Below are positions 1-64,000 of a stretch of DNA of 64,000 nucleotides, in pieces. This stretch comes from Heterotrichella gracilis. Taxonomy: Eukaryota > Sar > Xanthophyceae > Tribonematales > Xanthonemataceae. Positions within the stretch are counted from its first letter, which is position 1. The number at the start of each line of letters is the position of its first letter. Under the pieces are notes generated by a model, which saw only the letters and a list, made by a program, of their open reading frames with translations, did not search any database and was not told the DNA's origin. The stretch is from assembly GCA_032358255.1 (NCBI GenBank), contig JAULBX010011878.1, positions 40,655 through 104,654 of the forward strand, given 5' to 3'. Made by a program: the position numbers and the translations under genes.

Positions 1-864
1 TTGGAGGCTGCCATTGAATGGTGTACTACAGTTGGAAACCAGGCACAGCGTCTGGAATGTATGCTGGTGATATGGTAGTGCCTTGGGCGTTCAGCTGGCA
101 GGCATTCTAGCTTCTGTTAATTACTACCCCCTACACTGCTGTCCACGATTTGGTATTGGTGTCAATGAACACCTGATCCAGATGCCACTGCACTGGCACC
201 ATCACGGATGCCATGATTTAAGCCGTGATAATCGTTGAGAAAAGGGTGAAATTTATGAAAGGAAAGGGTAAAAACCATTTGCAAACATCACATGACTTGC
301 AAGGGATGTTACTAATAACCAGGCGCAGCCTTCCTAATGGTTAACGCCATTGCCTTTTAAAACACGGCAGGGTCATTCTGTGACAAAAAGTGCAGGAGGA
401 TTGGGTTCACTTGTAGAATGAATAAATTGTAATGTGAAAATCAAAACTGCCTAGGGCGTTTAACATGCATTGATGGAGTGCAATTGTCACGATGGTTTGA
501 GCAAATGTGCACCATCGAAGCCCTAGAAAATGCCACACGCTATACAATAATAACGTACATGTACACAGTTACCAATATTCCTGCCAGTTTGATGGATTTG
601 AAACACATACCTAGGGACAATACAGCAGGATGCTCATCAAACACTACACAAGGGTTTTGCCTGCACGCCATCTGTCCCTGTCCCCCATCCGCCACACCCA
701 CCATCACGCCCCACCCAATAACCTGGAGAATGCCAAAATTGCAATGCCTGCTGCAGGCATACCTCAATGCTTCAGTGATTGAGCACAGTTTGACAGTATA
801 TGGTACAGCCTACAGTTTAACCTACTTGCCTATCGTTGCAGGGTTGGCCTGCAACCCTCATACC
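1..864. other. Non-coding, 3' side of BCS1-like gene
   Basis: No conserved protein is visible on either strand. The long plus-strand open frame that runs through 478-1335 overlaps the last exon of the BCS1-like gene and is its antisense shadow. The stretch should contain the 3'UTR of that gene. Its left flank is open, so the end of a neighbouring gene cannot be excluded. Confidence 0.5.
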
Positions 865-3800
865 CTAAGCTGGGCTTTTCACCCTGTCCCCTTGCACCTG
901 CTCCACCAGCTCCTCCACAGTGTCATACTCTGCACACATACACTCCAGCGCAGAGGGGGTCATGACGCCGGGGGTGAATGCGCATGCGAATGCCTCCAGG
1001 CAGCCAGGTGTCAGCTCCTGGTTGTCCGCCTGGCAGGGGAGGAAAGGGGGGAGTGTAAGGCATGCACCGCGCGTGGAGGTGGGGGGTGCGGGGGGTATGG
1101 AGGAGGAAGGTGCAGGACGCGTGTGTGTGAAGGAGAGCGGGCATGCAGTAATTCACTCGATACCGGTGGATGTAGTGTTCTGATACCAGAATTTATGAGC
1201 TCGCTCACATACGCAGAGTATATAGGGATGCCTAACAGTAGCCCTAAACTCTGTGATGGCATCCCAGCCGCTTATGGCTCCTCACCTGGAAGTAGTGCCT
1301 ATTCATTTCAAAGGCCTCAATGCGCAAACATATAGAGTGAAGGGTTTATGTGTTAGGATGTAGGGTTTCGGCTGTGCTCACCTGGAAGTAGTGCTTGACC
1401 ATATCGAGGGCCTCCTCCAGGCGCAGGTGCCCCAGGTACAGGGTCTTGTTGATGCGCCCAGGACGGATGAGGGCGGGGTCAAGCTTGTCGGGGTGATTGG
1501 AGGTCATGATCTGAGAAACGGGGAGGGGGAAGGGGTTAGGGGGGGAATGGCCACAAAAAGGAACAAGAGATAGGAGGCAGTGGGGATGGTTGAAGCTGCA
1601 CAGCGCTGCCTAACAAGCTGAATGTCTCCACCTTTGAAGATCAGACACATGCGATGGCCATACTGAGGTCAGCCATACTGAGGCATGACGTGTTGTATTA
1701 AGAGTTTAGGCTCAAGACAATTGGATCATGTCCACATGATTCAAGTGATCACCACAATGCGTTCAGATGCACTACACCACCCCATCCAGCACAATCAAAG
1801 GAGGGTTATGTACAATGAAGCCAGATCATGTCACATGATTCCCGCGCACACACTCACTATATAATATGACCCACCACAGTGCGTTCGGCGAGTCCACCGT
1901 CCCATCCAGCACACTCAGATCATGTGGAATGGCCTCAGATCATGTGCAACCATGCAGATTGGTCATTGAAATGATCAATTGACTCACCACGATGCGCTCG
2001 GGCGTGTCCACCACCCCATCCAGCACGTTCAGCAGTCCAGCCAGATTGAGCTGATCATCGGGCTCGTCAAATAGGCCCATGCCCTTCAACTTGGGCCCAA
2101 ATGTGCCCTTCTTGGGGACCCGGTCGGGGGTGGAGGTGCTGGTGGCCTGTGGGGGGTGGGGGATGTTGGAGGCAGGAATGGTGGTGGGGCGGTGCGTGTG
2201 GTGGAAGAAGGGTGGAAAAGGGGATGGTGATATCATGTCGGAGTGCAAGGCGGTATTACTGGGGTGCAAACATATGCCACTCCCTGACACAGCCAGTTCC
2301 AAACCTGGAGAGACATGAAAGAGCAACAGGCCCCCTATATTCCTGCGGCGTACAAGCACCTTTTTAGCTCCACACACCATTCGAAGGGATTAACATGGTA
2401 CCACCACCCACCTGCACCTCCCCGTCCTTGTCTTCCTCCCCCTCCCCCTTCCCCTCCTCCTCCTCGTCGCTTTCATCCTCCTCCTCCCCTTTCTCCTTGG
2501 CCCGCTGCTTGGCTGTCATGCGCACCATGTGCCACAGCTGGCGGGAGGCGGAGGCAGAGGAGGGAGCACCGGAGGAGGACTGGCCCTCACGCTTGAGGAC
2601 CACGTCGCTGGCGGCATCAATGTCCTCCTGGGAATGGGGAGATTAGCCAGTCAAATAGTTACATGCATTCAAGCATTACAGACAGATTAGCAGTCAGTCT
2701 TGCATATGCGGCGCCATGCAGCCCTTTCCTTGTAAGTACTGTTTGAACCACCTATTGATCCCACCCGACTTGAGGTCCTTTCTGGGTAAGGGAGATATGG
2801 ACAATTAAAACTCCCATACAATTGGGCGCGTTTGAATTAAAAGCAGGTGGCGGGGAGTGGAGGAGGAGCACCCACATCCTGAATTGGTCACATCCTGATT
2901 TGACCACCCCATATCACACGGCCTTGACATCCCCATACCACTATTTATGATCCTCACCATGACAAAGATGGTTTTCTTGAATGGCGTGGCCACCACCACG
3001 TCCTCCTCCTCCACGTTCACTGTGCGCGCAAACATGATCTCCATAAGCTCCTGGTTGGTCTTGATGCGCGCAAGAGGGACGTTCACGATGTTGCGACCCG
3101 TGTAGGTGGCAAGGGCCTGCACGGAGGGGGTATATGGGTTCAGGGTTTAGGGTTTAGGGGTCGAGGTTATGGTTATAGTTAGGGACAGGATTTGGGCTGC
3201 AGGGAGGCGGGGATGGGGGGATGCGTGGTGCGCAAGGGGCACGTTCACGATGTTGCGCACGGCGTAGGTGGCTAGGGATGCAAGTGGGGCGCACGGGGTT
3301 GAGGGAGGTTTTAGGATTGGGGCTTAAGGAGGGAAGGGGAGTGAGAGGGTTGGTGGTGGCTGGTGACAGCGAAGGTCCATGCTGGTGAATGCCCTTGCCA
3401 CAAACATTCATGAGCGGATGTAGGCTTCACAATTAGGGTTTGGAAGGCACGCACTGAATGACCTAGGTGGATAGCTTAGGAGGGGACATGTGTGGCACAT
3501 GCTTGCAATTACAATGGGTCCATCCACATACACCCTATGCTAGGGTCTTCCAGGGTTTCAGCACCAGCGCAACCGCAACCCCCACCTTGATGAAGGAGGT
3601 TTTGCCTGTGCCTGGGGGCCCGTGCAGCAGCAGGCCCAGCTTGTGGGGGTAGCCGGGGATGGCAAATTTCCCGGATTTTGTGCTGAATTTGTCCACCAGG
3701 CGCAGGATGGCCTCCTTCTCAGGGTGGAAAAAGGATGCGAAGGTTTTCTCCCCTGACAGCTCGTAGCGCTTGTACAGCACCTGGCCTGCCTTGCCGGTCT

Positions 3801-5965
3801 CCCCCTCCACGTACTTGAGGGGCATGTATAGGTGGCTGCAGGGGTGGGAAGGGTGGGCATGACAAAATGCGATAAGCTAGACAATCTGCATGCCCATTAC
3901 ATATGAAGTTTTGGGGTGAGCGGCGGTGGTGTGAAGGTGGCATGTGGCAATCTTGAGGGGCATGTACAGGCGGCTGCAGGGCGTGTGTGTGTGGTGGTGG
4001 GAACGTGGCACGTGGCGATGGGCGAGGGCAGCAGTACATTAATATACTTCAGAGTGGTACATGCGTTAGTAAATTGGTGTAACCCTGGTGAGGGCCTCAT
4101 GGGGGTTGTGCCAAGCATGCGTGCAGGGAAGGTTGGCAGGGTGTGCACGGCAGTCATCCATTTGGAACGAGTTATGGACCATCAGAACGCACCGCAGCAC
4201 GCTGTTTTGCATGCCATGTAGTCCAGCCTCACCCAGCCCCTCTCACAACCCCTAGGTGTTGAAAACCCCTCCCACATGAGACACCCTGTACCCTAGCTAG
4301 GGTTTCCACCCCTTCCAAACCGCCTACTCACCGCTTGTTGCCCGACACCTCCCCCAGCTTCTTGGCCCGATAATACTCAAACGCCTTCTGCACAAAATCG
4401 GCGATCAGGCGTTGGCCGTCGGGGAGGTCGCTCTGTAAGGTGAAGGAGGTGGTGACAGGGGTGTTGCCGCCGGTGGAGCGCGTCTCCCCAACCTCCACAA
4501 CCCTGCGATGCGCACATGGGGAATAGATTAAAATATAATGTAAAAGAATATATATAAACAATAATAAATAAATACAAATGTACTGGGATGGGACAGGTTT
4601 GGCATGTGCTCATTTGAACCCTGGCTGGCGAGTTGGCACCCGTAATCAATGGTGATAAGATAACAATAGGACTATTATTATCTTATTACCCTTGCCGTGA
4701 TGCCGCCAGCTTTGTATCCACCACATGCATCCCTGCTCAGAAATTACAGGGATGAATGACAGCCTCGACTCACGTGATGAACTTGAGCCCTGGCTGGACC
4801 TCCACCTGAACCCCCTTGGGTGGCGTGGTGGTGAGGCGGTACCGCTTCAGCTCACCCTGCTCGTGGCTGCATGGGGGGGGAAATAATGGGTTAATAGAAT
4901 ATAGCTAAGGGTGAATGCTATAAAAATACAACTACATAAAATATATGAGGAGGGGTAGATTGGCAGTCACTGCAGACATGATGCAAACCCTAGGTGAGGT
5001 TCGTGGCAGGTGGGTAGCGCTGGCAGTTGGGAGCAAGTTTAGGGTTTAGGGTTTAGGGTTTAGGGTTTAGGGTTTAGGGTTTGTCACCTTCAAACCCTAA
5101 ACTGCGCTGTTTTAGGGTTTAGGGTTTAGGGTTTAGGGTTTGAGCAAGCATGCATGTGGGTAAAAGAACGTATGCCCCGATGCATGGCACCTTTTGCATT
5201 GAGGTGCAAAGGAGTGTATAGAAATACCGGTGTCATACAGTGTTCGGGTTATGAGCGCTGGGCGGGGTTGTGGGCATCATGAGAACCGCCCAGCTCTGAC
5301 CACAAAACCCTACTTTAGGGTGATGACCACAGCATGCACAGCACACACTTAACAGGAGCAACTTGTGCACGGGCAGGGCCCACCCACCTGCGTCCATCGT
5401 CCTCGTCGTCGCTGTCCTCGCCTGCTGGCGCCGCCCCGTCAAAGTCGATCAGCGTCATGCCCCCGTCCCTGAACCTCTCAGTCACGCCCTCCAGCGAGTT
5501 GAGGTAGCACATGATGGCCTCCTGCAGGACCTTGTTCTTCCTTCCCTCCTACAGGGAGACAGTTACAAGCGGGTGAGGGGGCGGTGGGGTGGCGGCGGCG
5601 TGGCACGGGCAAGCACAAACCGTTCTGGCATGCCCAGGCATGTGGTGGGCGGAGCATGCATTGGTGCAGTACAAGTTCCATTTGGAGACACAGGCTAAGC
5701 AATGCTTGGGTTGGGTGGCGAAAAGCATTACAGCCCTTACCGGGTCCCAGTAATATCCGTTGTCGGTGTGTGAGATGACTCGCGTGCACATATTCTCTGC
5801 CTTCTTGCCAGTCCTCAGGTATTGCAGGGTGTCAAGCAGACGGGGCAGGAACTCTCGGACCAGCAGCGGCATCAGGAGGCAAAGGAGAACATCCAGGAGC
5901 ATGTGGCCAGTGCTTATCTTGTTCATCATACCAAACTGGGTGAGGATCTCGGGAGTAATCTCCAT
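865..5965 (-). CDS. BCS1-type AAA ATPase with N-terminal membrane anchor
   Basis: Ten exons (5741-5965, 5388-5548, 4774-4866, 4332-4502, 3586-3835, 2958-3116, 2412-2627, 1988-2146, 1382-1510, 865-1029) join in phase to 575 residues. A hydrophobic segment at about residues 22-45 is the likely membrane anchor. Walker A is GPPGTGKT at about 289-296, Walker B is FVMEDID at about 351-357, a sensor-1 Asn lies in MTSNH, and LDPALIRPGRI is the typical AAA arginine region. The order (TM segment, BCS1-specific region, AAA core) matches mitochondrial BCS1 and plant BCS1-like ATPases. BCS1 itself moves folded Rieske protein across the inner membrane; plant relatives have other organelle roles, so the substrate here is not known. 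An acidic Glu/Asp/Lys-rich insert of about 50 residues follows Walker B. The start is the first ATG before the TM segment. Introns 5, 8 and 9, and the intron before exon 5, hold decayed exon-edge copies. Confidence 0.9.
1273..1324 (-). repeat. Exon-edge echo of BCS1-like exon 9
   Basis: This block repeats the 3' end of exon 9 and its donor site. The plus-strand motif tcacctggaagtagtgc occurs at the true junction (about 1378-1394) and again here, followed by a degenerate copy of the next 25 bases. It lies inside the intron and has no open continuation. Confidence 0.8.
1745..1916 (-). repeat. Two echoes of BCS1-like exon 8 donor end
   Basis: The end of exon 8 with its donor (true copy about 1979-2035) recurs at about 1866-1916 and 1745-1795. 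All three contain a form of tcaccac.a.gcg.tc followed by ccatccagcac. The copy nearest the exon is the better preserved one. Confidence 0.8.
2656..2780 (+). repeat. Interspersed repeat R1, copy 1
   Basis: About 120 bp with the shared core agattagcagtcagtcttgc. A close relative is at 36966-37085, a shorter one at about 50485-50545, and a more diverged one at about 39023-39110. All are in introns or beside exons. No coding potential or terminal repeats are clear, so the class is not known. Confidence 0.7.
3221..3295 (-). repeat. Echo of BCS1-like exon 6 acceptor end
   Basis: The 5' end of exon 6 (about 3068-3120) recurs here with the shared core cacgttcacgatgttgcg and a matching gtaggtggc. It lies on the intron side of the acceptor. 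A shorter echo of the exon 5 acceptor lies at about 3953-3985 (compare 3818-3850). Confidence 0.8.
4648..4693. mobile_element. 46-bp fold-back element, family member 1
   Basis: Imperfect inverted repeat of about 23 bp per arm, AT-rich, with GATAAGATAA on one arm and its complement on the other. The same element occurs as a perfect palindrome at 32609-32655. It is in the BCS1-like intron. The flanks CCGTAAT and CCGTGAT may be a decayed target duplication. Confidence 0.65.
5038..5141 (+). repeat. Interstitial TTTAGGG telomere-type tract
   Basis: Two runs of TTTAGGG units (about 5038-5082 and 5111-5141) are separated by a short inverted piece with aaaccctaaac. They lie inside the second intron of the BCS1-like gene. 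TTTAGGG is the telomere unit of many green algae and land plants. Confidence 0.95.
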
Positions 5966-7496
5966 CGTGGGTGATGTGGGTGCTCACCAGCACCTGCCCA
6001 GGTGTCGACCAATACGAAATACCAGGCGAAGAAAAATTACAAAAGTGTGGGCGATAGAAGATAGACAGACGCAATATAAGGTGATGCAGTGCTGGTGGGC
6101 AAATCTATGGTGCGCTGGAAGGAGGATATTGGTGCCTCCCTATTGACTTCTGAAAGCAGTACTGGCTTGCTTATGTACACAGTGTGGCACGCGATGTTGC
6201 ACCTCCAACAAGCTGTGGTGCGAGCACTCGCACTTCCCTTTGGCAGGAATACGGCTGGCAAGCCCTCAGACTGTCAACCCACCGGGCTTCTGAACCCACA
6301 ACGGGTGGTCTAGCTGCTGGGCACAGCAGGCTGGGGAGGCAGCTGCCAGGGGAAACCCTCATCCGGTGTTAAAGTGCCCTCATCCGTACTGGCAAACCCT
6401 TGTCCGGCATACCCTTCCCCCTGTACAGTTGGCCTGAAAGCAACTTGCAAGGTGGCCATCAAGCTGCAGTAGACGTACGTGCTGCCCCCTCAGCATTTTC
6501 TGCTTGTACTGGGTGGCAACCACTCCCCAGCAATAGCCTAGAACACATTTGATTCTGCTGCAGATGCACACTTTGGAGCTATCAAGATGCCATATCACAG
6601 TGCTACAATTGGGAGCGCACTGGACCGTTCCAGTGGGACAGTGGACCTGGATTGCTACTGTGTCCAGCGGAGGGTCACCCGGTGTCGGTGACAGACAGTT
6701 TGCCACCTGGGTGGGGCCAGGCATGATGCACAATGCGGGCTCATTTCCCAACAGACAGGTCAGCAGGCCCCCACTGAGCCCCCTTGTCGCTCCTCGCCCA
6801 GTAGACCAATCAATGCACCTCTACAACCCTGGCTGTTTCCATAAGACTGCTGGCTGGGGTGACGCTAAGCATGAGTGCAGTTGCTGCCCACAAGAGCAGT
6901 ACTCACCCATGCACAAAGCAGGAGTGCAAGACAACCACACCGTGACACGCTGTGCAGCCTTGTTTCCAGACTGACAAACTTGTAAGCAACCTGCACAGGC
7001 TTGCGGGACAGCAGGAGTAGACGCGCGCGCCACTTACACTGCTGCATACCAGAGGTCACTTATGCAATAAATCAAAGGTCTTAAGTTGCACGCAGCGGAT
7101 TGCAACTGGTACAGCACAAAGGCAAAGTGGGGAATACACTGAAACACAGGAATTCATATTCAGCTTCCCAATGTGTACGACTGAAAACAGTTTGTAGAAG
7201 ACACGCAGTGCTGAGCTCACAGAGCTAAGGTGTTGTGCAGTGCTGCGGGTGCTGGCAGTGTTGTTGCCATAAGTGCTCAAGTGGCGACTGCTCTGCCATA
7301 ACTCCCAGGTCATGGTGTGTGTACATTGCTTCTTGAAAGTTACCCCTGTCCATGTGGTGTCCACGTGGTGGGCAGGCTTTGTTCGTTCAGCTGATCGGCT
7401 CACACGGCTTGCACTGCCCGCCTGGTCACGGGCTTCAAGGGTTTTTTTGAAAGCCCTGCCCCTTCCCAAACCCAGTGCTGGCAGCAGCTTGGTCAA
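5966..7496. other. Intergenic, promoter side of BCS1-like gene
   Basis: No gene recognised. The part near 5966 should hold the BCS1-like promoter. The part near 7496 should be the 3'UTR of the AP-2 sigma gene, with a TGTAA signal on the minus strand at 7034-7038. The open frames here have no familiar motif and alternate between strands. Confidence 0.5.
7034..7038 (-). promoter_or_regulatory. Candidate TGTAA poly(A) signal of AP-2 sigma gene
   Basis: TGTAA on the minus strand about 460 bases after the stop codon. Green algae related to Chlamydomonas use TGTAA as the poly(A) signal. The motif is only five bases long, so the call rests on strand and distance. Confidence 0.4.
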
Positions 7497-8244
7497 TCAC
7501 GTGTCCAGTTTATCCAGCTCCTGCAGCCGCTCCAAGATGACCTGCACACAAGCATAAGAAAGGCTAGTACCAGCACAACTGCAGCCAACCACCAGCAACA
7601 TGACCGCACAAACGCACAACGAAAAGATGCTGGTCAGTGAGCAACTGCAGCAGGTGGTGCTCACCTTTTTGCTGGTCTCCTGGAGCTCCCCTCCAAGGAT
7701 GAACTCGTCCAAAATCAGGTAGACCTGAAACATCCAGGGCAGCGTGTTGGTAATGAAGGGTATATGCATGCATTACCGAAAGGCCGCTAATCGGCAGCCC
7801 AACTCACTTCTCATGACACCTCAAGGCCGGACTTCTTACCTTATGGAAGTTGAAGACCAAATCCAGCTCACACACGTTGCTGAAGTAGTGGTCCAAGATC
7901 TCAACAAACAGGTGTATGCTTTCCAAGTAGGCGAGCTCGTTGTCCGTGACATCGACACACAGCGAGAAGTACAGGCCAGCGTATCTTCTGTAGACCACCT
8001 TGTACGTTTTGTACTGCAGCATCACGATTTGGGTCAGTGCACAGCTGGGACATGGATGTCCCAGTGGAAAGGATGTGACCATGCAACGTACCTCTACAAA
8101 GTTTGTAAACTTTGGATCCCTGCTGACGATCAGCCTGTATATTTCGTCCTCACTTCGGTGCTTCTCAGTGTCATCATATGGTATGTAGTACTTTGCGAGC
8201 CGTGTTTTCCCTGCCCGGTTCTGCAAAAGCATGAAGCGGATCAT
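7497..8244 (-). CDS. AP2S1: AP-2 complex subunit sigma
   Basis: Four exons (8092-8244, 7840-8013, 7665-7724, 7497-7541) join in phase to 143 residues; the animal protein has 142. The start [20 protein letters not shown], then [20 protein letters not shown] and [11 protein letters not shown], match the sigma small chain of AP-2 throughout. Arg15, which in the animal protein contacts the acidic part of the dileucine cargo signal, is kept. The protein folds as a longin-like small chain and sits in the AP-2 heterotetramer (alpha, beta, mu, sigma), linking cargo to clathrin at the plasma membrane. The tail [15 protein letters not shown] fits AP-2 sigma better than AP-1 or AP-3 sigma. Introns are short and free of clear exon-edge copies, unlike most other genes here. 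Confidence 0.96.
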
Positions 8245-8881
8245 GCCTGGCAAACTGCAGCGCCCACGCCGCAACTGCTAGCAGACTGGCTTGTGTTGGT
8301 ATTTAAATGGCTTCTGGAACAAAGTAAAGCCAGTTTGGACAGGAAACCCCGCTCAAACAGCCCAGGTACTCCTAACTGTCAGTCTGAGATAATCTGCTGA
8401 CTTCAAATCCAGGTCAACATAAGCAGGCGTCACAGGCTTGTTACAGACACATCCAACAACTAGAATCGTCCGAGACTAAACCAAGAGCACTTATGACTCA
8501 GCCACGGCGTGCAGGTCGCTTCAAGTGCCTCACGCATTCTTGCGAGCACAGCCTCGGGGGGAAACGATGGATACCCTAGGCTAGGGTATCTTGGTCTTCG
8601 CCTAGGGTTTGCACCGGCCACACAGCGACCGTCCAGCGACAAAGAACTCATGATCGAGCGGCACAATGCACCAGCTAGAGGGGTTTGGCATGCAAGCATG
8701 TAGCGGAGTGCCCTGCTGCGGTTACTGGGGCACAGCATCTGCTTCACCTTTTGAAACACTATCATCCACGGATGAATGACACCACCCCATTGAGTGACGA
8801 GTTGCCATGGCCATGGTGTGCGCGCACGCAATAAGGGTGTCTATTACATTCAATACATAAGAGCCCTTTGGAGCACACCCC
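8245..8881. other. Intergenic between AP-2 sigma and MFS gene
   Basis: Short spacer with both genes on the minus strand. It should hold the AP-2 sigma promoter and the MFS 3'UTR. TGTAA on the minus strand at 8441-8445 is a candidate poly(A) signal for the MFS gene. A 12-bp direct repeat (ccctaggctagg type) lies near 8573-8606. Nothing else seen. Confidence 0.5.
8441..8445 (-). promoter_or_regulatory. Candidate TGTAA poly(A) signal of MFS gene
   Basis: TGTAA on the minus strand about 440 bases after the MFS stop codon, a distance similar to that for the AP-2 sigma gene. Confidence 0.4.
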
Positions 8882-11657
8882 TCAACCAATGGAGCCATTG
8901 CTTTTAGTGGTGGTCAATGCTTGCCACGACGGCACACAGGCTGCCAGGATGGCACACAGGCCCCAGCCACACACAATCACGCCCAACGCAACCTCAAACA
9001 CCGCACGCGCACCAAAGCGTTGGTACACAACCCCCCCTACCAGGCCCCCCGTCCCCGTCCCCACACCCCTGAACAAGCCCTGGAAAATGGACTGCGTAAA
9101 TGCTGCCAGGCCGGGGGGCGAAATCTGGCGGCATTTGAAGGTGCCCGCTGCCAGGCCAAACCCAAATGTCACCCCATGCAGCAGCTCTAGAGGCAGCACC
9201 ACCCAGGGGTTTCCAAAAATGTGTAGGATTGCGTACCCCCACAGGCGCACGCAATAGGCCCCCAGCACCAAATGCAGCATGTTCTCCACCCCTAGGCGCT
9301 TCAGAAATTTGTCGGCAAAGAAAAGAATGGGGACCTCCGCAATGCAGGTAAATGTGAGGGTCAGCCCCATGAGCGCCTCACTACCCCCCAGCTCGTCCAA
9401 ATACAGGAATAGGTACCCATCGATGACCCCCATGCCGAAACCCATCAGTACAGTCATTGCGAAAAAGGGGCAGTTTGCGGGGGTGAGCAGCCGAGTCATG
9501 CTTGACCACCCCTGGTGGGCTTCTCCCACGTGGCCCCCTTGGTCATTTTCCCCTGGCTGCTCCGCCACACCCAGGTGGGCATTTTTATGAGCCTCCTGCT
9601 CAAATCTAGGTGATGAGGGTGCAATAACCTGTGACCACACCACAGCCGCTCCCTCGCTGCTGCGCCTGCCAGACTGCGCATCTCTGATCGCCACCCCAAT
9701 GCTGCCAGCGGCTGGTCGATGATGCAGGGGGTCACCCAAATGCGCATCGCCCTCCTCCCCCCAGCTTGGCTCCAAATTCTCCCCTCCCAAATCCGCCGAT
9801 TTCCGCAAATCTGAAATGGCATCCCCACCTCCCTGCAGCTCAATTTCCCTCCCCATTTCCAGCCTCTGATACCTCCCCCCTTGGTGGCTCACCCCAGCAG
9901 GTGCCTTGCGCCCCGCCTTGAGGGCCTGGTAGGGTAATGCTAGGGTTGGCCAGAGCACCAGGAGCGACAGCATGGCATGCATCACAAATGCAACGTAGAT
10001 CCCAAACCGGTGCACCACAGCTCCAGCCACAAAGCTGAATGTGCCCCAGCCCACTGCGCCCCACAGGCGGTGCTTGCCATAGCTCCCCTCCTGCATGGTG
10101 GTAACAAACCTAGCTTAGGACTTTGAGACGTCCATCGGCAATGCACAGTACAAGCAATCAGTGTCGTTGCATCTTACACCAAGCCTTGAAAAGAAAAGAA
10201 TTCATAAACCACATGAGTGCCACAACCGTGAATGCAATCAAGATGCGCAGAGTATAATTCTCACTCCAATTGACCACGCAACGGCCTGTAAAAGACTGGA
10301 CCACCTGGCTGATGTGCACCACATGCAGCGCAACACAGAACAACGGGCAAAAATCGGGTGCCCCAATTATGGCCAAGGCCTGCTCCCACAGCATAAGGGC
10401 TGCTAAAAATTGCTTGTGCTAGCTGTAGGAACACACAGGCCTTACACATATATCAGTACCAGTCCAGAGAATGTACCAATTATGGATAACCTAGAGCTAT
10501 AGGTACAACAGTTTAGGATTTGTCAAGCACCTTGGCCGTGGCCGCCATCACCGCGGCATCCGTGAAGATGGTTGCCGGCGACTTGCACCCCTCCGCCACC
10601 ACCACCAGGCCCAGCAGCAGGGGGAAGGAGGAGGTGAGGGACAGGCAGGTGCGTGCAGCCAGGCTGGCGCAGAAGGTGGTCAGCAGGATGGCGCGGTGGG
10701 AGCAGGTGTGGTCCGCGAGGGCAGACCATGCGTTGCCTGCGCAGGGAAAATGGATGTTATCATGTTGACAATGGCATAGACGATGGCGAGTAATGATCAG
10801 GGTTTGACCGAATGTAAATGGAGGTTACTACAGGAGGTTGCCAGAAGGATTGGCGCAGTGGGAGCTGGTGTAACCAGTGAGGGCAGACCACGCGTTGCCT
10901 GCGCGAATGAAATGGGTGGATCATGGTGTGGGTCATGTCACATGATTCATGTCACATGCATCACGTGTAATGAGCATGGCACAAGAAGGCCAACAGGATG
11001 GCGTGTACTGATCAAATTTTGATTGCATGTAAGATGGAGGTCATTACACAACAAAACCAGCAGGATGGCGCGGTGGGACCTGGCGTGGTCCGCAAGGGCA
11101 GACCAGGCGTTGCCTGCGCACGCGAAGTGGGTGAATCATGTGTGATAAGGATGGCACGGTGGGAACATGATGTGGTAATTAGTAGGTATGGCGCGTGATA
11201 TTTGATGTTGGCCGGAGGCGTAGCCCACATGCTACCTGTGCATGCGTTTTGGGTTGAATTACCATTGTCTTGTGCAATAAAAATATCTTGAGAACGAACT
11301 AAGCGTCCTGTGCAATGATGATTGCACTGCACGCTATATTAACTGCTGATGGCGTTGCACACCCTGCACTAACTAGAGAAACCGCCAGCGTACTCCTGTG
11401 CGTACTGCACACCCTCCACTAACTTAAGAAACTGCCAGCGTACTCATATGAGTACTTCAATTTTCATGCGATCATTGATTACCGGTACATACAGTATTGC
11501 AGATAAATCCTAGGCAGGTACCTGTTATTGCTGAAACCCAGGGCCTGATCGCTGCCAGTGCGCCGATGTGTGCCTCATCCAGTCCCAGGCGGCGGTAATA
11601 CAGGTTGATGAAGGGGAGGAGGCACACTTGGGACGAGAAGTAGGTGGCGTACCACAC
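8882..11657 (-). CDS. MFSD6-like major facilitator transporter (5' partial)
   Basis: Three exons (11522-11657, 10531-10736, 8882-10090) join in phase to 516 residues. The N-terminal part has LPFINLYYRRLGLDEAHIG, then IRPWVSAITG followed by NAWSALADH, the layout of the MFS_1-like (MFSD6) family, in which an Ala-Asp pair lies in the loop between TM2 and TM3. YGKHRLWGAVGWG starts the TM5 region. A long hydrophilic loop of about 150 residues separates two groups of membrane segments. The C-terminal half has about six more segments, with the family-like stretch LPLELLHGVTFGFGLAAGTF. Substrate is unknown. No ATG is in frame before 11657, so a short first exon further upstream is missing from this model. 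The donor after exon 2 is GTGCTT, which is weak. Exon 2 acceptor copies fill the intron before it. Confidence 0.83.
10829..11175 (-). repeat. Echoes of MFS exon 2 acceptor end
   Basis: The exon 2 start (true copy about 10673-10745) recurs at about 10834-10905 and 11053-11125, with partial pieces near 10985 and 11148. The shared plus-strand core is gagggcagacca.gcgttgc or a close variant, preceded by a form of aggatggcgcggtggga. Units are spaced about 160-220 bases. Confidence 0.85.
11340..11450 (+). repeat. Two-unit tandem repeat of about 58 bp
   Basis: The sequence gcacaccctgcactaact, then gaaaccgccagcgtactc, is repeated with a few changes (gcacaccctccactaactt, then gaaactgccagcgtactca). 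It lies in the first MFS intron and is not an exon copy that can be recognised. Confidence 0.75.
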
Positions 11658-14169
11658 CTGGGGAGTAGCGGGGATGGGATATGTGACAATTAGGTGGGAA
11701 TTATGATCACGATGTGGTGTCGCCAACGAAAGCGATGTAGTGTGTGGGAGTACAATATGGTAGGGGAGTGGACAAGGGTGCGGGTTCAGGGCTAGTTGCG
11801 GGGATGGGAGTGGGAACAGTCAGCAGATGTTGCTCAATTCCTCATACATATAGGTATGCTCATCGTGCCCCTGGTGGGCTTGCAGTGTGGGGTAGTGCAA
11901 AGTGGCATGGGAGTGGAGCGGGTTGTGGGGTGAGTTGATTGCGTGGCAATGGAGGTCCCTCAGGTGCATCTCCATTGCCTACTAACAAAGACGCAACCAT
12001 TACCGGTCATGAACCCGGGTATAGGGTTTGGAGCCACCTCGATCACAAGCGCAAGGTGCACTGAGTAAGCAAGGGGTGCACTGCACCCCGTAGGTGTTGC
12101 CCGACGTACCTTCGCAATAAACATCTACACTGGCCGGTGGTGGCCGGTGGTTGGGAACTAGGTCAGGGGTACACCAGTCGGGACACCATGCCTGATAGCA
12201 CCATGTCTGACGGTGCCAGATGCCCCAGCCACTGCCGCCACGACGTTGATCAGTGTGTCATGCTGCGGGTTCCCTGGGTGCAACTGCGAGATGCTCTGAG
12301 GCTACAATCGTGTACTTGTCCTCAGGAGGCTGTTGACTGTCATGGCTGTGGGTTGAGCCGGCTGTGCACAGGGCCCATAGGAGGAAGGGTGCAGCTGCTA
12401 TTTATGCAGTGAGACACTAATTTGGTGTTGCTGTACACAAACGGTCCCAATAACGACTCGAGCAGGCATACTGGCAAATAATGGGCACTGCAGTACTGGG
12501 CATATGCATGCATGCAAGCTTGCGATCATATGACCTTCCAACGCAGGTGTTCACCGTAGTATTTTAAAACCTACAGCTGGGACCCTCCTGATATGACTAT
12601 AGCACGTCTTATGGCAGCGACCGTGGCATTCAATTGGAAAGGCATGCATGCACTGTATCCGGCCCCCTGTCGTTTGGAGTGCCTGGACGTGCGTAGTGCC
12701 TGTGCAGTGCCTGAAGCAACATAAGCGGATGAAGAGAGCAGCAGTGGCTAAACAAGTGGTTCACGTTGCTGCTGTATATACACAGGCGTTTCCATAGTTA
12801 CTGCGTTTGAACAGCAGAATGCATGCATGCATCAGTGCGCACATGACCACGAGTGAGCACTGACGCAACAACACAAGCCACGCTACGTTCTGCAACGAGA
12901 ATTCAAGTCACGAAGCACTTGCTGCTAACGAAGCGGAAACAGCGCAGTAAACGCGCGGATTGGAGCTGATTACTGCCAGAGCGGGCTCCCACGCTATTCT
13001 GCCAAGACTGTTGGCAGAAGGGTCCCTTTACATAAGGACGCGGTTTGTTGGCACATTCCTGCCGCAAGTTGCACCTGGACCCTTATCCTTTTGGGGGATG
13101 CAGTCCTGCACTAGAGCCTGGGTTGGGATGGGGGGTGGGGTTTGGGATGGGGGTGGGGGTGGGAACTGTGGGCGAGTAGCCAACAGCCACACTGTTGAGC
13201 TCTGGCAGCGCCTCCAGCTCTAACAGCACCACCCCCAGCGGCACCACCACCTCCACCGCCCCGCAGCGCCAGCACCTCCTGGCTGCACCACACCTGACAG
13301 CACCACCACCCATGCAGCACAACCATTACCGTGCGCTGGCACCACTGGCAGTTGCTCACTCTGCCAGAGGGAGGTGGCAGCTCAGTGAGTGACCCGCGGG
13401 GCCACCATCTTAGCTGAGGTAAGCAGGCACCAGCGCAAGTGTGCAATCAGTGGTTTGACTATCGGCGCACCCGTGCCGTGCCGTCCCTTTGCGCATGACC
13501 ATGCACTCACAATCCCAGGCATGTACCTGATTCTTTCCTTGTACTATTGGTGCACGTACATGGGACCTGTGCAACTCTGGTGACTACTGGTGCGCCCCTT
13601 TTCTGCCCGTGTACCCGCCTGTGCCCTGTGCGTGCACTGCCATGACCCCCGGGCTCCCCCACACCTCATCTATGCACTCCTATGCCATTCATGATATCAA
13701 TACATTCCTGGTGACTATTGGTGAGCCCCCATGTGCCATGCTCACCCTCGTGGAGCCCTTGCATGCCCATCGCCTACCGTCACTGCCGCCTTCATATTCT
13801 AACCAACATTAATAAGCAAATTGGTAATAAGTGACTTGCCCTCCCCAAAATGATCAGTAGACCCCAATTCTTTCCATGGACGCCAGGGCATGGCTGGGGA
13901 AACTCCCCCTATACTACGGCTGTGCACCCCCTGCAGGGATCCCTGATGGCTGTTTGCACCCTTTGTGTGCACGATTGCCAGTGCCCTAACCCAGGGTTTA
14001 GGGTTTGGGGTTTGGTTGTCGATAACCCCCATAGGTTCCGTACCCCTGCAGGCCACAGGCATGAGGAAGGCAGGGGTGCTCAAGCTGTGCCATGGAGTTG
14101 CGCAGCGCCCTGCAATGCAAGAAGGACCCAGCAGGTGTCAAAGGCGATTGCGGTGAGCGCGCACGGCAG

Positions 14170-14285
14170 CATGAAAGGTGAGTACTAGCTAAGTCAGGTT
14201 AGTATCAGCTGGTCAGCTTGAGTACTAGCTAGGTCGTGTTAAGTACATACTAGCCAGTTCAGCTTAGTACTAGGTGGTACAGGAT
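14170..14285 (+). repeat. Degenerate tandem repeat rich in tactagct
   Basis: About four diverged units of 25-35 bp around agtactagctaggtc, alternating with gtcagcttgagtac-like joins. No coding sense. Confidence 0.6.
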
Positions 14286-16092
14286 TAGTTAACAAGCAAG
14301 AAATCCCACGTCCCATGGCCCACCAGTACCGTGCAGGCATGCGGGGTCTTAGCGCGTATGTGTCCCTGCTGCCTGTGGTAGCAGGCGGGGTCCTTCCTTG
14401 AGGCATCCCTTGGGGCTGAGCTGTGCGCATTGCATCATGATAGTGTTGGATAGCGCGCATTGCAATGAAATGTGCCCTGTGAATATGACCCCTATATGCG
14501 AAGCTTCTCATACACGCATCATATGGCTACGAGACCCTCATACACCCATGATACAACTGCGAGAAGCCATGAGACGTCTATGAGACGTGTGTGAGAAACC
14601 TCGTTTCCATAGTGTTGGCCCTATTGGTGATTATGGGCGCCTAATGCACTGCATGAGGCGTCGTTGCATGGGGTGGTGTGCGTGTGCGTCAGGGTGCAAT
14701 GCGTGGTGGCGAGTTAGGCTCGGTGCATTGCATCATGGTGCGCTGCGCTGGGGTGCTGCTCCGGTATTGCAGTCCTGCGTAACAGTTTGTCAGCTATCTA
14801 TGGCTATCAATCCAGTTCCCGCGCATGCATGTTTTGCAGTGGGGGATGTATACACAGGCTGCCATGCATGAGATGGTGGTGCGCTGCATTTGGATTGCAC
14901 TGGTCGGTGGTGTATTGGCCATGCGGCATGTGCACCATGGACCAGGATATACCACGGTAGGATAAATCTGGTGGAATAAGGTGGCGTTGCAGTGTGTGTG
15001 TGGTCGGGTGCGAGCTAGCTACACAGACCAGTGCAATCCTCGCATGCGCCTGTTTGGCAGGGGTGGGATTTGCATGGGTGGCGGTGCGTTGCGTTGGGCG
15101 CATTGAGGGATGGTGCTGTGGCCGTAATGCATGCATTGCAGTGCTCCAATTTGAAGTGTTGCAATGCGTATATTTCTTACCTATAAAATAGCAGTGGCGA
15201 GTAGAGCGTTCTCCAGGTATGGAGGTTCATTCGGCAGCGGTGGGCCATGCAAGTACTGGGCCAGTAATGTTGATGCAGCTGTAGAGCTGCGCATGCGTTG
15301 CGTTACAGGATCAAGAAAGGCTTCCAAGCATTTGCGTTGCACCTGCATGCAGCTTTCACATCAAGAGCTGCATCATGCAAATTTGATGCCTCACCATTGT
15401 AGAACCACAGCTGCACCATTTGATCTGCCATTCATGCACCTTTCAGGGGAGTTCAGAAGGTTTTCCATTCTACATGTCCACGTCCTGTTGGGGCCGGTTG
15501 GGGCCATTGTGGGTGAAGTTGGGACGACATGTGTGGCTACCAGAGGGGGTTCGGGTATTCCCAGAAGCACATGGGTCTCACAAGCCCACATGCATCATGC
15601 ATGCCGTCCATGTGCCGAAACTGACCCCGACTGCTTGGCTGCAGGAAGGTCGTCTACTAACCCACCTGGCAAGCTCAAGTAAACCTGCCACAAAAGGTGG
15701 GCTCACCACCTGTTGCCCACACGTGTGGCAGAACCCTTGAAGTTCATGTCGAATGGGTATTCAGCCAGTGCACGTTTTTGAACCGTGAGTTTTTGGCCTC
15801 ATAGCAACGATTACAAGGACGTTCTGCGCCGCTGGCAACTGATTGCTTCACACACTGAAAGGGTAAGACCAGCCGTCAAGGCACGTTTGCAGATGTTGCA
15901 TTTTCGACAGTGAACAAGCACGCGGCCTGTTTACAGCACTGGAAGCCTCAGGTCTAGACGATTTTTGCCCTCCCAAAGCCTTGCTTATAAAAGACGTCCA
16001 CACCTGCCACCCAGCCGGCATTACTTGCAGTGCAAGCTAAGCTTCAAAAGAGTTGTAATTGCGCTGTGCACAAATCGTCCAAATATTCCACT

Positions 16093-16133
16093 GTCCCTTG
16101 GTCAAGGTATACCGTATACCTTGACCAAGGGAC
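16093..16133. repeat. Perfect 41-bp palindrome
   Basis: Arms GTCCCTTGGTCAAGGTATAC and its exact complement with one central base. It lies about 2.9 kb from any recognised gene. The following bases carry a short direct repeat, ccttcagg. It could be a fold-back mobile element or a hairpin left by repair; no target duplication was found. Confidence 0.85.
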
Positions 16134-17094
16134 CTTCAGGGCCTTCAGGTATACAGCTGCCACTCCCTCCTGCAATCAGACCAAGGTGGATGCGGGACGT
16201 TTCTGACCCAAGTCTCGCCTGGCTTTGCAGACTTGACACTCAGGAAGATCAACAGCCGTCAGCTCTTCGTTGCTGCCACCTGTAGTAGCTCTGCTGCTCC
16301 CAAGTATTGTAAGGACCCTTCCTCAACTGCACCACTTTCAGAGAGGTCGATTGTCAGAGGTGACTGGTGCTCTTGACTGCCTAAAGATTGCAGCTTGCAA
16401 CCAATCCTAACCTCAAGACACCAACGTGGCCTCCCACCTCAAGCTTCAACTGAGGTTGCCCAGTGACCGATTCCCAGACAGGTGAGCCCTTAGTTTGCAT
16501 GGGGTATTCTATCAACTTGAAGGTAACGGGTTTTTGAAAGTAAGTGGGGTTTGATATGCCATGGCACCCCATGGATTGCTGCACCGCAGCCTGCAGGCGA
16601 TGCTATACCAGACCATTAATTAGGGCCAGGGAATTACGCGCTGCACTACCCACCATGCCTCGTGGCGCCATGTGCGGCCTCCCTTTGCTGCGTGCCATGT
16701 AATGGCACAACGCACCTGCATCATGCACTGGAGTGCAGCATTGAGGAAAATTACACTGGCTGGTGTGGCTGTGGGCTTTGCTCATGCAGTGAGTGCACCA
16801 GGGGCATGCAGTGCACATTCATCCTGATACACGCCTCTGATTCATTGGTAGATACTGGGTTACATGCGTTTCAGCACTACAACCAGTCTAGCTGTCCGCC
16901 TTGCACAATTGGCCAAGCAGCTAAGTCCTGGCACTGTCTGATTTGTTGCATCATTGAACGTGATGGGCTGCGCCATAATGCAAGCCATCCCATGGGTACG
17001 CTAGGCATTGTGTAGCTTCAGCGCCATTGTCCCGCGCACTTTGCATCGCATGTCTCAAGCTTGTTTAGCCTACTTTGCAGGGTGTGGTGCCATG

Positions 17095-17405
17095 CAGTGG
17101 TGTGCGAATGGATGGCTGATGCTGCGGTACTTGCAGTGGCTGTGTTGTGAACCCTAGCGGGTTTGCAGTGGCCGTATCTTAAACCCTAGTAGGGCTTACA
17201 GTGACAGGTGTTGGCAGAACCTACAGTAGGGTTTACAGTGGCAGATGTGGTGCACGCTAGGGTGCAGTGACCGTGCATGACAAACTATGAGGGTGCAGTG
17301 TTGTATCTTCATGAGCCCTACTAGGATGCAGTGTCGGCGTTGGTGAAACTCTACTAGGCCGCAGTGGCCAAGGTGGATGTTCCCTAGCAGGGGTTGCAGG
17401 GTGCG
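17095..17405 (+). repeat. Minisatellite of about 48-bp degenerate units
   Basis: Six or so diverged units combining gcagtgg(c/t) with a ccctag.agggtt-like piece. The unit contains a telomere-like half motif. No open frame persists. Confidence 0.65.
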
Positions 17406-18519
17406 TAATGTTGAGCCCTAATAGCGTGGCATGGATTGCATTGTGGGGCTCATTTGCCAGCTGGCTTGCGCCAGTGCGGTTTGCCACCTGTCGCTCCAGT
17501 GCTCAGTGCAGCGTATTGCGCCCCCATCATGTAGCACAACCTATCCCCTCTTTCAAATCACAGTTTTGCGCACAGCACGCTTGCCTAGTTACCCACTTTG
17601 AAAATCCGGTCTGAGTAGGGTTTAGGGTTTTGGGATTAGGGTCTATCGCCATCACGTCGTGCCCCTGCTTTACCAACACCCCACCATCCAGCCATGCTGA
17701 CCACTTACCGCCACTCACGCAGGCAGCCGCTCCTCCTGTCTCCACACCCCACCTCACACCACAACACCTCGCCCCTCCCCCCACCCACCACTAGCCTCGC
17801 CATGACCTGGCAGGAGGGCGGCCCTCCCCCCGCGCCGCTGCCGCCGCTGCCACCACTGCACCCTGCCCTGCCCTGTCACAGGCTGCTGCCGGTGGTTGTC
17901 CAGCAGCATGGCACAGGTGGGTGGAAATGGTGGTGGTTTGGGGGCTAGGGGCCTGGGGGCCGGTGGGTTGCTGCTGGGTGTGGTTTGGAATCCAGGGCAG
18001 GAACTAGACAGATAAATTGGCCCATAAATTAATATGTATAGATGAACTAGCGGAGCCCTTTGTGACGCTTTTTCTTTGGTGGCCTCGCATGCTAGCATTG
18101 CCAACTTGCCAGCTAGCATGCCCGCATGCCAGTTGGCAATAGATACAGTAAGCATCCCAAGATCAGGTTCCCATCTAGGCACAGTGTATGTCAACCAAGC
18201 AGGCATGCATGATCGAAAAAACCTAGTCCACAAGTAGTTACCCTTTCTGGTGTGCATATGGGATGCACAAAAGTCCCCAAAAGGATCTGGCCTGGCCCTA
18301 GGTGCTGCCAACAGATGAGGTGCCTGTTAGGAGTAGTGTGGAGGCATGGACAACTGGCCCACCAAGCAACCCACCTTGCCAGCGCTGATATCGTCAGGCG
18401 TTTGCCGCGTAAGGTTGGTGCGCTCCTGATCAGTACCTTGCCACGCCCAAGTGCTGAGCGATCGGTTAGTTGAGGGTTACGCTAATCACATTTTACGTTA
18501 GTCACGCCAGGCGCAGGCA

Positions 18520-18560
18520 GGTTGGAACCCAGGTTGGAACCCAGGTTGGAGCGGATTTCG
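18520..18560 (+). repeat. Three tandem 14-bp repeats
   Basis: The unit ggttggaacccagg occurs nearly three times upstream of the AP2-domain gene, probably in its 5'UTR or promoter. Translated it would give QVGTQVGTQVGA, but no gene model uses it. Confidence 0.75.
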
Positions 18561-19037
18561 CCCCATATTGCTACATTTCCCCGACCCCATACATTTTTGC
18601 CCCGTCCGAACCCGCCTGTTTCCCCCCTCAAAACACCCTTGGAGCCGCAAACTCGATTTCGCATTTTAAACACTTGGACGGTGGGTTGATCAACCTCTCC
18701 GCAGCTTCCGGGACCTGCATTTGTTCCAGTGCTTTCTCAGGCCTTTTTGCCCGATCGTATGTTGGTTAGCAAACCGTGCCTGCACCTTCTATAACCGACC
18801 TACAAACGCGTTCAACCTTTCACTCGCCGTCATTCACTACTTTAACGCGCCGTTGCTCGCCCACTTTACTGAAAACCATCGTTGACATCGAGCGGGGGGG
18901 TTTTCCGCGGGTTGCCAATTCTCAGCTGCTACTCAGTTCCTGCATAGGCCACACGCCCTACCACGACGTGTAACGCGCTCCAGCACCTCTCACCCCAGCG
19001 ATGTGTGTGTGATCCAGCGCGCCCCAGCAACCCCCTC

Positions 19038-22000
19038 ATGGCTCCGTTAGTCCTCCCACCGCCGGTCCTGCCGCAGTCAGCCACCCACGCTTTCCCCACC
19101 GCCTGCCATGCCAACAGCCTCGCCAGTACCATTGACAGCGCCACGTCCGACAGAGTCGTCCCCATGCTCGATATCAACCCCAGCTTTGAGCACTTGACCG
19201 ACCACAGCACTATGAGCACCAGCAGCGAGGAGCTGGCTTCGGACGTGTCCAGTCCCACCAGGTGCGTGCGTGTACCGCGTGTGTGCGACATGGCACGCGG
19301 GAAGGGATTACGAGACGGGCGTGTAGAGGGGTGGCGCGCACACGGCGCTGGCGCCCGGTCGTCCGGGGCCACGAAAATACTATCGCGGTGTATGTGTGCG
19401 CGCTGTGGTACCACGTATTTTGTGTTGACATCCTGCGGTATGCTGCCAGGCAGCGGCGTGGCATGCGTGGCTGCCTGGCACAGCATGGCACATCGATGGC
19501 ACATTCTGTGTGGGTGGAAAACATGTCGATTTTGTGCTCGCCTTCTCCTTGCACCCCCACCCCTCCCCCCACTCCTGACACCCTAACACCCACCAAAAGC
19601 GCCTCACCCACCCACCCCCCACACTCCACCACCTCCACTGCCCACCCACACCCTCCCCTCCCCTCCTGCAGCCACTCCCACTCCACCGGCGCCGCCACCT
19701 CCGCGCCCCCCCTGGTCCGGCACTTCCTGTCGGACCTGCAAGAGGACTTTTTCGAGGCGCTGCGGGAGGACGACCCCGACGCCATGGCGGACATTGACTG
19801 TGGCAATGAGATGGCGCAGCTGGTTGAGTTGCAGGAGGCCGCCCTGAGGAAGATAGCGGAGGAGGCCGCCAAGCGGCGGGGCCCCAGGGGCGGCAGCTCG
19901 CGCTTCAGGGGCGTCACGCAGCACAGGTGGGTGGTGGGAGAGGGTGTGGCGCGGGGAGGGTGTTCTCACTTTGCTATATTGAGGCGTATGACCAAACCCC
20001 GGTCACCATGCAAATTATGAGGCTTGCTGCTTGGGGGCCACATGTGGAACAGCCTCAGTTGTGCAGAAACCCTGAAACCCTAAAGGACCCTTAAAACTAA
20101 ACCCAGCTTCTCTACAGAACCCTAACCCTCCACCCCCCCGGCAGGCGCACCAAGAAGTGGGAGGCTCACATCTGGGACAACCGCAAGCAGCTGTACCTGG
20201 GCGGGTACGACATCGAGGAGCACGCGGGGGTGGCGCACGACATCATGGCCATCAAGTGCCGCCTGCACGCGCCCATCAACTTCCCGCTGGACGAGTTCAA
20301 GGCCCTGGTGGGGCCCATCAGGGCGCTCACCAAGGACACGATAGTGTACCTGCTGCGCAAGAAGGGCACGTCTATCGGGCTCAAGGCGCGGCAGGCCACC
20401 ACGGTCAAGAAGACCATCCGCAAGCCAAAGCGCAAGGTGCGGGTGGCCGCGTGCAGGGTTGTGTTGTGTGGGGACTTGATGTTGGTGGGGCAAGGGTGGT
20501 GTGGTGGGATGTAGCCTGTGGGGTCCGGAGTTGTAGTGGTGGCATGTGGCCTGAAGTGAACAAATGTCGGGCGTTTCCATGGCGAGACCCAGAACCTGTG
20601 CATGCAGCCAGGCAAGGCACGGCATTCATATACTTGTACACACACATATATATATGACATGTGACTGATATGCCACCTTGCCCCCCTCAAAGGCTGGCAG
20701 GACGCCCCGCACCAGGCCCACCCAGGCCCTGCACGCGCGCAGCCCAAGCCCTGCGCCCCCAGTGGCCCGCTCGCGCGCCTCCAGCCCCGCGCCCTCCCCT
20801 CTTCCTCAATCGCTGTTCACCCCCTTCTCGACAGCGCCAGCCTTTACCGGGCCCTCTTCAAGGGTACGCAATTTAGTTCCTGTATGCCGGTATACCAACC
20901 CCAACTTAACAGTGTTTGTGACGGAAGTGATTGCCTCCTCTTTGTTTGTCTTGTGTTTGTTTCTGGGGTAACAGTTTTACTTTTAAAAACAGTTTTTTAT
21001 CTGACACGTCACCCTGTCGTGCAGGCCCAGCAGGCAGCCGAGATTGACGTGACCCGCAGTGTGAGCGTTGAGCTGCTGGCGAACCTCGAGCCCCTGCCCT
21101 CCATGCCCTCTATGATGGAGTTCCTCAACACCGCCACCTGGCAGTGCGCGCCCGACGCCGCCATGTGCGAGTCGCTGACGGGGGCCATGATGCCCAAGGA
21201 GCACATAGCGGTGATGGGCATGGAGGTGAGTGCTGCTGCCAGCATTGTGTGGAAAACGAAGCATTTTTTTGATGTTTGTTATAAACAAATTAAGTACCAG
21301 ACATGCATTTGCAGCGGTCTTTGATGGTCATAGGATTCCTGCTCATCTCATGAAGGGTGAACAAAGTAGGTATAGTGCGGTTTCGTACATGCTGTAGGCA
21401 TGCTTTGTTGCATTGATTCCCTCCCCTCCGTCACCTACCCCCTCCCTCCCTCCCCCTTTGCAGGCCTCCACGCAGCAGCACCAGCCGGCATACCACCACA
21501 CCATCCGCCCCGCGGCCACCCCCCTCACCCTCCTCCCCGCGCCCCGCCTGGCCCCCCACCAGTCGCCATCCCCCTCGCCAGCCCACGCCACCTTGTCCAA
21601 CGGGGCGCAGCAGCGTCTGCAGCACCTCATCCAGAGCGGCAAGGGGGCATCGATACACGGGGGCAAGGGGATGGCGCTCATGCAGCAGCAGCAGCAGCAG
21701 CAGCCGGAGAGTGGCTTCAGCTTTGGTGCGTCGCAGCGGCCGGCCCCGCTGCTCAAGCGTGCAAGTACGTGATTGGTGGGCTTGCTAATTGCTATCCTGA
21801 TTGTGTATCAAATTATGTGTTGGTCACAGCCATTACGTATTTTACTCACCCGTTTGCAAACGCTGCTGATGCCTGACAAGCGGTTTAGGGTATTAGGTGC
21901 TTGGTTTAACCTAACCAGTGTGGTTGCACCTGCCTGTGACCCTTCTCTACCCTGCACCAGCTGCCACACCGCATCCACGTCTGACCCCTGTTCACCCCTC

Positions 22001-22199
22001 CCTCCCTGCAGGCATAGACGGCGCTCCCTCAGGCTTCATTCCCGGGTTCGTGCCCCTGCAGCCGGCAGACGCCTCATTTTCAGCAATGCTGGACTCCCTG
22101 TTCCCTGAATTTGAGTCCCTCCCCTCCATGGCCATCCCAGACAGTACCACCCCCTTTGTCGGGAGCACGTGGATCAACAGCCTGCCCTCCATCTGCTAA
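19038..22199 (+). CDS. AP2-domain transcription factor
   Basis: Seven exons (19038-19261, 19672-19926, 20145-20436, 20693-20863, 21025-21225, 21464-21764, 22012-22199) join in phase to 543 residues. A single AP2 DNA-binding domain spans about residues 152-215: SSRFRGVTQHR, then KKWEAHIWD, then LYLGGYDIEEHAGVAHDI and INFPLDEF. The YRG half and the RAYD-like half are split by an intron, as is usual in AP2 genes. The motif set is closer to plant AP2/AINTEGUMENTA repeats than to ERF proteins, but only one repeat is present. A basic stretch VKKTIRKPKRK after the domain is a likely nuclear signal. The rest is rich in Pro, Ser, Ala and Gln, with a run of seven Gln in exon 6, typical of an activation region. 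ATG at 19038 is the first in frame; the frame open before it begins only with GTG. Target genes are unknown. Confidence 0.9.
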
Positions 22200-24108
22200 A
22201 CCCTTGGATAAAGTCAAGTGCCTACAATGGACTCGGCAGTCGTATACCATTATGATGGCTGGGACCCTGCAGGGCGCTTGTCATTGTCAGCTGTTTTTGG
22301 TGGCGGTGGCTGACCTTGGGGTGCAGCAGGAATCGGCAGGGGGTGGGGGTGAGTGCGAGGAGAACGGAAGTACTTTGAACTGAGAAGGGATTGCAATTTG
22401 GGGGGGAGGGGCAGCAGCAGTGTGGGGCTGGCGCCTGTATTGGGGCGTCAGCGGCTTTGGGCTGGAAGGTATATACAAGTGTGCACCCATGCACAGCCCA
22501 CTGACAAGAACCCGCCAGGCAGGGGGCCTGGCGCAAGACTGCGCAGCAATACGTTGCTGTACATTAAAAAAGCACTGCGATCTACTGATAGGGCTCAGCA
22601 CCTGTATACTTTTTTAATTTATACGGGAGATGCACTGCTACAAAACTTAATAGTGATCCAGCTAGCGCTGCCGCGATATGTAGTTTACTTGTTTGGATCA
22701 ATGCTGCAGCACTGCCAGCACTTTGCAGCAAACGGCGTAAATTTGTCCTGCGCCGCTGTCTGTTACAAGTGCCCTCAGAAAATTTTTTCTCCGCGTTGTG
22801 GCGCCAGCCTGGTCTTGGCGCACATCGGTAGTATATCTGTGCTCTGCAGTGTTTTAAACACATTACTATTGGTTTAGCATGGCAGCATAGCCTGCTGCTG
22901 TAAGGTACTGAGGACCTTACCTTGTGCCCAGAATGTTTGCTCTTCTTCTGGTGGGGGATGTACCCTATTAGGGTTTAGTAAACCCTCAGCAAGTCGAGTG
23001 GAGAGGTACTGTTGAGTTGGTGTACAATAGTGCTTCCGAGTGGTGAGAGTTTGAACTTGAATGCTGTGAGCGTTGCAAGTTTTTTGTAATAACATGAAAA
23101 GAAAAGCAATGGCAGTGGCCTATCAGTGGCTACTCTCTTAGCAGAGACATGCATAGGGTGGCATAGCAACTGCACAGTCATGGAACCCATTCTTAGAGGG
23201 CATAACGAACGGTGAAAACCCTCACGGAAAATGGCCAGAGTTCAACGAGGTAAGGCAGGCATTTTGTGGCCCCCTCAGTGTGCGCGTTCCCTCCTGTGTG
23301 TGCAAGCAAGGTTTTGTGGCCACTGGGAGTGTGTTGGGCTCTGCATCTGTGGTTAGAAGCCGGGCAGAATTGTGGGTCTAGCTTGGCAGCAAAGCAGGCG
23401 ATTGAACAGGGAGCACAAGTAGCAAGGTGACACTGCCTCCAGCCAGGGCTCCTTTATGGTGGCTGCACTTGTTGGTTCCCTTTTACCAGCGTGCACCGTT
23501 AGCAGTGGCAGACTGATGCCGACAGGGTGACTGTGCCAAGCCTTGTGTATCCTAGCTGGCATCCTTGGTGGCACTAGAGGGCATCCATGGCAATCAACTG
23601 GGGGCATCCACGGCATTTAACATGCACGTGCAAACACTTGGGTGGATCGTGCCCTGGCGCAGATATGCGGGTGGGCGACTGCGGAGCTTCAGTTACGCAA
23701 GCGTCACTGCTTTACGATCTGTTTTCCGAAAAAAAGCTTCTGTCATTCCAATGCCATGGTTGTATATACATTTTTAGTAAACTGCCCGCCCGGAAAGCCT
23801 TGTTCGACGCACAACCTTCCTTGGCTCAACACCTTCCTACAACACGGATGCAAGCATGCGCCGCAGGCCTATACTTGAGCCCGAACAGGCAAATGCTTTC
23901 TTGAACCAACAGCGGACTGTCGAGTCGACTGTCAAAAAGCAATCGTCGCCCACAGAGCCTCGGACCATCCTAGTATTGATAACACCTAATAACGTCTAAG
24001 ACCACGCAACTGGGTTAAATTACCGAGTGCGTGCTGCCGCAAAACTGCCTTTGTTGCTGCTAGGAGCAATCTTGACAGTTCCGTAGATCCTGCACCCGAG
24101 TTTCAAAC
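22200..24108. other. AP2-gene 3'UTR and intergenic spacer
   Basis: No gene recognised. A 174-codon open frame through 22353-22877 overlaps the expected 3'UTR and shows no domain. A TGTAA motif at 22899-22903 lies 700 bases after the AP2-gene stop. The right end should hold the promoter of the gene starting at 24109. Confidence 0.5.
22899..22903 (+). promoter_or_regulatory. Candidate TGTAA poly(A) signal of AP2-domain gene
   Basis: TGTAA on the gene strand 700 bases after the stop codon, in line with the long 3'UTRs of this algal group. Confidence 0.35.
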
Positions 24109-27100
24109 ATGACCGACAACCAGGACACCCCTGCGCTGCCGTGGGGCAGGCAAGTCGGGCCCAAAGCTCCTGAAGAGCCAGACACAACACAAGGCGCTGA
24201 AGTGGAAACGCCTGCTGCAAAGAGACAGAGGACAGCTGAGGAGGAGCAGCCAGCAGGGGTGGACAGTCTTGCTGAAGTGGGCGTCGAGCTTCGCCAGCGA
24301 GTAGAGGTAAAGCATACACTGTGTGTTACTTTTTAGAAGACAAGGTCGTGTATTGTCTTGCAATGCCCAGTCACTTCTGGCTGTTTTTGAACATGCATGC
24401 ATATGGAGCGTGTGCCTGGCCACTTATCTCGTACACCAGGGCAGATACCACCCCAACATATTGAGAAACACGTCAAATTCACGGTAAATTTTGCTGATCT
24501 TTTCCCACAGGTGAAGTGGGAGCTGGGTGACGAGCAGGGCAACAAAGTCACAAAGGTGGGTTTTGCACCACAGCTGCTTCATACAGAGGTGGAACAACTG
24601 GCACACTTTCAGCTAGTTGTGGTAGATACTGACAAGAGTCTGAGGAACATACTGCCCTACATGCCTTGCACTAGCCTCGGCCTCATCCCGACCACTGCCT
24701 GTACCACCTCCGCACCGTCGGTTACAACTTAGCGCAGCGAAGTTGCGTGAAGGCACCTGTCCACAACCTGCCGAGTGTCCTGACTCTGGGTGTGCGCTGC
24801 AGTGGTGGGGTGCCTTACTGGACAGAGAAAGCAGCGACCAGGCTTCAGACCTGCCCGGCAAGGTGTTTGTGCTCAAGTAAGCCCTGTAGGGTTTAGGGTT
24901 TGAGGTTTGGAGTTCGGACCTCCCTCGGCCAGGGTGTTTGTGCTTTTTGTGCTCGAATACTTTCCTTGGGGACAGATAGCTGTTGTTGCACCCACTCACA
25001 CACCCAGATCTACACACCCACTCCAACGCACTCACCCACCCATACCCTCCCCACACCACCACCACACACACACACACCAAATTTTTCTCAGCCATGCCAC
25101 ATACCGGTATGTGCTTTTCAGCCAGGGCGTAGCGTACATGCATACCAGCCCATGCGCCAGGGCGTCACTTGCAGTGTGCGCGCCTGACTGACACCCCACC
25201 CGAATAAAACTCAGCCCCTAAACCCTCAGCACCTGGTGTGCAGTGAATCCTAACTATAAGTGCCTTGCTAACCCTCTCAACACGCCTGGCGTACTTGCAG
25301 GTTTGGCCCCTACGCTGACCCTACAGCCAACAATCCCTAACCCCAAACCCTAAACCCTAACGACCTGGTGGTGGCTGCAGGTATGACCCCTACCAGGATT
25401 TTGGCGAGGAGGAATGCAGGGTGCAGTTCCTGTCCAACAGTAAGTAGAAGCCATAGCGCCCAGTGCCATGCGCCCCGGCTCGTAGGGTTTCATGAGGGGT
25501 TTTTGAATGTTTTGTCCAGGGTTTTCTGAAGGTGCAATGCCATCCACACACACCTATGTAGCATGCCATAATGTTGAGCTTCCCAGCGGGTTTACCCAGC
25601 ATGGTCGCTGCCTAACCATGTAGATGTAGCTGTTGCCCTGTAAGCCATGCCCATTTCATTCCAGCTGTCACTCCACTGGGCACCATGTCTGTGATCCTTG
25701 GCTAGGGTTGAAAGCAAACACAGGGCCTCGCGCTTTGTCCCCGCCCTCAGTGTTGCCTGCCAGTCATTGTGCACTCAGCCGTACCCTAGGGTCTGATGCT
25801 CACGCACGCGCACCAGGTTATGCTTCTTCATGCGCTTGTCAATTATGGGGGCCGCACTGCATGCTTAGGGGCATTAGGAGAAAGATTAAAAGTGTTATCC
25901 TGGAATGCTTGTAAATGACTTGTTAATCTGCATGCTTGCCAACCTACACTCCCCTCACCCCAGGAGAGCTGCACGACGTGGTTCAAGGGGAGGTGCTGAG
26001 GTGGAGGGTGGAGGGGGCAGAGCCAGGGGAGGAATCAGACAGCGAGGGTGATGAGGAGGATATCGACCTCAGTGAGCTGGTGGCGCTGGAGGTGCACCAG
26101 GTGGAAAGGTGAGGGGGTGGGAGGGAAGGGGGTGGGTGAGAGGGGAGGGGATTGCATGGGAGGGAGTGACTTGGGGTGTGGTGGGTGGTGCTTCAGGGGA
26201 GAACTTTTTGAATCGGATAGCGGGGTCAAGGAGAGGGCATTGATTTCATTGAGCTGGTGGCCTTGAGGGTGCACCAGGGGGAAAGTTGAGGGGAGGGGAA
26301 TTCGATGGACGTTGAGATGGGTTGCTTGGAGGGCGCTGCGCCAGGGGTCTCAATGTACTCCACCACAGTGAGATGGCAAAAAGCAGCACTCTGCCTTTCC
26401 TGTGATTGTGGTTGTGATTGTAATTGTAGCAGGGTGTCGGCTCATCCCCCTCCTCTCCTGCACTTCCCCTTGATCCCAGGGATATGGGCTGATCCCTGGA
26501 TGACCTGGCACTGCAGCAGCTCTAGCAGGCCATGCCATGCCATGCTACCACAGTGCTATGGTCTAGGAAACAAGTCCCGTGATGAATGCGTAAATTTGTA
26601 ATCCCGCGAGGCCATTGACTCATCACCCCCCTTCCCTTTTGATCCCAGGGATATGGGCCGCTCCCTGGATGACCTTGCGCTTGAGCAGCTGCAGCAGGCC
26701 ATGCCCCCCGCGCAGCAGAGGCAGGTGCTGGAGGGGTTCAGGCACTTCTCAGACTGTTTCATGTGCGTGGCTTGGGGGGGGGAGGTTTAGGGTTTAGGGT
26801 TCAGGCACTTCTTAGATGCATTCATGTGTGTGGCTGGGGATTGGGCGGTGGTTTAGGGTTTAGGGGTCAAACGCTTCTCAGATGCGTTCATGTGCGTGGC
26901 TGGGGGTGATGGGGCCCTGGGTGGGGGGTGGTTTAGGGTTTGGGGTTTAGGCACTACTTAGATGCATTCATGTGCGTGGCTGGGGGTGGGGGGTGGGGGG
27001 GAGGAAGGGGAGGGGTTTCTGGAGGGCTGGAGGGCTGGGGGATTTCCAGACTTGTCCATGGGCGTAGGTGGGGGTGCTGGGGTGCAGGCAGTAGCCTGGT

Positions 27101-27455
27101 GCATTTAGGGTTTAGGGTTTGGTTGTGTGCTGTGTGAGGTGATTGCCTGTGTGCATCCGACCATTATGTGGAATCAGCTCGCGCTGTATCCTGCCACTTC
27201 ATGCGATGCCACTTCATGCGATGCCAGGATGCCATGGATGCCGCGATGGATGCCCATGTAGCACAGTTGCTGGGGTTCTGGCGTGTTCCGGCGGGGAAAA
27301 ACCAAGCCCAGTGTTCAAACCCTAAACTCCAACACCCCATACGCAGCTCGGGCCTGAAGGAGCGCGCCCAAGCCAGTGGCGACGCCTCCACGTACACAGT
27401 CACCCAGGAGGATGTGCGGGCGATCGTGGGGGACATCCGCAAGGGGGGGACCTAG
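24109..27455 (+). CDS. Unknown acidic protein, Tudor-like or chromatin-type
   Basis: Seven exons (24109-24306, 24511-24555, 24803-24876, 25381-25439, 25964-26108, 26649-26762, 27347-27455) join in phase to 247 residues. I do not recognise the family. The first 66 residues are polar, with a possible nuclear signal AAKRQR. Then comes VKWELGDEQGNKVTKWWGAL, followed by VFVLKYDPYQDFGEEECRV and QFLSNRELHDV. This pattern of short strands with aromatic residues and a charged turn is what one sees in Tudor- or chromo-like barrels; that is an inference. An acidic stretch EESDSEGDEEDIDLSEL follows, then a helical C-terminus. Exons are very small (45-198 nt). The donor or acceptor edges of exons 3 to 6 are copied in the adjoining introns, up to four times. 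Confidence 0.78.
24905..24955 (+). repeat. Echo of exon 3 donor end, gene at 24109
   Basis: The exon 3 end with ggcaaggtgtttgtgctc (true copy about 24856-24876) recurs as ggccagggtgtttgtgct about 60 bases on. The two are joined by gtagggtttagggtttgagg. Confidence 0.8.
26222..26540 (+). repeat. Echoes of exon 5 donor and exon 6 acceptor ends
   Basis: Two echoes lie in one intron. At 26222-26295 the end of exon 5 (true copy 26049-26112) recurs with gagctggtggc and ggtgcaccagg. At 26470-26540 the start of exon 6 (true copy 26636-26708) recurs with gatcccagggatatgggc, ccctggatgacct and agcaggccatgcc. The echo of exon 6 carries an in-frame stop. Confidence 0.88.
26798..26985 (+). repeat. Three tandem echoes of exon 6 donor end
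   Basis: The segment aggcacttctcagactg, then ttcatgtgcgtggct, at the exon 6 end (about 26739-26771) recurs at about 26803, 26869 and 26948, each followed by ggtttagggtttagggt or a close variant. Spacing is about 65-80 bases. All keep the GTGCGTGG or GTGTGTGG donor. Confidence 0.9.
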
Positions 27456-28300
27456 GGCTGCCGCACAAGGGCACCCTGCCGGGTGGTGGGTGGCGGCGGC
27501 AGGGGAAGTGGGGGTGAGGGAGGGGGCTCTGCTTTGGGGGCCATGAAGGGGGGGATAGTAAGAGCATGGAGCATCGGCTGGCCTTTCAGTAGAGCCAGGA
27601 TCGGTAGGTGGTGGTGATGGAGGGATGATGTAGTGTGGCGACGCCCAGCAAAGACCCCGTGCCGCGCCGCTGTATCTTTGTGTACAATATAGGGTTTAGG
27701 GTTTAGAAGCCCCGGGGTGGTTTAGGGTTTAGGACATAGGAGCCCCTGGGTGGTTGGAGTCCAGCTGTATCAGCTGGGCTCGTTAGGATAGTAGCAGTTG
27801 TGGTCCACCTAGGCAGTGTGCAAGTGCGTGCCATTCCCGGGAAGGAAGCACCGCAGTGGGTTGGTTTCGTGCATTCCGATATGCATTTCAGCTTCATGGC
27901 GGGGAACTGGGCAACCATCGCATGGTTTAAAGTAAAGCGTTGGTCATATTTTGTTTTGAGGAGTGGCTATGATGGGTCATTAGCAATTTTGCTGTCACGC
28001 CAGAATGCTGTAAGTCATCAAAAGGGAAGCTGCCCAAATTTAATGGAAATGGTTGTTAACGACATGTGGCTCTGAGCCAATGCGATTAAAATGGTGCATG
28101 CCACGGGGCATGTCAACGAAAAAATATGCCAAACTGCATCCTTATGCTCACTTCATATCTCCTCGTCGTGTTTGCTCCGCCATCAGTCACAGAACCGTCT
28201 TCATGTGGTAGAAGTGCTGTGTAGATGTCCAAAAGTCAAAAATGCTCCAAGCGTATCGGCTTACAAACATCAGAAATACGAGGATTGGCTTATCTGAGTT
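27456..28300. other. Spacer between unknown gene and tRNA gene
   Basis: Expected 3'UTR of the gene ending at 27455, with a TGTAA motif at 28009-28013. Two copies of an agcccc..gg.tggtt plus ttagggttta unit lie near 27695-27755. No other gene seen. Confidence 0.5.
28009..28013 (+). promoter_or_regulatory. Candidate TGTAA poly(A) signal of gene at 24109
   Basis: TGTAA on the gene strand about 555 bases after the stop codon. Confidence 0.35.
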
Positions 28301-28373
28301 GACCGCGTAGCGCAGTGGATTAGCGCGTTGGACTTCGGATCCAAAGGTCGCGGGTTCGATCCCCGTCGCGGTT
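28301..28373 (+). tRNA. tRNA-Arg (anticodon UCG)
   Basis: The acceptor arms GACCGCG and CGCGGTT pair in full with one G-U. The D stem is GCGC/GCGC, the anticodon stem TTGGA/TCCAA encloses loop CTTCGGA with anticodon TCG, and the T arm GCGGG/CCCGT encloses TTCGATC. There is no intron and no encoded CCA. A run of six T follows at about 28380-28385 and serves as the Pol III stop. The internal A box (TAGCGCAGTGG) and B box (GGTTCGATCCC) are intact, so the gene looks functional. Confidence 0.97.
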
Positions 28374-28379
28374 GACAAC

Positions 28380-28385
28380 TTTTTT
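28380..28385 (+). terminator. Pol III terminator of tRNA-Arg
   Basis: Run of six T a few bases downstream of the tRNA 3' end. Confidence 0.85.
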
Positions 28386-28534
28386 GGTTTTGGTTCAGAC
28401 CTCAAACTCTTGGAAGTCTTCTGGGTGATAGAGAGATGCTGCAGTCTAGCAGTCACAGTGTCAATCAACAGTACACGCATACGGCAGCTCATCAACTACC
28501 CTCGGTTGACTGGAAACCCATTGATGGTACAGAT

Positions 28535-28860
28535 GCATGCGTTTTTGCATGCATGCACAATGACACTGCAGAAAAAGCTAGGTTTTCGAACCAAATAGCA
28601 CGTTCCTGCATATATAACGTACCTCTGAAAATACACTTCCGTATCCGCTGCACTTTCATGCCCTCTCCCCTTGCTGCATACCCAATTTTCTGTGCTGTTT
28701 TGTTGAGACCATGACGGCCTTGTATGGCCACTCTGCGGGGTTGAGCAGCAACGTTGCCGCAACTCCGTCACAAAGGCGCTGCATATGCAGCACGCCGTGC
28801 AGCGGATTTCCTTGGCCGTGCGAACCAGCCACTGTGCTCCACACCCAGTGGGTACAAGCA
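28535..28860 (+). repeat. Dispersed repeat R2, copy 1
   Basis: About 320 bp related to 30390-30745. Shared blocks include gcagcacgccgtgcagcgg, ttccttggccgtgc.aacca, gccactgtgctccacacc, tatccgctgca and agcacgttcc.gcata. Terminal repeats were not found. It may be a remnant of a retroelement or a segmental copy. Confidence 0.8.
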
Positions 28861-30389
28861 ACCCACCTGCAGATGTCGGCAACCTGTGGTACTCAGCGCT
28901 GGTGGCCAGCCCACGTCCAGCCCAGCGTCCAAACCTACCGTTCCAAAGGAGGAGCACGCTAGTTTCCTCAAGTCCGCAAGCGCCTGGGTGGTGGGTACCT
29001 AGGTGGTTGCAGTGACAACAACCTTTGACTGCTTGCCCTGTCAAGCAGTACACGGTACAGGGTGCACGTGCTTGCACAGGTTGCTTGTTTGTGCTGGGCC
29101 TGCAATGCGCAGAGACCTTGTGCGCTGGAGGCAAGAACGTTTTCTCTGGCCACTTCCCCAGCGCACTCCTCACCTGGGCGTGGGCGTGGGTGTATCGCCA
29201 ACTGACAAGCAGGGACAATCAAATGTGGGTTGTTCACATGGTGGCGCTAGGGGTGAGCTGGGCTATCACCGGTTGGGCCATTGCAAAGATGACGCGGTAT
29301 GTGGTTCTGGAAAGTGTCAGAATAGCTGTGGAGACCTGGGGGGTTCCTCCCTAAAGGTGATTGGCTGGCAGGGTTACAGTCACAGCCACTCGCAGGCTAC
29401 CTTTTGCAGGTGTGGCTGGATGGAGGGTCAGGAGTGTGAGCAACTAAATGTATCTGCCTGCTATATCTGTTTTGCACGCGCACTTCACATGCCTGACAGT
29501 GCGCAAGGTCGCCTGCTGTTGAAAGGGTTGTGGCCTGCCTCGTGCTTTGTCCACTGTATAATGAGCAGGGACCTGACGTTTGCCGTTCGTTTATCGGAAC
29601 CCTTTCAATTACATCATACATGGGTGTCTGTGTTTTGCAATATGTGAAATGCTGTGATGGTTTTCATTAAAGAAACTGATTTTTTGTTTGCCTTTGGACA
29701 GGGAATATGCAGCGCCAAAGGGAAGCTTACGAAGCATCACCTACTTCAAGCATCACCTTCTGTGCGACGTCCCACCCCCCTCTTTCACTCCACAGTCTCC
29801 GCTGTTGACACGTGGCGGCACTCAACAAGGGTTGTACCAGTGCCGGGACGCAGTGGAAGATTGGCGGGGTTTAAAAATCAGCCGTCCACCATCATGGTGC
29901 CCATGCATTTCACTTTTGAGTTCACTGTCGATGCCTTACGCAAACGAGTGGGGTCTAGGTTGTATACCACGGGTGACACAGTGGAATGAAGGCGGGATCG
30001 AAAGCTGCGCACCTGTACAACACGTTTAGTGAGTTTAACTCGTGAGAATAGTCTCTTGGATAGCTATAGGCAAACCAATGGCGACGCTGTTTTAGTTATC
30101 TTTTGCATTGAAACCTGATGCTGGTATCACTATATACTGTACGGCACGCTGCCACTGATAATTCAATTTTAAGATATAATTTTTAATGTCTTGAAGAGCA
30201 TGCAGGCTATAAATGCATTGAATGCAATTTACTTAATGCAATCGCTTTAAATGCATTATATTCTCTGTGTCTTGTGTTTTCAATGCCAAATGCCACGTAA
30301 GCAGCTGGCTAGCAGCTGGTATGTTGATGATTTCTCTGTTGTTCTACAAAGAGCCAGCTTTAGAACGGTTTTGGCATCAAGATTGCCCT

Positions 30390-30745
30390 GTCGCATGCAT
30401 GCATACTTACACTGCAGGGTAAGCTAGGTCTGGGAACTGAAACAGCACGTTCCCGCATAATATGCAGCCATACCGTATACCCAGTATCACTTTAACTCCA
30501 TATCCGCTGCATGTCCAGCCCTCACCCCCTTTGCTGCACACCCAAAATTCTGTGCTGGTGTGTTAAGACCATGCAGGCCTTGTGTGGCCAGCCTGCGAGG
30601 TTGAGCAGTACCTTTGCCACAACACCATCACACCCTCGTCGTAGTACGTACCGCAAGGGCTCTGCATCTGCAGCACGCCGTGCAGCGGGTTTCCTTGGCC
30701 GTGCCAACCAGCCACTGTGCTCCACACCTGATGGGTGCCACAATT
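30390..30745 (+). repeat. Dispersed repeat R2, copy 2
   Basis: Same orientation as copy 1 and about 1.86 kb away, with an extra 20-30 bases near 30640. Similarity is interrupted but runs the whole length. Confidence 0.8.
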
Positions 30746-31728
30746 AGATAAACGCCAACCAAATGGACTGCAGCAGTCCATTTGGTCACAGCAGCTGTAA
30801 CATTTTACATGTGCTGTCACTGGCCATTTCATCAGCGGCCCCAATGACATGGCATGTGGCCACCTGGAATGCATCCAATGGTATTTGCCAATGGCCATGT
30901 TGATACCATATTGATACCATCTACGTAAGCAAGCAGATACCATCTACGTGAGCAAGCAATCTGCCGTTGGCGTTGGTTGGTGCCGTGACAATATGTATAA
31001 TGTCACAACGACAGGTGTACAAAATTTGCCGATTTAATCAACAGCGCGAGAGGTTCGACCAACATGGCAACATGTCTGCAGCGTCCTAGCAATACTGCGT
31101 ACAAGTTCATAAAATCTAGGCTATATGCTGCTTAACACTTGGACATGCCACGATGCAAGACTTGACCAGCCTGACCTACATTACTGTATGGCATACGGTA
31201 GCACACCTCAATGTTATGGTATGGTATGGCATAAGCTGATGCAAAAATGCTGCAACTTTGCATTGAATGAAAACTCTCTGTGCACATGATCAAAGTTGCA
31301 GCAAATTCAACTAGGCAAGACCGTATACCCTACATCCTATACCCTAAAACATGCGTCGCAGCCCATCACGTGTTGTACCACCCGATGCTATCCCCATGCC
31401 ATAGGATTTTCACCTGCTTCCTTTGGGGATATCCCTGGACCCTAGACCTGGGCTGATCATCAGATGCTGTACGACAGTATGCCCTCCCACCAATTGCTAT
31501 CTCACTACCTGAAAGTTGGTGTGACCCTGGCATTCCCTAACACACCACATGCACATGACCGTCACAATCCTCACTGGTGAATATATTCAACATGAATCAA
31601 CATAGTTTTGCCACACATGACCTGCGTCTCCACAGGACGTTAATTGATATACATTAACGTCTTCATCCCATGCACCCATCCACCCCCACCCCTTCGACCA
31701 TGCACCACTGCTTGCCCTGCACCCCGCC

Positions 31729-34700
31729 TTAGGGTTTGCTCAATTTCAAAGCTTCCAGCGGAACCTTGCTGATGTTGACGCCGGTCCCTGGGGATAGCTT
31801 GCGGGGCTCCTTGAGCAGAAACTTCACTCTCTGGGGATCCTTGGTGGGGGCCCGGCAGGCAAAATTCTGGCAGATGAACGCACTTGCTGGCATACCTGCT
31901 TTCCAGCCTGTGGATGGAGAAAACAAGGTGGGATGCAAATATTGTATTTCATTGTATTGACTACCCAATATCCATTTATTTGCGATCGTAGAATGGAGGA
32001 AGGTGACTGAGGCGTGCAATACTGAGGCATTCGAACAGCATATGATCAAGCTGGTAAGGGACTTTTTCTGTTAAGGTAATTTTCAATCATGAGATACCCT
32101 ACCATCCTATCGCACCTTCCCACTGCCACATGTATGCACGTGACCTCCACCCCAGGGTTTCCGTATGAGAACAAACCCTAGGGTTTCTGCACGTGACTGC
32201 ACCCAAGGGCTCCGCACGTGACCCCACTACGAAAGTGCTTTGCATGACCACACCCCATCCTAGGGTTTCCACGAGTAGTCAAAAATCCTACCTGCCCCCT
32301 CCACCACCGCCACCACTTCCGGGTTGTGCTCCCTCCAAAACTCCATGCTCCCCTCCTCCTCTGGATCCAGTATTATGACCACCTTGTCGGGCACAAAGGG
32401 GGAGTGCGCCGCATCAATGAGCGCATCCAGGTCGGGGGAGCCCCTCGTGCCAGCCAAAACCACCTGGTGGAAAGTACAAGGATGAATGATCTGTCTTCGC
32501 TCATGCCGCAATGCATGCAAATTTATAGTACCCAAGGATCAGCATGCACGACAATACACAACGGGGGAGGGCGCGGCATCAATGAGGGCATTCAAGGTCC
32601 GCGGAACCAAGGGTAATAAGATAATAATAGGTCCTATTATTATCTTATTACCCTTGGCGGAAACCCTTGTGCCAGCCAGAACCACCTGCACGAATTTACA
32701 AGGTCCATGTATGCACGAGTAAGAATTTTCAAAGAGAATTGCAAGGATCAGCATGCAAGACAACACGGTACACAGCCCTAAAGCTATTGACTTCAATGAA
32801 GCAACATCCTGCTGCGGTACTCCCACACGGTATGACCAACACACCACCAGTCCACTCCACAGCTTGAGCTTGTGCCCACTTTTGCCTCACCAGGCCACGC
32901 TTCCAATTGTGTAAACAAACCCTACACCGTACATCCTAAACCCTAGCCAGAAAATTAACCCAATCTGGCCAACTTACAAAGCCATACCCATGGGTTGGCC
33001 CATAAACCCCAGCTTAGGGTCCCTCCCATGGCGAGGGCCGCCCTCTGCATACAGGCACAAGCTGCAGCACATCTGCGGCAGCGCATTCCCCCCAGCTCTC
33101 CTCAAACCCCACCAAACGGACCCCACAAACCCTATTCAAAAGCTACCCCAACACCTAGGTGCACCCCAAGCAGTAATTGTTTAAACTTCAGTGTACTAGA
33201 ATAATATTGTTCTCACCTGGCGCGGGCTCCCCACCGCATACAGGAACAGGCTGCAGCACATCTGTGGCAGCGCCAGCGGCACCTCACCCAGCCTCTCCTC
33301 AAATGCAGCAGCGGTAGCCGCCATCCTACCAACCAGCGCCTGCGCCTCGGGCCCCCGCACCATACCTGCCAGCGAAGTAAACTGAGAAAACATTATATGT
33401 ACAAATTTACATGTTGATAGAAACAATTTCTTCAGCCCATGGGGATACAGCTCAACAAAAGGAACTTTGATTCTGCTGCCAGCTCAGGCAACAATATACA
33501 TTTTAGTTGTCGAGAACTGAACTCTTGCCCGCCAGCACTCCCCTGCCTGCGCAACAAAACACTTTCTTCCAGTTTGAAAAACAACACCGCTTTTGGGCGG
33601 CCACATGTACAAGATCTGTACAAGATTTTATTTGAATTGGGAGAAAGGAAATGCTTTTTGGACCCCATGTTTGCTCCTGAAGCTCAAAAAACAACCCTAG
33701 CCCCCCAACACCATACCTGCCAGGCGCCACAGGTTGGCTGCCGCGATTGAGGAGGCCGCTGGCTCTGCCCCATCGTAGTCCTCCTTCATGCGCAGCAGCA
33801 GTGACGCGTCCCCCTTGGCAGCCTGGAAGTAGCCACCTGGAAGTAAAAACGACAGTCAAATTAAAGAAATATGCCTTTGTGAAATGTTTTGCTTATTCTT
33901 GTTTTGTTGGTGTATGTTGGTGTAGGTACGATGGCGTTGTTTTGCCACCAAAGAGCAACGGTTTCTCCATCATGGTCTTGTTCATAGACGAGAGTATGGG
34001 TCCCCCTTCACTGCCTGACAGTGGCCACCAGCGGATGACAACAGTCCCTAAGCCTAGACCCTATTGCAGGTTTCCCATTACTCCACCCCCCCACAAAACC
34101 CCGGCCCCCCTCCCGGTTTCCCACCATCCCATCCCCAACACCCGAACCCACCTGCCGCGTCATTTCCATACCCTAAACTTCAAACCCAAACCCTAGGATA
34201 TCCCACCTGCTTCATCATCCCAGAACAGCTCATCCATCACCCCCTGCAGCTTCAGCGCCCATTTCAGCCACTCAACTCCCCCCCCTGCCGCGTACAGCTC
34301 CAAAAGGCCCCACACCAGGTAGGCGTAATCGTCGGCAAATGCAGGCACATTTGAGGGGCCCCGGCAGTAGCTGCGGCGCAGGGTCCCCATGGCTGGGTCG
34401 TACAGATTTGTGCGGATGAAGGTGGCAGCCTGCGGGGGGTGTAAATGAAAGGTGGTTAGGAAGGTGTATCATGGAGGGTGTCAAGCTGGGTGCCTGGGGG
34501 ACCTTCGGCAAACGGTCCCTAACGCTGTGTTGGCAGTATTGTCTGCGCATTTAAGACCATTTAAGGATCCCAAGATGCCAGGCCTTGGTGCCAGTCGCCA
34601 TACATTCTAGCCACAGTGAAAGCCCTAAGCCCTAAATCCTACACCCCACCTGTATTGCCGCCTGCAGGTACTCCCTGGGATTGCAGCCAGTGACAGGGAA

Positions 34701-37700
34701 GCTGGGACCCACGGGTGGGGATTCTGACTTGAGCACCCGGGATGCCAGGGCCATGGCGCCAATAGCCATGCCATTCCATGCAACCACCACCTGCAACAAG
34801 AAAACCAGGAGCATTAGACACCAAATACGGAAACATGCAACCCACTGACTGTTACCGTTCACTGCGGTCAAACCCTAATCCCTACCCTTATAATCCTGAT
34901 GTCCTTGTGCGCTTCCGTCTGTCACCCTGATCTGCTAACCCCTGCCCCTTTGCGAAACAAGCACGTCGTTTGAGCGAGATGGAACCCTAGATGAAACCCT
35001 AGATGAGGCCTATCTATCTAGAACGCTTCACCCTATGGTCAAAGCAAATCCGAAACCCTAATTTGTAGACCCCAAAACCAGACAACCCTTCCTTGTCATC
35101 CAGGTGTGACCTATGCTGCTGCGCCTTGCGGTCAAACCCTCATTCTAAAACCCTGTATTATCAACCCTAAACCTAAACTGTAAACCCTACAACCCTACCT
35201 TGTCATCCAGGTGTGGCCTGGGCCGCTGCGCCCTGCGCTCAAACAGCGCCTTGCGGCACTCGGCAAGCACACGCTCAGTGTCAGGGACCGACAGACCTGC
35301 ATGCACATAGATCTATAAATCGAGAAACAATGCCTGGCAATAAGCCTGGCAATGCAGCAACCCATCAACCCTGTGTAAAACATCCTGCACATCAAACAAT
35401 AAGCTGCCTCACAGCCAAATGTACACACCTCAAAGCCCCAAGTAAGGTCCTCACAACCCTACGCAACGTCCTCTCCACCCCACCCCACCCACCCACCCAC
35501 CCATCCCCGCACCTGCCGCCGCCGCTGTTTCCTCCAAAGTCTGCATCGCAATGAGGCAGTTCTTCCCCTTGAACTCCCCATGGGGGTCGCTGTGGGTGGA
35601 CAAATCGCAATTCCCCCCTGGCTTGACGTAGTAGTGGCCGCAGAAAATGTGCCCCTTGTCCTTGCCCAGCACCTCCAGAATCTCCTTGTGCGTCCACACG
35701 TAAAAGGCCCCTTCCAGCTTCTTGCCTTGCACGGCGTCCAGGCTGTCGGCATCCTGTTGAGCGAGGTGCATGCAGGGGTTAGGGTTTTGGGAGAGGGCCT
35801 GCGGATTTGACAGCTTTCCTGCCTGGGGCACAATCCGCGCGGTTTGCCTCCTTATGGGCTGGGTGCAAGCAGGCTTTTAGGCTTTTGTAGGGAGGACCCA
35901 CCCATTTGAAATCCCAGGATTCGTGCAGCATCCAGGCTCTGTGCATCATGAGCAAGGTTTTCAAGGGTTCCAAGGGTTTTTATCTTTTAGGGTATTAGGG
36001 TTTTCCTCCCCACCTCCGCCAAGTACAGCTCCCCCTGCTGTGCGTCATGCCCCTCTGCACATTTTTAGCGGGTCCAAGGTTTAGGGTTTAGGTCTTTTCC
36101 CTCCCCACCTCCACCGACTACAGCCCCCCCCCCCAGGGTGCGTCATGTCCCTCCTCACATCGTCAACGGTTTCAAGGTCCAGGGTTTAAGGTTCCCTCTC
36201 CCCACCTCAGCCGAGTACAGGCCACCCTCAGGGTGCGTCATGTCCCTCCTCAGATAGTCCAGTATCCCCCTGGCCACACCCGCATGGCGCGCATCGCCGG
36301 TGATCTGGAAGGCGCATAGGTAGGTCTGCGCCACATGCACCATGCGGTCAGCATGCATCAGATCATATTTACCACATGCTGTTGATTAATTCTTGATTGA
36401 TTAATCTGTTGATTTGATGTTGCGTTTCATCAGGACTTCATTGCATGTACCGTAAGGATATGATATATGATAATGATAATGACGATACTAACAACAAAAA
36501 TGATGATGATAGTATGGCAAGCTACACTGCACTCACTCGATGATGGATGGTGGCACTACTTCACCACGAGAAACCCTAGAGCGCCACCCCCCAAAACCCT
36601 AGCGTTTCCCTCACCTGCACCATCTGGTAAAACAGGCAACCCCCTAGACCCTAGCGTTTTCCCTCACCTGCGCCAGCTACAGGTTGTCAACCGCACACAG
36701 CCCGACCCTTACGACCCTAGGGTTCCCTTCTATACCCTAGGGTTTTCCCTCACCTGCGCCAGCTGCGGGTTGTCATACAGCATCTTCTCAAAGTGGGGCA
36801 CGTGCCAGTACTCATCCACCGAGTAGCGGTGGAAACCACCCCCCAGCTGGTCGTACATGCCCCCTGCCGCCATGCGGTCAAGGATGAAGGTGCACTGCTG
36901 CAGCAGCTTCTCTGCAGGGGAGGGAAACCAGCATAAGGTACAGTCTGTAATGGGGATTTTAGTAAATAATTACATGCATTCCAGCAATACAGCCAGATTA
37001 GCAGTCAGTCTTGCACATGCGGCGCCACGCAGCTCTTTCCTAGCACAGTTTGAACCATCCATTGATCCCACGCGACTGGGGTCCTGCTGGAGAATGGGGC
37101 TTTATGTTTGAGATGTCGGGAATTTGCCCACAGGACAGGAAACCAGTGTAAGGTTGAGCGACGGGGTTCAGAGATGGATTCAACCCAGCTGGTCATATAT
37201 GGCCCCTGTCGCCATGCGGTCGAGTTTGAAGGTGCACTGGTGCAGCAGGTTGTCTGCAGGGGAGTACATTGATTAGAATTTGAGCCGTAGACATTTAGAC
37301 CTTTTCTGCAAGGTAGTAAAAATCATGGCAGGGGTGGGTGATCCAAGTTCAGGATTGGGTGCCCATCCCCCCAGCTGATTGTACATGATCACCGGTGCAA
37401 TGCGGTCAAGGGGGTAGGTGCACTGGAACAGCAGCTTCTCTGCAGGGGAGGGAATCCAGTGTAAGGGTACAGGTGATGTGGGTGTAGGGTATAGGGTTTC
37501 GGGACCTTCAAGGGAGGGGGTCAAGGCAAGGGAGGGGGACTAGTGTTGCGCTGATGAAGATCCTAATGTGATGATGTGTACAAAACCAGACAGCAAGGAT
37601 GCAGTTCAGGCCATGCGACCAAGAGGTAAAACTCGAAACCCAAGGGTTTCCAAGCCGCCTGTGTACATTTCACCCAACAAACGGCTCTGCAAAAGTCGCG

Positions 37701-40700
37701 TCTACCTCATGAACAAGACAAGTTTTGCACTTGAACCGCCACCTAAAGGTTACCTGCCTGTTCAAGCGGTTGAGAGGGTGGGATGGCGATTTGGGTGGCG
37801 ATTTCAAGCGCTTACTCTTGTTCACCAGTTAGCTTCCCTTGTTCATCAGGAGGGTGCGACCTTGCAGAGCGGTTTTATGGGCTACAAAGGCGGCTTTGGA
37901 ATCTACAAGATTTGAGTGAATTTCCCTGGATGTCTGGCGTGAACTGCATCCAACCCCCTTACAATTTTGCCGCCCGCCACCAGCATCGATGGTCCTGATT
38001 CAGCACGACATTGACCTTGCATGCAGAACGAGAAAAGAATGCACAACAGCCTTCATCCCAAACCCAAAGTGCAAACTTCAAAACTGTGCCCCGTTCAACT
38101 CCAGAGGGGCATAATAAACTCCACTCACTGGCTGCCGAGTTGCCGTGCGCCACCAGCCTCAGCCACTGGTGCAGCAGCGCGTTGACCTCAGCAGGGCGGG
38201 GGAACTTGGGTGCGGTGCCAAAGCCGCCCCTCCTGGCATCAAACCTCGAAGACAGCATGCGAGTGCAACCGTCGAGCGCGGTGAGCGCAAGGGCGCCCAC
38301 CGCGCTGGCGTCGCCGCCTGCGGGCAGAAGTGGGGTCACTTGGGTGTGCGCGGGATGGTGGGGTGTGGGGGTTACGCGAGTGCAGTGCGCGGATGCGGTG
38401 TGGAGTTCACCCTCCCTAAAGCCTGAGCCCTAAATAGCATGTGGTTGCATCCGTCGAGGGCGGTGCGGGCCAGGGCGCCCACCGCACTGGCATCGCCGCC
38501 TATGGTGTGTGGGGGGATGGATTTTACGGGGTGGAAGAAGTAGGGTGTGGGGTTGCAAGTGTGTGGCGCATGGGGTGCAGTGCGGAGTGGGGTTTTGGCT
38601 GCCCAGCCACGCACCAGTCCTTGCAGAGGAAGTGCGAGTGCTTTTGTCGAGGGCAGAAATGGCCACGGCCACTTGCACCCCAACGCTCACCTTTTGACTT
38701 TGTCAATTCCTCCAGCTGCTCTAATGATGCCGTCCTGCTCCATTACACCCTAAACCCTAAACCAGTACCCCCAAACCCTTGCCTTGAGGCTTTGTCACCT
38801 CCTCCAGCTGCGCCATGCTGTGATGATGATGTTCTGCAAAACCCTAAACCATGAACCCTAACTTACAACCCCCCATACCCTTACCCTTTGGCTTGGTCAC
38901 CTCCTCCAGCTGCGCCATGCTGTCCGCGCTCTGCTCCTTGATCTCAGCGTTCTTCTCGCGCCACACCTGCGCCACATTTTAGGGTTTAGGGTTTAGGTTG
39001 AGGGTCGCAAAGAAACATCCACAATTACTCATGCAGTTGCGCGCATTCCGGCAGTACGACCAGATCAGCATCCAGCCTTGGACACGTGTGCGCCGCGCAA
39101 TTAGAACCCAACACTGCTTATACCCATTACAAGGGTTTTTGTCCTCAAGCCGTGTGTAACGAGGACAGGCCACTGGGGTCCTGGGTGACCCCCTAGACCC
39201 TTGCCGCTGCGATGTACATAAATGACACAAATAATCTGCAAAAAGCCATTTTTGATTGCGTAATGATTGTGGGTTTTTCGCACTCCCATTGCCTGCGGAC
39301 CCAATGTCATGGGGCAGGAATAAGGCATCCAAGGGGTAAGGGTTTCATTCCAATTACCTGTGCCACCCTCCGCACCACTTTAAGTGAGGCTTGGCCTGGC
39401 CTGGCATGCATGCGATGGTGCGGCAAGTAGCTCATGAAGGGTTTAGGGTTTTAGCCTGCACTCCCATTACCTGCGCCACCCTCTTCAGCACTGTGGTGAA
39501 GCCTGGCCTGCCGTGCATGTCATGTGGCGGGAAATATGTGCCCCCCAGGAATGGCTGCAGCTGGGGGGTGAGGAACACACTCATGGGCCAGCCGCCACCG
39601 CCCTGGGTGGCCTGGACGTAGGTCATCTGCACAGAGGGCATACTCACTGAGTTAGGGTTTTGGAGTCAAGTATTTGGGCATGGTTTTACAAACATCAATG
39701 GCTCTGTTGGTCAACAATTTTATTTTTTACTTTTTGGATTTTTCACTGCATACATCGATGCCGTTAAATTGCTTTCAGAGGATAATGGGCGTGCACTGCA
39801 TTAGCGCTTGCAAAGAGTTTGGGGTGTTTCCACTCACATAGACCTTGTCCACGTCCGGCCTCTCCTCCCTGTCCACCCCTGGGACCCTAAACCATGCCTG
39901 AAACCCTAAATCCTGTGTTAGGGGTGAGCCCAGCATGTCAATTATTTCCCCTTACGTAGACCTTGTCCACGTCCTGCCTCTCCTCCCTGTCCACCTCGAG
40001 ACCCTAACCATGCCTAAAACCCTAAACCCCATGGTAGGGTATGCCCAGGGTTTCGAGGGTTTCCCACTCACATAGACCTTGTCCACGTCCGGCCTCTCCT
40101 CCCTGTCCACCTTGACGTTGACGTAGCTCTGGTTCATCAGCGCAGCAACCTCCTCACTCTCAAAGCTCTCACGTTCCATCACGTGGCACCTGGAGCGGGG
40201 CACAAGCGGGTGTCGAGGGTGAGGTAGGGTATTGCATGGGGCATGTGGTGCGCTTTAGGGTTTTGGTCAGGTGGTTATAAGGGTTGCTAGGGTTCACGAG
40301 GGCGGCAGCCTGCTGTACGAAAGCTCTTGAGATCATGCGTCTTCACGAGGCGCCTGGTAGGGGCGCAGCGGGGTTCATGCAACCATTCCATGGACCATGC
40401 CACCCATGCTCACTACGTTTTGTGGGCTGTTGACGTGCATCGTATTTTGGTGCCAGGGAACTAGCTGTGGGCACGCACAAGTGATACCATTGCTCATAAA
40501 ATTGGGTGGGTTGATATCGTGCAGGGGACTAGCTGTGGTTTGAGGTGGTGCCAGGGACACCCACCAGTGGCACGTGGAGTACCCCACCGACAGGAATATT
40601 GGCTTGTCCTCCTTGCGAGCCTTCTCAAAAGCCTCCTCTCCCCAGGGGTACCAGTCCACCTGCATGGGACACCCACCACTGCTATCACAGGCCACTACCA

Positions 40701-41164
40701 CGGGAACCCATTCACCCAGGGATGCTCAGATGCCACTGCATGCATGTGCCTCAAATAGAGCATAAGAAGGCGACAACAATGGGTTTTGGGAAAGGCAGTA
40801 TGCGTGACATGGTTCATGCGTGGCGTACCGGGTTGTGTGCGTGCTGTAGGAGGTAGGGGCTCTCCTCAGTGGCCAAGCGATTGGTGTGGGCATGCTGGGC
40901 CCCACCCGGTGGTTTGGACGATGCCATCGCCCTCGCTAGCTGCCTATTCTGGTTTTGTGCTGTGGTCGAACGCCTTGATCTGTCTGTAAACGGCCAGGTT
41001 GTTTTTAACAGGGAGAAGCGTCGTGGCTTCGATAGTGAGAGGTACTTGGAGGGAGACGAGTAGTTGGGCGGGGAAGGTGAAGGGTAGGTGGGTGCAACCG
41101 GTACCGCCGTGGGGGTCGACCGCATGCCCGAAGTGCATTGGCGAAGGGCTTTTAAGCAGCGCAT
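31729..41164 (-). CDS. SPATA20/YyaL-like protein (DUF255 thioredoxin domain)
   Basis: Sixteen exons (40829-41164, 40565-40659, 40072-40189, 39471-39626, 38885-38966, 38129-38317, 36754-36911, 36206-36325, 35513-35753, 35199-35296, 34650-34790, 34207-34429, 33717-33836, 33217-33365, 32292-32463, 31729-31907) join in phase to 858 residues. The N-terminal 79 residues, rich in Ser, Pro, Arg and Lys with few acids, look like an organelle transit peptide. Then come [19 protein letters not shown], the redox motif CHWC at about 142-145, DREERPDVD and GGTYFPP. After that is the six-hairpin-like domain with [20 protein letters not shown] and DADS. This is the full family layout; the biochemical role is not settled. 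Exon 16 could start 12 nt later in the same phase. Most introns carry exon-edge echoes, and the gene spans 9.4 kb for 2.6 kb of coding sequence. Confidence 0.93.
32568..32700 (-). repeat. Echo of exon 15 acceptor half, broken by a fold-back element
   Basis: The exon 15 start (true copy about 32405-32475: cgcatcaatgagcgcatcca, then cgtgccagcc.aaccacctg) recurs here. The 47-bp palindrome at 32609-32655 sits inside this copy and not in the true exon, so the duplication is older than the insertion. Confidence 0.88.
32609..32655. mobile_element. 47-bp perfect fold-back element, family member 2
   Basis: Arms of 23 bp beginning AAGGGTAATAAGATAATAAT and ending in the exact complement, with one central base. 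The flanks GCGGAACC and GCGGAAACC look like an 8-9 bp target duplication. The related copy is at 4648-4693. Confidence 0.85.
33030..33110 (-). repeat. Echo of exon 14 donor end, SPATA20-like gene
   Basis: The end of exon 14 (true copy about 33213-33300) recurs with gcatacaggcacaagctgca, then gcacatctg.ggcagcgc and a ctctcctcaaa block. A similar echo of exon 10 lies at 35088-35140 (true copy 35195-35245; shared ccttgtcatccaggtgtg). Confidence 0.85.
36010..36160 (-). repeat. Two echoes of exon 8 donor end, SPATA20-like gene
   Basis: The exon 8 end (true copy about 36203-36262) recurs near 36098-36160 and 36010-36060. Each has cccacctc, then c.a.tacag, then gtgcgtcatg.ccct. Copies are separated by tttagggttta-like sequence. 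Confidence 0.85.
36602..36705 (-). repeat. Two echoes of exon 7 donor end, SPATA20-like gene
   Basis: The exon 7 end (true copy about 36741-36785) recurs near 36602-36640 and 36658-36700, with ttccctcacctgc and a gttgtca or related continuation. Each is bordered by accctag-rich sequence. Confidence 0.82.
36966..37085 (+). repeat. Interspersed repeat R1, copy 2
   Basis: Close relative of 2656-2780 with the shared core agattagcagtcagtcttgc and a gcggcgcca.gcag block. It lies between the true exon 7 start and its echoes. Confidence 0.75.
37185..37460 (-). repeat. Two echoes of exon 7 acceptor end, SPATA20-like gene
   Basis: The start of exon 7 (true copy about 36842-36935) recurs near 37185-37270 and 37365-37460. 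Shared blocks are cccagctg.t, gccatgcggtc, aggtgcactg and tctgcaggggag. The third copy even keeps the downstream ccagtgtaaggg. The set has been spread by about 170-350 bases. Confidence 0.87.
38437..38830 (-). repeat. Echoes of exon 6 acceptor and exon 5 donor ends, SPATA20-like gene
   Basis: At 38437-38520 the exon 6 start recurs (shared cagggcgcccaccgc, then ctggc.tcgccgcct). At 38688-38740 and 38766-38830 the exon 5 end recurs (shared ttgtcacctcctccagctgc, then gccatgctg; true copy about 38880-38930). CCCTAAACCCTAAACC lies between the exon 5 copies. Confidence 0.87.
39350..40010 (-). repeat. Echoes of exon 4 and exon 3 donor ends, SPATA20-like gene
   Basis: At 39350-39395 the exon 4 end recurs (attacctg.gccaccct and gcctggcctg). 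The exon 3 end with donor (true copy 40068-40112) recurs at about 39838-39880 and 39956-40000, both with tagaccttgtccacgtcc and cctctcctccctgtccacc. The units are about 117 bases apart and separated by accctaaacc-type joins. Confidence 0.93.
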
Positions 41165-42232
41165 CAGGTGGGCATACTATGTCTGGGCAGTGGTATCCCT
41201 CAACCAGCACTGGCATGCATTATCACCCACGTTTTTTGTGCTGGTTGAGCCCGCAACCGGCGACCCTAGATACCTGGCGATGATGTTCTGCAAACGTACA
41301 GTGGGCACTTTGCTTCGAGTACGTAGAGCTGTCTGTACAACTGACGGGTTTGTATCCGAAACAAGATGTGACTTTTCCCGCCCTCTCCGCCGCTCCAACA
41401 TGCATATACGGCCGGTGGTAACAAGGCCGCCGTTCTTCCAGTTGGACGCATCCTTCAAGACAAGACAAGAAAGGACCCATCCGAACATTCTTCCCGCAAT
41501 ATATCGTGTACGTTGCGGTCCTGTTGTCCATAACGAACCGCTTCAAGGTTCCTGTGGTCGGCACCTAACGTTCAAGGCATGACTGACGCCAACTGACCAA
41601 CTGGGGCCTTGACTCCACTTACGGTTTGGGACCACCCGGGACGCCCTCTGCACGCCGCTGGCCAACAGTAGTACATTTCAGATCCACTCGCAGTCGAAAC
41701 TGGGCAGGTTTCGAAGCTCAAAACAGCCAATCGTGTGAACAGGGGTTGCCAGCGCCTCGCCAACCAGGTGAGAGCCTTCAACCGCCAAAGCAATGGGGTC
41801 CAGTGTGTCATTCCATGGTTGGGAACACGCCCCAGGTTGGCAATATAGCCTGCATCTGTTGGGTTTAGCTTTTAATTTGTGGTAAAAGGGTGCACGGTTG
41901 GGTGTTTTGGTAGTGTCGACCACATGGTCCCATCGCTGGTCAAAGGGGGGTTGCCAGCCAGATGCCAGTCAGTAGGGCGTGCACGGGCTTGAGGCAACCT
42001 CCTTATGATAAAAGGTACGCCTTTATGAGCGATATAGCGTCAAAGCCTTCTTTAAGCGCAGTCAACGTGGTGCCCTCGAGTAGAAGCTAGGTGGGTGCAC
42101 CCACACTACCCGCCACCTACATCGAGTCAGCCATACCTAAAGAATTGCACACCCTATTAGTGTGGCCCTAATCCTGCTTCCATCAGTGGTACCAATGTTA
42201 CAAACACAGATTACTGTTGCTGTCCACGCAGG
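41165..42232. other. Divergent promoter region, SPATA20-like and wall-protein genes
   Basis: The two genes are transcribed away from each other. No gene recognised between them, and no TATA box or known operator could be named. Open frames here have no recognisable motif. Confidence 0.5.
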
Positions 42233-45200
42233 ATGACGAGGGGATCAGGCGTACGATACCATGGCCTTGTGCTGTGTTCCCTGCTATTGCTCAGCACTGG
42301 ACCGTTGCAAGGTAAGAGTCAGTGCCCTTGCATTGCCCTACAGTACATGTGGTCTACTTGCCATCATAAAGCGTTGTCTACACCAACGTGCACCCCTGCC
42401 TGGCATTGCCCTACAGTACATGTGGGTCTACTTGCCTTTAATCGAAGTGCAGCTACATCAACCTACCCCCCCTGTCCTGTATGAATATCACGTGCGGCGA
42501 GGTTCCAGTCTAGACTGCAGATCCCTCCCTTTGGATAGCACAAAGCGCCTCACCAGAGGCTTTCCACCAGCACCACCAAACCCTCCTTGGCCTAAACCCT
42601 GAACCTTTGCTCCTCGTCACTTCTTCCCCACAGCGCCCTGGACCACTGCATTGGCGCACTTTACGCACTCAGGGGGCACTCTGGCCACAACTACCACCCT
42701 CTGCCCTAAACCCTAAAAACAAAGCCCTCTCCCACGCAGGCACCCTGGGCCAGAGCATTAGCGCCCTGCTGGACAGCTCCTTCTGCCCTAAACCCTAAAC
42801 CCTAAAAACAAGTTTTCCTCCCCCGCAGGCGCCTTGGGCCAGAGCATTAGCGCCCTGCTAGACAGCTCCCTAGCCAACGCCCACACCGCCCGTCCCACCT
42901 CCCCCCCACCCGCCACCTTCGTCAATCCCAACACCAACACGCCCACCGCACCAACCAACCCCGGCGGCCAGACCAACAGCGCCCAGTTCGAACAAGACGC
43001 GGGCATCCAGGGCTCTGGCTTCGGCCAGGTGGATTTCACCCCCGTTATAGCAGACACCCCTGCGCCGGCACCAGCACCAGTACCAGCACCAGCCTCCCCA
43101 CCCCCCGTCATTGGTGCAGCGGCGTTGCTTGGGGGGCTCCCCACCATCACACCCGTGGCGGCTGCATCGCCCCCCCCACTGGTGGTGGCTGCCCCAGTGG
43201 TTACCCCAAAACCTGTGGTGGCAACACCTGTGGTGGTACCTCTCTCCCCCCCCGCTGCCCAAGTGCCTGTGCCCACCCCAGTAAAGGCGGTCCCCACCCC
43301 AATCAACGCGGTCCCCACCCCAGTGAAGGCAGTTCCCACCCCAGCGATCCTGTTGTCTTCCCCTCCCCCCGTCATCATTACCCTAATGCCCACCACGCCA
43401 AACCCTATTGCGGTCCCTGCGGCCAAACCCCTGCCGATCCCAGCCACAGCCACCCCCCCGCCCACCACCATCCAGCCCGCGCCAGTACCCACCAAGGTCC
43501 CCCCCACAATACCCACAACACAGCCGGTGCCCAAGCCAGCGCCAGTGCCGGTGGTGGCGGGGACACCCCCCCCAAAGATTGTGCCAGCGCCAGTGGTGAA
43601 GCCAGCACCAGTAGTGGTGCAACCAGCCCCCCCACCAGTGCTGGTGGTGGCGCCCGCCAAACCGGTGGTGGTGCCGGTACCTACCAAGCCAGTAGTGGTG
43701 ACGGCACCCCCACCCGCCATGCTGCCAGGTACGTGAAAACCCTAGTTTAGGGTTGTAACCAATGCTTTTGATGCGCTCGTAACTTATTGCATCCATGCAC
43801 CTGCTTACATCCCTGCCGTACCATACCCTATGATAGGGCAACGCCCCACGCTGTCATACCTACTGGAGCCTGCCCCAACGTGCATTCCCTGGTAATATAA
43901 TGCATATCACTCCCCCTAAACCCACCCATCCATCCTCTGCCAACGCACCTACCATCCTCCCTGACCCCCCCGTCCCTCCCCAGTCGCAGCCCCCACCCCA
44001 GCACCCTCCCTTGGCGCCATCTTTGCACCCACCACCGTCCCCGCCATGGGCGAGGCACCTGCACCGGCACCAGTTGAGGAGTGGTGGGCGCCTGTGGAGG
44101 CACCAGCACCAGCACCAGCCGCTGATCAAGGTGGGTGGGTGGGGTGCGGTTGCTACAGGGATCGGCCCGAAATCAATTTGGCCCCTGCGGGAATCCGGAA
44201 TCAAAAATAAAATTAATATTATTATTTAATTTTGGGGATTCCGGTAAATTCGTATTCCGGGCCGATCCCTGGCGATTGCTGCAGGGGATGGGGACGAGAT
44301 TGGTACATGTATGCTCAGGGTGTATGCCAGGGGTGTATTTGTGTGGACATGGCTGGCATTTTGGGGGCAATCTGTTCGAATCCGATCGCCCATTGCAGTG
44401 TCAGCCAATGACAGTCCCCCACTTTCTTGCTGGAGGCTCAAATTCAGCAGGGTTTGGGGTTTGATGCCACAAAGTACTCAAGCCATCAGGTTTCATCAAA
44501 ACCAGAAGCTCGCTACACTGCGCGAACCCTAATGGGGGTCATACCCTTAACTGAGGTTTCTTCCTGCACACACCCTATGCACTGGTGTCGCCACCCTCCT
44601 CGTATCCATGTGCCTCATTGGCCTTTTCAACACACTGTTAAAAAATACCAGACCCTAATCTAGGGGTTTTCCCCCACCCCTGCAGGCCCTGGCGACGCCA
44701 CCCTGCTGACCTCCATGCGCCTCATTGGCGGAGGCCTATACCCCTTCGGTCAGGTGGCATCCAACCAGCTGGAGGGTGCCATTGCAGCCAGCATGCCAAA
44801 CGTGACAATCAACGCATTTGGGGTCATCCAAGCCAAGGTAGGGGTAGAGGTGGTGGACAGCTAAGGTTTTCGATGCATGAGGGGTCACCAGGCATATGTA
44901 TGGTGATGGGTGTAGGTTAGGGTGCGCAGCAAGGGTGTGCACCGCATTTGATGTCATCCAGATTCCAGTACCTGGTAACGGATAGTGTATTACGGTAGCT
45001 TCAAGCGCATTCAAGACTGACCGCAATGACCAAGACCCTTGTCCAGGGTGGAAAATGACCATGTAACACATGACAAGCATGGGCTTTTGATCACCTGAAC
45101 AGTCCTGCACCACACCCTACCCATGCACCGCCTCCCACCCGCAGAACTACATCATCGGCGGCGGCCTGAACCGGCGCCTGGCTGCCGCCAGCGGGTCTGC

Positions 45201-48200
45201 GGGTGTGGATGTGGTTGCACTTATGGAGGTGGATGCGGCTCAGGCGGGGGTGGCAAAGGAGGCTCTGGCGGGGGCATTCAACACCGGGGACATCAGCCTC
45301 AAGCTCCAGGAGGAAGGTGAGCTAGGGTTTAAGGTTGAGGTTTGGGCTTAGGGTTTCCGTGGGCGCTGGGCAAGGGTTTTTATGAGGCGCCAGTCTGAGG
45401 AAGGTGAGCGGGTGGGCCAGGGCTCCGTGAGGTTTAGATTTAGGGTTTCTGCCAGGCCGTGGGGTCGCCAGGATAAGGCTGAGTTGGATGGTGAGCGGGT
45501 GGCAGGGTTGTTAGGGTTTTTATGAGGTGCCGCACTCTCAGCCTGGAGACTGCATGATGGTTTTCTCCTACAATCAAGTGCAAAACAGTATTTGCCCCAC
45601 ACATGCAGTACAGTATATCAACACCGTAAGTAAGTAAGTATTTGCTTTCCAGCTTCGAAGCCAGATTAGCATGTCTGGGTATGCCTCACCCCAGTCCTAG
45701 AGCCACCGTGGTAGGGTTCAAACCACATGTAAGGGTTCCATCTAGGGTTTTATCCATGGCTGCTACATGGCAGGCCAGATGCTGACCACACATCTCCTCC
45801 CCTGCAGGTCTCGACGTGCAATTTGCCACCCTGCAAAGCCTGGACGTGACGCTCCCCCCTGGCTATGTCCTCCCCCCCACACAAGCACCACCCCTCTTGC
45901 CACCGCCCTCCAAGCCCCCCACCTTCCCTCCCGCCCACCCACCACCCTCCAAGCCCCCCACTGCTCCACCCACCGCCCCACCCACCACACCACCCCCCTC
46001 CCACCCACCTGCCGGGCCGCCACCCAACCACCGCCCACCCAGGATCCCCACCCCTTCGTGGCCAAAGTACTACATCCCCCCTATGGGCCCCAAAAATTCC
46101 AGCATCAACGGCACCACCAGCGGAGGGGGTGTAAATGGCACCGCCTCCCCGCCCCCACCCCCAAGCAATTCCGGCGCCATGGCTTGGATCAACGAGCAGT
46201 GGCAATGGGTGGAGGATAATCAGACAATCGCCCTCCCGGTGATGATTACTGCGGGAGTGATCGTAGCGCTCCTCCTCATGTGTGAGTGCTGGACACAATG
46301 GCCCCCCTCATGCGTGCCCATGTAAAACCCCTTCCAATCCCCACATGCACGTATGCATCCCCGGCCGCCGCCACATGGGCATGGCACAGGCCCAACTAAT
46401 ACCATCTCGTGGATATGTCATCCCCTCCGATTCACACACCCTCCTCCACCCCTCTCCTACCACACAACCCCAAACCATCCCCCTGCCACACAAAAGGTCA
46501 TCCACACCCCATGCCCCCATCTGACATCCCTCCCCATTCACACACCCGTTCCTGCTGCCCCTTGACCCCTCAACCCCTGCAGGCCTCCTGTACCGCATCA
46601 TCATGGGACGCTGCCCCCCATGCGGATGCTGCTTCAGGGCCATGTGCTGCTGCTTCCCATGCTGCAAGCGCCGCCCACGCAAGCCCACCGCGCCCCAAAG
46701 CAGCGAGTACAAGGAGCGCCTGAATGACTCCAACGGCAGCAGCGGCCCAGGGAGGGACATGAGCGAGAGCGAGAGGCGCAAGGAGTATGCTGAGAACCAG
46801 CAGGTGGGTTGAAACCCTAAAATTGCAAACCCTGCACTGTTAGAAGTCAGTTGTGTCCAACCCATGAACCCCACTTAAGGGTACTACTGGCCCAGCGACC
46901 CAAGGGGCATGGCCCAGTGTGCTGAGAGACAAACCTACCAGGCGTTTGTTAAAATCAGTAACCCTTAGGGAAAGTATGATAAACCCTTTTGGTGTTTCCA
47001 AACCCTATACCTAACTCTGAACTCCTGCATGCAGAATCTGAGGAAGCTGATTTCCAAGAACCAGCGGGCGCAGGGGGTTGAGGAGAGGGCGGTATCCGCA
47101 AGTCAGATTTCAAAATCGGTGAAGGAGGGTGGGGAGGAGAGAGTTGCAATCGCGGTGGATGCGAATACTGTGCAAGGTGGGTGGTCTTAACTCCACTTAG
47201 AACAAACCTAAGGGTTTTATTGACTTCGTGCACGTGGCGCGATGCAGTTCACTGTGCACTGCTGTTGAGTTCCTTCCCAAGATTGCACACGTTCCCCCTC
47301 GTAAAATGGCAGACATGGGGAGGCCTGGCCTTGTTCTCCTGATGAGTTTGCTCGTATAAACTCGGTCTGTCAAAAAAGCTGCATGCCTGGGACAGTGTCG
47401 GCGACCTTACCCCTCAACAACCCTACGAATTGCATACCCATGTGGCAATACACCGCCTGCTCATGCCAGCCCCTCACTCGATTTTCTGTTTACAGCGGTC
47501 TTTAGCAATTGCAGCCACTACATATAGCTCACTCCCACCAACCCATCACCCAACTGTCACACACACATGACTGCCCCACATGCCAATCCCCACAACCCAA
47601 CTATAACCAATGCTAGCACAAACTGATGACCCCAACCCCCTCCAACCACCTGCAGCACCCCAATCTCGCTCCCAAGGGGAGGACTCTTCTGATGAATCAA
47701 GTGATGGGGAGGGGAGCAGCGACAGGGGGTACCCGGCCACCGTGGCCCCCCAGGCGCCCCCCACATTTGGGTCCCCATCCAGATCTGTGCGGCGAAAGAG
47801 GTAGGGGCATAAATGAGCCCATGTTCATCCCCCATTGCATGTATTACCATATATCATCAGCACCTGGAAAGTGGGGCCATGTGCAGCATGTAAGGTTGTC
47901 CTATTTGCATGATCAGCCGTCGCGGAGTAGGGGCTGGAAGCATTGCATCACTTGACCAGCATTCACTGCGTACCTCACCCAGTCCCGGAACCCACAAGGG
48001 CATCCAGTCTCCTGACACAAGTGACGCCATACCCCCCTCCCCCTCCCCCCAGCCTGCCCTCCTACTCCCGCACCAGCCCCCCCCCCCGCCACACCAAACC
48101 CTAAGCCCTAGAGCTGCTTGCCCCTCGCCCCAGCCTCCCAGCCTACTCCCGCCCTAACCCTTTCTTTACCCCTCCCCTTCCCCCAGCCTTCCCTCCTACT

Positions 48201-48803
48201 CCCGCACCAGCCCCACACGGGTGCCCACCCCCCAGCGCGCACTCCTGTCAGACACAGACGCGCACCGCACCCAGGCCTCGGCACCCTCCATGGAGGTCAT
48301 GGCGGATGCGCATGAGCAGCCACCAACACCCATGACGGATGATGATAGGGACCAGGTGCGCGCAGGGCTTGTATTGCCTAAAACCCTAAGCTAAAACTGT
48401 AACACACACCCTGTCTGGCTTCATCTGCGTGCTGCTCGTTGGGCTTGTATCATCCAAAACCCCAAGCTAAAACCCTAAACCATGACGGGCGACGATAGGA
48501 AATAGGTGTCGCAGGGCTGGGAAACCCCTAAAAAAACAGATTGTTGCGGTTTACACATTATTAAACCTGAACCTAAATATCGCTTCTCTACAACCTAGAC
48601 AAAATGCTTCCAGAAGTTGACCCTCAAGCCTGCCTGGCGCCATTGCACATGTCCATCTCTAAACCCTAAACCCTATGCCCCCCCAGGAACTGACCCTGGA
48701 GGCTGCTCGCCGGCGCGCCATCCGCAAGATCAACAGCAACCGCCAGCAGCTGAGCGCAAGCATGCGGCAGCAGGGTGAGAGCCTCAAGAGGGACTGGTTG
48801 TGA
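42233..48803 (+). CDS. Single-pass proline-rich wall protein (HRGP type)
   Basis: Eleven exons (42233-42311, 42829-43728, 43984-44130, 44686-44837, 45145-45316, 45808-46281, 46583-46803, 47035-47176, 47656-47800, 48187-48356 less one base (ends 48355), 48687-48803) join in phase to 905 residues. Residues 1-26 form a signal peptide (LVLCSLLLLSTG). Next is a long Pro/Val/Ala ectodomain with PTPVKAV repeats and PAPAPV runs, as in hydroxyproline-rich glycoproteins. A folded segment of about 150 residues (from LLTSMRLIGGGLYPFGQ to LQSLDVTLPPG) follows, then a second Pro-rich stalk with three possible N-glycosylation sites (NSS, NGT, NGT). One membrane segment (LPVMITAGVIVALLLM) leads into a Cys cluster (CPPCGCCFRAMCCCFPCCKR), a likely palmitoylation site, and a charged cytosolic tail. 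I know no named gene with this layout. The last exon could instead splice on at GTGAGA near 48774. Confidence 0.75.
42328..42437 (+). repeat. Two-unit repeat in first wall-protein intron
   Basis: About 36 bases (cattgccctacagtacatgt, then gg.tctacttgcc) occur twice, about 75 bases apart, directly after exon 1. The unit contains a ctacag acceptor-like site. Confidence 0.9.
42634..42800 (+). repeat. Echoes of wall-protein exon 2 acceptor end
   Basis: The exon 2 start (true copy from about 42815: cgcaggcgccttgggccaga, then gcattagcgccctgct.gaca, then gctcc) recurs 90 bases upstream at about 42725-42785 and, more decayed, near 42634-42690. The first echo ends in CCCTAAACCCTAAACCCTAA, which brings an in-frame stop. 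Units are joined by ccctaaaccctaaaaacaa. Confidence 0.93.
44156..44271. mobile_element. 116-bp fold-back MITE in wall-protein intron
   Basis: The ends CAGGGATCGGCCCG and CGGGCCGATCCCTG are exact inverted repeats, with further inverted pieces (ggaatccgg, ccggaat) inside an AT-rich middle. The flanks GCGGTTGCT and GCGATTGCT differ by one base and may be the target duplication. CAGGG ends are seen in hAT-type elements. Confidence 0.8.
44560..44970 (+). repeat. Echoes flanking wall-protein exon 4
   Basis: Upstream (44560-44612) the exon 4 start recurs as tcgccaccctcct, then ccatgtgcctcattggcc (true copy 44690-44727). Downstream (about 44937-44970) the exon 4 end recurs as cgcatttgatgtcatcca (true copy cgcatttggggtcatcca). 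Confidence 0.82.
45627..45703 (-). mobile_element. 5'-truncated SINE copy
   Basis: This is the complement of the last about 77 bases of the SINE at 51477-51752, including ggcttcgaagctgg and the ACTT tail of four units. The 5' part is missing, as is usual for target-primed insertion. It lies in a wall-protein intron, antisense to the gene. Confidence 0.85.
48037..48530 (+). repeat. Echoes flanking wall-protein exon 10
   Basis: The exon 10 start (true copy 48178-48215: cagccttccctcctactccc, then gcaccagccc) recurs at about 48050-48085 and, shorter, at 48130-48155. The exon 10 end (true copy 48330-48400) recurs at about 48436-48525 as ccatgacgggcgacgatagg, with the following gcttgtat.. and ccctaagctaaaac parts. 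Confidence 0.87.
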
Positions 48804-50196
48804 GCAGGGGAGGGAAAATGGAGCATTTCAGGGGGAGCATAAATCAAGCATTGTATTCCCCTGGACATTGCATGGAGCCTGGAGGATGGTTGCGCAAAGG
48901 GGACTATGGAAAGGGACTGGTTGCGCAAAGGGGAGGGAAATGGGGAGCACCCGGAATGCCTACATTCGCTTGAAGACACCCTCGGAGTGAGGGTTGCTGG
49001 CCGGCACCATCCCTCAAGGGCAAGGCATACCTCAAAGGCAGCCTTTGGGGGGCCTCAACAGGGGCCGGATTTAGGGTTAGGTTTCAAGACAGGGAACACT
49101 GATGGGAACACTGATGCAAACATGTTTCATTGTGGACCCCTGGATGGGAGGGGGGCTATGCTGAGGTGACACATGTAGCGAATGTGTTAAGGGGATGTAG
49201 GAAACAGCCAAGTTGGCATATGCCCTTCAAACTCTGGCCACTCACGGCCCCACTGGTTGGCAACCTGGTTTGATATTGTAGTGACAATTTTTTGCAGCTG
49301 CGACACATTTCGTTCGTTTTTTTTACATTCCCATTGCCTACTCGAGTGCATACCATGCACTCCTGGCATCCATGCCCTGAAAGAGACTCCAGTGGAACGC
49401 TGCCCCCCCCCCTGTATCGGGATACCCAATATGCCTTGCACTGGCAGAGTGTGCGTTGAAGCTCACTACATTGTAGGCCTAAGTTGTCAACCTTCCTTCC
49501 ATCGATAGCCAAGAACTAGTACGATATGCTTTCAATTGCTAGATTAAATCGTTACAATGTGATGATGTCTTGGACCATGCAGTTTGTGGAAACTGCAAGA
49601 AAAGTATTACAAAATGCCCCCACCGCGAGGTGTGACAGTCATGAACAGACACTTGTACTTTTGACACGCAACCCTCAAGGGTCAGCCCTAGGTCTAACCT
49701 AATCAGCTGGCTAGCCCTAGGCTAGAGAGCAATGCATTCTGCACGTGAGATCTACCCTATTAAATTTTAGTTAAGTTGGCGGTGAAGGGGGAGGGGTCGA
49801 CCCGCAGGCTATGTGCTGTTACGTTTAATTTAAAAGCCCAAGCCAACAATTGAAAAAAAGAATTTGCTCAACACAAGCCTTGATAATGAATGAGGCTTGC
49901 CATAAACCTAGCAATCCGAAGCGGCTGCCCTACCATCCACATTTGATTCGCTCCCAAACCCTCGCTGATAACAGGCACTGGCCTCGCCCGGCGCAGGCCC
50001 AGGAAGTGATATTCTGTTCTATTCCACTACATTTCACTCTAATAGAAGTTTCATTCTCAACACTTCCAATATCACTCCATTGATCGCTGGGACCATTGTC
50101 ACTCGCATCCTTGCTTCAAATTCCAATGTGGACATTGATCAATCGACATCATCCATTGCGTCCAATTCCAATCTGGACATTGATCATGGACACTGA
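48804..50196. other. Convergent spacer between wall-protein and TAF13 genes
   Basis: Holds two 3'UTRs. TGTAA on the minus strand at 49552-49556 is about 640 bases past the TAF13 stop. A diverged copy of the wall-protein end (gggactggttg, then gcaaaggggaggg) lies near 48890-48945. No gene recognised. Confidence 0.5.
49552..49556 (-). promoter_or_regulatory. Candidate TGTAA poly(A) signal of TAF13
   Basis: TGTAA on the minus strand about 640 bases after the TAF13 stop codon. Confidence 0.35.
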
Positions 50197-53077
50197 TCAA
50201 TCGACGTCATCCATTGCTTCCAGCGCCTCCCCCTCTGCCGCAGCACCGGTTGGGCCCCCGCCCTCCCCACCCGCATCCGCTCCCCCCTCCTCCCCTCCCG
50301 CGCCCGCACCCCCCTCCACCCCCCCTGGTGCCCCAGTCTCCAGCAGCGCTGACTCATCAAATGTCTGCAACAGGAGGCAAGGGAGCCGTGTCAGGGTCAA
50401 CGCCACTCGGGAGAAAAAAATGCCAGTGCTCAGGGTATATGGGTTTGGCGGGCTTTTCATCATTGTTCTGTCATTCAATGTGAGGTTACATGCATTCCAG
50501 CGGTACAGCCGTATCAGCAATCACCCCTGCGCGAGCTTGCGCCACTCAGCCCTGGCGTGGTATTGCTCATACCCACCACCGTAAACCCTAGATTTTAAAT
50601 GTTTCCTAGTCCTCAGCTCCTAACGAGGGCAGCCCATGTGGCTCTGTGCTCTGTGCGATGTGCCAGGGTCTGCCATGCAATATCGACCTCTGGGAAAATG
50701 CTTGTTTGACATTTCTGCCCATGGTGCCTTGCATGCCCTCCCTGCTGAATGTTGCACACCTAGAATAACCCTCCCCCCTGTTGGTATTTCACATCACACT
50801 TCATTGACACCCCTCCCCTCCCCCTCCCCCTTGCTTCCTCACCTTCCTGAACTGCTTCAGCTGCTCATTCATGTGCAGCAGCTCGTGACAGCGGGCGTAC
50901 TTGCGGGGCTCCTGCGCACACGGATGGTTTTAGGGTGTTAGGGTTTCTATGGGGTTCAGGGTATTAGGGTTTTTGTTGAGGGTTTGTGCCCCATCTTGCG
51001 CACCAGCGGCATCAAGCTGTGTGCTGTTGGCTCACTGGTAAACCCTGCGTCATATGACGGTATTTATGGCTATATTTCGACTTTCAGGAAAAGAAGAGCA
51101 TAAGTGAGAAATCTACAAAACCGCGCCGAGGGTTTCGCCCAGGATTTGTGCACCCACCTTGCGCACGAGGACCATGAAGTCGTCGGCTGTGGGCTTGCCG
51201 GTGGCAGATGTCTCCACTGCCTGCTGAGTCAGACCACTCAGGTACTCCACGAGCACGTCCTACATCAACAGGTTTCCCACAACAACGTAAATTTAAATTA
51301 AGTGAAATAAATAACCTCCAGCTGTGTGACAGGTGGCAGGTGGAGAGGGGGTAGGGTGGATGCGTCCACAGCAGGGGTGGGGAGACTGGTGGGCGGCGGG
51401 TGGGGGCAGTGATGAAGTTACGCACCCAGGGACAAGCTATATCGATAAAAGATGTGGTACTGTTTATTTTACAATGGCTCAGCACCTGAGTTTGAGTTGA
51501 GTCTTGAGTTCAACTAAGCAAGGGGTCGCAGGTTCGAATCCTAAGGGTAGCGATATTTTTCGAATTTCCCTGAACTTTGCGACGGGATAAAATGGGGAGC
51601 ACGAAAGTGCGGTAAGCGGCACGACTGGTTGGCCACCATCTGCCACACTCGAAAGAGTGTCAGTTAAGCCTTGGCTCTAGGACTGGGGTGAGGCATACCC
51701 AGACATGCTAACCTGGCTTCGAAGCTGGAAACAAATACTTACTTACTTACTTACTGTTTATTTTACAATGCTAGTGGATAAGGCTGTGGTAAGTATTATA
51801 GTATTATCATCCGTATGGCAGGATCAAGGTTCTCTTGTGTCGTAACTGTGAATGGCAGGGCAGGAGAGGGTGGGGATGGTGGGGTTCTCGCGGGCGCAAT
51901 CTGCAGGGGTTTCCTGTAGGGTTTCCCTTACCTTCACCAGCCCCACTGTGTCCTTCCAGTGGCTGTTAGAGTTTGCATATAGGGTTTCTGAAAGGTTTCC
52001 ATGTAGGGTTTTCCCTTACCTCCACCAGCTCCACAGTCTCCTTCAGCGGCTGCTCAACGTCGCCAAAGCCATACAGCATGGGCCGCACTGCAAGGGAAAG
52101 AAACCTAGAGTCAGGCCTAAAACCTGTCCATGTCCAGTAGTTGAGCTGTGTGTGTAGGAGGTATATACTAAGTACCGCTTGGCGCCGGATGTGCAAGGTT
52201 GACTGCTGCTTACTGTGTTGCTGATGTGCATGTGGCTATTTGAAATGACTGTGGTGGTGTCAATGCTCCCCATACTGCAACTCAGAGCATAGGTTGGGGC
52301 GGTGTAGCAGTAAGGTGACGTTAGAAAACCCTAAAAACCTGACTTTTCAGGTTAACCTGTATGACCTCGACAGGTGCAGCAGCAAGGTTTAGGGTTTTGA
52401 ACTGGTGCATCATCACACACTGGCTGGCGTCGCCAAGGAGGCGTGTGCTGGGTATATAGTTAGGGTCTGGGGTATTAGGGCTGGAATGGTAGGGTTTAGG
52501 GTTTTGGGGTACGCACGGTCTCTCAGGAACAGGCCGCGTGCCTTGGTAGCCTGCGCCTTGGGCTCTGCTCGGGCTGCCTCGGGTATGGCTGGAGTCACAG
52601 GAAACGGGAAGACGTTGGTGCCGCAGAGGAGTGATGCTTGCCTTGTGCAAAGAATATGGCGCCAGCAGTATGCATGCGTTCAGGCGAACTTAACAGTGCG
52701 GGAATTCGGTTGTGGAGACAAAGCAGTAGTTGCAGCCATGTGGAAAGTGGTGTGTTTGGAAAACGTGTGCTTGCAATATGCATTTCCAACCTGGTAACCA
52801 GGTCAACCCATATGCATGCATATGCAAAATAGCGAGTTGCATGCCAAATTCATTGATTCACAGTGGTAGTCCCGCAAAATTTAATGCCAACAATCGTTTT
52901 ACCTCTCGTCTCCTCAGTCTTGGCCCTCTTCCCCCTCCCTTGACCGCCCCCCCCCTCGCCCCCTCGCCCCCTGCCCCCGCCCCTGCTGCCCCGCCCGCCC
53001 CTACTGCCCCGCCCCCCACGGGAGCCCCGCCCCCCTCTCCTTCCCCTCTCATGAGCGGCTGCTGGCGCAGCCTCCAT
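50197..53077 (-). CDS. TAF13: TFIID subunit TAF13 (histone fold)
   Basis: Six exons (52903-53077, 52517-52588, 52020-52087, 51158-51259, 50843-50911, 50197-50364) join in phase to 217 residues. The core reads LFLRDLRPMLYGFGD, then EDVLVEYLSGLTQQAVETS, then FMVLVRKEPRKYARCHELL and MNEQLKQFRKTFDES. This follows human TAF13 (SKELRCMMYGFGD, DLVIEF, RKDPRKFAR, MNEEL) along its whole histone fold. TAF13 pairs with TAF11 in TFIID, which binds core promoters for RNA polymerase II. The N-terminal 50 residues form an Arg-Gly repeat (RGGRGSRGG type) not known from animal or yeast TAF13, and the C-terminal tail is Gly/Glu-rich. Exon 2 is only 72 nt and its N-terminal boundary is the least certain. A SINE and an exon 3 echo lie in the third intron. 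Confidence 0.92.
51459..51770 (+). mobile_element. tRNA-derived SINE with 18-bp target duplication
   Basis: The element is 51477-51752 (276 bp). It has a Pol III B box GGTTCGAATCC at 51531-51541 near its 5' end, followed by a tRNA-like ggtagc end, a unique body and a 3' tail of ACTT units at 51736-51755. It is flanked by perfect 18-bp direct repeats ACTGTTTATTTTACAATG at 51459-51476 and 51753-51770. It sits in a TAF13 intron on the opposite strand. A truncated relative is at 45627-45703. An A box is not clear, and the partner LINE is not in the window. Confidence 0.93.
51920..51965 (-). repeat. Echo of TAF13 exon 3 donor end
   Basis: The exon 3 end (true copy about 52011-52054: tttcccttacctccaccagc, then tccac.gtctccttcagcggctg) recurs here as tttcccttaccttcaccagc, then cccactgtgtccttccagtggctg. 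The spacing is about 90 bases, with gtagggttt before each copy. Confidence 0.9.
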
Positions 53078-54361
53078 AGTGCACGGGGTGGCTGTGGGTG
53101 GAACGGGTCACGACTCCATGCTGAGCCTCTCAAACCACCAAGGAGTGGGTCAAACTGTTGGATCGACGCTGAGCCAGGTGCACGTTTATCTTGTTGTTCT
53201 TACGTATATAGTTTCCACCGAGGGTTGTGGAAATAGGAGCTGAGTACGTCAGGTAGCGTGTGCGAAGGAAGAGCTGAGGTTGAATCAGCAGCTGGTGCCT
53301 GCAGGAGCATGCGGAACCATGTATGAGGAATCCACACGCATGGGAGACTTTTGGCACAGCATCAGCAGGAGTCGTCAGTGGTGCGCGGTTTAAACTGGTT
53401 GGTAACGTCTCAGCGGGTGGCTATGATAGGTGGGAGGCACTTGATGCCATCGGTACTTTAGCAGATAGGGTTTTGATTAGGGTCATATTACTCAGGTGCC
53501 TTAGTATGCCATGAGAGTTGCCAATAGTAGTACAGGGCGTGTTGGTAAGGCAGATCGATTCCGCCTGTACTTGAGAGGCATTGCTCCACTCTTTCAGCAG
53601 TTGTTGGGTACGCTCACCACCCAGAATTCCCACTTGCTGTGACAATTCCAATGGACATTGTGTGGCACCAATACCCATTATTCGAGTTTAAAGGTAATAC
53701 AAGCAACGTCTGGACAGGGCTGGGTGGCGCAAGCTTGTGCAGGCTCACTGCTATCCGGCTTGTTTGCCGCAGCTCAGCCAGGAAATTGCGAATGAACAAT
53801 TGCGGTGCTTGGCTCCAAACAGATGTCGCATGCAGGTGTTTTGAATAATTCTACACATATTTCTACACATATTCCAGTTACAAGGAGGAGTGCACAATTC
53901 ATAATTACAAATACTAAGCGCAGTGTGCCGCCATATACAGATACTCTCCAATGCTTGTAAGTTTGGCCACACCAACAACGAGAGCTGACTTTCATTCAAC
54001 CCCCGCTCCATGCTTGGCGTCCTATACCACCGCAACTCACGCACCAGCATCCCACTGTAGATCAAATGCATGTGCAGTGCTGTTCAAACATGATCTAATG
54101 ACTAATACTACCTGTGACAAATATAGTGCCATTAAATATGGCAGATGCAGCTGTTCCACTACCCCAACCGTATGACAGTAATTTAAAATCATTTTTATCC
54201 ACCTGCTGCACACTCATTGCGCAATAAGGTTACGAAATACTGTCATATGGTGGGGGTAGTGGAATGACTGAAACTTCCATAGCTAGGTATTGGATGCAGC
54301 GTGGGGTTTGGCCGATGCCCAGTTTCATTTCCTTATCTCCAGTAATCCCAGTGGATCCCAG
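53078..54361. other. Spacer between TAF13 and organelle-type protein gene
   Basis: The left part should hold the TAF13 promoter; the right part the 3'UTR of the gene ending at 54362 (TGTAA on the minus strand at 53905-53909). The fold-back element at 54154-54264 lies here. No other gene recognised. Confidence 0.5.
54154..54264. mobile_element. 111-bp fold-back element
   Basis: Terminal inverted repeats of 27 bp with 25 matches, beginning TTCCACTACCCC and ending with ATGACAGTA inward. The middle is AT-rich and has no open frame. No target duplication is clear, so the superfamily is open. Confidence 0.8.
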
Positions 54362-55469
54362 TCATCCCGGTGTTCCCAATATGCATGACATGGTATAATC
54401 TCGTTGTACCTGCTCAAGAAAAACAAAATAACTCCCACGACGGCTGTGACTGACCCCTGATGGAGGCACCAATTCCACCAAGAACCCACACTCAAAATTG
54501 AACCTCACCCCCCCATTTTGCTCCCAGGTAGAATCACCCAAATGCACCCATAACACCTACAACAACAAGCAAAAACCCCTGGCTGGGCCACCACTGTCCC
54601 TGTTACCCTAAGCCATGCCTCGTTGGGGTGCGCTCCAAACTGCACTGGGCTGCACAAGACCCTTGAAGCACATGGCAACACCCAGTCCACAAACTGGACG
54701 GGTGCTGTTCGTCTCTTCACCGTCGTGGTGTTGTCCTCCAATACAGAAGGCTGGAGCAAGCAGCGGTAGTGAACTCAACTCCTCCAAGGGTGCTGGTACT
54801 GAAGAAAGAAAAAACTCACCAAGAACCATGCATTGAATATCCCGTAGGCAGCTGCTCCAAAGACCACTATGTAGAACTGAACCCCCGGGGGCAAGCGCTC
54901 AAGTCCCGGCACGCCACTCAGGGGGGTACTTGCTGAACCAGGGACGGCAGCGCTCCCAGCAGTCTGTCCCAGCTCAGCTCGGGGATTCACCTGCATAATA
55001 GGAGCCAAGATTACAGTTTTGTGAAAAGACTGCCCAGATGAAACACTGTTGCGTAGATGAGCCACTGCTGCCCGGGTGACACACTGCCTCAGGTCCTTCA
55101 CTAGGACACTATCTACTTGGCTAAGTTTGGCTGAGGAGCAAGTAGCATTCCCCGCCCTGGTTGCTGCAATCTTCTGGTGTGGTTTGCATAAAAAAGTAAG
55201 GTGGGTTCTATGCAACAGGAATTCGTCGTGTGCAAAAGCTGACAAGCGTCTCAGAGCCTTACCTTGTCCCTGCCAGCTTTCTTCGCGCTCTTATCCGACT
55301 CTGCCGAGTTTGAGGCTGCTTTTCCACCTCGCATGCTGCGTACCAACGCTGGCGTGTTGCTGCCCTTGGTGTACCTGCTCGGCGGAACCTGGCGGCAGGA
55401 AAGTGCACTTCCAGCAGACCTGGGTGCTACCAGAGCGCGGGGAAACGTTAGGCGCAGCATGCTTGTCAT
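54362..55469 (-). CDS. Short unknown membrane protein with transit peptide
   Basis: Exon 1 (55263-55469) gives 69 residues starting MTSMLRLTFPRALVAPRSAG, rich in Arg, Ser and Ala with no acids for about 50 residues, like a mitochondrial or plastid transit peptide. Exon 2 (54820-54990) adds 57 residues with PPGVQFYIVVFGAAAYGIFN, a single membrane segment. Both have good splice sites and join in phase. A third exon from 54556 to the stop at 54362 (starting VLWVHLGDST, after a pyrimidine-rich acceptor) is possible in phase but uncertain. I do not recognise the family. It is divergent to the esterase gene with only about 370 bases between the two start codons. Confidence 0.5.
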
Positions 55470-55836
55470 TCTGCACGGTGGTGGTTTCCTATTGGGTATA
55501 TGTGCCAGAGTCACAGACAGGTATCGATACTTTGAAGGCCCTGTCTCAGGTAAGCAAAACACCCACAACAAGAGCGATTTCTTCTACGACAAATACGACA
55601 AGGCAGAAACCCCTCGGACTAGAAGCTGGTGCATGCATATTTACTTCCCGGACTCAGCCAAAGGTGTGCAACACATTGTGGGGTGGTCACGGGGAGTGAA
55701 CGAAGTGGATATGTTATGTGCTGCTTAATTCGCACTCTTTAGCCTTTGTTGTGGGCAGTTAAGCGGTAGATCGCCCTCCAGGCCTGTTGTTACTTCCCTT
55801 TCGTTTCGCCCACAGCCATCACCCCACCGCACATGC
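55470..55836. promoter_or_regulatory. Shared divergent promoter region
   Basis: About 370 bases separate the start codons of the organelle-type protein gene (minus) and the esterase gene (plus). Both must start transcription here or inside their first exons, so elements may be shared. No named motif was identified. Confidence 0.5.
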
Positions 55837-58800
55837 ATGCATGCGATGGACGTGTTTGTGCTTGCTGGCCAGAGCAACATGGCTGGCAGGGGCGGGGTGA
55901 CAAGAGGCGAAGGCAGCGCCAGCTGGGATAGAGTGGTGCCTGCAGAGTGCGCTCCCAGCGACGGTGAGAGCCAACGCCTGGGACGTGGTTCAATGCCCAG
56001 CGACATGCCAGATGCATGCATGCATATGCTTTTTTGCATTCATACGTCTGTGGTGTGGCTCCGGTACCTGGCATAAAGACTGAGACATTTGTATTTTGAA
56101 TAACGAAGGCCTAAACATTATTCTAGCAGACACTTGGCTAGTGCTAACTAGACAGCACAGACCAAAGCACAAAATTTGTCACAACCCTGCCACACGGGCA
56201 CCCACGCAATGATGGGCCAAACTTGTGTGACGTGCAGGCGTGTATCTGTGGAGCGCCCGCGGGCAGTGGGAGCCTGCAGCTGAGCCGCTCCATGCTGACA
56301 TTGATGCAAGGTGGGTTGCCTACTCCCCTACTCTCCTTTGGACTGGGCGCGAGGGCTGTGCAGCAACACACGGTGTACTAAAGTGAACTACCAAAGTCCT
56401 CCTGGATGGGGTTGTTGTTTCCAACAACTCCCCAACCCTGTGAACTTAGTACACGTGCAGTGGCTAATGCATTGTAAAGTCACGCGCTGCATGCTGCAAA
56501 TGCTTGGGCACTCTAAAAGAATTTACTGTCTGCGCTTTGATCGCAAGGCCCTACACCCTGCACCCTACACCCGCAACAGAGCAAAGAGGCGCACCAAACA
56601 TGCTGTGTATAATAAACCCTAATATATAGGGGTGTTCCATAACTTAAAACGTTATATAACTTTATAAGGTATATGAAAAAAATACCCGGATTTTGAGTTA
56701 TATATAACTTTTGAGGGTTAGGGTTATATAACCCTGAAAAAGGTTGTCACCTATGATAACACAACCCTGGAAATCCAAGTTTGAAGGCGCCACAGGTTTC
56801 ATACGGGTTACAATACTAGATCTTCATGGCCAGTAATCATTATTCATTGCTCCCACCAACAACAGATCGCCACAACGGTGCTCTAGTGTTATTTTGGGTG
56901 ATTAGGGTTCAGGTCAGTAAAGCCCTACTTTAGGGTTTGTGGAATTAAGGGAACCCTGGTAGGGTTTTAGTAGAACATTGTGCCACCTTTGTTGAATTTA
57001 CAAGCTGTTTGGCGGACCGAGTCACACTTGAGTGTATTGATAAGGACTTTGAATTCAATAATCTAATCCATGCAAAAATGCAAAAGCAAAGGAAACAGAT
57101 TCCTGCGACTCCATTTTTGTGATTTTTGGGTCATGCATAACTTCTAATATAACGTTATATAACTTATAAAGTTATATATAACGTTATATAACGTTATATG
57201 GAAATCTCCTATAACCCTAAGGAACACCCCTACTAATATATATAGGGCAGATTCGGGTTTAGGGTAAACAATAACCCTTATCCCTAACCCTAACCCTTGT
57301 CCCTGGCGCACCAAACTGGGTGCCAGGCCCGAAGATAGCCAAACCTGGCAGACGCATGTGACCCTTGCAGAGTGCTGTAAGGGCATAGCAAGGGGTATAA
57401 TATCACAATTTCAACAGAAATGAGGTATTAAAATACCAAAAAGAAAATTGTCATTCCAAATTACAAGGAGGTATACTGGTTATACGCTTATACTGGTATA
57501 GCATTTGGCATAGGCTTCCTGACACCACTTCCCAACGTGCAGGAAAACCTGCGGTGTGGGGCCTGGCGTGGCGTTTGCAAACCGCCTGCGCAGCGGAGGC
57601 ATGGCGCAGCCGCTGGGGCTGGTGCCCTGCGCGGTGGGTGGAACCTCACTCCCAGAGTGGGCGCCAGGGGGGGAGCTGTACATAAACATGATCAGGAGGA
57701 CCCGTGCAGCGCTGGAGGGTGCGGCGCCGGTAGGTTGCTGCCCATGGTTATATTGAACTGTGGCGTTTTTATTGAAACAAAAAGGGTCATTTCTATCGTT
57801 CTGAACCTTTGCCAATTGCACTGGGTTGCCTGCAAGGGAAGTATTGGCGGATTATTTTATTAATATTGTTATTATTGTTAAAAATATTGTTATTGATGAT
57901 GGTAGTAATAACAAGTCTCATTTCTTCACGCTCCACGATTTGTGCCACGAGGAGGGGGTACGACACTGAACCGACACAGGCATGGTGGTTGCAGTGCATT
58001 GCACTGCACTGCCTGCGTCCATGATCGTGCTCGTCTTGTCTGCATGCCTTGTCGCTTGCAAACCTCATTTGTGCACATAGCATTTGTCTCCAAACTTCGC
58101 CATTGTGTGTTCTCTTTCTTTCTCTCTGCCTTTCACACGTCAAGTGTTATTGCACATGTGATGGGGCGAGGTTGTGAGCCCACTCAGCTTAATGCCATGC
58201 AGGGGCCAACAGCAGGGGTTGGGGCAGTGCTGCGAGGTGTGCTTTGGTACCAAGGGGAGTCTGACACCGATACGCAGGAGGGTGCGGAGGCGTATGGGGC
58301 CCGCATGGAGGCGCTGGTGCACAGCATCAGGAGGGACTTGGGCCACGAAAGTCTCCCCATCATACAGGTAACCATGCACTGGGCGGCAGCACTAAAAACA
58401 TGCTTGCCAGAGAGCCAATGTGCGCGGGAAGTACGTTATGAGGATCAGGGATATGGTGACAGCGACCCAACTCAGATGTGGCTGTGTTATGATCGTGGCA
58501 TCGCTGGAACGTAATGCTGCGGCTGGATTTGGTGCGGGAGTAAGTCGTCATTGCATTGGGCAGTGAAACCACGCATCTGGATTCAGCTGAGCAACTCTAA
58601 GGTTTCTAAAACTTTTAAACGTAAAAAGCAGCGATGTGGTCACCACCATCTAGGTTGCATCGCCTGCCACTCCAGGCCCCCCAAGCCCAAGCCCTCAACC
58701 CTCAACCCCAAACATTAGACCCCTAACCCTTTTCCTTCCTTGGGCCCACCCCCTCCCCAGGTGGCCATCACCTGCCACGCAAGCCCCTCCACAGCCTACC

Positions 58801-58991
58801 GGGACGCTGTACGGGGCGCACAGCTGGCGATGCACATGGCGCACATGGCCACGGTGGATGCCCAGGGATTGGCGCTGCAGGGTGATGGGCTGCACCTCAC
58901 CACCCAAGCACAGGTGGAGCTGGGGCACATGCTGGCGGGAGCGTATGTGGGGCTGATCCAGAGTGGTGGAGGGGTGGGTGAGGTGGGCTGA
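55837..58991 (+). CDS. SASA-domain carbohydrate esterase (CE6-like)
   Basis: Five exons (55837-55963, 56238-56310, 57543-57729, 58203-58367, 58761-58991) join in phase to 260 residues, the length of the plant homologue At4g34215. The conserved blocks are all present: FVLAGQSNMAGRGGV with the likely catalytic Ser13, PAECAPSDG, EPLHADIDARKTCGVGPGVA, LGLVPCAVGGTSLPEW, VLWYQGESDT, and GDGLHLTTQAQVELG with the Asp-x-x-His pair. The family removes acetyl or similar groups from sugars. There is no signal peptide, so it is probably cytosolic. ATG at 55846 is an alternative start. The 1.2-kb second intron holds a hAT-like MITE. A decayed second copy of most of the last exon follows the stop codon. Confidence 0.93.
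56619..57240. mobile_element. hAT-like MITE with 8-bp target duplication
   Basis: The element is 56627-57232 (606 bp). Its ends are exact 12-bp inverted repeats, TAGGGGTGTTCC and GGAACACCCCTA, and it is flanked by direct repeats CTAATATA at 56619-56626 and 57233-57240. An 8-bp duplication and TAGGG-type ends point to the hAT superfamily. The interior is AT-rich with many ttatataacgttatata blocks near both ends and has no transposase frame, so it is non-autonomous. Confidence 0.92.
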
Positions 58992-59019
58992 TTGCGGCAG
59001 GAGCGAGCCAGCTGTGGGC

Positions 59020-59165
59020 AGTTGTGCGGATCGCCAGGTGGCGATTCGCGTGGCGCATGTGGCCATGGTGGATGCCCGGGGCCCGCGCTGCAGGGGGATG
59101 GGCTGCGACTTACTACCCACTAGCAGGTGATCTTGGGTGCATGCTAGCGGGAGCGTATGCCGGGG
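59020..59165 (+). repeat. Decayed tandem copy of esterase exon 5
   Basis: The segment of about 140 bases matches 58815-58955: tggcgcatgtggcca against tggcgcacatggcca, then tggtggatgccc, cgctgcaggg.gatgggctgc, and gcatgctagcgggagcgtatg against acatgctggcgggagcgtatg. It is out of frame and contains stops. The true exon supplies the conserved His, so this copy is not needed. Confidence 0.9.
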
Positions 59166-59465
59166 GTGGTTGTGTCCGGGGAGGAGGAATGCTTGGGATA
59201 GCACGGGGGGAGTTGCATGGCTGGCTAGCTGCTTGTTAAAAGGTCATGGGGCCTTGGTGACGGGCACGCATAGTATTTGCCAAGATTTTTCCTTTTTGGC
59301 CCCTGAAATTGATTTCGGTTGGTCAGTTTGGACCGCGCGCAGCAACCCCACACTTCCAGTGTGTGTGTTGACCCCATCGGCATGGCCACATGTCTGGGAC
59401 CCAACCCCATGCGAGGGCTGAGAACCCTTACCAGCAACATGGCTCTTCGTTGAGAGACAAATCGA

Positions 59466-59470
59466 TGTAA
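59466..59470 (+). promoter_or_regulatory. Candidate TGTAA poly(A) signal of esterase gene
   Basis: TGTAA on the gene strand 475 bases after the stop codon. Confidence 0.35.
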
Positions 59471-59726
59471 ACAATTGGTCAAGACCTGGCGGCACAGGCT
59501 TACCGCGGATGCAAGCCCTTTAGCCAAGGGGGAAAACGAACTTTGCGAGGAGGTCCGATATAAACAAATTGCTGCAGTCATGACCAATTGTCAAGTGGGT
59601 GTTGTTATTAATCTTATGTGAAGTTTACTGCTCTTTGAACGGTCATTCGCGGTTGCTTGAACACAGAACGGCTTCATAGTGCACATAGTTGACCCTCTTT
59701 CACTTTGGGTGAGTGGTCTAGCAAGG

Positions 59727-61300
59727 ATGCGAGTTGTAGGTGGAGCCGAGGTGGTAGTGACCTCAAAGGCAGGATCCCCGTGCGAGGAGGTTATCCATGG
59801 CAGCAGCATTGGCAGCTCAACGTACGTTGTAGCTCAACCTGGCCAAGAGTTCTACGTGAAAGTGCGACTGGGGGGGGTGGCCAAGCACATAACCGGTTTC
59901 GTCTGCAACGCAGTGCAACGTGACAATAGACGGGAAGGATGTTGGGTGGTGCCAGGTCCTGCAAGACTCTACAACGATCGCCACCTTCCACGGCTTTCTC
60001 AACGAAAGTATGTACTCGAGTTTGGTACAGGGTTTTTGCTCACGCTCCCAGACGTGCTGTGGCATGCTACGCCTCAACCCTTGCTTTTCACAAAAAACTT
60101 GCGTGTACCTGCGCAACAGGGAGTTCAAACAAGTTTGGGGAGGACATCTGGTCCTACTCCACTTCAAGTTTGCAGACTCAGCAGCTCGTGGCACCAGTGC
60201 ACAGCACCAGTGGCAGGGGGGAAAGCAGCAGCCTGGTCAATCCACAGAAGGGGAGGATCAGTGTGAAGTTCCAGCCCTGTTGGAGGACCACCGTGCCAAT
60301 CCCTGCCGGCAAGAAAACCTTCTCTCAGGACCTGGGGGTAGCCCCGCAGGCTGCAGAGGGCAAGAAGTGGTTCATGGCTCCATCCCTCCAGACCAGCGAA
60401 GGCACCGCCACCAGCACAGCACACAAGACTGCCATCAGATCTGACCCGGTATGTGCTGCCTGGATGTGAAGTGGCTGGGGGAGGGTGGTTTGTATGACAG
60501 CTTGCACAATAGCATTCCTTTGGTGGAACCGCAAGGGACTCCCAGCATCTGCCGCTGTTTCATCTCTGGACATTAGGCTACAGCTGCAGTAAACTGGCAG
60601 TTCTAACTGTTTTGGAACCGTAGTGATGGACTCTCCAGGAAACACTTGTCCCTTCTGGACCATGGGCCCCAGCTGCACCCTGTCAGCAGAAGTGCAACTG
60701 CTCGCGCCTTTTACTGCCATTTGTTTGGCTCAGGTTGGGGTGCCTGTGGCAACACTCACGCTGCACTAGAGACAGCTTCAACGCTCCAGCTGCGTGGAGT
60801 GCTCAAGCCCAACAATCCTGCACACCAGCGGATCATCAACGACTACCTGGCAGGCCCTGCGGGACCTGAGGCGCCAGGCGCAGGCCCTCCACAGCCTGAG
60901 GCAGCAGGTACAATGCGGCACACGCTACTCATAATAATTGTTGCCTGCATTTTAACCTGGAGGACCGGGGGGCCAAAATATAAAAGAAAGCAAAACGAAT
61001 TATAATATATATTAATATTAATATAAATAATAATAATAATGATAGCCTTGTGTGCTCAAGCAGTGGCAAATATAGGGGCGCTGACGTACAATGGGCAGAT
61101 TGCCAGGTGCTCCAAATTGCCTCACGTTCATTACTGCTCATTTCATGCATTGCGTTTACGCCCGTGTAGCAATTTGCTGACCAGGTGCACCCGCTGCGCA
61201 GGGTCTGGCCGCCCCGCCAAGCCAGTCATCATTCCCGATGCTAGGGCGGCCCAATCCAGCTCGAGATCAAAAGGTCCAAAACTGTATTTCAATTAACTGA
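59727..61300 (+). pseudogene. DUF7918-like gene with two apparent frameshifts
   Basis: Likely exons are 59727-60007, 60120-60448, 60734-60907 and perhaps 61185-61300. The first reads STYVVAQPGQEFYVKVRLGG, then ITGFVC, then (in another frame) NVTIDGKDVGWCQVLQ and TIATFHGFLNE. The second reads NKFGEDIWSYSTSS and later KGRISVKFQPCWRTTVP. The third reads VGVPVATLTLH, then (another frame) ETASTLQLRGVL and NPAHQRIINDYL. This layout resembles the DUF7918 proteins of fungi and algae; function unknown. A 10-bp near-repeat at 59901-59920 (tgcaacg twice) breaks the first exon, and one base seems missing at 60767-60769. These may be sequencing errors or true decay. Downstream exons are in phase otherwise, which favours a recently intact gene. 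The last exon is weak. Confidence 0.5.
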
Positions 61301-61481
61301 CAGCTCATAAGGCAAGCATCAGGTATTGGACGTCAGCCAGATAGGTTGGGTTCCTTCACGACCCAGGGCCCTGTGTTTGAAAACTTAAAACACAACTTCC
61401 GACATGGAGGAAGTTGAGGGTACTGTTGGTTGCAGGGTACTGTTGGCTGCATGCAGCACGCCCTGCGCCAGCACATACCCT

Positions 61482-63680
61482 TCAGCCCCCCCCCGCCAGC
61501 ACGCCCGCCAGCGCCGCCTGCGCCACATCCGCCAGCAGCTCAGCCAGGGGCTCCGCGGTGTCGGGCGCAAATTTTCGCGCAAATAGCGGGCAGGTGTGGT
61601 GCAGCGCCACGTAGGACCGCCACCTGGCGACGCACAGCGGCTCGGCCAGGGCGGCAACCACCTCAGGCTCGAGGCCCAGCTCCGATGCTGAGGAGCCCTG
61701 TGCTGGGTCGCTGGCGTTGGCCTGTAGTAGCCGCCGGTGGGCGGACGCCATGTGTTGTTGTTGGTGCTGTGGGGTTGGGTGTGTTTGGTGATCACGTGGG
61801 GGCGTAGCTTGGCCTTTTTGTGAGGCGCCTGGGCGATGTATTTCCCAGGGCTTGGTAGGGTTTTGGCTGGGATCTGGAAATCGGATGCTGCTGCTGTAGG
61901 TGTCGGCGGGAGACGATGCTGGGTGAGGGGCGTCGCTCGCCAGCAGAGCAGGCTGGAAAGGCGAGCCATGTGGCTGGAATGTGAACCCATGTCCCTCGCC
62001 ATGGCTTTGGCCCAAGGTGCCCTCACCCAGCAGCACCACATCGCCACCACCATCATCATATTGATCATGCTGCGCCACATCATGGCCATGCCGCGTGTGC
62101 TGCCCTGAGCTGTCACTGCCCGCATGCAGCTGACCACTGCTCAGCCTTCTGCCCGTGCCCATCCTGCTGTCCCACCCGCCCGTGCCACCATGCGCAGCCC
62201 CAACTCCAATCCCCAACAGACGCCGCCCGCCATCCCCATCCCCGTCCCCATCCGCATCCCCATCTCCACCCCCACCACCATCCGCATTCTCTTCCTCGAG
62301 AATTGGGACCCCCCCCTCCCCTCCCCCAAGGCCCCGCCTGGCCACATGGCCCGGACAGCCCTCACCCAGCATGTCTTCCAACGGCGTGCCGCCACCTGTC
62401 GCCTGCCTGAACATGCGCAGTGCTGACGTGGCGGCCCTGTCCGACGGACACCTGTCGCTATCTTCCCGCAGCCCTGCTAGGGTCTCGGGGTCAACCTGGT
62501 GGGCCCTGCAAGGTGGGGAGAACAGGAGGGGCATTAATCGCTAGAAGATTCTTCAATGTCAGTGTAATGATATATGCAGGATAAAAGTTCCGAACTTGGA
62601 TAGTTTTAAGTAAAGTAACTAATAAACAGAGTGGAATAACAGCAGCAAAAAAGCAACAATAGAATGATTATCCCTTACATGCACTTGACCACAAAATTTG
62701 AAACATGTGATTGCTCTTGTACCGCACTGACTTGTATTTATGTGACATGTTATACCACGTATTACGAGAACCTCACCCGTAGGTGGCGGGGTGCGCCGCG
62801 TTGGCCCGCCAGCGCACGTGCGTGATGGCACCCAGGCAGTCCGTCTGCCCCTCCAGCCCATACGCCGCCAGCAGCGTTGGCACATAGTGCTCGTCACTCA
62901 CGCAGAACCTGCGCGCGGGGCGGCCCTTGCGCCACTCGGGGTCCACCCAGCAATGGCGCGCAAAGGCGTCGTTGACGTGGGTGTCGGCGGCCGCCAGCAG
63001 TGCGTGGGGGCGGGTGAGCATGAACCACTGCTGGCTCTTGCGCCACATGGGGAGGGCCAGGCGGTGGGTGGCCATGGAGGGGTGCCACCTGGCAGGGGAT
63101 GGGAGGTGCGTGTTAGGTGGAGTGGGAGGTGGAATGGAGGGGGGGGGTGCGGGGTGAGCATGAACCACGGCTGGTTTGTGCGCCGCTTGGGAAGGGAAGG
63201 CAATGGGTGGCCATGGAGGGGTGCCACCTGGCGGGGTGTGGGAGGGGTGTGGGTGGATGGATGAGGGGGATGTGCCTGTTTGTTGAGGAATGCATACCTG
63301 ACATATGCAAACAAGCAAGATTGAGATATGGTCATTTGCCATACCAGTGTTGAGACAGAGCTGGTTGCCATGTATTACAGCCTGTCTAAACAATTTGCTG
63401 AACCAACGGAGTACATGTAACTATTTATACTGATAGGCCTGTGTGTCATACAGGTGTGCCTGTTTGTGCGAGGTACCGACCTGTATGACATGCGCTTGGC
63501 TCCGTCGCCTGGTTGGCTGTGGTTGGCGCACGCGTTGATGCGCGACCTCCCCTCGCTCATCGCCTGCATATATACCACCCCTGGCGGGTGCAGCGGTGTG
63601 CATGATTCTGATAGCAGCACCAGGCGGGCGGTAAAGGGGGAGGAAAGGGCGGAGCGAAGGAGCAGGCGCTCAGCCTCCAT
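61482..63680 (-). CDS. Core-2/I-branching glycosyltransferase, GT14 (5' partial)
   Basis: Three exons (63481-63680, 62777-63088, 61482-62505) join in phase to 511 residues. Matches to the family are AERLLLRSAL, then ARLVLLSESCTPLHPPGVVY, EGRSRINACA, MSYRWHPSM, WRKSQQWFMLTRPHA, SDEHYVPTLLAAYG, VRWRANAAHPATYG and, near the end, CPLFARKFAP. GT14 enzymes are type II Golgi membrane proteins that add branching sugars such as GlcNAc, or glucuronic acid in plants. The TM anchor and the N-terminal third of the catalytic domain are missing; they should lie to the right, beyond or within the poly-G run. A Gly/Asp/His-rich insert of about 250 residues separates HPATYG from CPLFARKF. The stop lies just after a run of nine C on the plus strand, so a one-base error would extend the C-terminus. 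Confidence 0.88.
63150..63240 (-). repeat. Echo of GT14 exon acceptor end
   Basis: The start of the middle exon (true copy about 63011-63103: gggtgagcatgaaccac, then gggtggccatggaggggtgc, then cacctggc) recurs here in the adjoining intron, about 138 bases upstream in gene sense, with the acceptor kept. Confidence 0.92.
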
Positions 63681-63925
63681 CTGCGGTGGATTAGAGGGTT
63701 AGGATTTTGGTGGCAATGGGTCGAGCTATTGAATGGTGACAGGCTGGACAGTTGGTTCTATAGCCAACAATGCACCGCAGTGGCAAATGTTACATGACCA
63801 GCCCACGAGGGTGAGTCCAATGGCATAGCGTAACCCTCCACATGACCCTTGTAATGCCTGGCGTAACCCTCCACATGACCCACCGCCATGCACCATCATG
63901 CGCCACCTGCAGATCATTTCCCCCT

Positions 63926-63926
<1 letters not shown>

Positions 63927-64000
<74 letters not shown>
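63927..64000 (+). repeat. Run of 74 G at window end
   Basis: The last 74 bases are all G. This is far outside the composition of the rest of the window and reaches the edge, so its full length is unknown. It may be an assembly or sequencing artefact at a contig end rather than genomic sequence. Confidence 0.95.

Follow-up and report, generated by a model that had tools for sequence, protein, structure and literature searches.

Copies of exon edges are present in the adjoining introns of several genes in this algal-type DNA. We use the term echo for a copy of an exon edge that sits in that exon's own intron, and "window" for the whole 64,000-nt stretch that was analysed. The edge-echo observation is confirmed, and introns lengthen via units of tandem duplication. 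With a probability of roughly 0.74, echoes are old, ordinary local tandem duplications; they catch the eye at exon edges because conservation there maintains one member of the pair. The process is of a known kind and is unusually visible here.

Echoes are detected at 31 of 120 annotated exon edges in the window, affecting 24 of 60 introns in seven genes (BCS1-like, G5, DUF255, G7, TFIID-18kDa, SASA and Branch). The MFS gene is an eighth, with two copies that fall outside this count because its upstream exon is unmodelled. These results bear out the initial annotation, which had claimed at least 20 echo blocks in eight genes and had both 5' and 3' exon edges affected. It had also named, as grounds for rejection, the lack of any excess over the introns of other genes. 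Such an excess is present: 1.92 edges are expected from other genes' introns in the window, and 1.5 to 2.1 in an independent sample in which 20 of 254 edges carry echoes. With the own intron reverse-complemented, 5 of the 120 window edges find a match, which is somewhat above chance. No edge echoes were found in the clathrin-adaptor and AP2 genes of the window.

Window exons were taken from a curated list produced with a simple gene finder that chained spurious small exons. Two stretches modelled as DUF255 exons (38691-38833 and 39838-39912) were rejected as such, and their translations read as echo copies. Counts of edges, codon positions and overall splice-site retention are based on the corrected window model without these two exons. 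Where they include the window, the duplication families, intron lengths, spacing comparisons, motif densities, tract cover, clustering by gene, splice-site retention in the better-preserved copies, and the tract-boundary and placement tests are based on the uncorrected window model; the independent sample is unaffected.

Window duplications were identified by a diagonal scan and a gapped tile scan, in place of a blastn self-comparison. The ungapped diagonal scan yields 49 local direct duplications in the window, versus 0 in each of three shuffled controls. False positives of the tile scan amounted to 4 of 3,271 and 17 of 4,655 tiles with masking, and an unmasked check at the same score gave 0.105 per locus. 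A short tandem at 11356-11456 is visible to Tandem Repeats Finder (TRF) and was missed by blastn self-comparison.

Table 1. Exon-edge copies and related tandem duplications in the window (spacings in bp; percentages are identities)
Feature	Position	Strand	Details
3'-edge echo (with donor) of BCS1-like exon 1382-1510	1281..1318	-	spacing 96, 82%
3'-edge echo of BCS1-like exon 1988-2146	1867..1918	-	spacing 114; further copy 1736-1792 (spacing 235); 81%, 79%
5'-edge echo of BCS1-like exon 2939-3116	3230..3277	-	spacing 162, 85%
5'-edge echo (with acceptor) of BCS1-like exon 3586-3835	3952..3981	-	spacing 138, 93%
First echo of MFS exon 10531-10736, at its upstream edge (parent block: 10689 onwards)	10851..10918	-	spacing 162, 79%
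Second echo, same MFS edge, farther yet better preserved	11058..11133	-	spacing 377, 87%
3'-edge echo of G5 exon 25964-26108	26223..26275	+	spacing 177, 74%
5'-edge echo of G5 exon 26649-26762	26450..26536	+	spacing 169, 80%
Tandem array from 3' edge of G5 exon 26649-26762	26734..26991	+	spacings 63-209; TTTAGGGTTTA within unit; 26734-26906 has period 66, 2.7 copies (TRF)
5'-edge echo of DUF255/SPATA20-like exon 32292-32463	32557..32608 and 32656-32703	-	spacings 165, 222
3'-edge echo of DUF255 exon 33217-33365	33023..33084	-	spacing 189, 84%
3'-edge echo of DUF255 exon 35199-35296	35075..35137	-	spacing 107, 86%
Head-to-tail array, about three copies, 3' edge of DUF255 exon 36206-36364	35986..36259	-	TTTAGGG tract; TRF period 95, 2.9 copies, 77%
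3'-edge echo of DUF255 exon 36754-36911	36644..36689	-	spacing 86, 91%
5'-edge echo of DUF255 exon 36754-36911	37184..37264	-	spacing 342, 88%
Second 5'-edge echo of DUF255 exon 36754-36911	37367..37466	-	spacing 528, 82%
5'-edge echo of DUF255 exon 38129-38317	38436..38501	-	spacing 182, 85%
Probably two 3'-edge echoes of DUF255 exon 38885-38966	38678..38821	-	spacings 92, 102, 194; translation
3'-edge echo of DUF255 exon 39471-39626	39346..39379	-	spacing 113, 82%
Array of 116-bp units, 2.5 copies head-to-tail, across 3' edge of DUF255 exon 40072-40189	39826..40112	-	TRF 83%; CCCTAAA tracts in unit; far copy (spacing 234) identical to exon tail over aligned part
Tandem pair, 89 bp, across acceptor of G7 exon 42829-43028	42697..42869	+	85%; 42704-42869 88% (TRF); unit begins CCCTAAACCCTAAA
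5'-edge echo of G7 exon 44686-44837	44579..44622	+	spacing 107, 80%
Copy at outer 3' edge of last modelled TFIID-18kDa exon 50197-50364	50129..50164	-	spacing 58, 92%; edge not a modelled splice junction, outside edge counts
3'-edge echo of TFIID-18kDa exon 51158-51259	50990..51039	-	spacing 163, 72%
3'-edge echo of TFIID-18kDa exon 52020-52087	51919..51956	-	spacing 88, 87%
Tandem duplicate of SASA 58801-59014 (final exon with stop codon and 3' flank)	59016..59231	+	alignment score 435; 214 bp aligned, spacing 215; edge without splice site
5'-edge echo of Branch-domain exon 62777-63112	63189..63251	-	spacing 139, 84%

The independent sample, outside the window, began with 78 genes and 191 gaps, chosen from genes with several nearby matches; it therefore omits most lone matches, including C409, C180, C331, C369, C897 and C476. 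DNA was at hand for 146 gaps in 49 genes. Modelling was limited to gaps of at most 26 profile positions and 1,500 bp; 131 were modelled, resulting in 127 introns in 48 genes. The sampled families are highly conserved, and weakly constrained genes may be under-represented. Echoes occur in 19 of these 127 introns (~15%), with ten sample genes on different contigs. The reverse-complement control gives only 2 edges, versus the 20 in direct orientation.

Copies are direct, with a median spacing of 134 bp, and in the window and sample combined they extend to within 1 bp of the junction at 41 of 51 edges, as a duplicated unit that straddles the junction must do. Alignments run on through the junction. 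In the best cases (the TRF arrays, SASA, HC55-_7 and TC902+_3), the aligned length is about equal to the spacing, and thus the copies lie head-to-tail. For example, the HC55-_7 alignment has 90 columns at a spacing of 92, and TC902+_3 has 47 of 51 matches in the exon part and 55 of 66 in the intron part at a spacing of 122. TC395+_2 differs, with an exon part identical at 54 of 56 positions and an intron part at 21 of 36, a pattern that plain tandem duplication does not predict. Beyond 20 bp, the intron side of copies is near background (0.58-0.61 vs 0.47-0.55), so for most older copies we infer the tandem structure. The order of the copies, that is, which came first, is likewise something that we infer.

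Mismatches fall at the three codon positions with frequencies of.177,.159 and.244, a mild third-position excess, and frame-breaking indels are found in 29 of the 51 copies. This pattern fits an echo free of constraint, together with a number of third-position substitutions on the exon side. Tandem duplication of whole exons, including mutually exclusive exons, was rejected on these figures and because the copies are of exon edges.

Echoes probably arise as follows. An error of repair or replication would copy a stretch of ~60-240 bp head-to-tail, and the duplicate could persist wherever it landed in non-coding sequence or over the boundary of a coding stretch. For a unit lying over an exon edge, the protein-preserving copy would remain exon and the other would turn into intron. 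The intron-side copy would then gradually lose its splice site and reading frame, and the intron would gain one unit length. The molecular step would most likely be end joining after fill-in of a staggered break, or template switching. Exon edges would stand out because the units are about half an intron in length, so that many overlap an edge, and because selection keeps one copy, so that the pair is recognisable for longer.

Intron lengths are consistent with such growth. Echo-bearing introns are longer than the others (427 vs 241 bp, p=3e-8), and have a median of 222 bp once the spacing is subtracted. The overall median intron is ~255 bp, and the unit, taken as the median spacing, is about half of that. 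Intron growth without transposons is hard to observe because its scars decay. Conserved exon edges store a record of it, in that the protected copy keeps duplication events readable for longer. Coupled with a sister genome and RNA-seq, these readable events would give the rate of intron growth, the unit size and the extent of splice-site competition.

Intragenic segmental duplications are common in eukaryotes; decayed exon-edge copies in algal introns are not known to be among those described. Among the open-access papers listed in the literature searches, which mostly did not extend to subscription journals, none was seen to report such an echo density for an alga. A close precedent is the potato RdRp gene, as described by Ma, Lan and Niu 2016 (PMC4974935), in which a tandem duplication across an intron-exon boundary copied the acceptor, polypyrimidine tract and exon start. 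In potato a new intron was made, whereas in this genome an existing intron takes up the additional copy, which decays, as in the 19 sampled introns. The Rogers model, as summarized in a review (PMC3443670), has introns gained via tandem duplication of an AGGT segment, and shares with echoes a local tandem duplication that doubles splice signals. However, that model makes a new intron equal in length to the unit and bounded by the copies; here the intron exceeds the spacing (63-405 bp) at all 51 listed edges, and Rogers-type gain was rejected. Introner-type mobile introns were also rejected: in an edge comparison within the sample, other genes' introns match 1.46 of 254 edges, versus 20 for own introns.

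The alternative that survives best, possible though doubtful, overlaps with the tandem-duplication reading and names its molecular step. Double-strand breaks in introns would be repaired by the addition of telomeric repeats and by filling in of the ends, leaving a tract that adjoins a tandem duplication. Telomere-like tracts make up 5.7% of modelled introns, versus 0.12% of simulated intron sequence, and in the sample are present in 12 of 19 echo introns compared with 17 of 108 others. At 17 of 51 edges, the boundary of the copy has a tract no more than 15 bp away, versus 8.4 at random positions (p=0.0015). Telomeric insertion at breaks is known in mammals, sometimes with duplication: Nergadze et al. 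2007 (PMC2246262) describe interstitial telomeric repeats at repaired breaks, and their Table 1 gives duplication at 6 of 130 loci in rodents and at 4 of 25 in primates. As in those loci, the tracts seen here are short and intrachromosomal, some with duplication; in contrast, introns are where they are concentrated, and in many cases they form part of the duplicated unit.

Several facts argue against this alternative. Inspection of the 17 boundaries finds the tract in both copies in about ten, which implies that it belonged to the duplicated unit and was not filler. Echo-free introns of echo genes are tract-rich too (16 of 48 vs 13 of 98), which points to a shared gene-level tolerance. Moreover, a tract is near only 5 of 20 boundaries in the sample alone, and the association is weak among the longest introns of 450-800 bp (10 of 15 vs 5 of 10). 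A more general proposal, which we would put forward only tentatively, is that the lineage habitually repairs intron breaks by fill-in or telomere-linked end joining. The paired scars would be a 60-240 bp tandem duplication and a short tract, growth would be ratchet-like in the introns of weakly constrained genes, and splice-site copies would be a by-product that splicing must choose against.

The tracts are oriented, with TTTAGGG towards the donor and CCCTAAA towards the acceptor. This polarity was considered as a sign of telomerase healing, but tract-free introns are likewise richer in G near their start and in C near their end; it could stem from selection on splicing signals. The designation as an alga comes from the initial annotation and is based here on TTTAGGG-type repeats, TGCAG acceptors and green-algal usage. 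The telo boxes of Arabidopsis and rice (PMC3022908) similarly place the AAACCCTA motif in introns and other places, and Table 1 of that paper gives 150.7 per Mb in Arabidopsis introns, with no excess over the genome. Here, unlike those elements, the sense strand of modelled introns carries 1.03 per kb of AAACCCTA and 0.87 per kb of TAGGGTTT. Passages of PMC12633428 on telomeric repeats do not deal with introns.

Exon edges might instead be preferred targets if a cause connected with splicing or with transcription (R-loops, RNA-templated repair or paused spliceosomes) placed the starts or ends of duplications near junctions. We judge this to be quite improbable, despite its basis in the window. 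There, edge density is 5.9-7.2 times that of intron-only duplications after correction for detectability, and the families comprise 34 edge, 4 exon-exon, 16 intergenic and 6 intron-only (counts that precede the DUF255 model correction, with at least 2 of the 16 intergenic families being MFS echoes that match each other). Echo introns also cluster by gene (p=0.0135 with the window), weakly so in the sample alone (p=0.07). We attribute the high window ratio to the window having been picked for being rich; a local edge preference there is conceivable.

In the independent sample, density per possible placement is 0.97 per kb for edge-spanning and 0.67 per kb for intron-only duplications, a ratio of 1.08 after detectability that comes from 22 edge and 10 intron-only families, such that a two-fold preference either way would escape. 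A scan of 32 kb of arbitrary DNA found six non-coding duplications and no edge echo among predicted exons, the predictions having been calibrated on the window (67 of 72 curated exons found; only 64 of 103 predictions overlapping curated ones). Intron-only and intergenic duplications thus exist, and their spacing is similar to that of edge duplications. Echoes have exon parts of anywhere between 22 bp and the search maximum of 100 bp, with no fixed end point. Finally, the SASA gene has a duplication that takes in the stop codon of its last exon and runs on into the 3' flank, at least one exception to the initial claim that copies always lie on the intron side. Given the sample ratio, the non-coding duplications and the stop-codon edge, exon edges do not seem special as duplication targets. 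Therefore, repeated local duplication and decay in several unrelated genes, with intron growth, stands from the initial annotation, and the view that exon edges with their splice sites are the copied target is not supported.

Echoes could also be functional decoy or alternative splice sites under selection, which we consider very unlikely. The initial annotation stated that copies keep GT or AG; of the 41 copies extending to within 1 bp of the junction, only 23 do so. Overall, GT is retained in 13 of 25 donor copies (16.1 expected under neutrality) and AG in 10 of 16 acceptor copies (10.6 expected), a loss that is about that of neutral decay. Better-preserved donor copies, with identity of at least 0.8, do often keep GT (10 of 12; 9.0 expected), but AG is found in 6 of 10 acceptor copies at that identity (7.8 expected). 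The frequent frame breaks and only mild third-position excess likewise speak against function.

An artefact of assembly or gene modelling is less credible still: although the contig terminates in 74 consecutive G, a feature of some short-read assemblies, and the two stretches initially modelled as DUF255 exons read as echoes, divergence between copies and their parent exon reaches ~40%, the decay follows constraint, the ten sample genes lie on different contigs, and the shuffled and other-gene controls are low.

The initial annotation held that exon edges, together with their splice sites, recur in the adjoining introns of eight genes, in 20 or more blocks, and proposed that tandem copying of exon edges makes introns grow. 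A diagonal scan finds 49 local direct duplications in the window versus none in three shuffled copies. Exons were curated for ten window genes, and introns were counted in nine of them, with the MFS gene treated apart. At a score of at least 90, a copy of the exon edge (an "echo") lies in the gene's own intron at 31 of 120 edges and in 24 of 60 introns. From the introns of other genes, 1.92 such edges would be expected, and the own intron in reverse complement gives five. The 31 edges are spread over seven genes, and the MFS gene has two further echoes, which brings the total to the eight genes first noted. The AAA, DUF255/Thioredox_DsbH and TFIID-18kDa genes are named by Pfam matches, and the clathrin adaptor small chain, MFS, SASA and Branch genes by family matches; the AP2 match falls under that family's own cut-off, and a Pfam scan of gene G5 gave no match. 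We take the AAA gene, from its motif, to be BCS1-like, and the DUF255 gene is presumably SPATA20-like.

On the sequence evidence, we read the echoes as tandem duplications. At 41 of 51 echo edges the copy stops no more than 1 bp short of the junction, and the best-preserved echoes run across the splice site and cover almost all of the unit (47/51 matches in the exon and 55/66 in the intron at a spacing of 122; 64/72 and 16/18 at 92; 73/85 and 61/82 at 181). Spacing has a median of 134 bp and a range of 63-405 bp, with 48 of 51 values within 60-240 bp. Past the junction, intron-half identity is 0.73-0.74 at 6-12 bp and 0.58-0.61 beyond 20 bp, over a background of 0.44-0.55. The exon half is less decayed, the direction that would follow from drift in both intron copies and in just one of the exon copies. 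We infer the full unit for most older copies, whose intron part is too decayed for proof, and likewise the molecular mechanism of duplication.

Echoes are also present elsewhere in the same assembly (68.5 Mb, 903 contigs). Sample genes were picked regardless of echoes, by exon-by-exon family matches (chaperonins, kinesins, kinases and HSP70). They gave 131 modelled introns with donor CAG|GTGAGT and acceptor TGCAG|G, a median length of 257 bp among the 115 best, and 92 joins without extra or missing residues relative to the family profile. In the 127 introns used, from 48 genes, own-intron echoes occur at 20 of 254 edges, compared with 1.46 expected and one in the reverse complement (2.13 and two with slightly longer queries). 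Nineteen introns (~15%) contain a readable echo.

The further claim that introns grow by such duplication is supported by length. Sample introns with echoes have a median of 427 bp versus 241 bp for those without (p=3e-8); the median falls to 222 bp once the spacing is taken off. In a potato RdRp gene, a tandem duplication spanning an intron-exon boundary created a new intron (PMC4974935), and a 2012 review considers tandem genomic duplication the only proposed route of intron gain shown in vivo (PMC3443670). The echoes resemble these cases, but lengthen existing introns. Because the spacing is shorter than the intron at all 51 listed edges, the strict Rogers model does not describe them. Searches of open-access papers listed no description of comparable echo density in an alga.

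That the copies keep GT or AG was not confirmed. Of the copies that stop at most 1 bp short of the junction, 13 of 25 still have GT, where exon-part identity predicts 16.1, and 10 of 16 still have AG, where 10.6 are predicted. At codon positions 1, 2 and 3, the copy differs from the exon at 177/1001, 159/1002 and 246/1010 sites, the third-position surplus most simply reflecting synonymous changes in the exon, and 29 of 51 copies carry a frame-breaking indel. The copies give no sign of upkeep as decoy or alternative splice sites, and echoes appear to drift free of constraint. Younger echoes could nevertheless be used in splicing.

Tandem copies do occur at exon edges, as had been proposed, but in the independent sample edges do not emerge as a special target. 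In simulated duplications with ageing, edge-spanning events are 1.34 times as detectable as wholly non-coding ones, integrated over age and with the rate of exon change set to one fifth of neutral. The sample holds 22 edge-spanning, 10 intron-only and one exon-exon family (0.8, 0.4 and 2.8 by chance), or 0.97 edge and 0.67 intron-only families per thousand possible placements. The resulting ratio is 1.08 after detectability, or 1.22 with present intron lengths. The unbiased sample therefore has no visible edge preference, although a two-fold preference would be below detection at these numbers. The ratio is 5.9-7.2 in window genes, and the window appears to be a genomic region rich in echoes, and to have been chosen on that account. 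No edge echo occurs in four 8-kb pieces taken at arbitrary coordinates, which contain one exon-exon pair and six non-coding duplications; the 10 kb adjoining the window contain three edge echoes, one non-coding duplication and a coding repeat array. Window intergenic DNA, 22.5 kb in all, has nine families (0.40 per kb), of which seven lie within one 8-kb stretch; spacings of the intergenic duplications in the table resemble those of exon echoes. A coding edge lacking a splice site behaves like splice edges: the final SASA exon is also copied head to tail, stop codon included. On contig C120, a repeat array with spacings of 48-450 bp lies inside one long predicted exon.

Short TTTAGGG/CCCTAAA tracts make up 5.7% of bases in 189 modelled introns (sample 3.9%, window 8.3%) and 0.12% of simulated intron sequence. 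Intergenic DNA of the window has 1.1%, the four arbitrary pieces (introns included) have 0.3-1.0% and the adjoining 10 kb have 4.4%. The exact 16-mer TTTAGGGTTTAGGGTT occurs 3,695 times genome-wide; its reversed control does not occur. Within introns, the G-rich orientation is commoner in the donor half and the C-rich in the acceptor half. In the sample, tracts are found in 12 of 19 echo introns versus 17 of 108 others (p=4e-5). For sample and window together, the proportions are 4/6 versus 11/79 at 150-300 bp, 16/20 versus 9/28 at 300-450 bp and 10/15 versus 5/10 at 450-800 bp. At 17 of 51 edges (sample 5/20, window 12/31) the copy boundary has a tract no more than 15 bp away, versus 8.4 at random positions in the same introns (p=0.0015); by inspection, both copies carry it in about 10 of the 17. 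Echo-free introns of echo-bearing genes are likewise enriched (16/48 versus 13/98, p=0.007). The simplest reading is that the same genes tolerate both kinds of insertion scar, tracts and duplications. One common repair event behind both is possible; in mammals, telomeric insertion at repaired breaks, sometimes with duplication, is documented (PMC2246262).

Some echoes fit less well. In intron 2 of sample gene TC395+, the exon part is identical at 54/56 positions and the intron part at 21/36, near background similarity. A plain tandem duplication of that age does not account for this contrast; possible causes are gene conversion, a short templated insertion, or replacement of the intron part at a later time. 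One DUF255 exon tail has a farther copy (spacing 234) identical over the aligned part and a nearer copy that aligns over 55 bp at 89%; of the two MFS echoes, the farther is again the better preserved, at 87% versus 79%. Order and age of echoes thus sometimes disagree.

Positions of features (window coordinates unless a contig is named)
Feature	Position	Detail
MFS echoes	10851-10918, 11058-11133	outside the 31/120 count
Exon-edge array	35986-36259	95 bp x 2.9; independent Tandem Repeats Finder call
Exon-edge array	39826-40112	116 bp x 2.5; same
Exon-edge array	42704-42869	89 bp x 1.9; same
Telomere-type tracts, examples	5037-5141, 26734-26906, 35986-36259, 42704-42869	
Last SASA exon with stop codon	58801-59014	coding edge without splice site
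Its head-to-tail copy	59016-59231	
Intergenic duplications	13501-13752, 17111-17426, 42326-42479	
Array in predicted exon	C120, ~37.8-38.5 kb	L071:7142-7796
TC395+ intron 2	contig C395	loci L006, L007, L017, L029
tRNA gene	28301-28374	
Direct-repeat pair	28547-28853, 30393-30736	
G run	63927-64000	contig end

Just downstream of the tRNA gene lies a pair of ~300-bp direct repeats, 73% identical and 1.85 kb apart, possibly a dispersed element. The terminal run of 74 G has the look of an artefact of sequencing or assembly. On contigs C409, C180 and C331, Cpn60/HSP70 matches fall in one or two long intronless pieces, unlike other genes; these contigs are possibly organelle-derived, retrocopied or bacterial contaminants.
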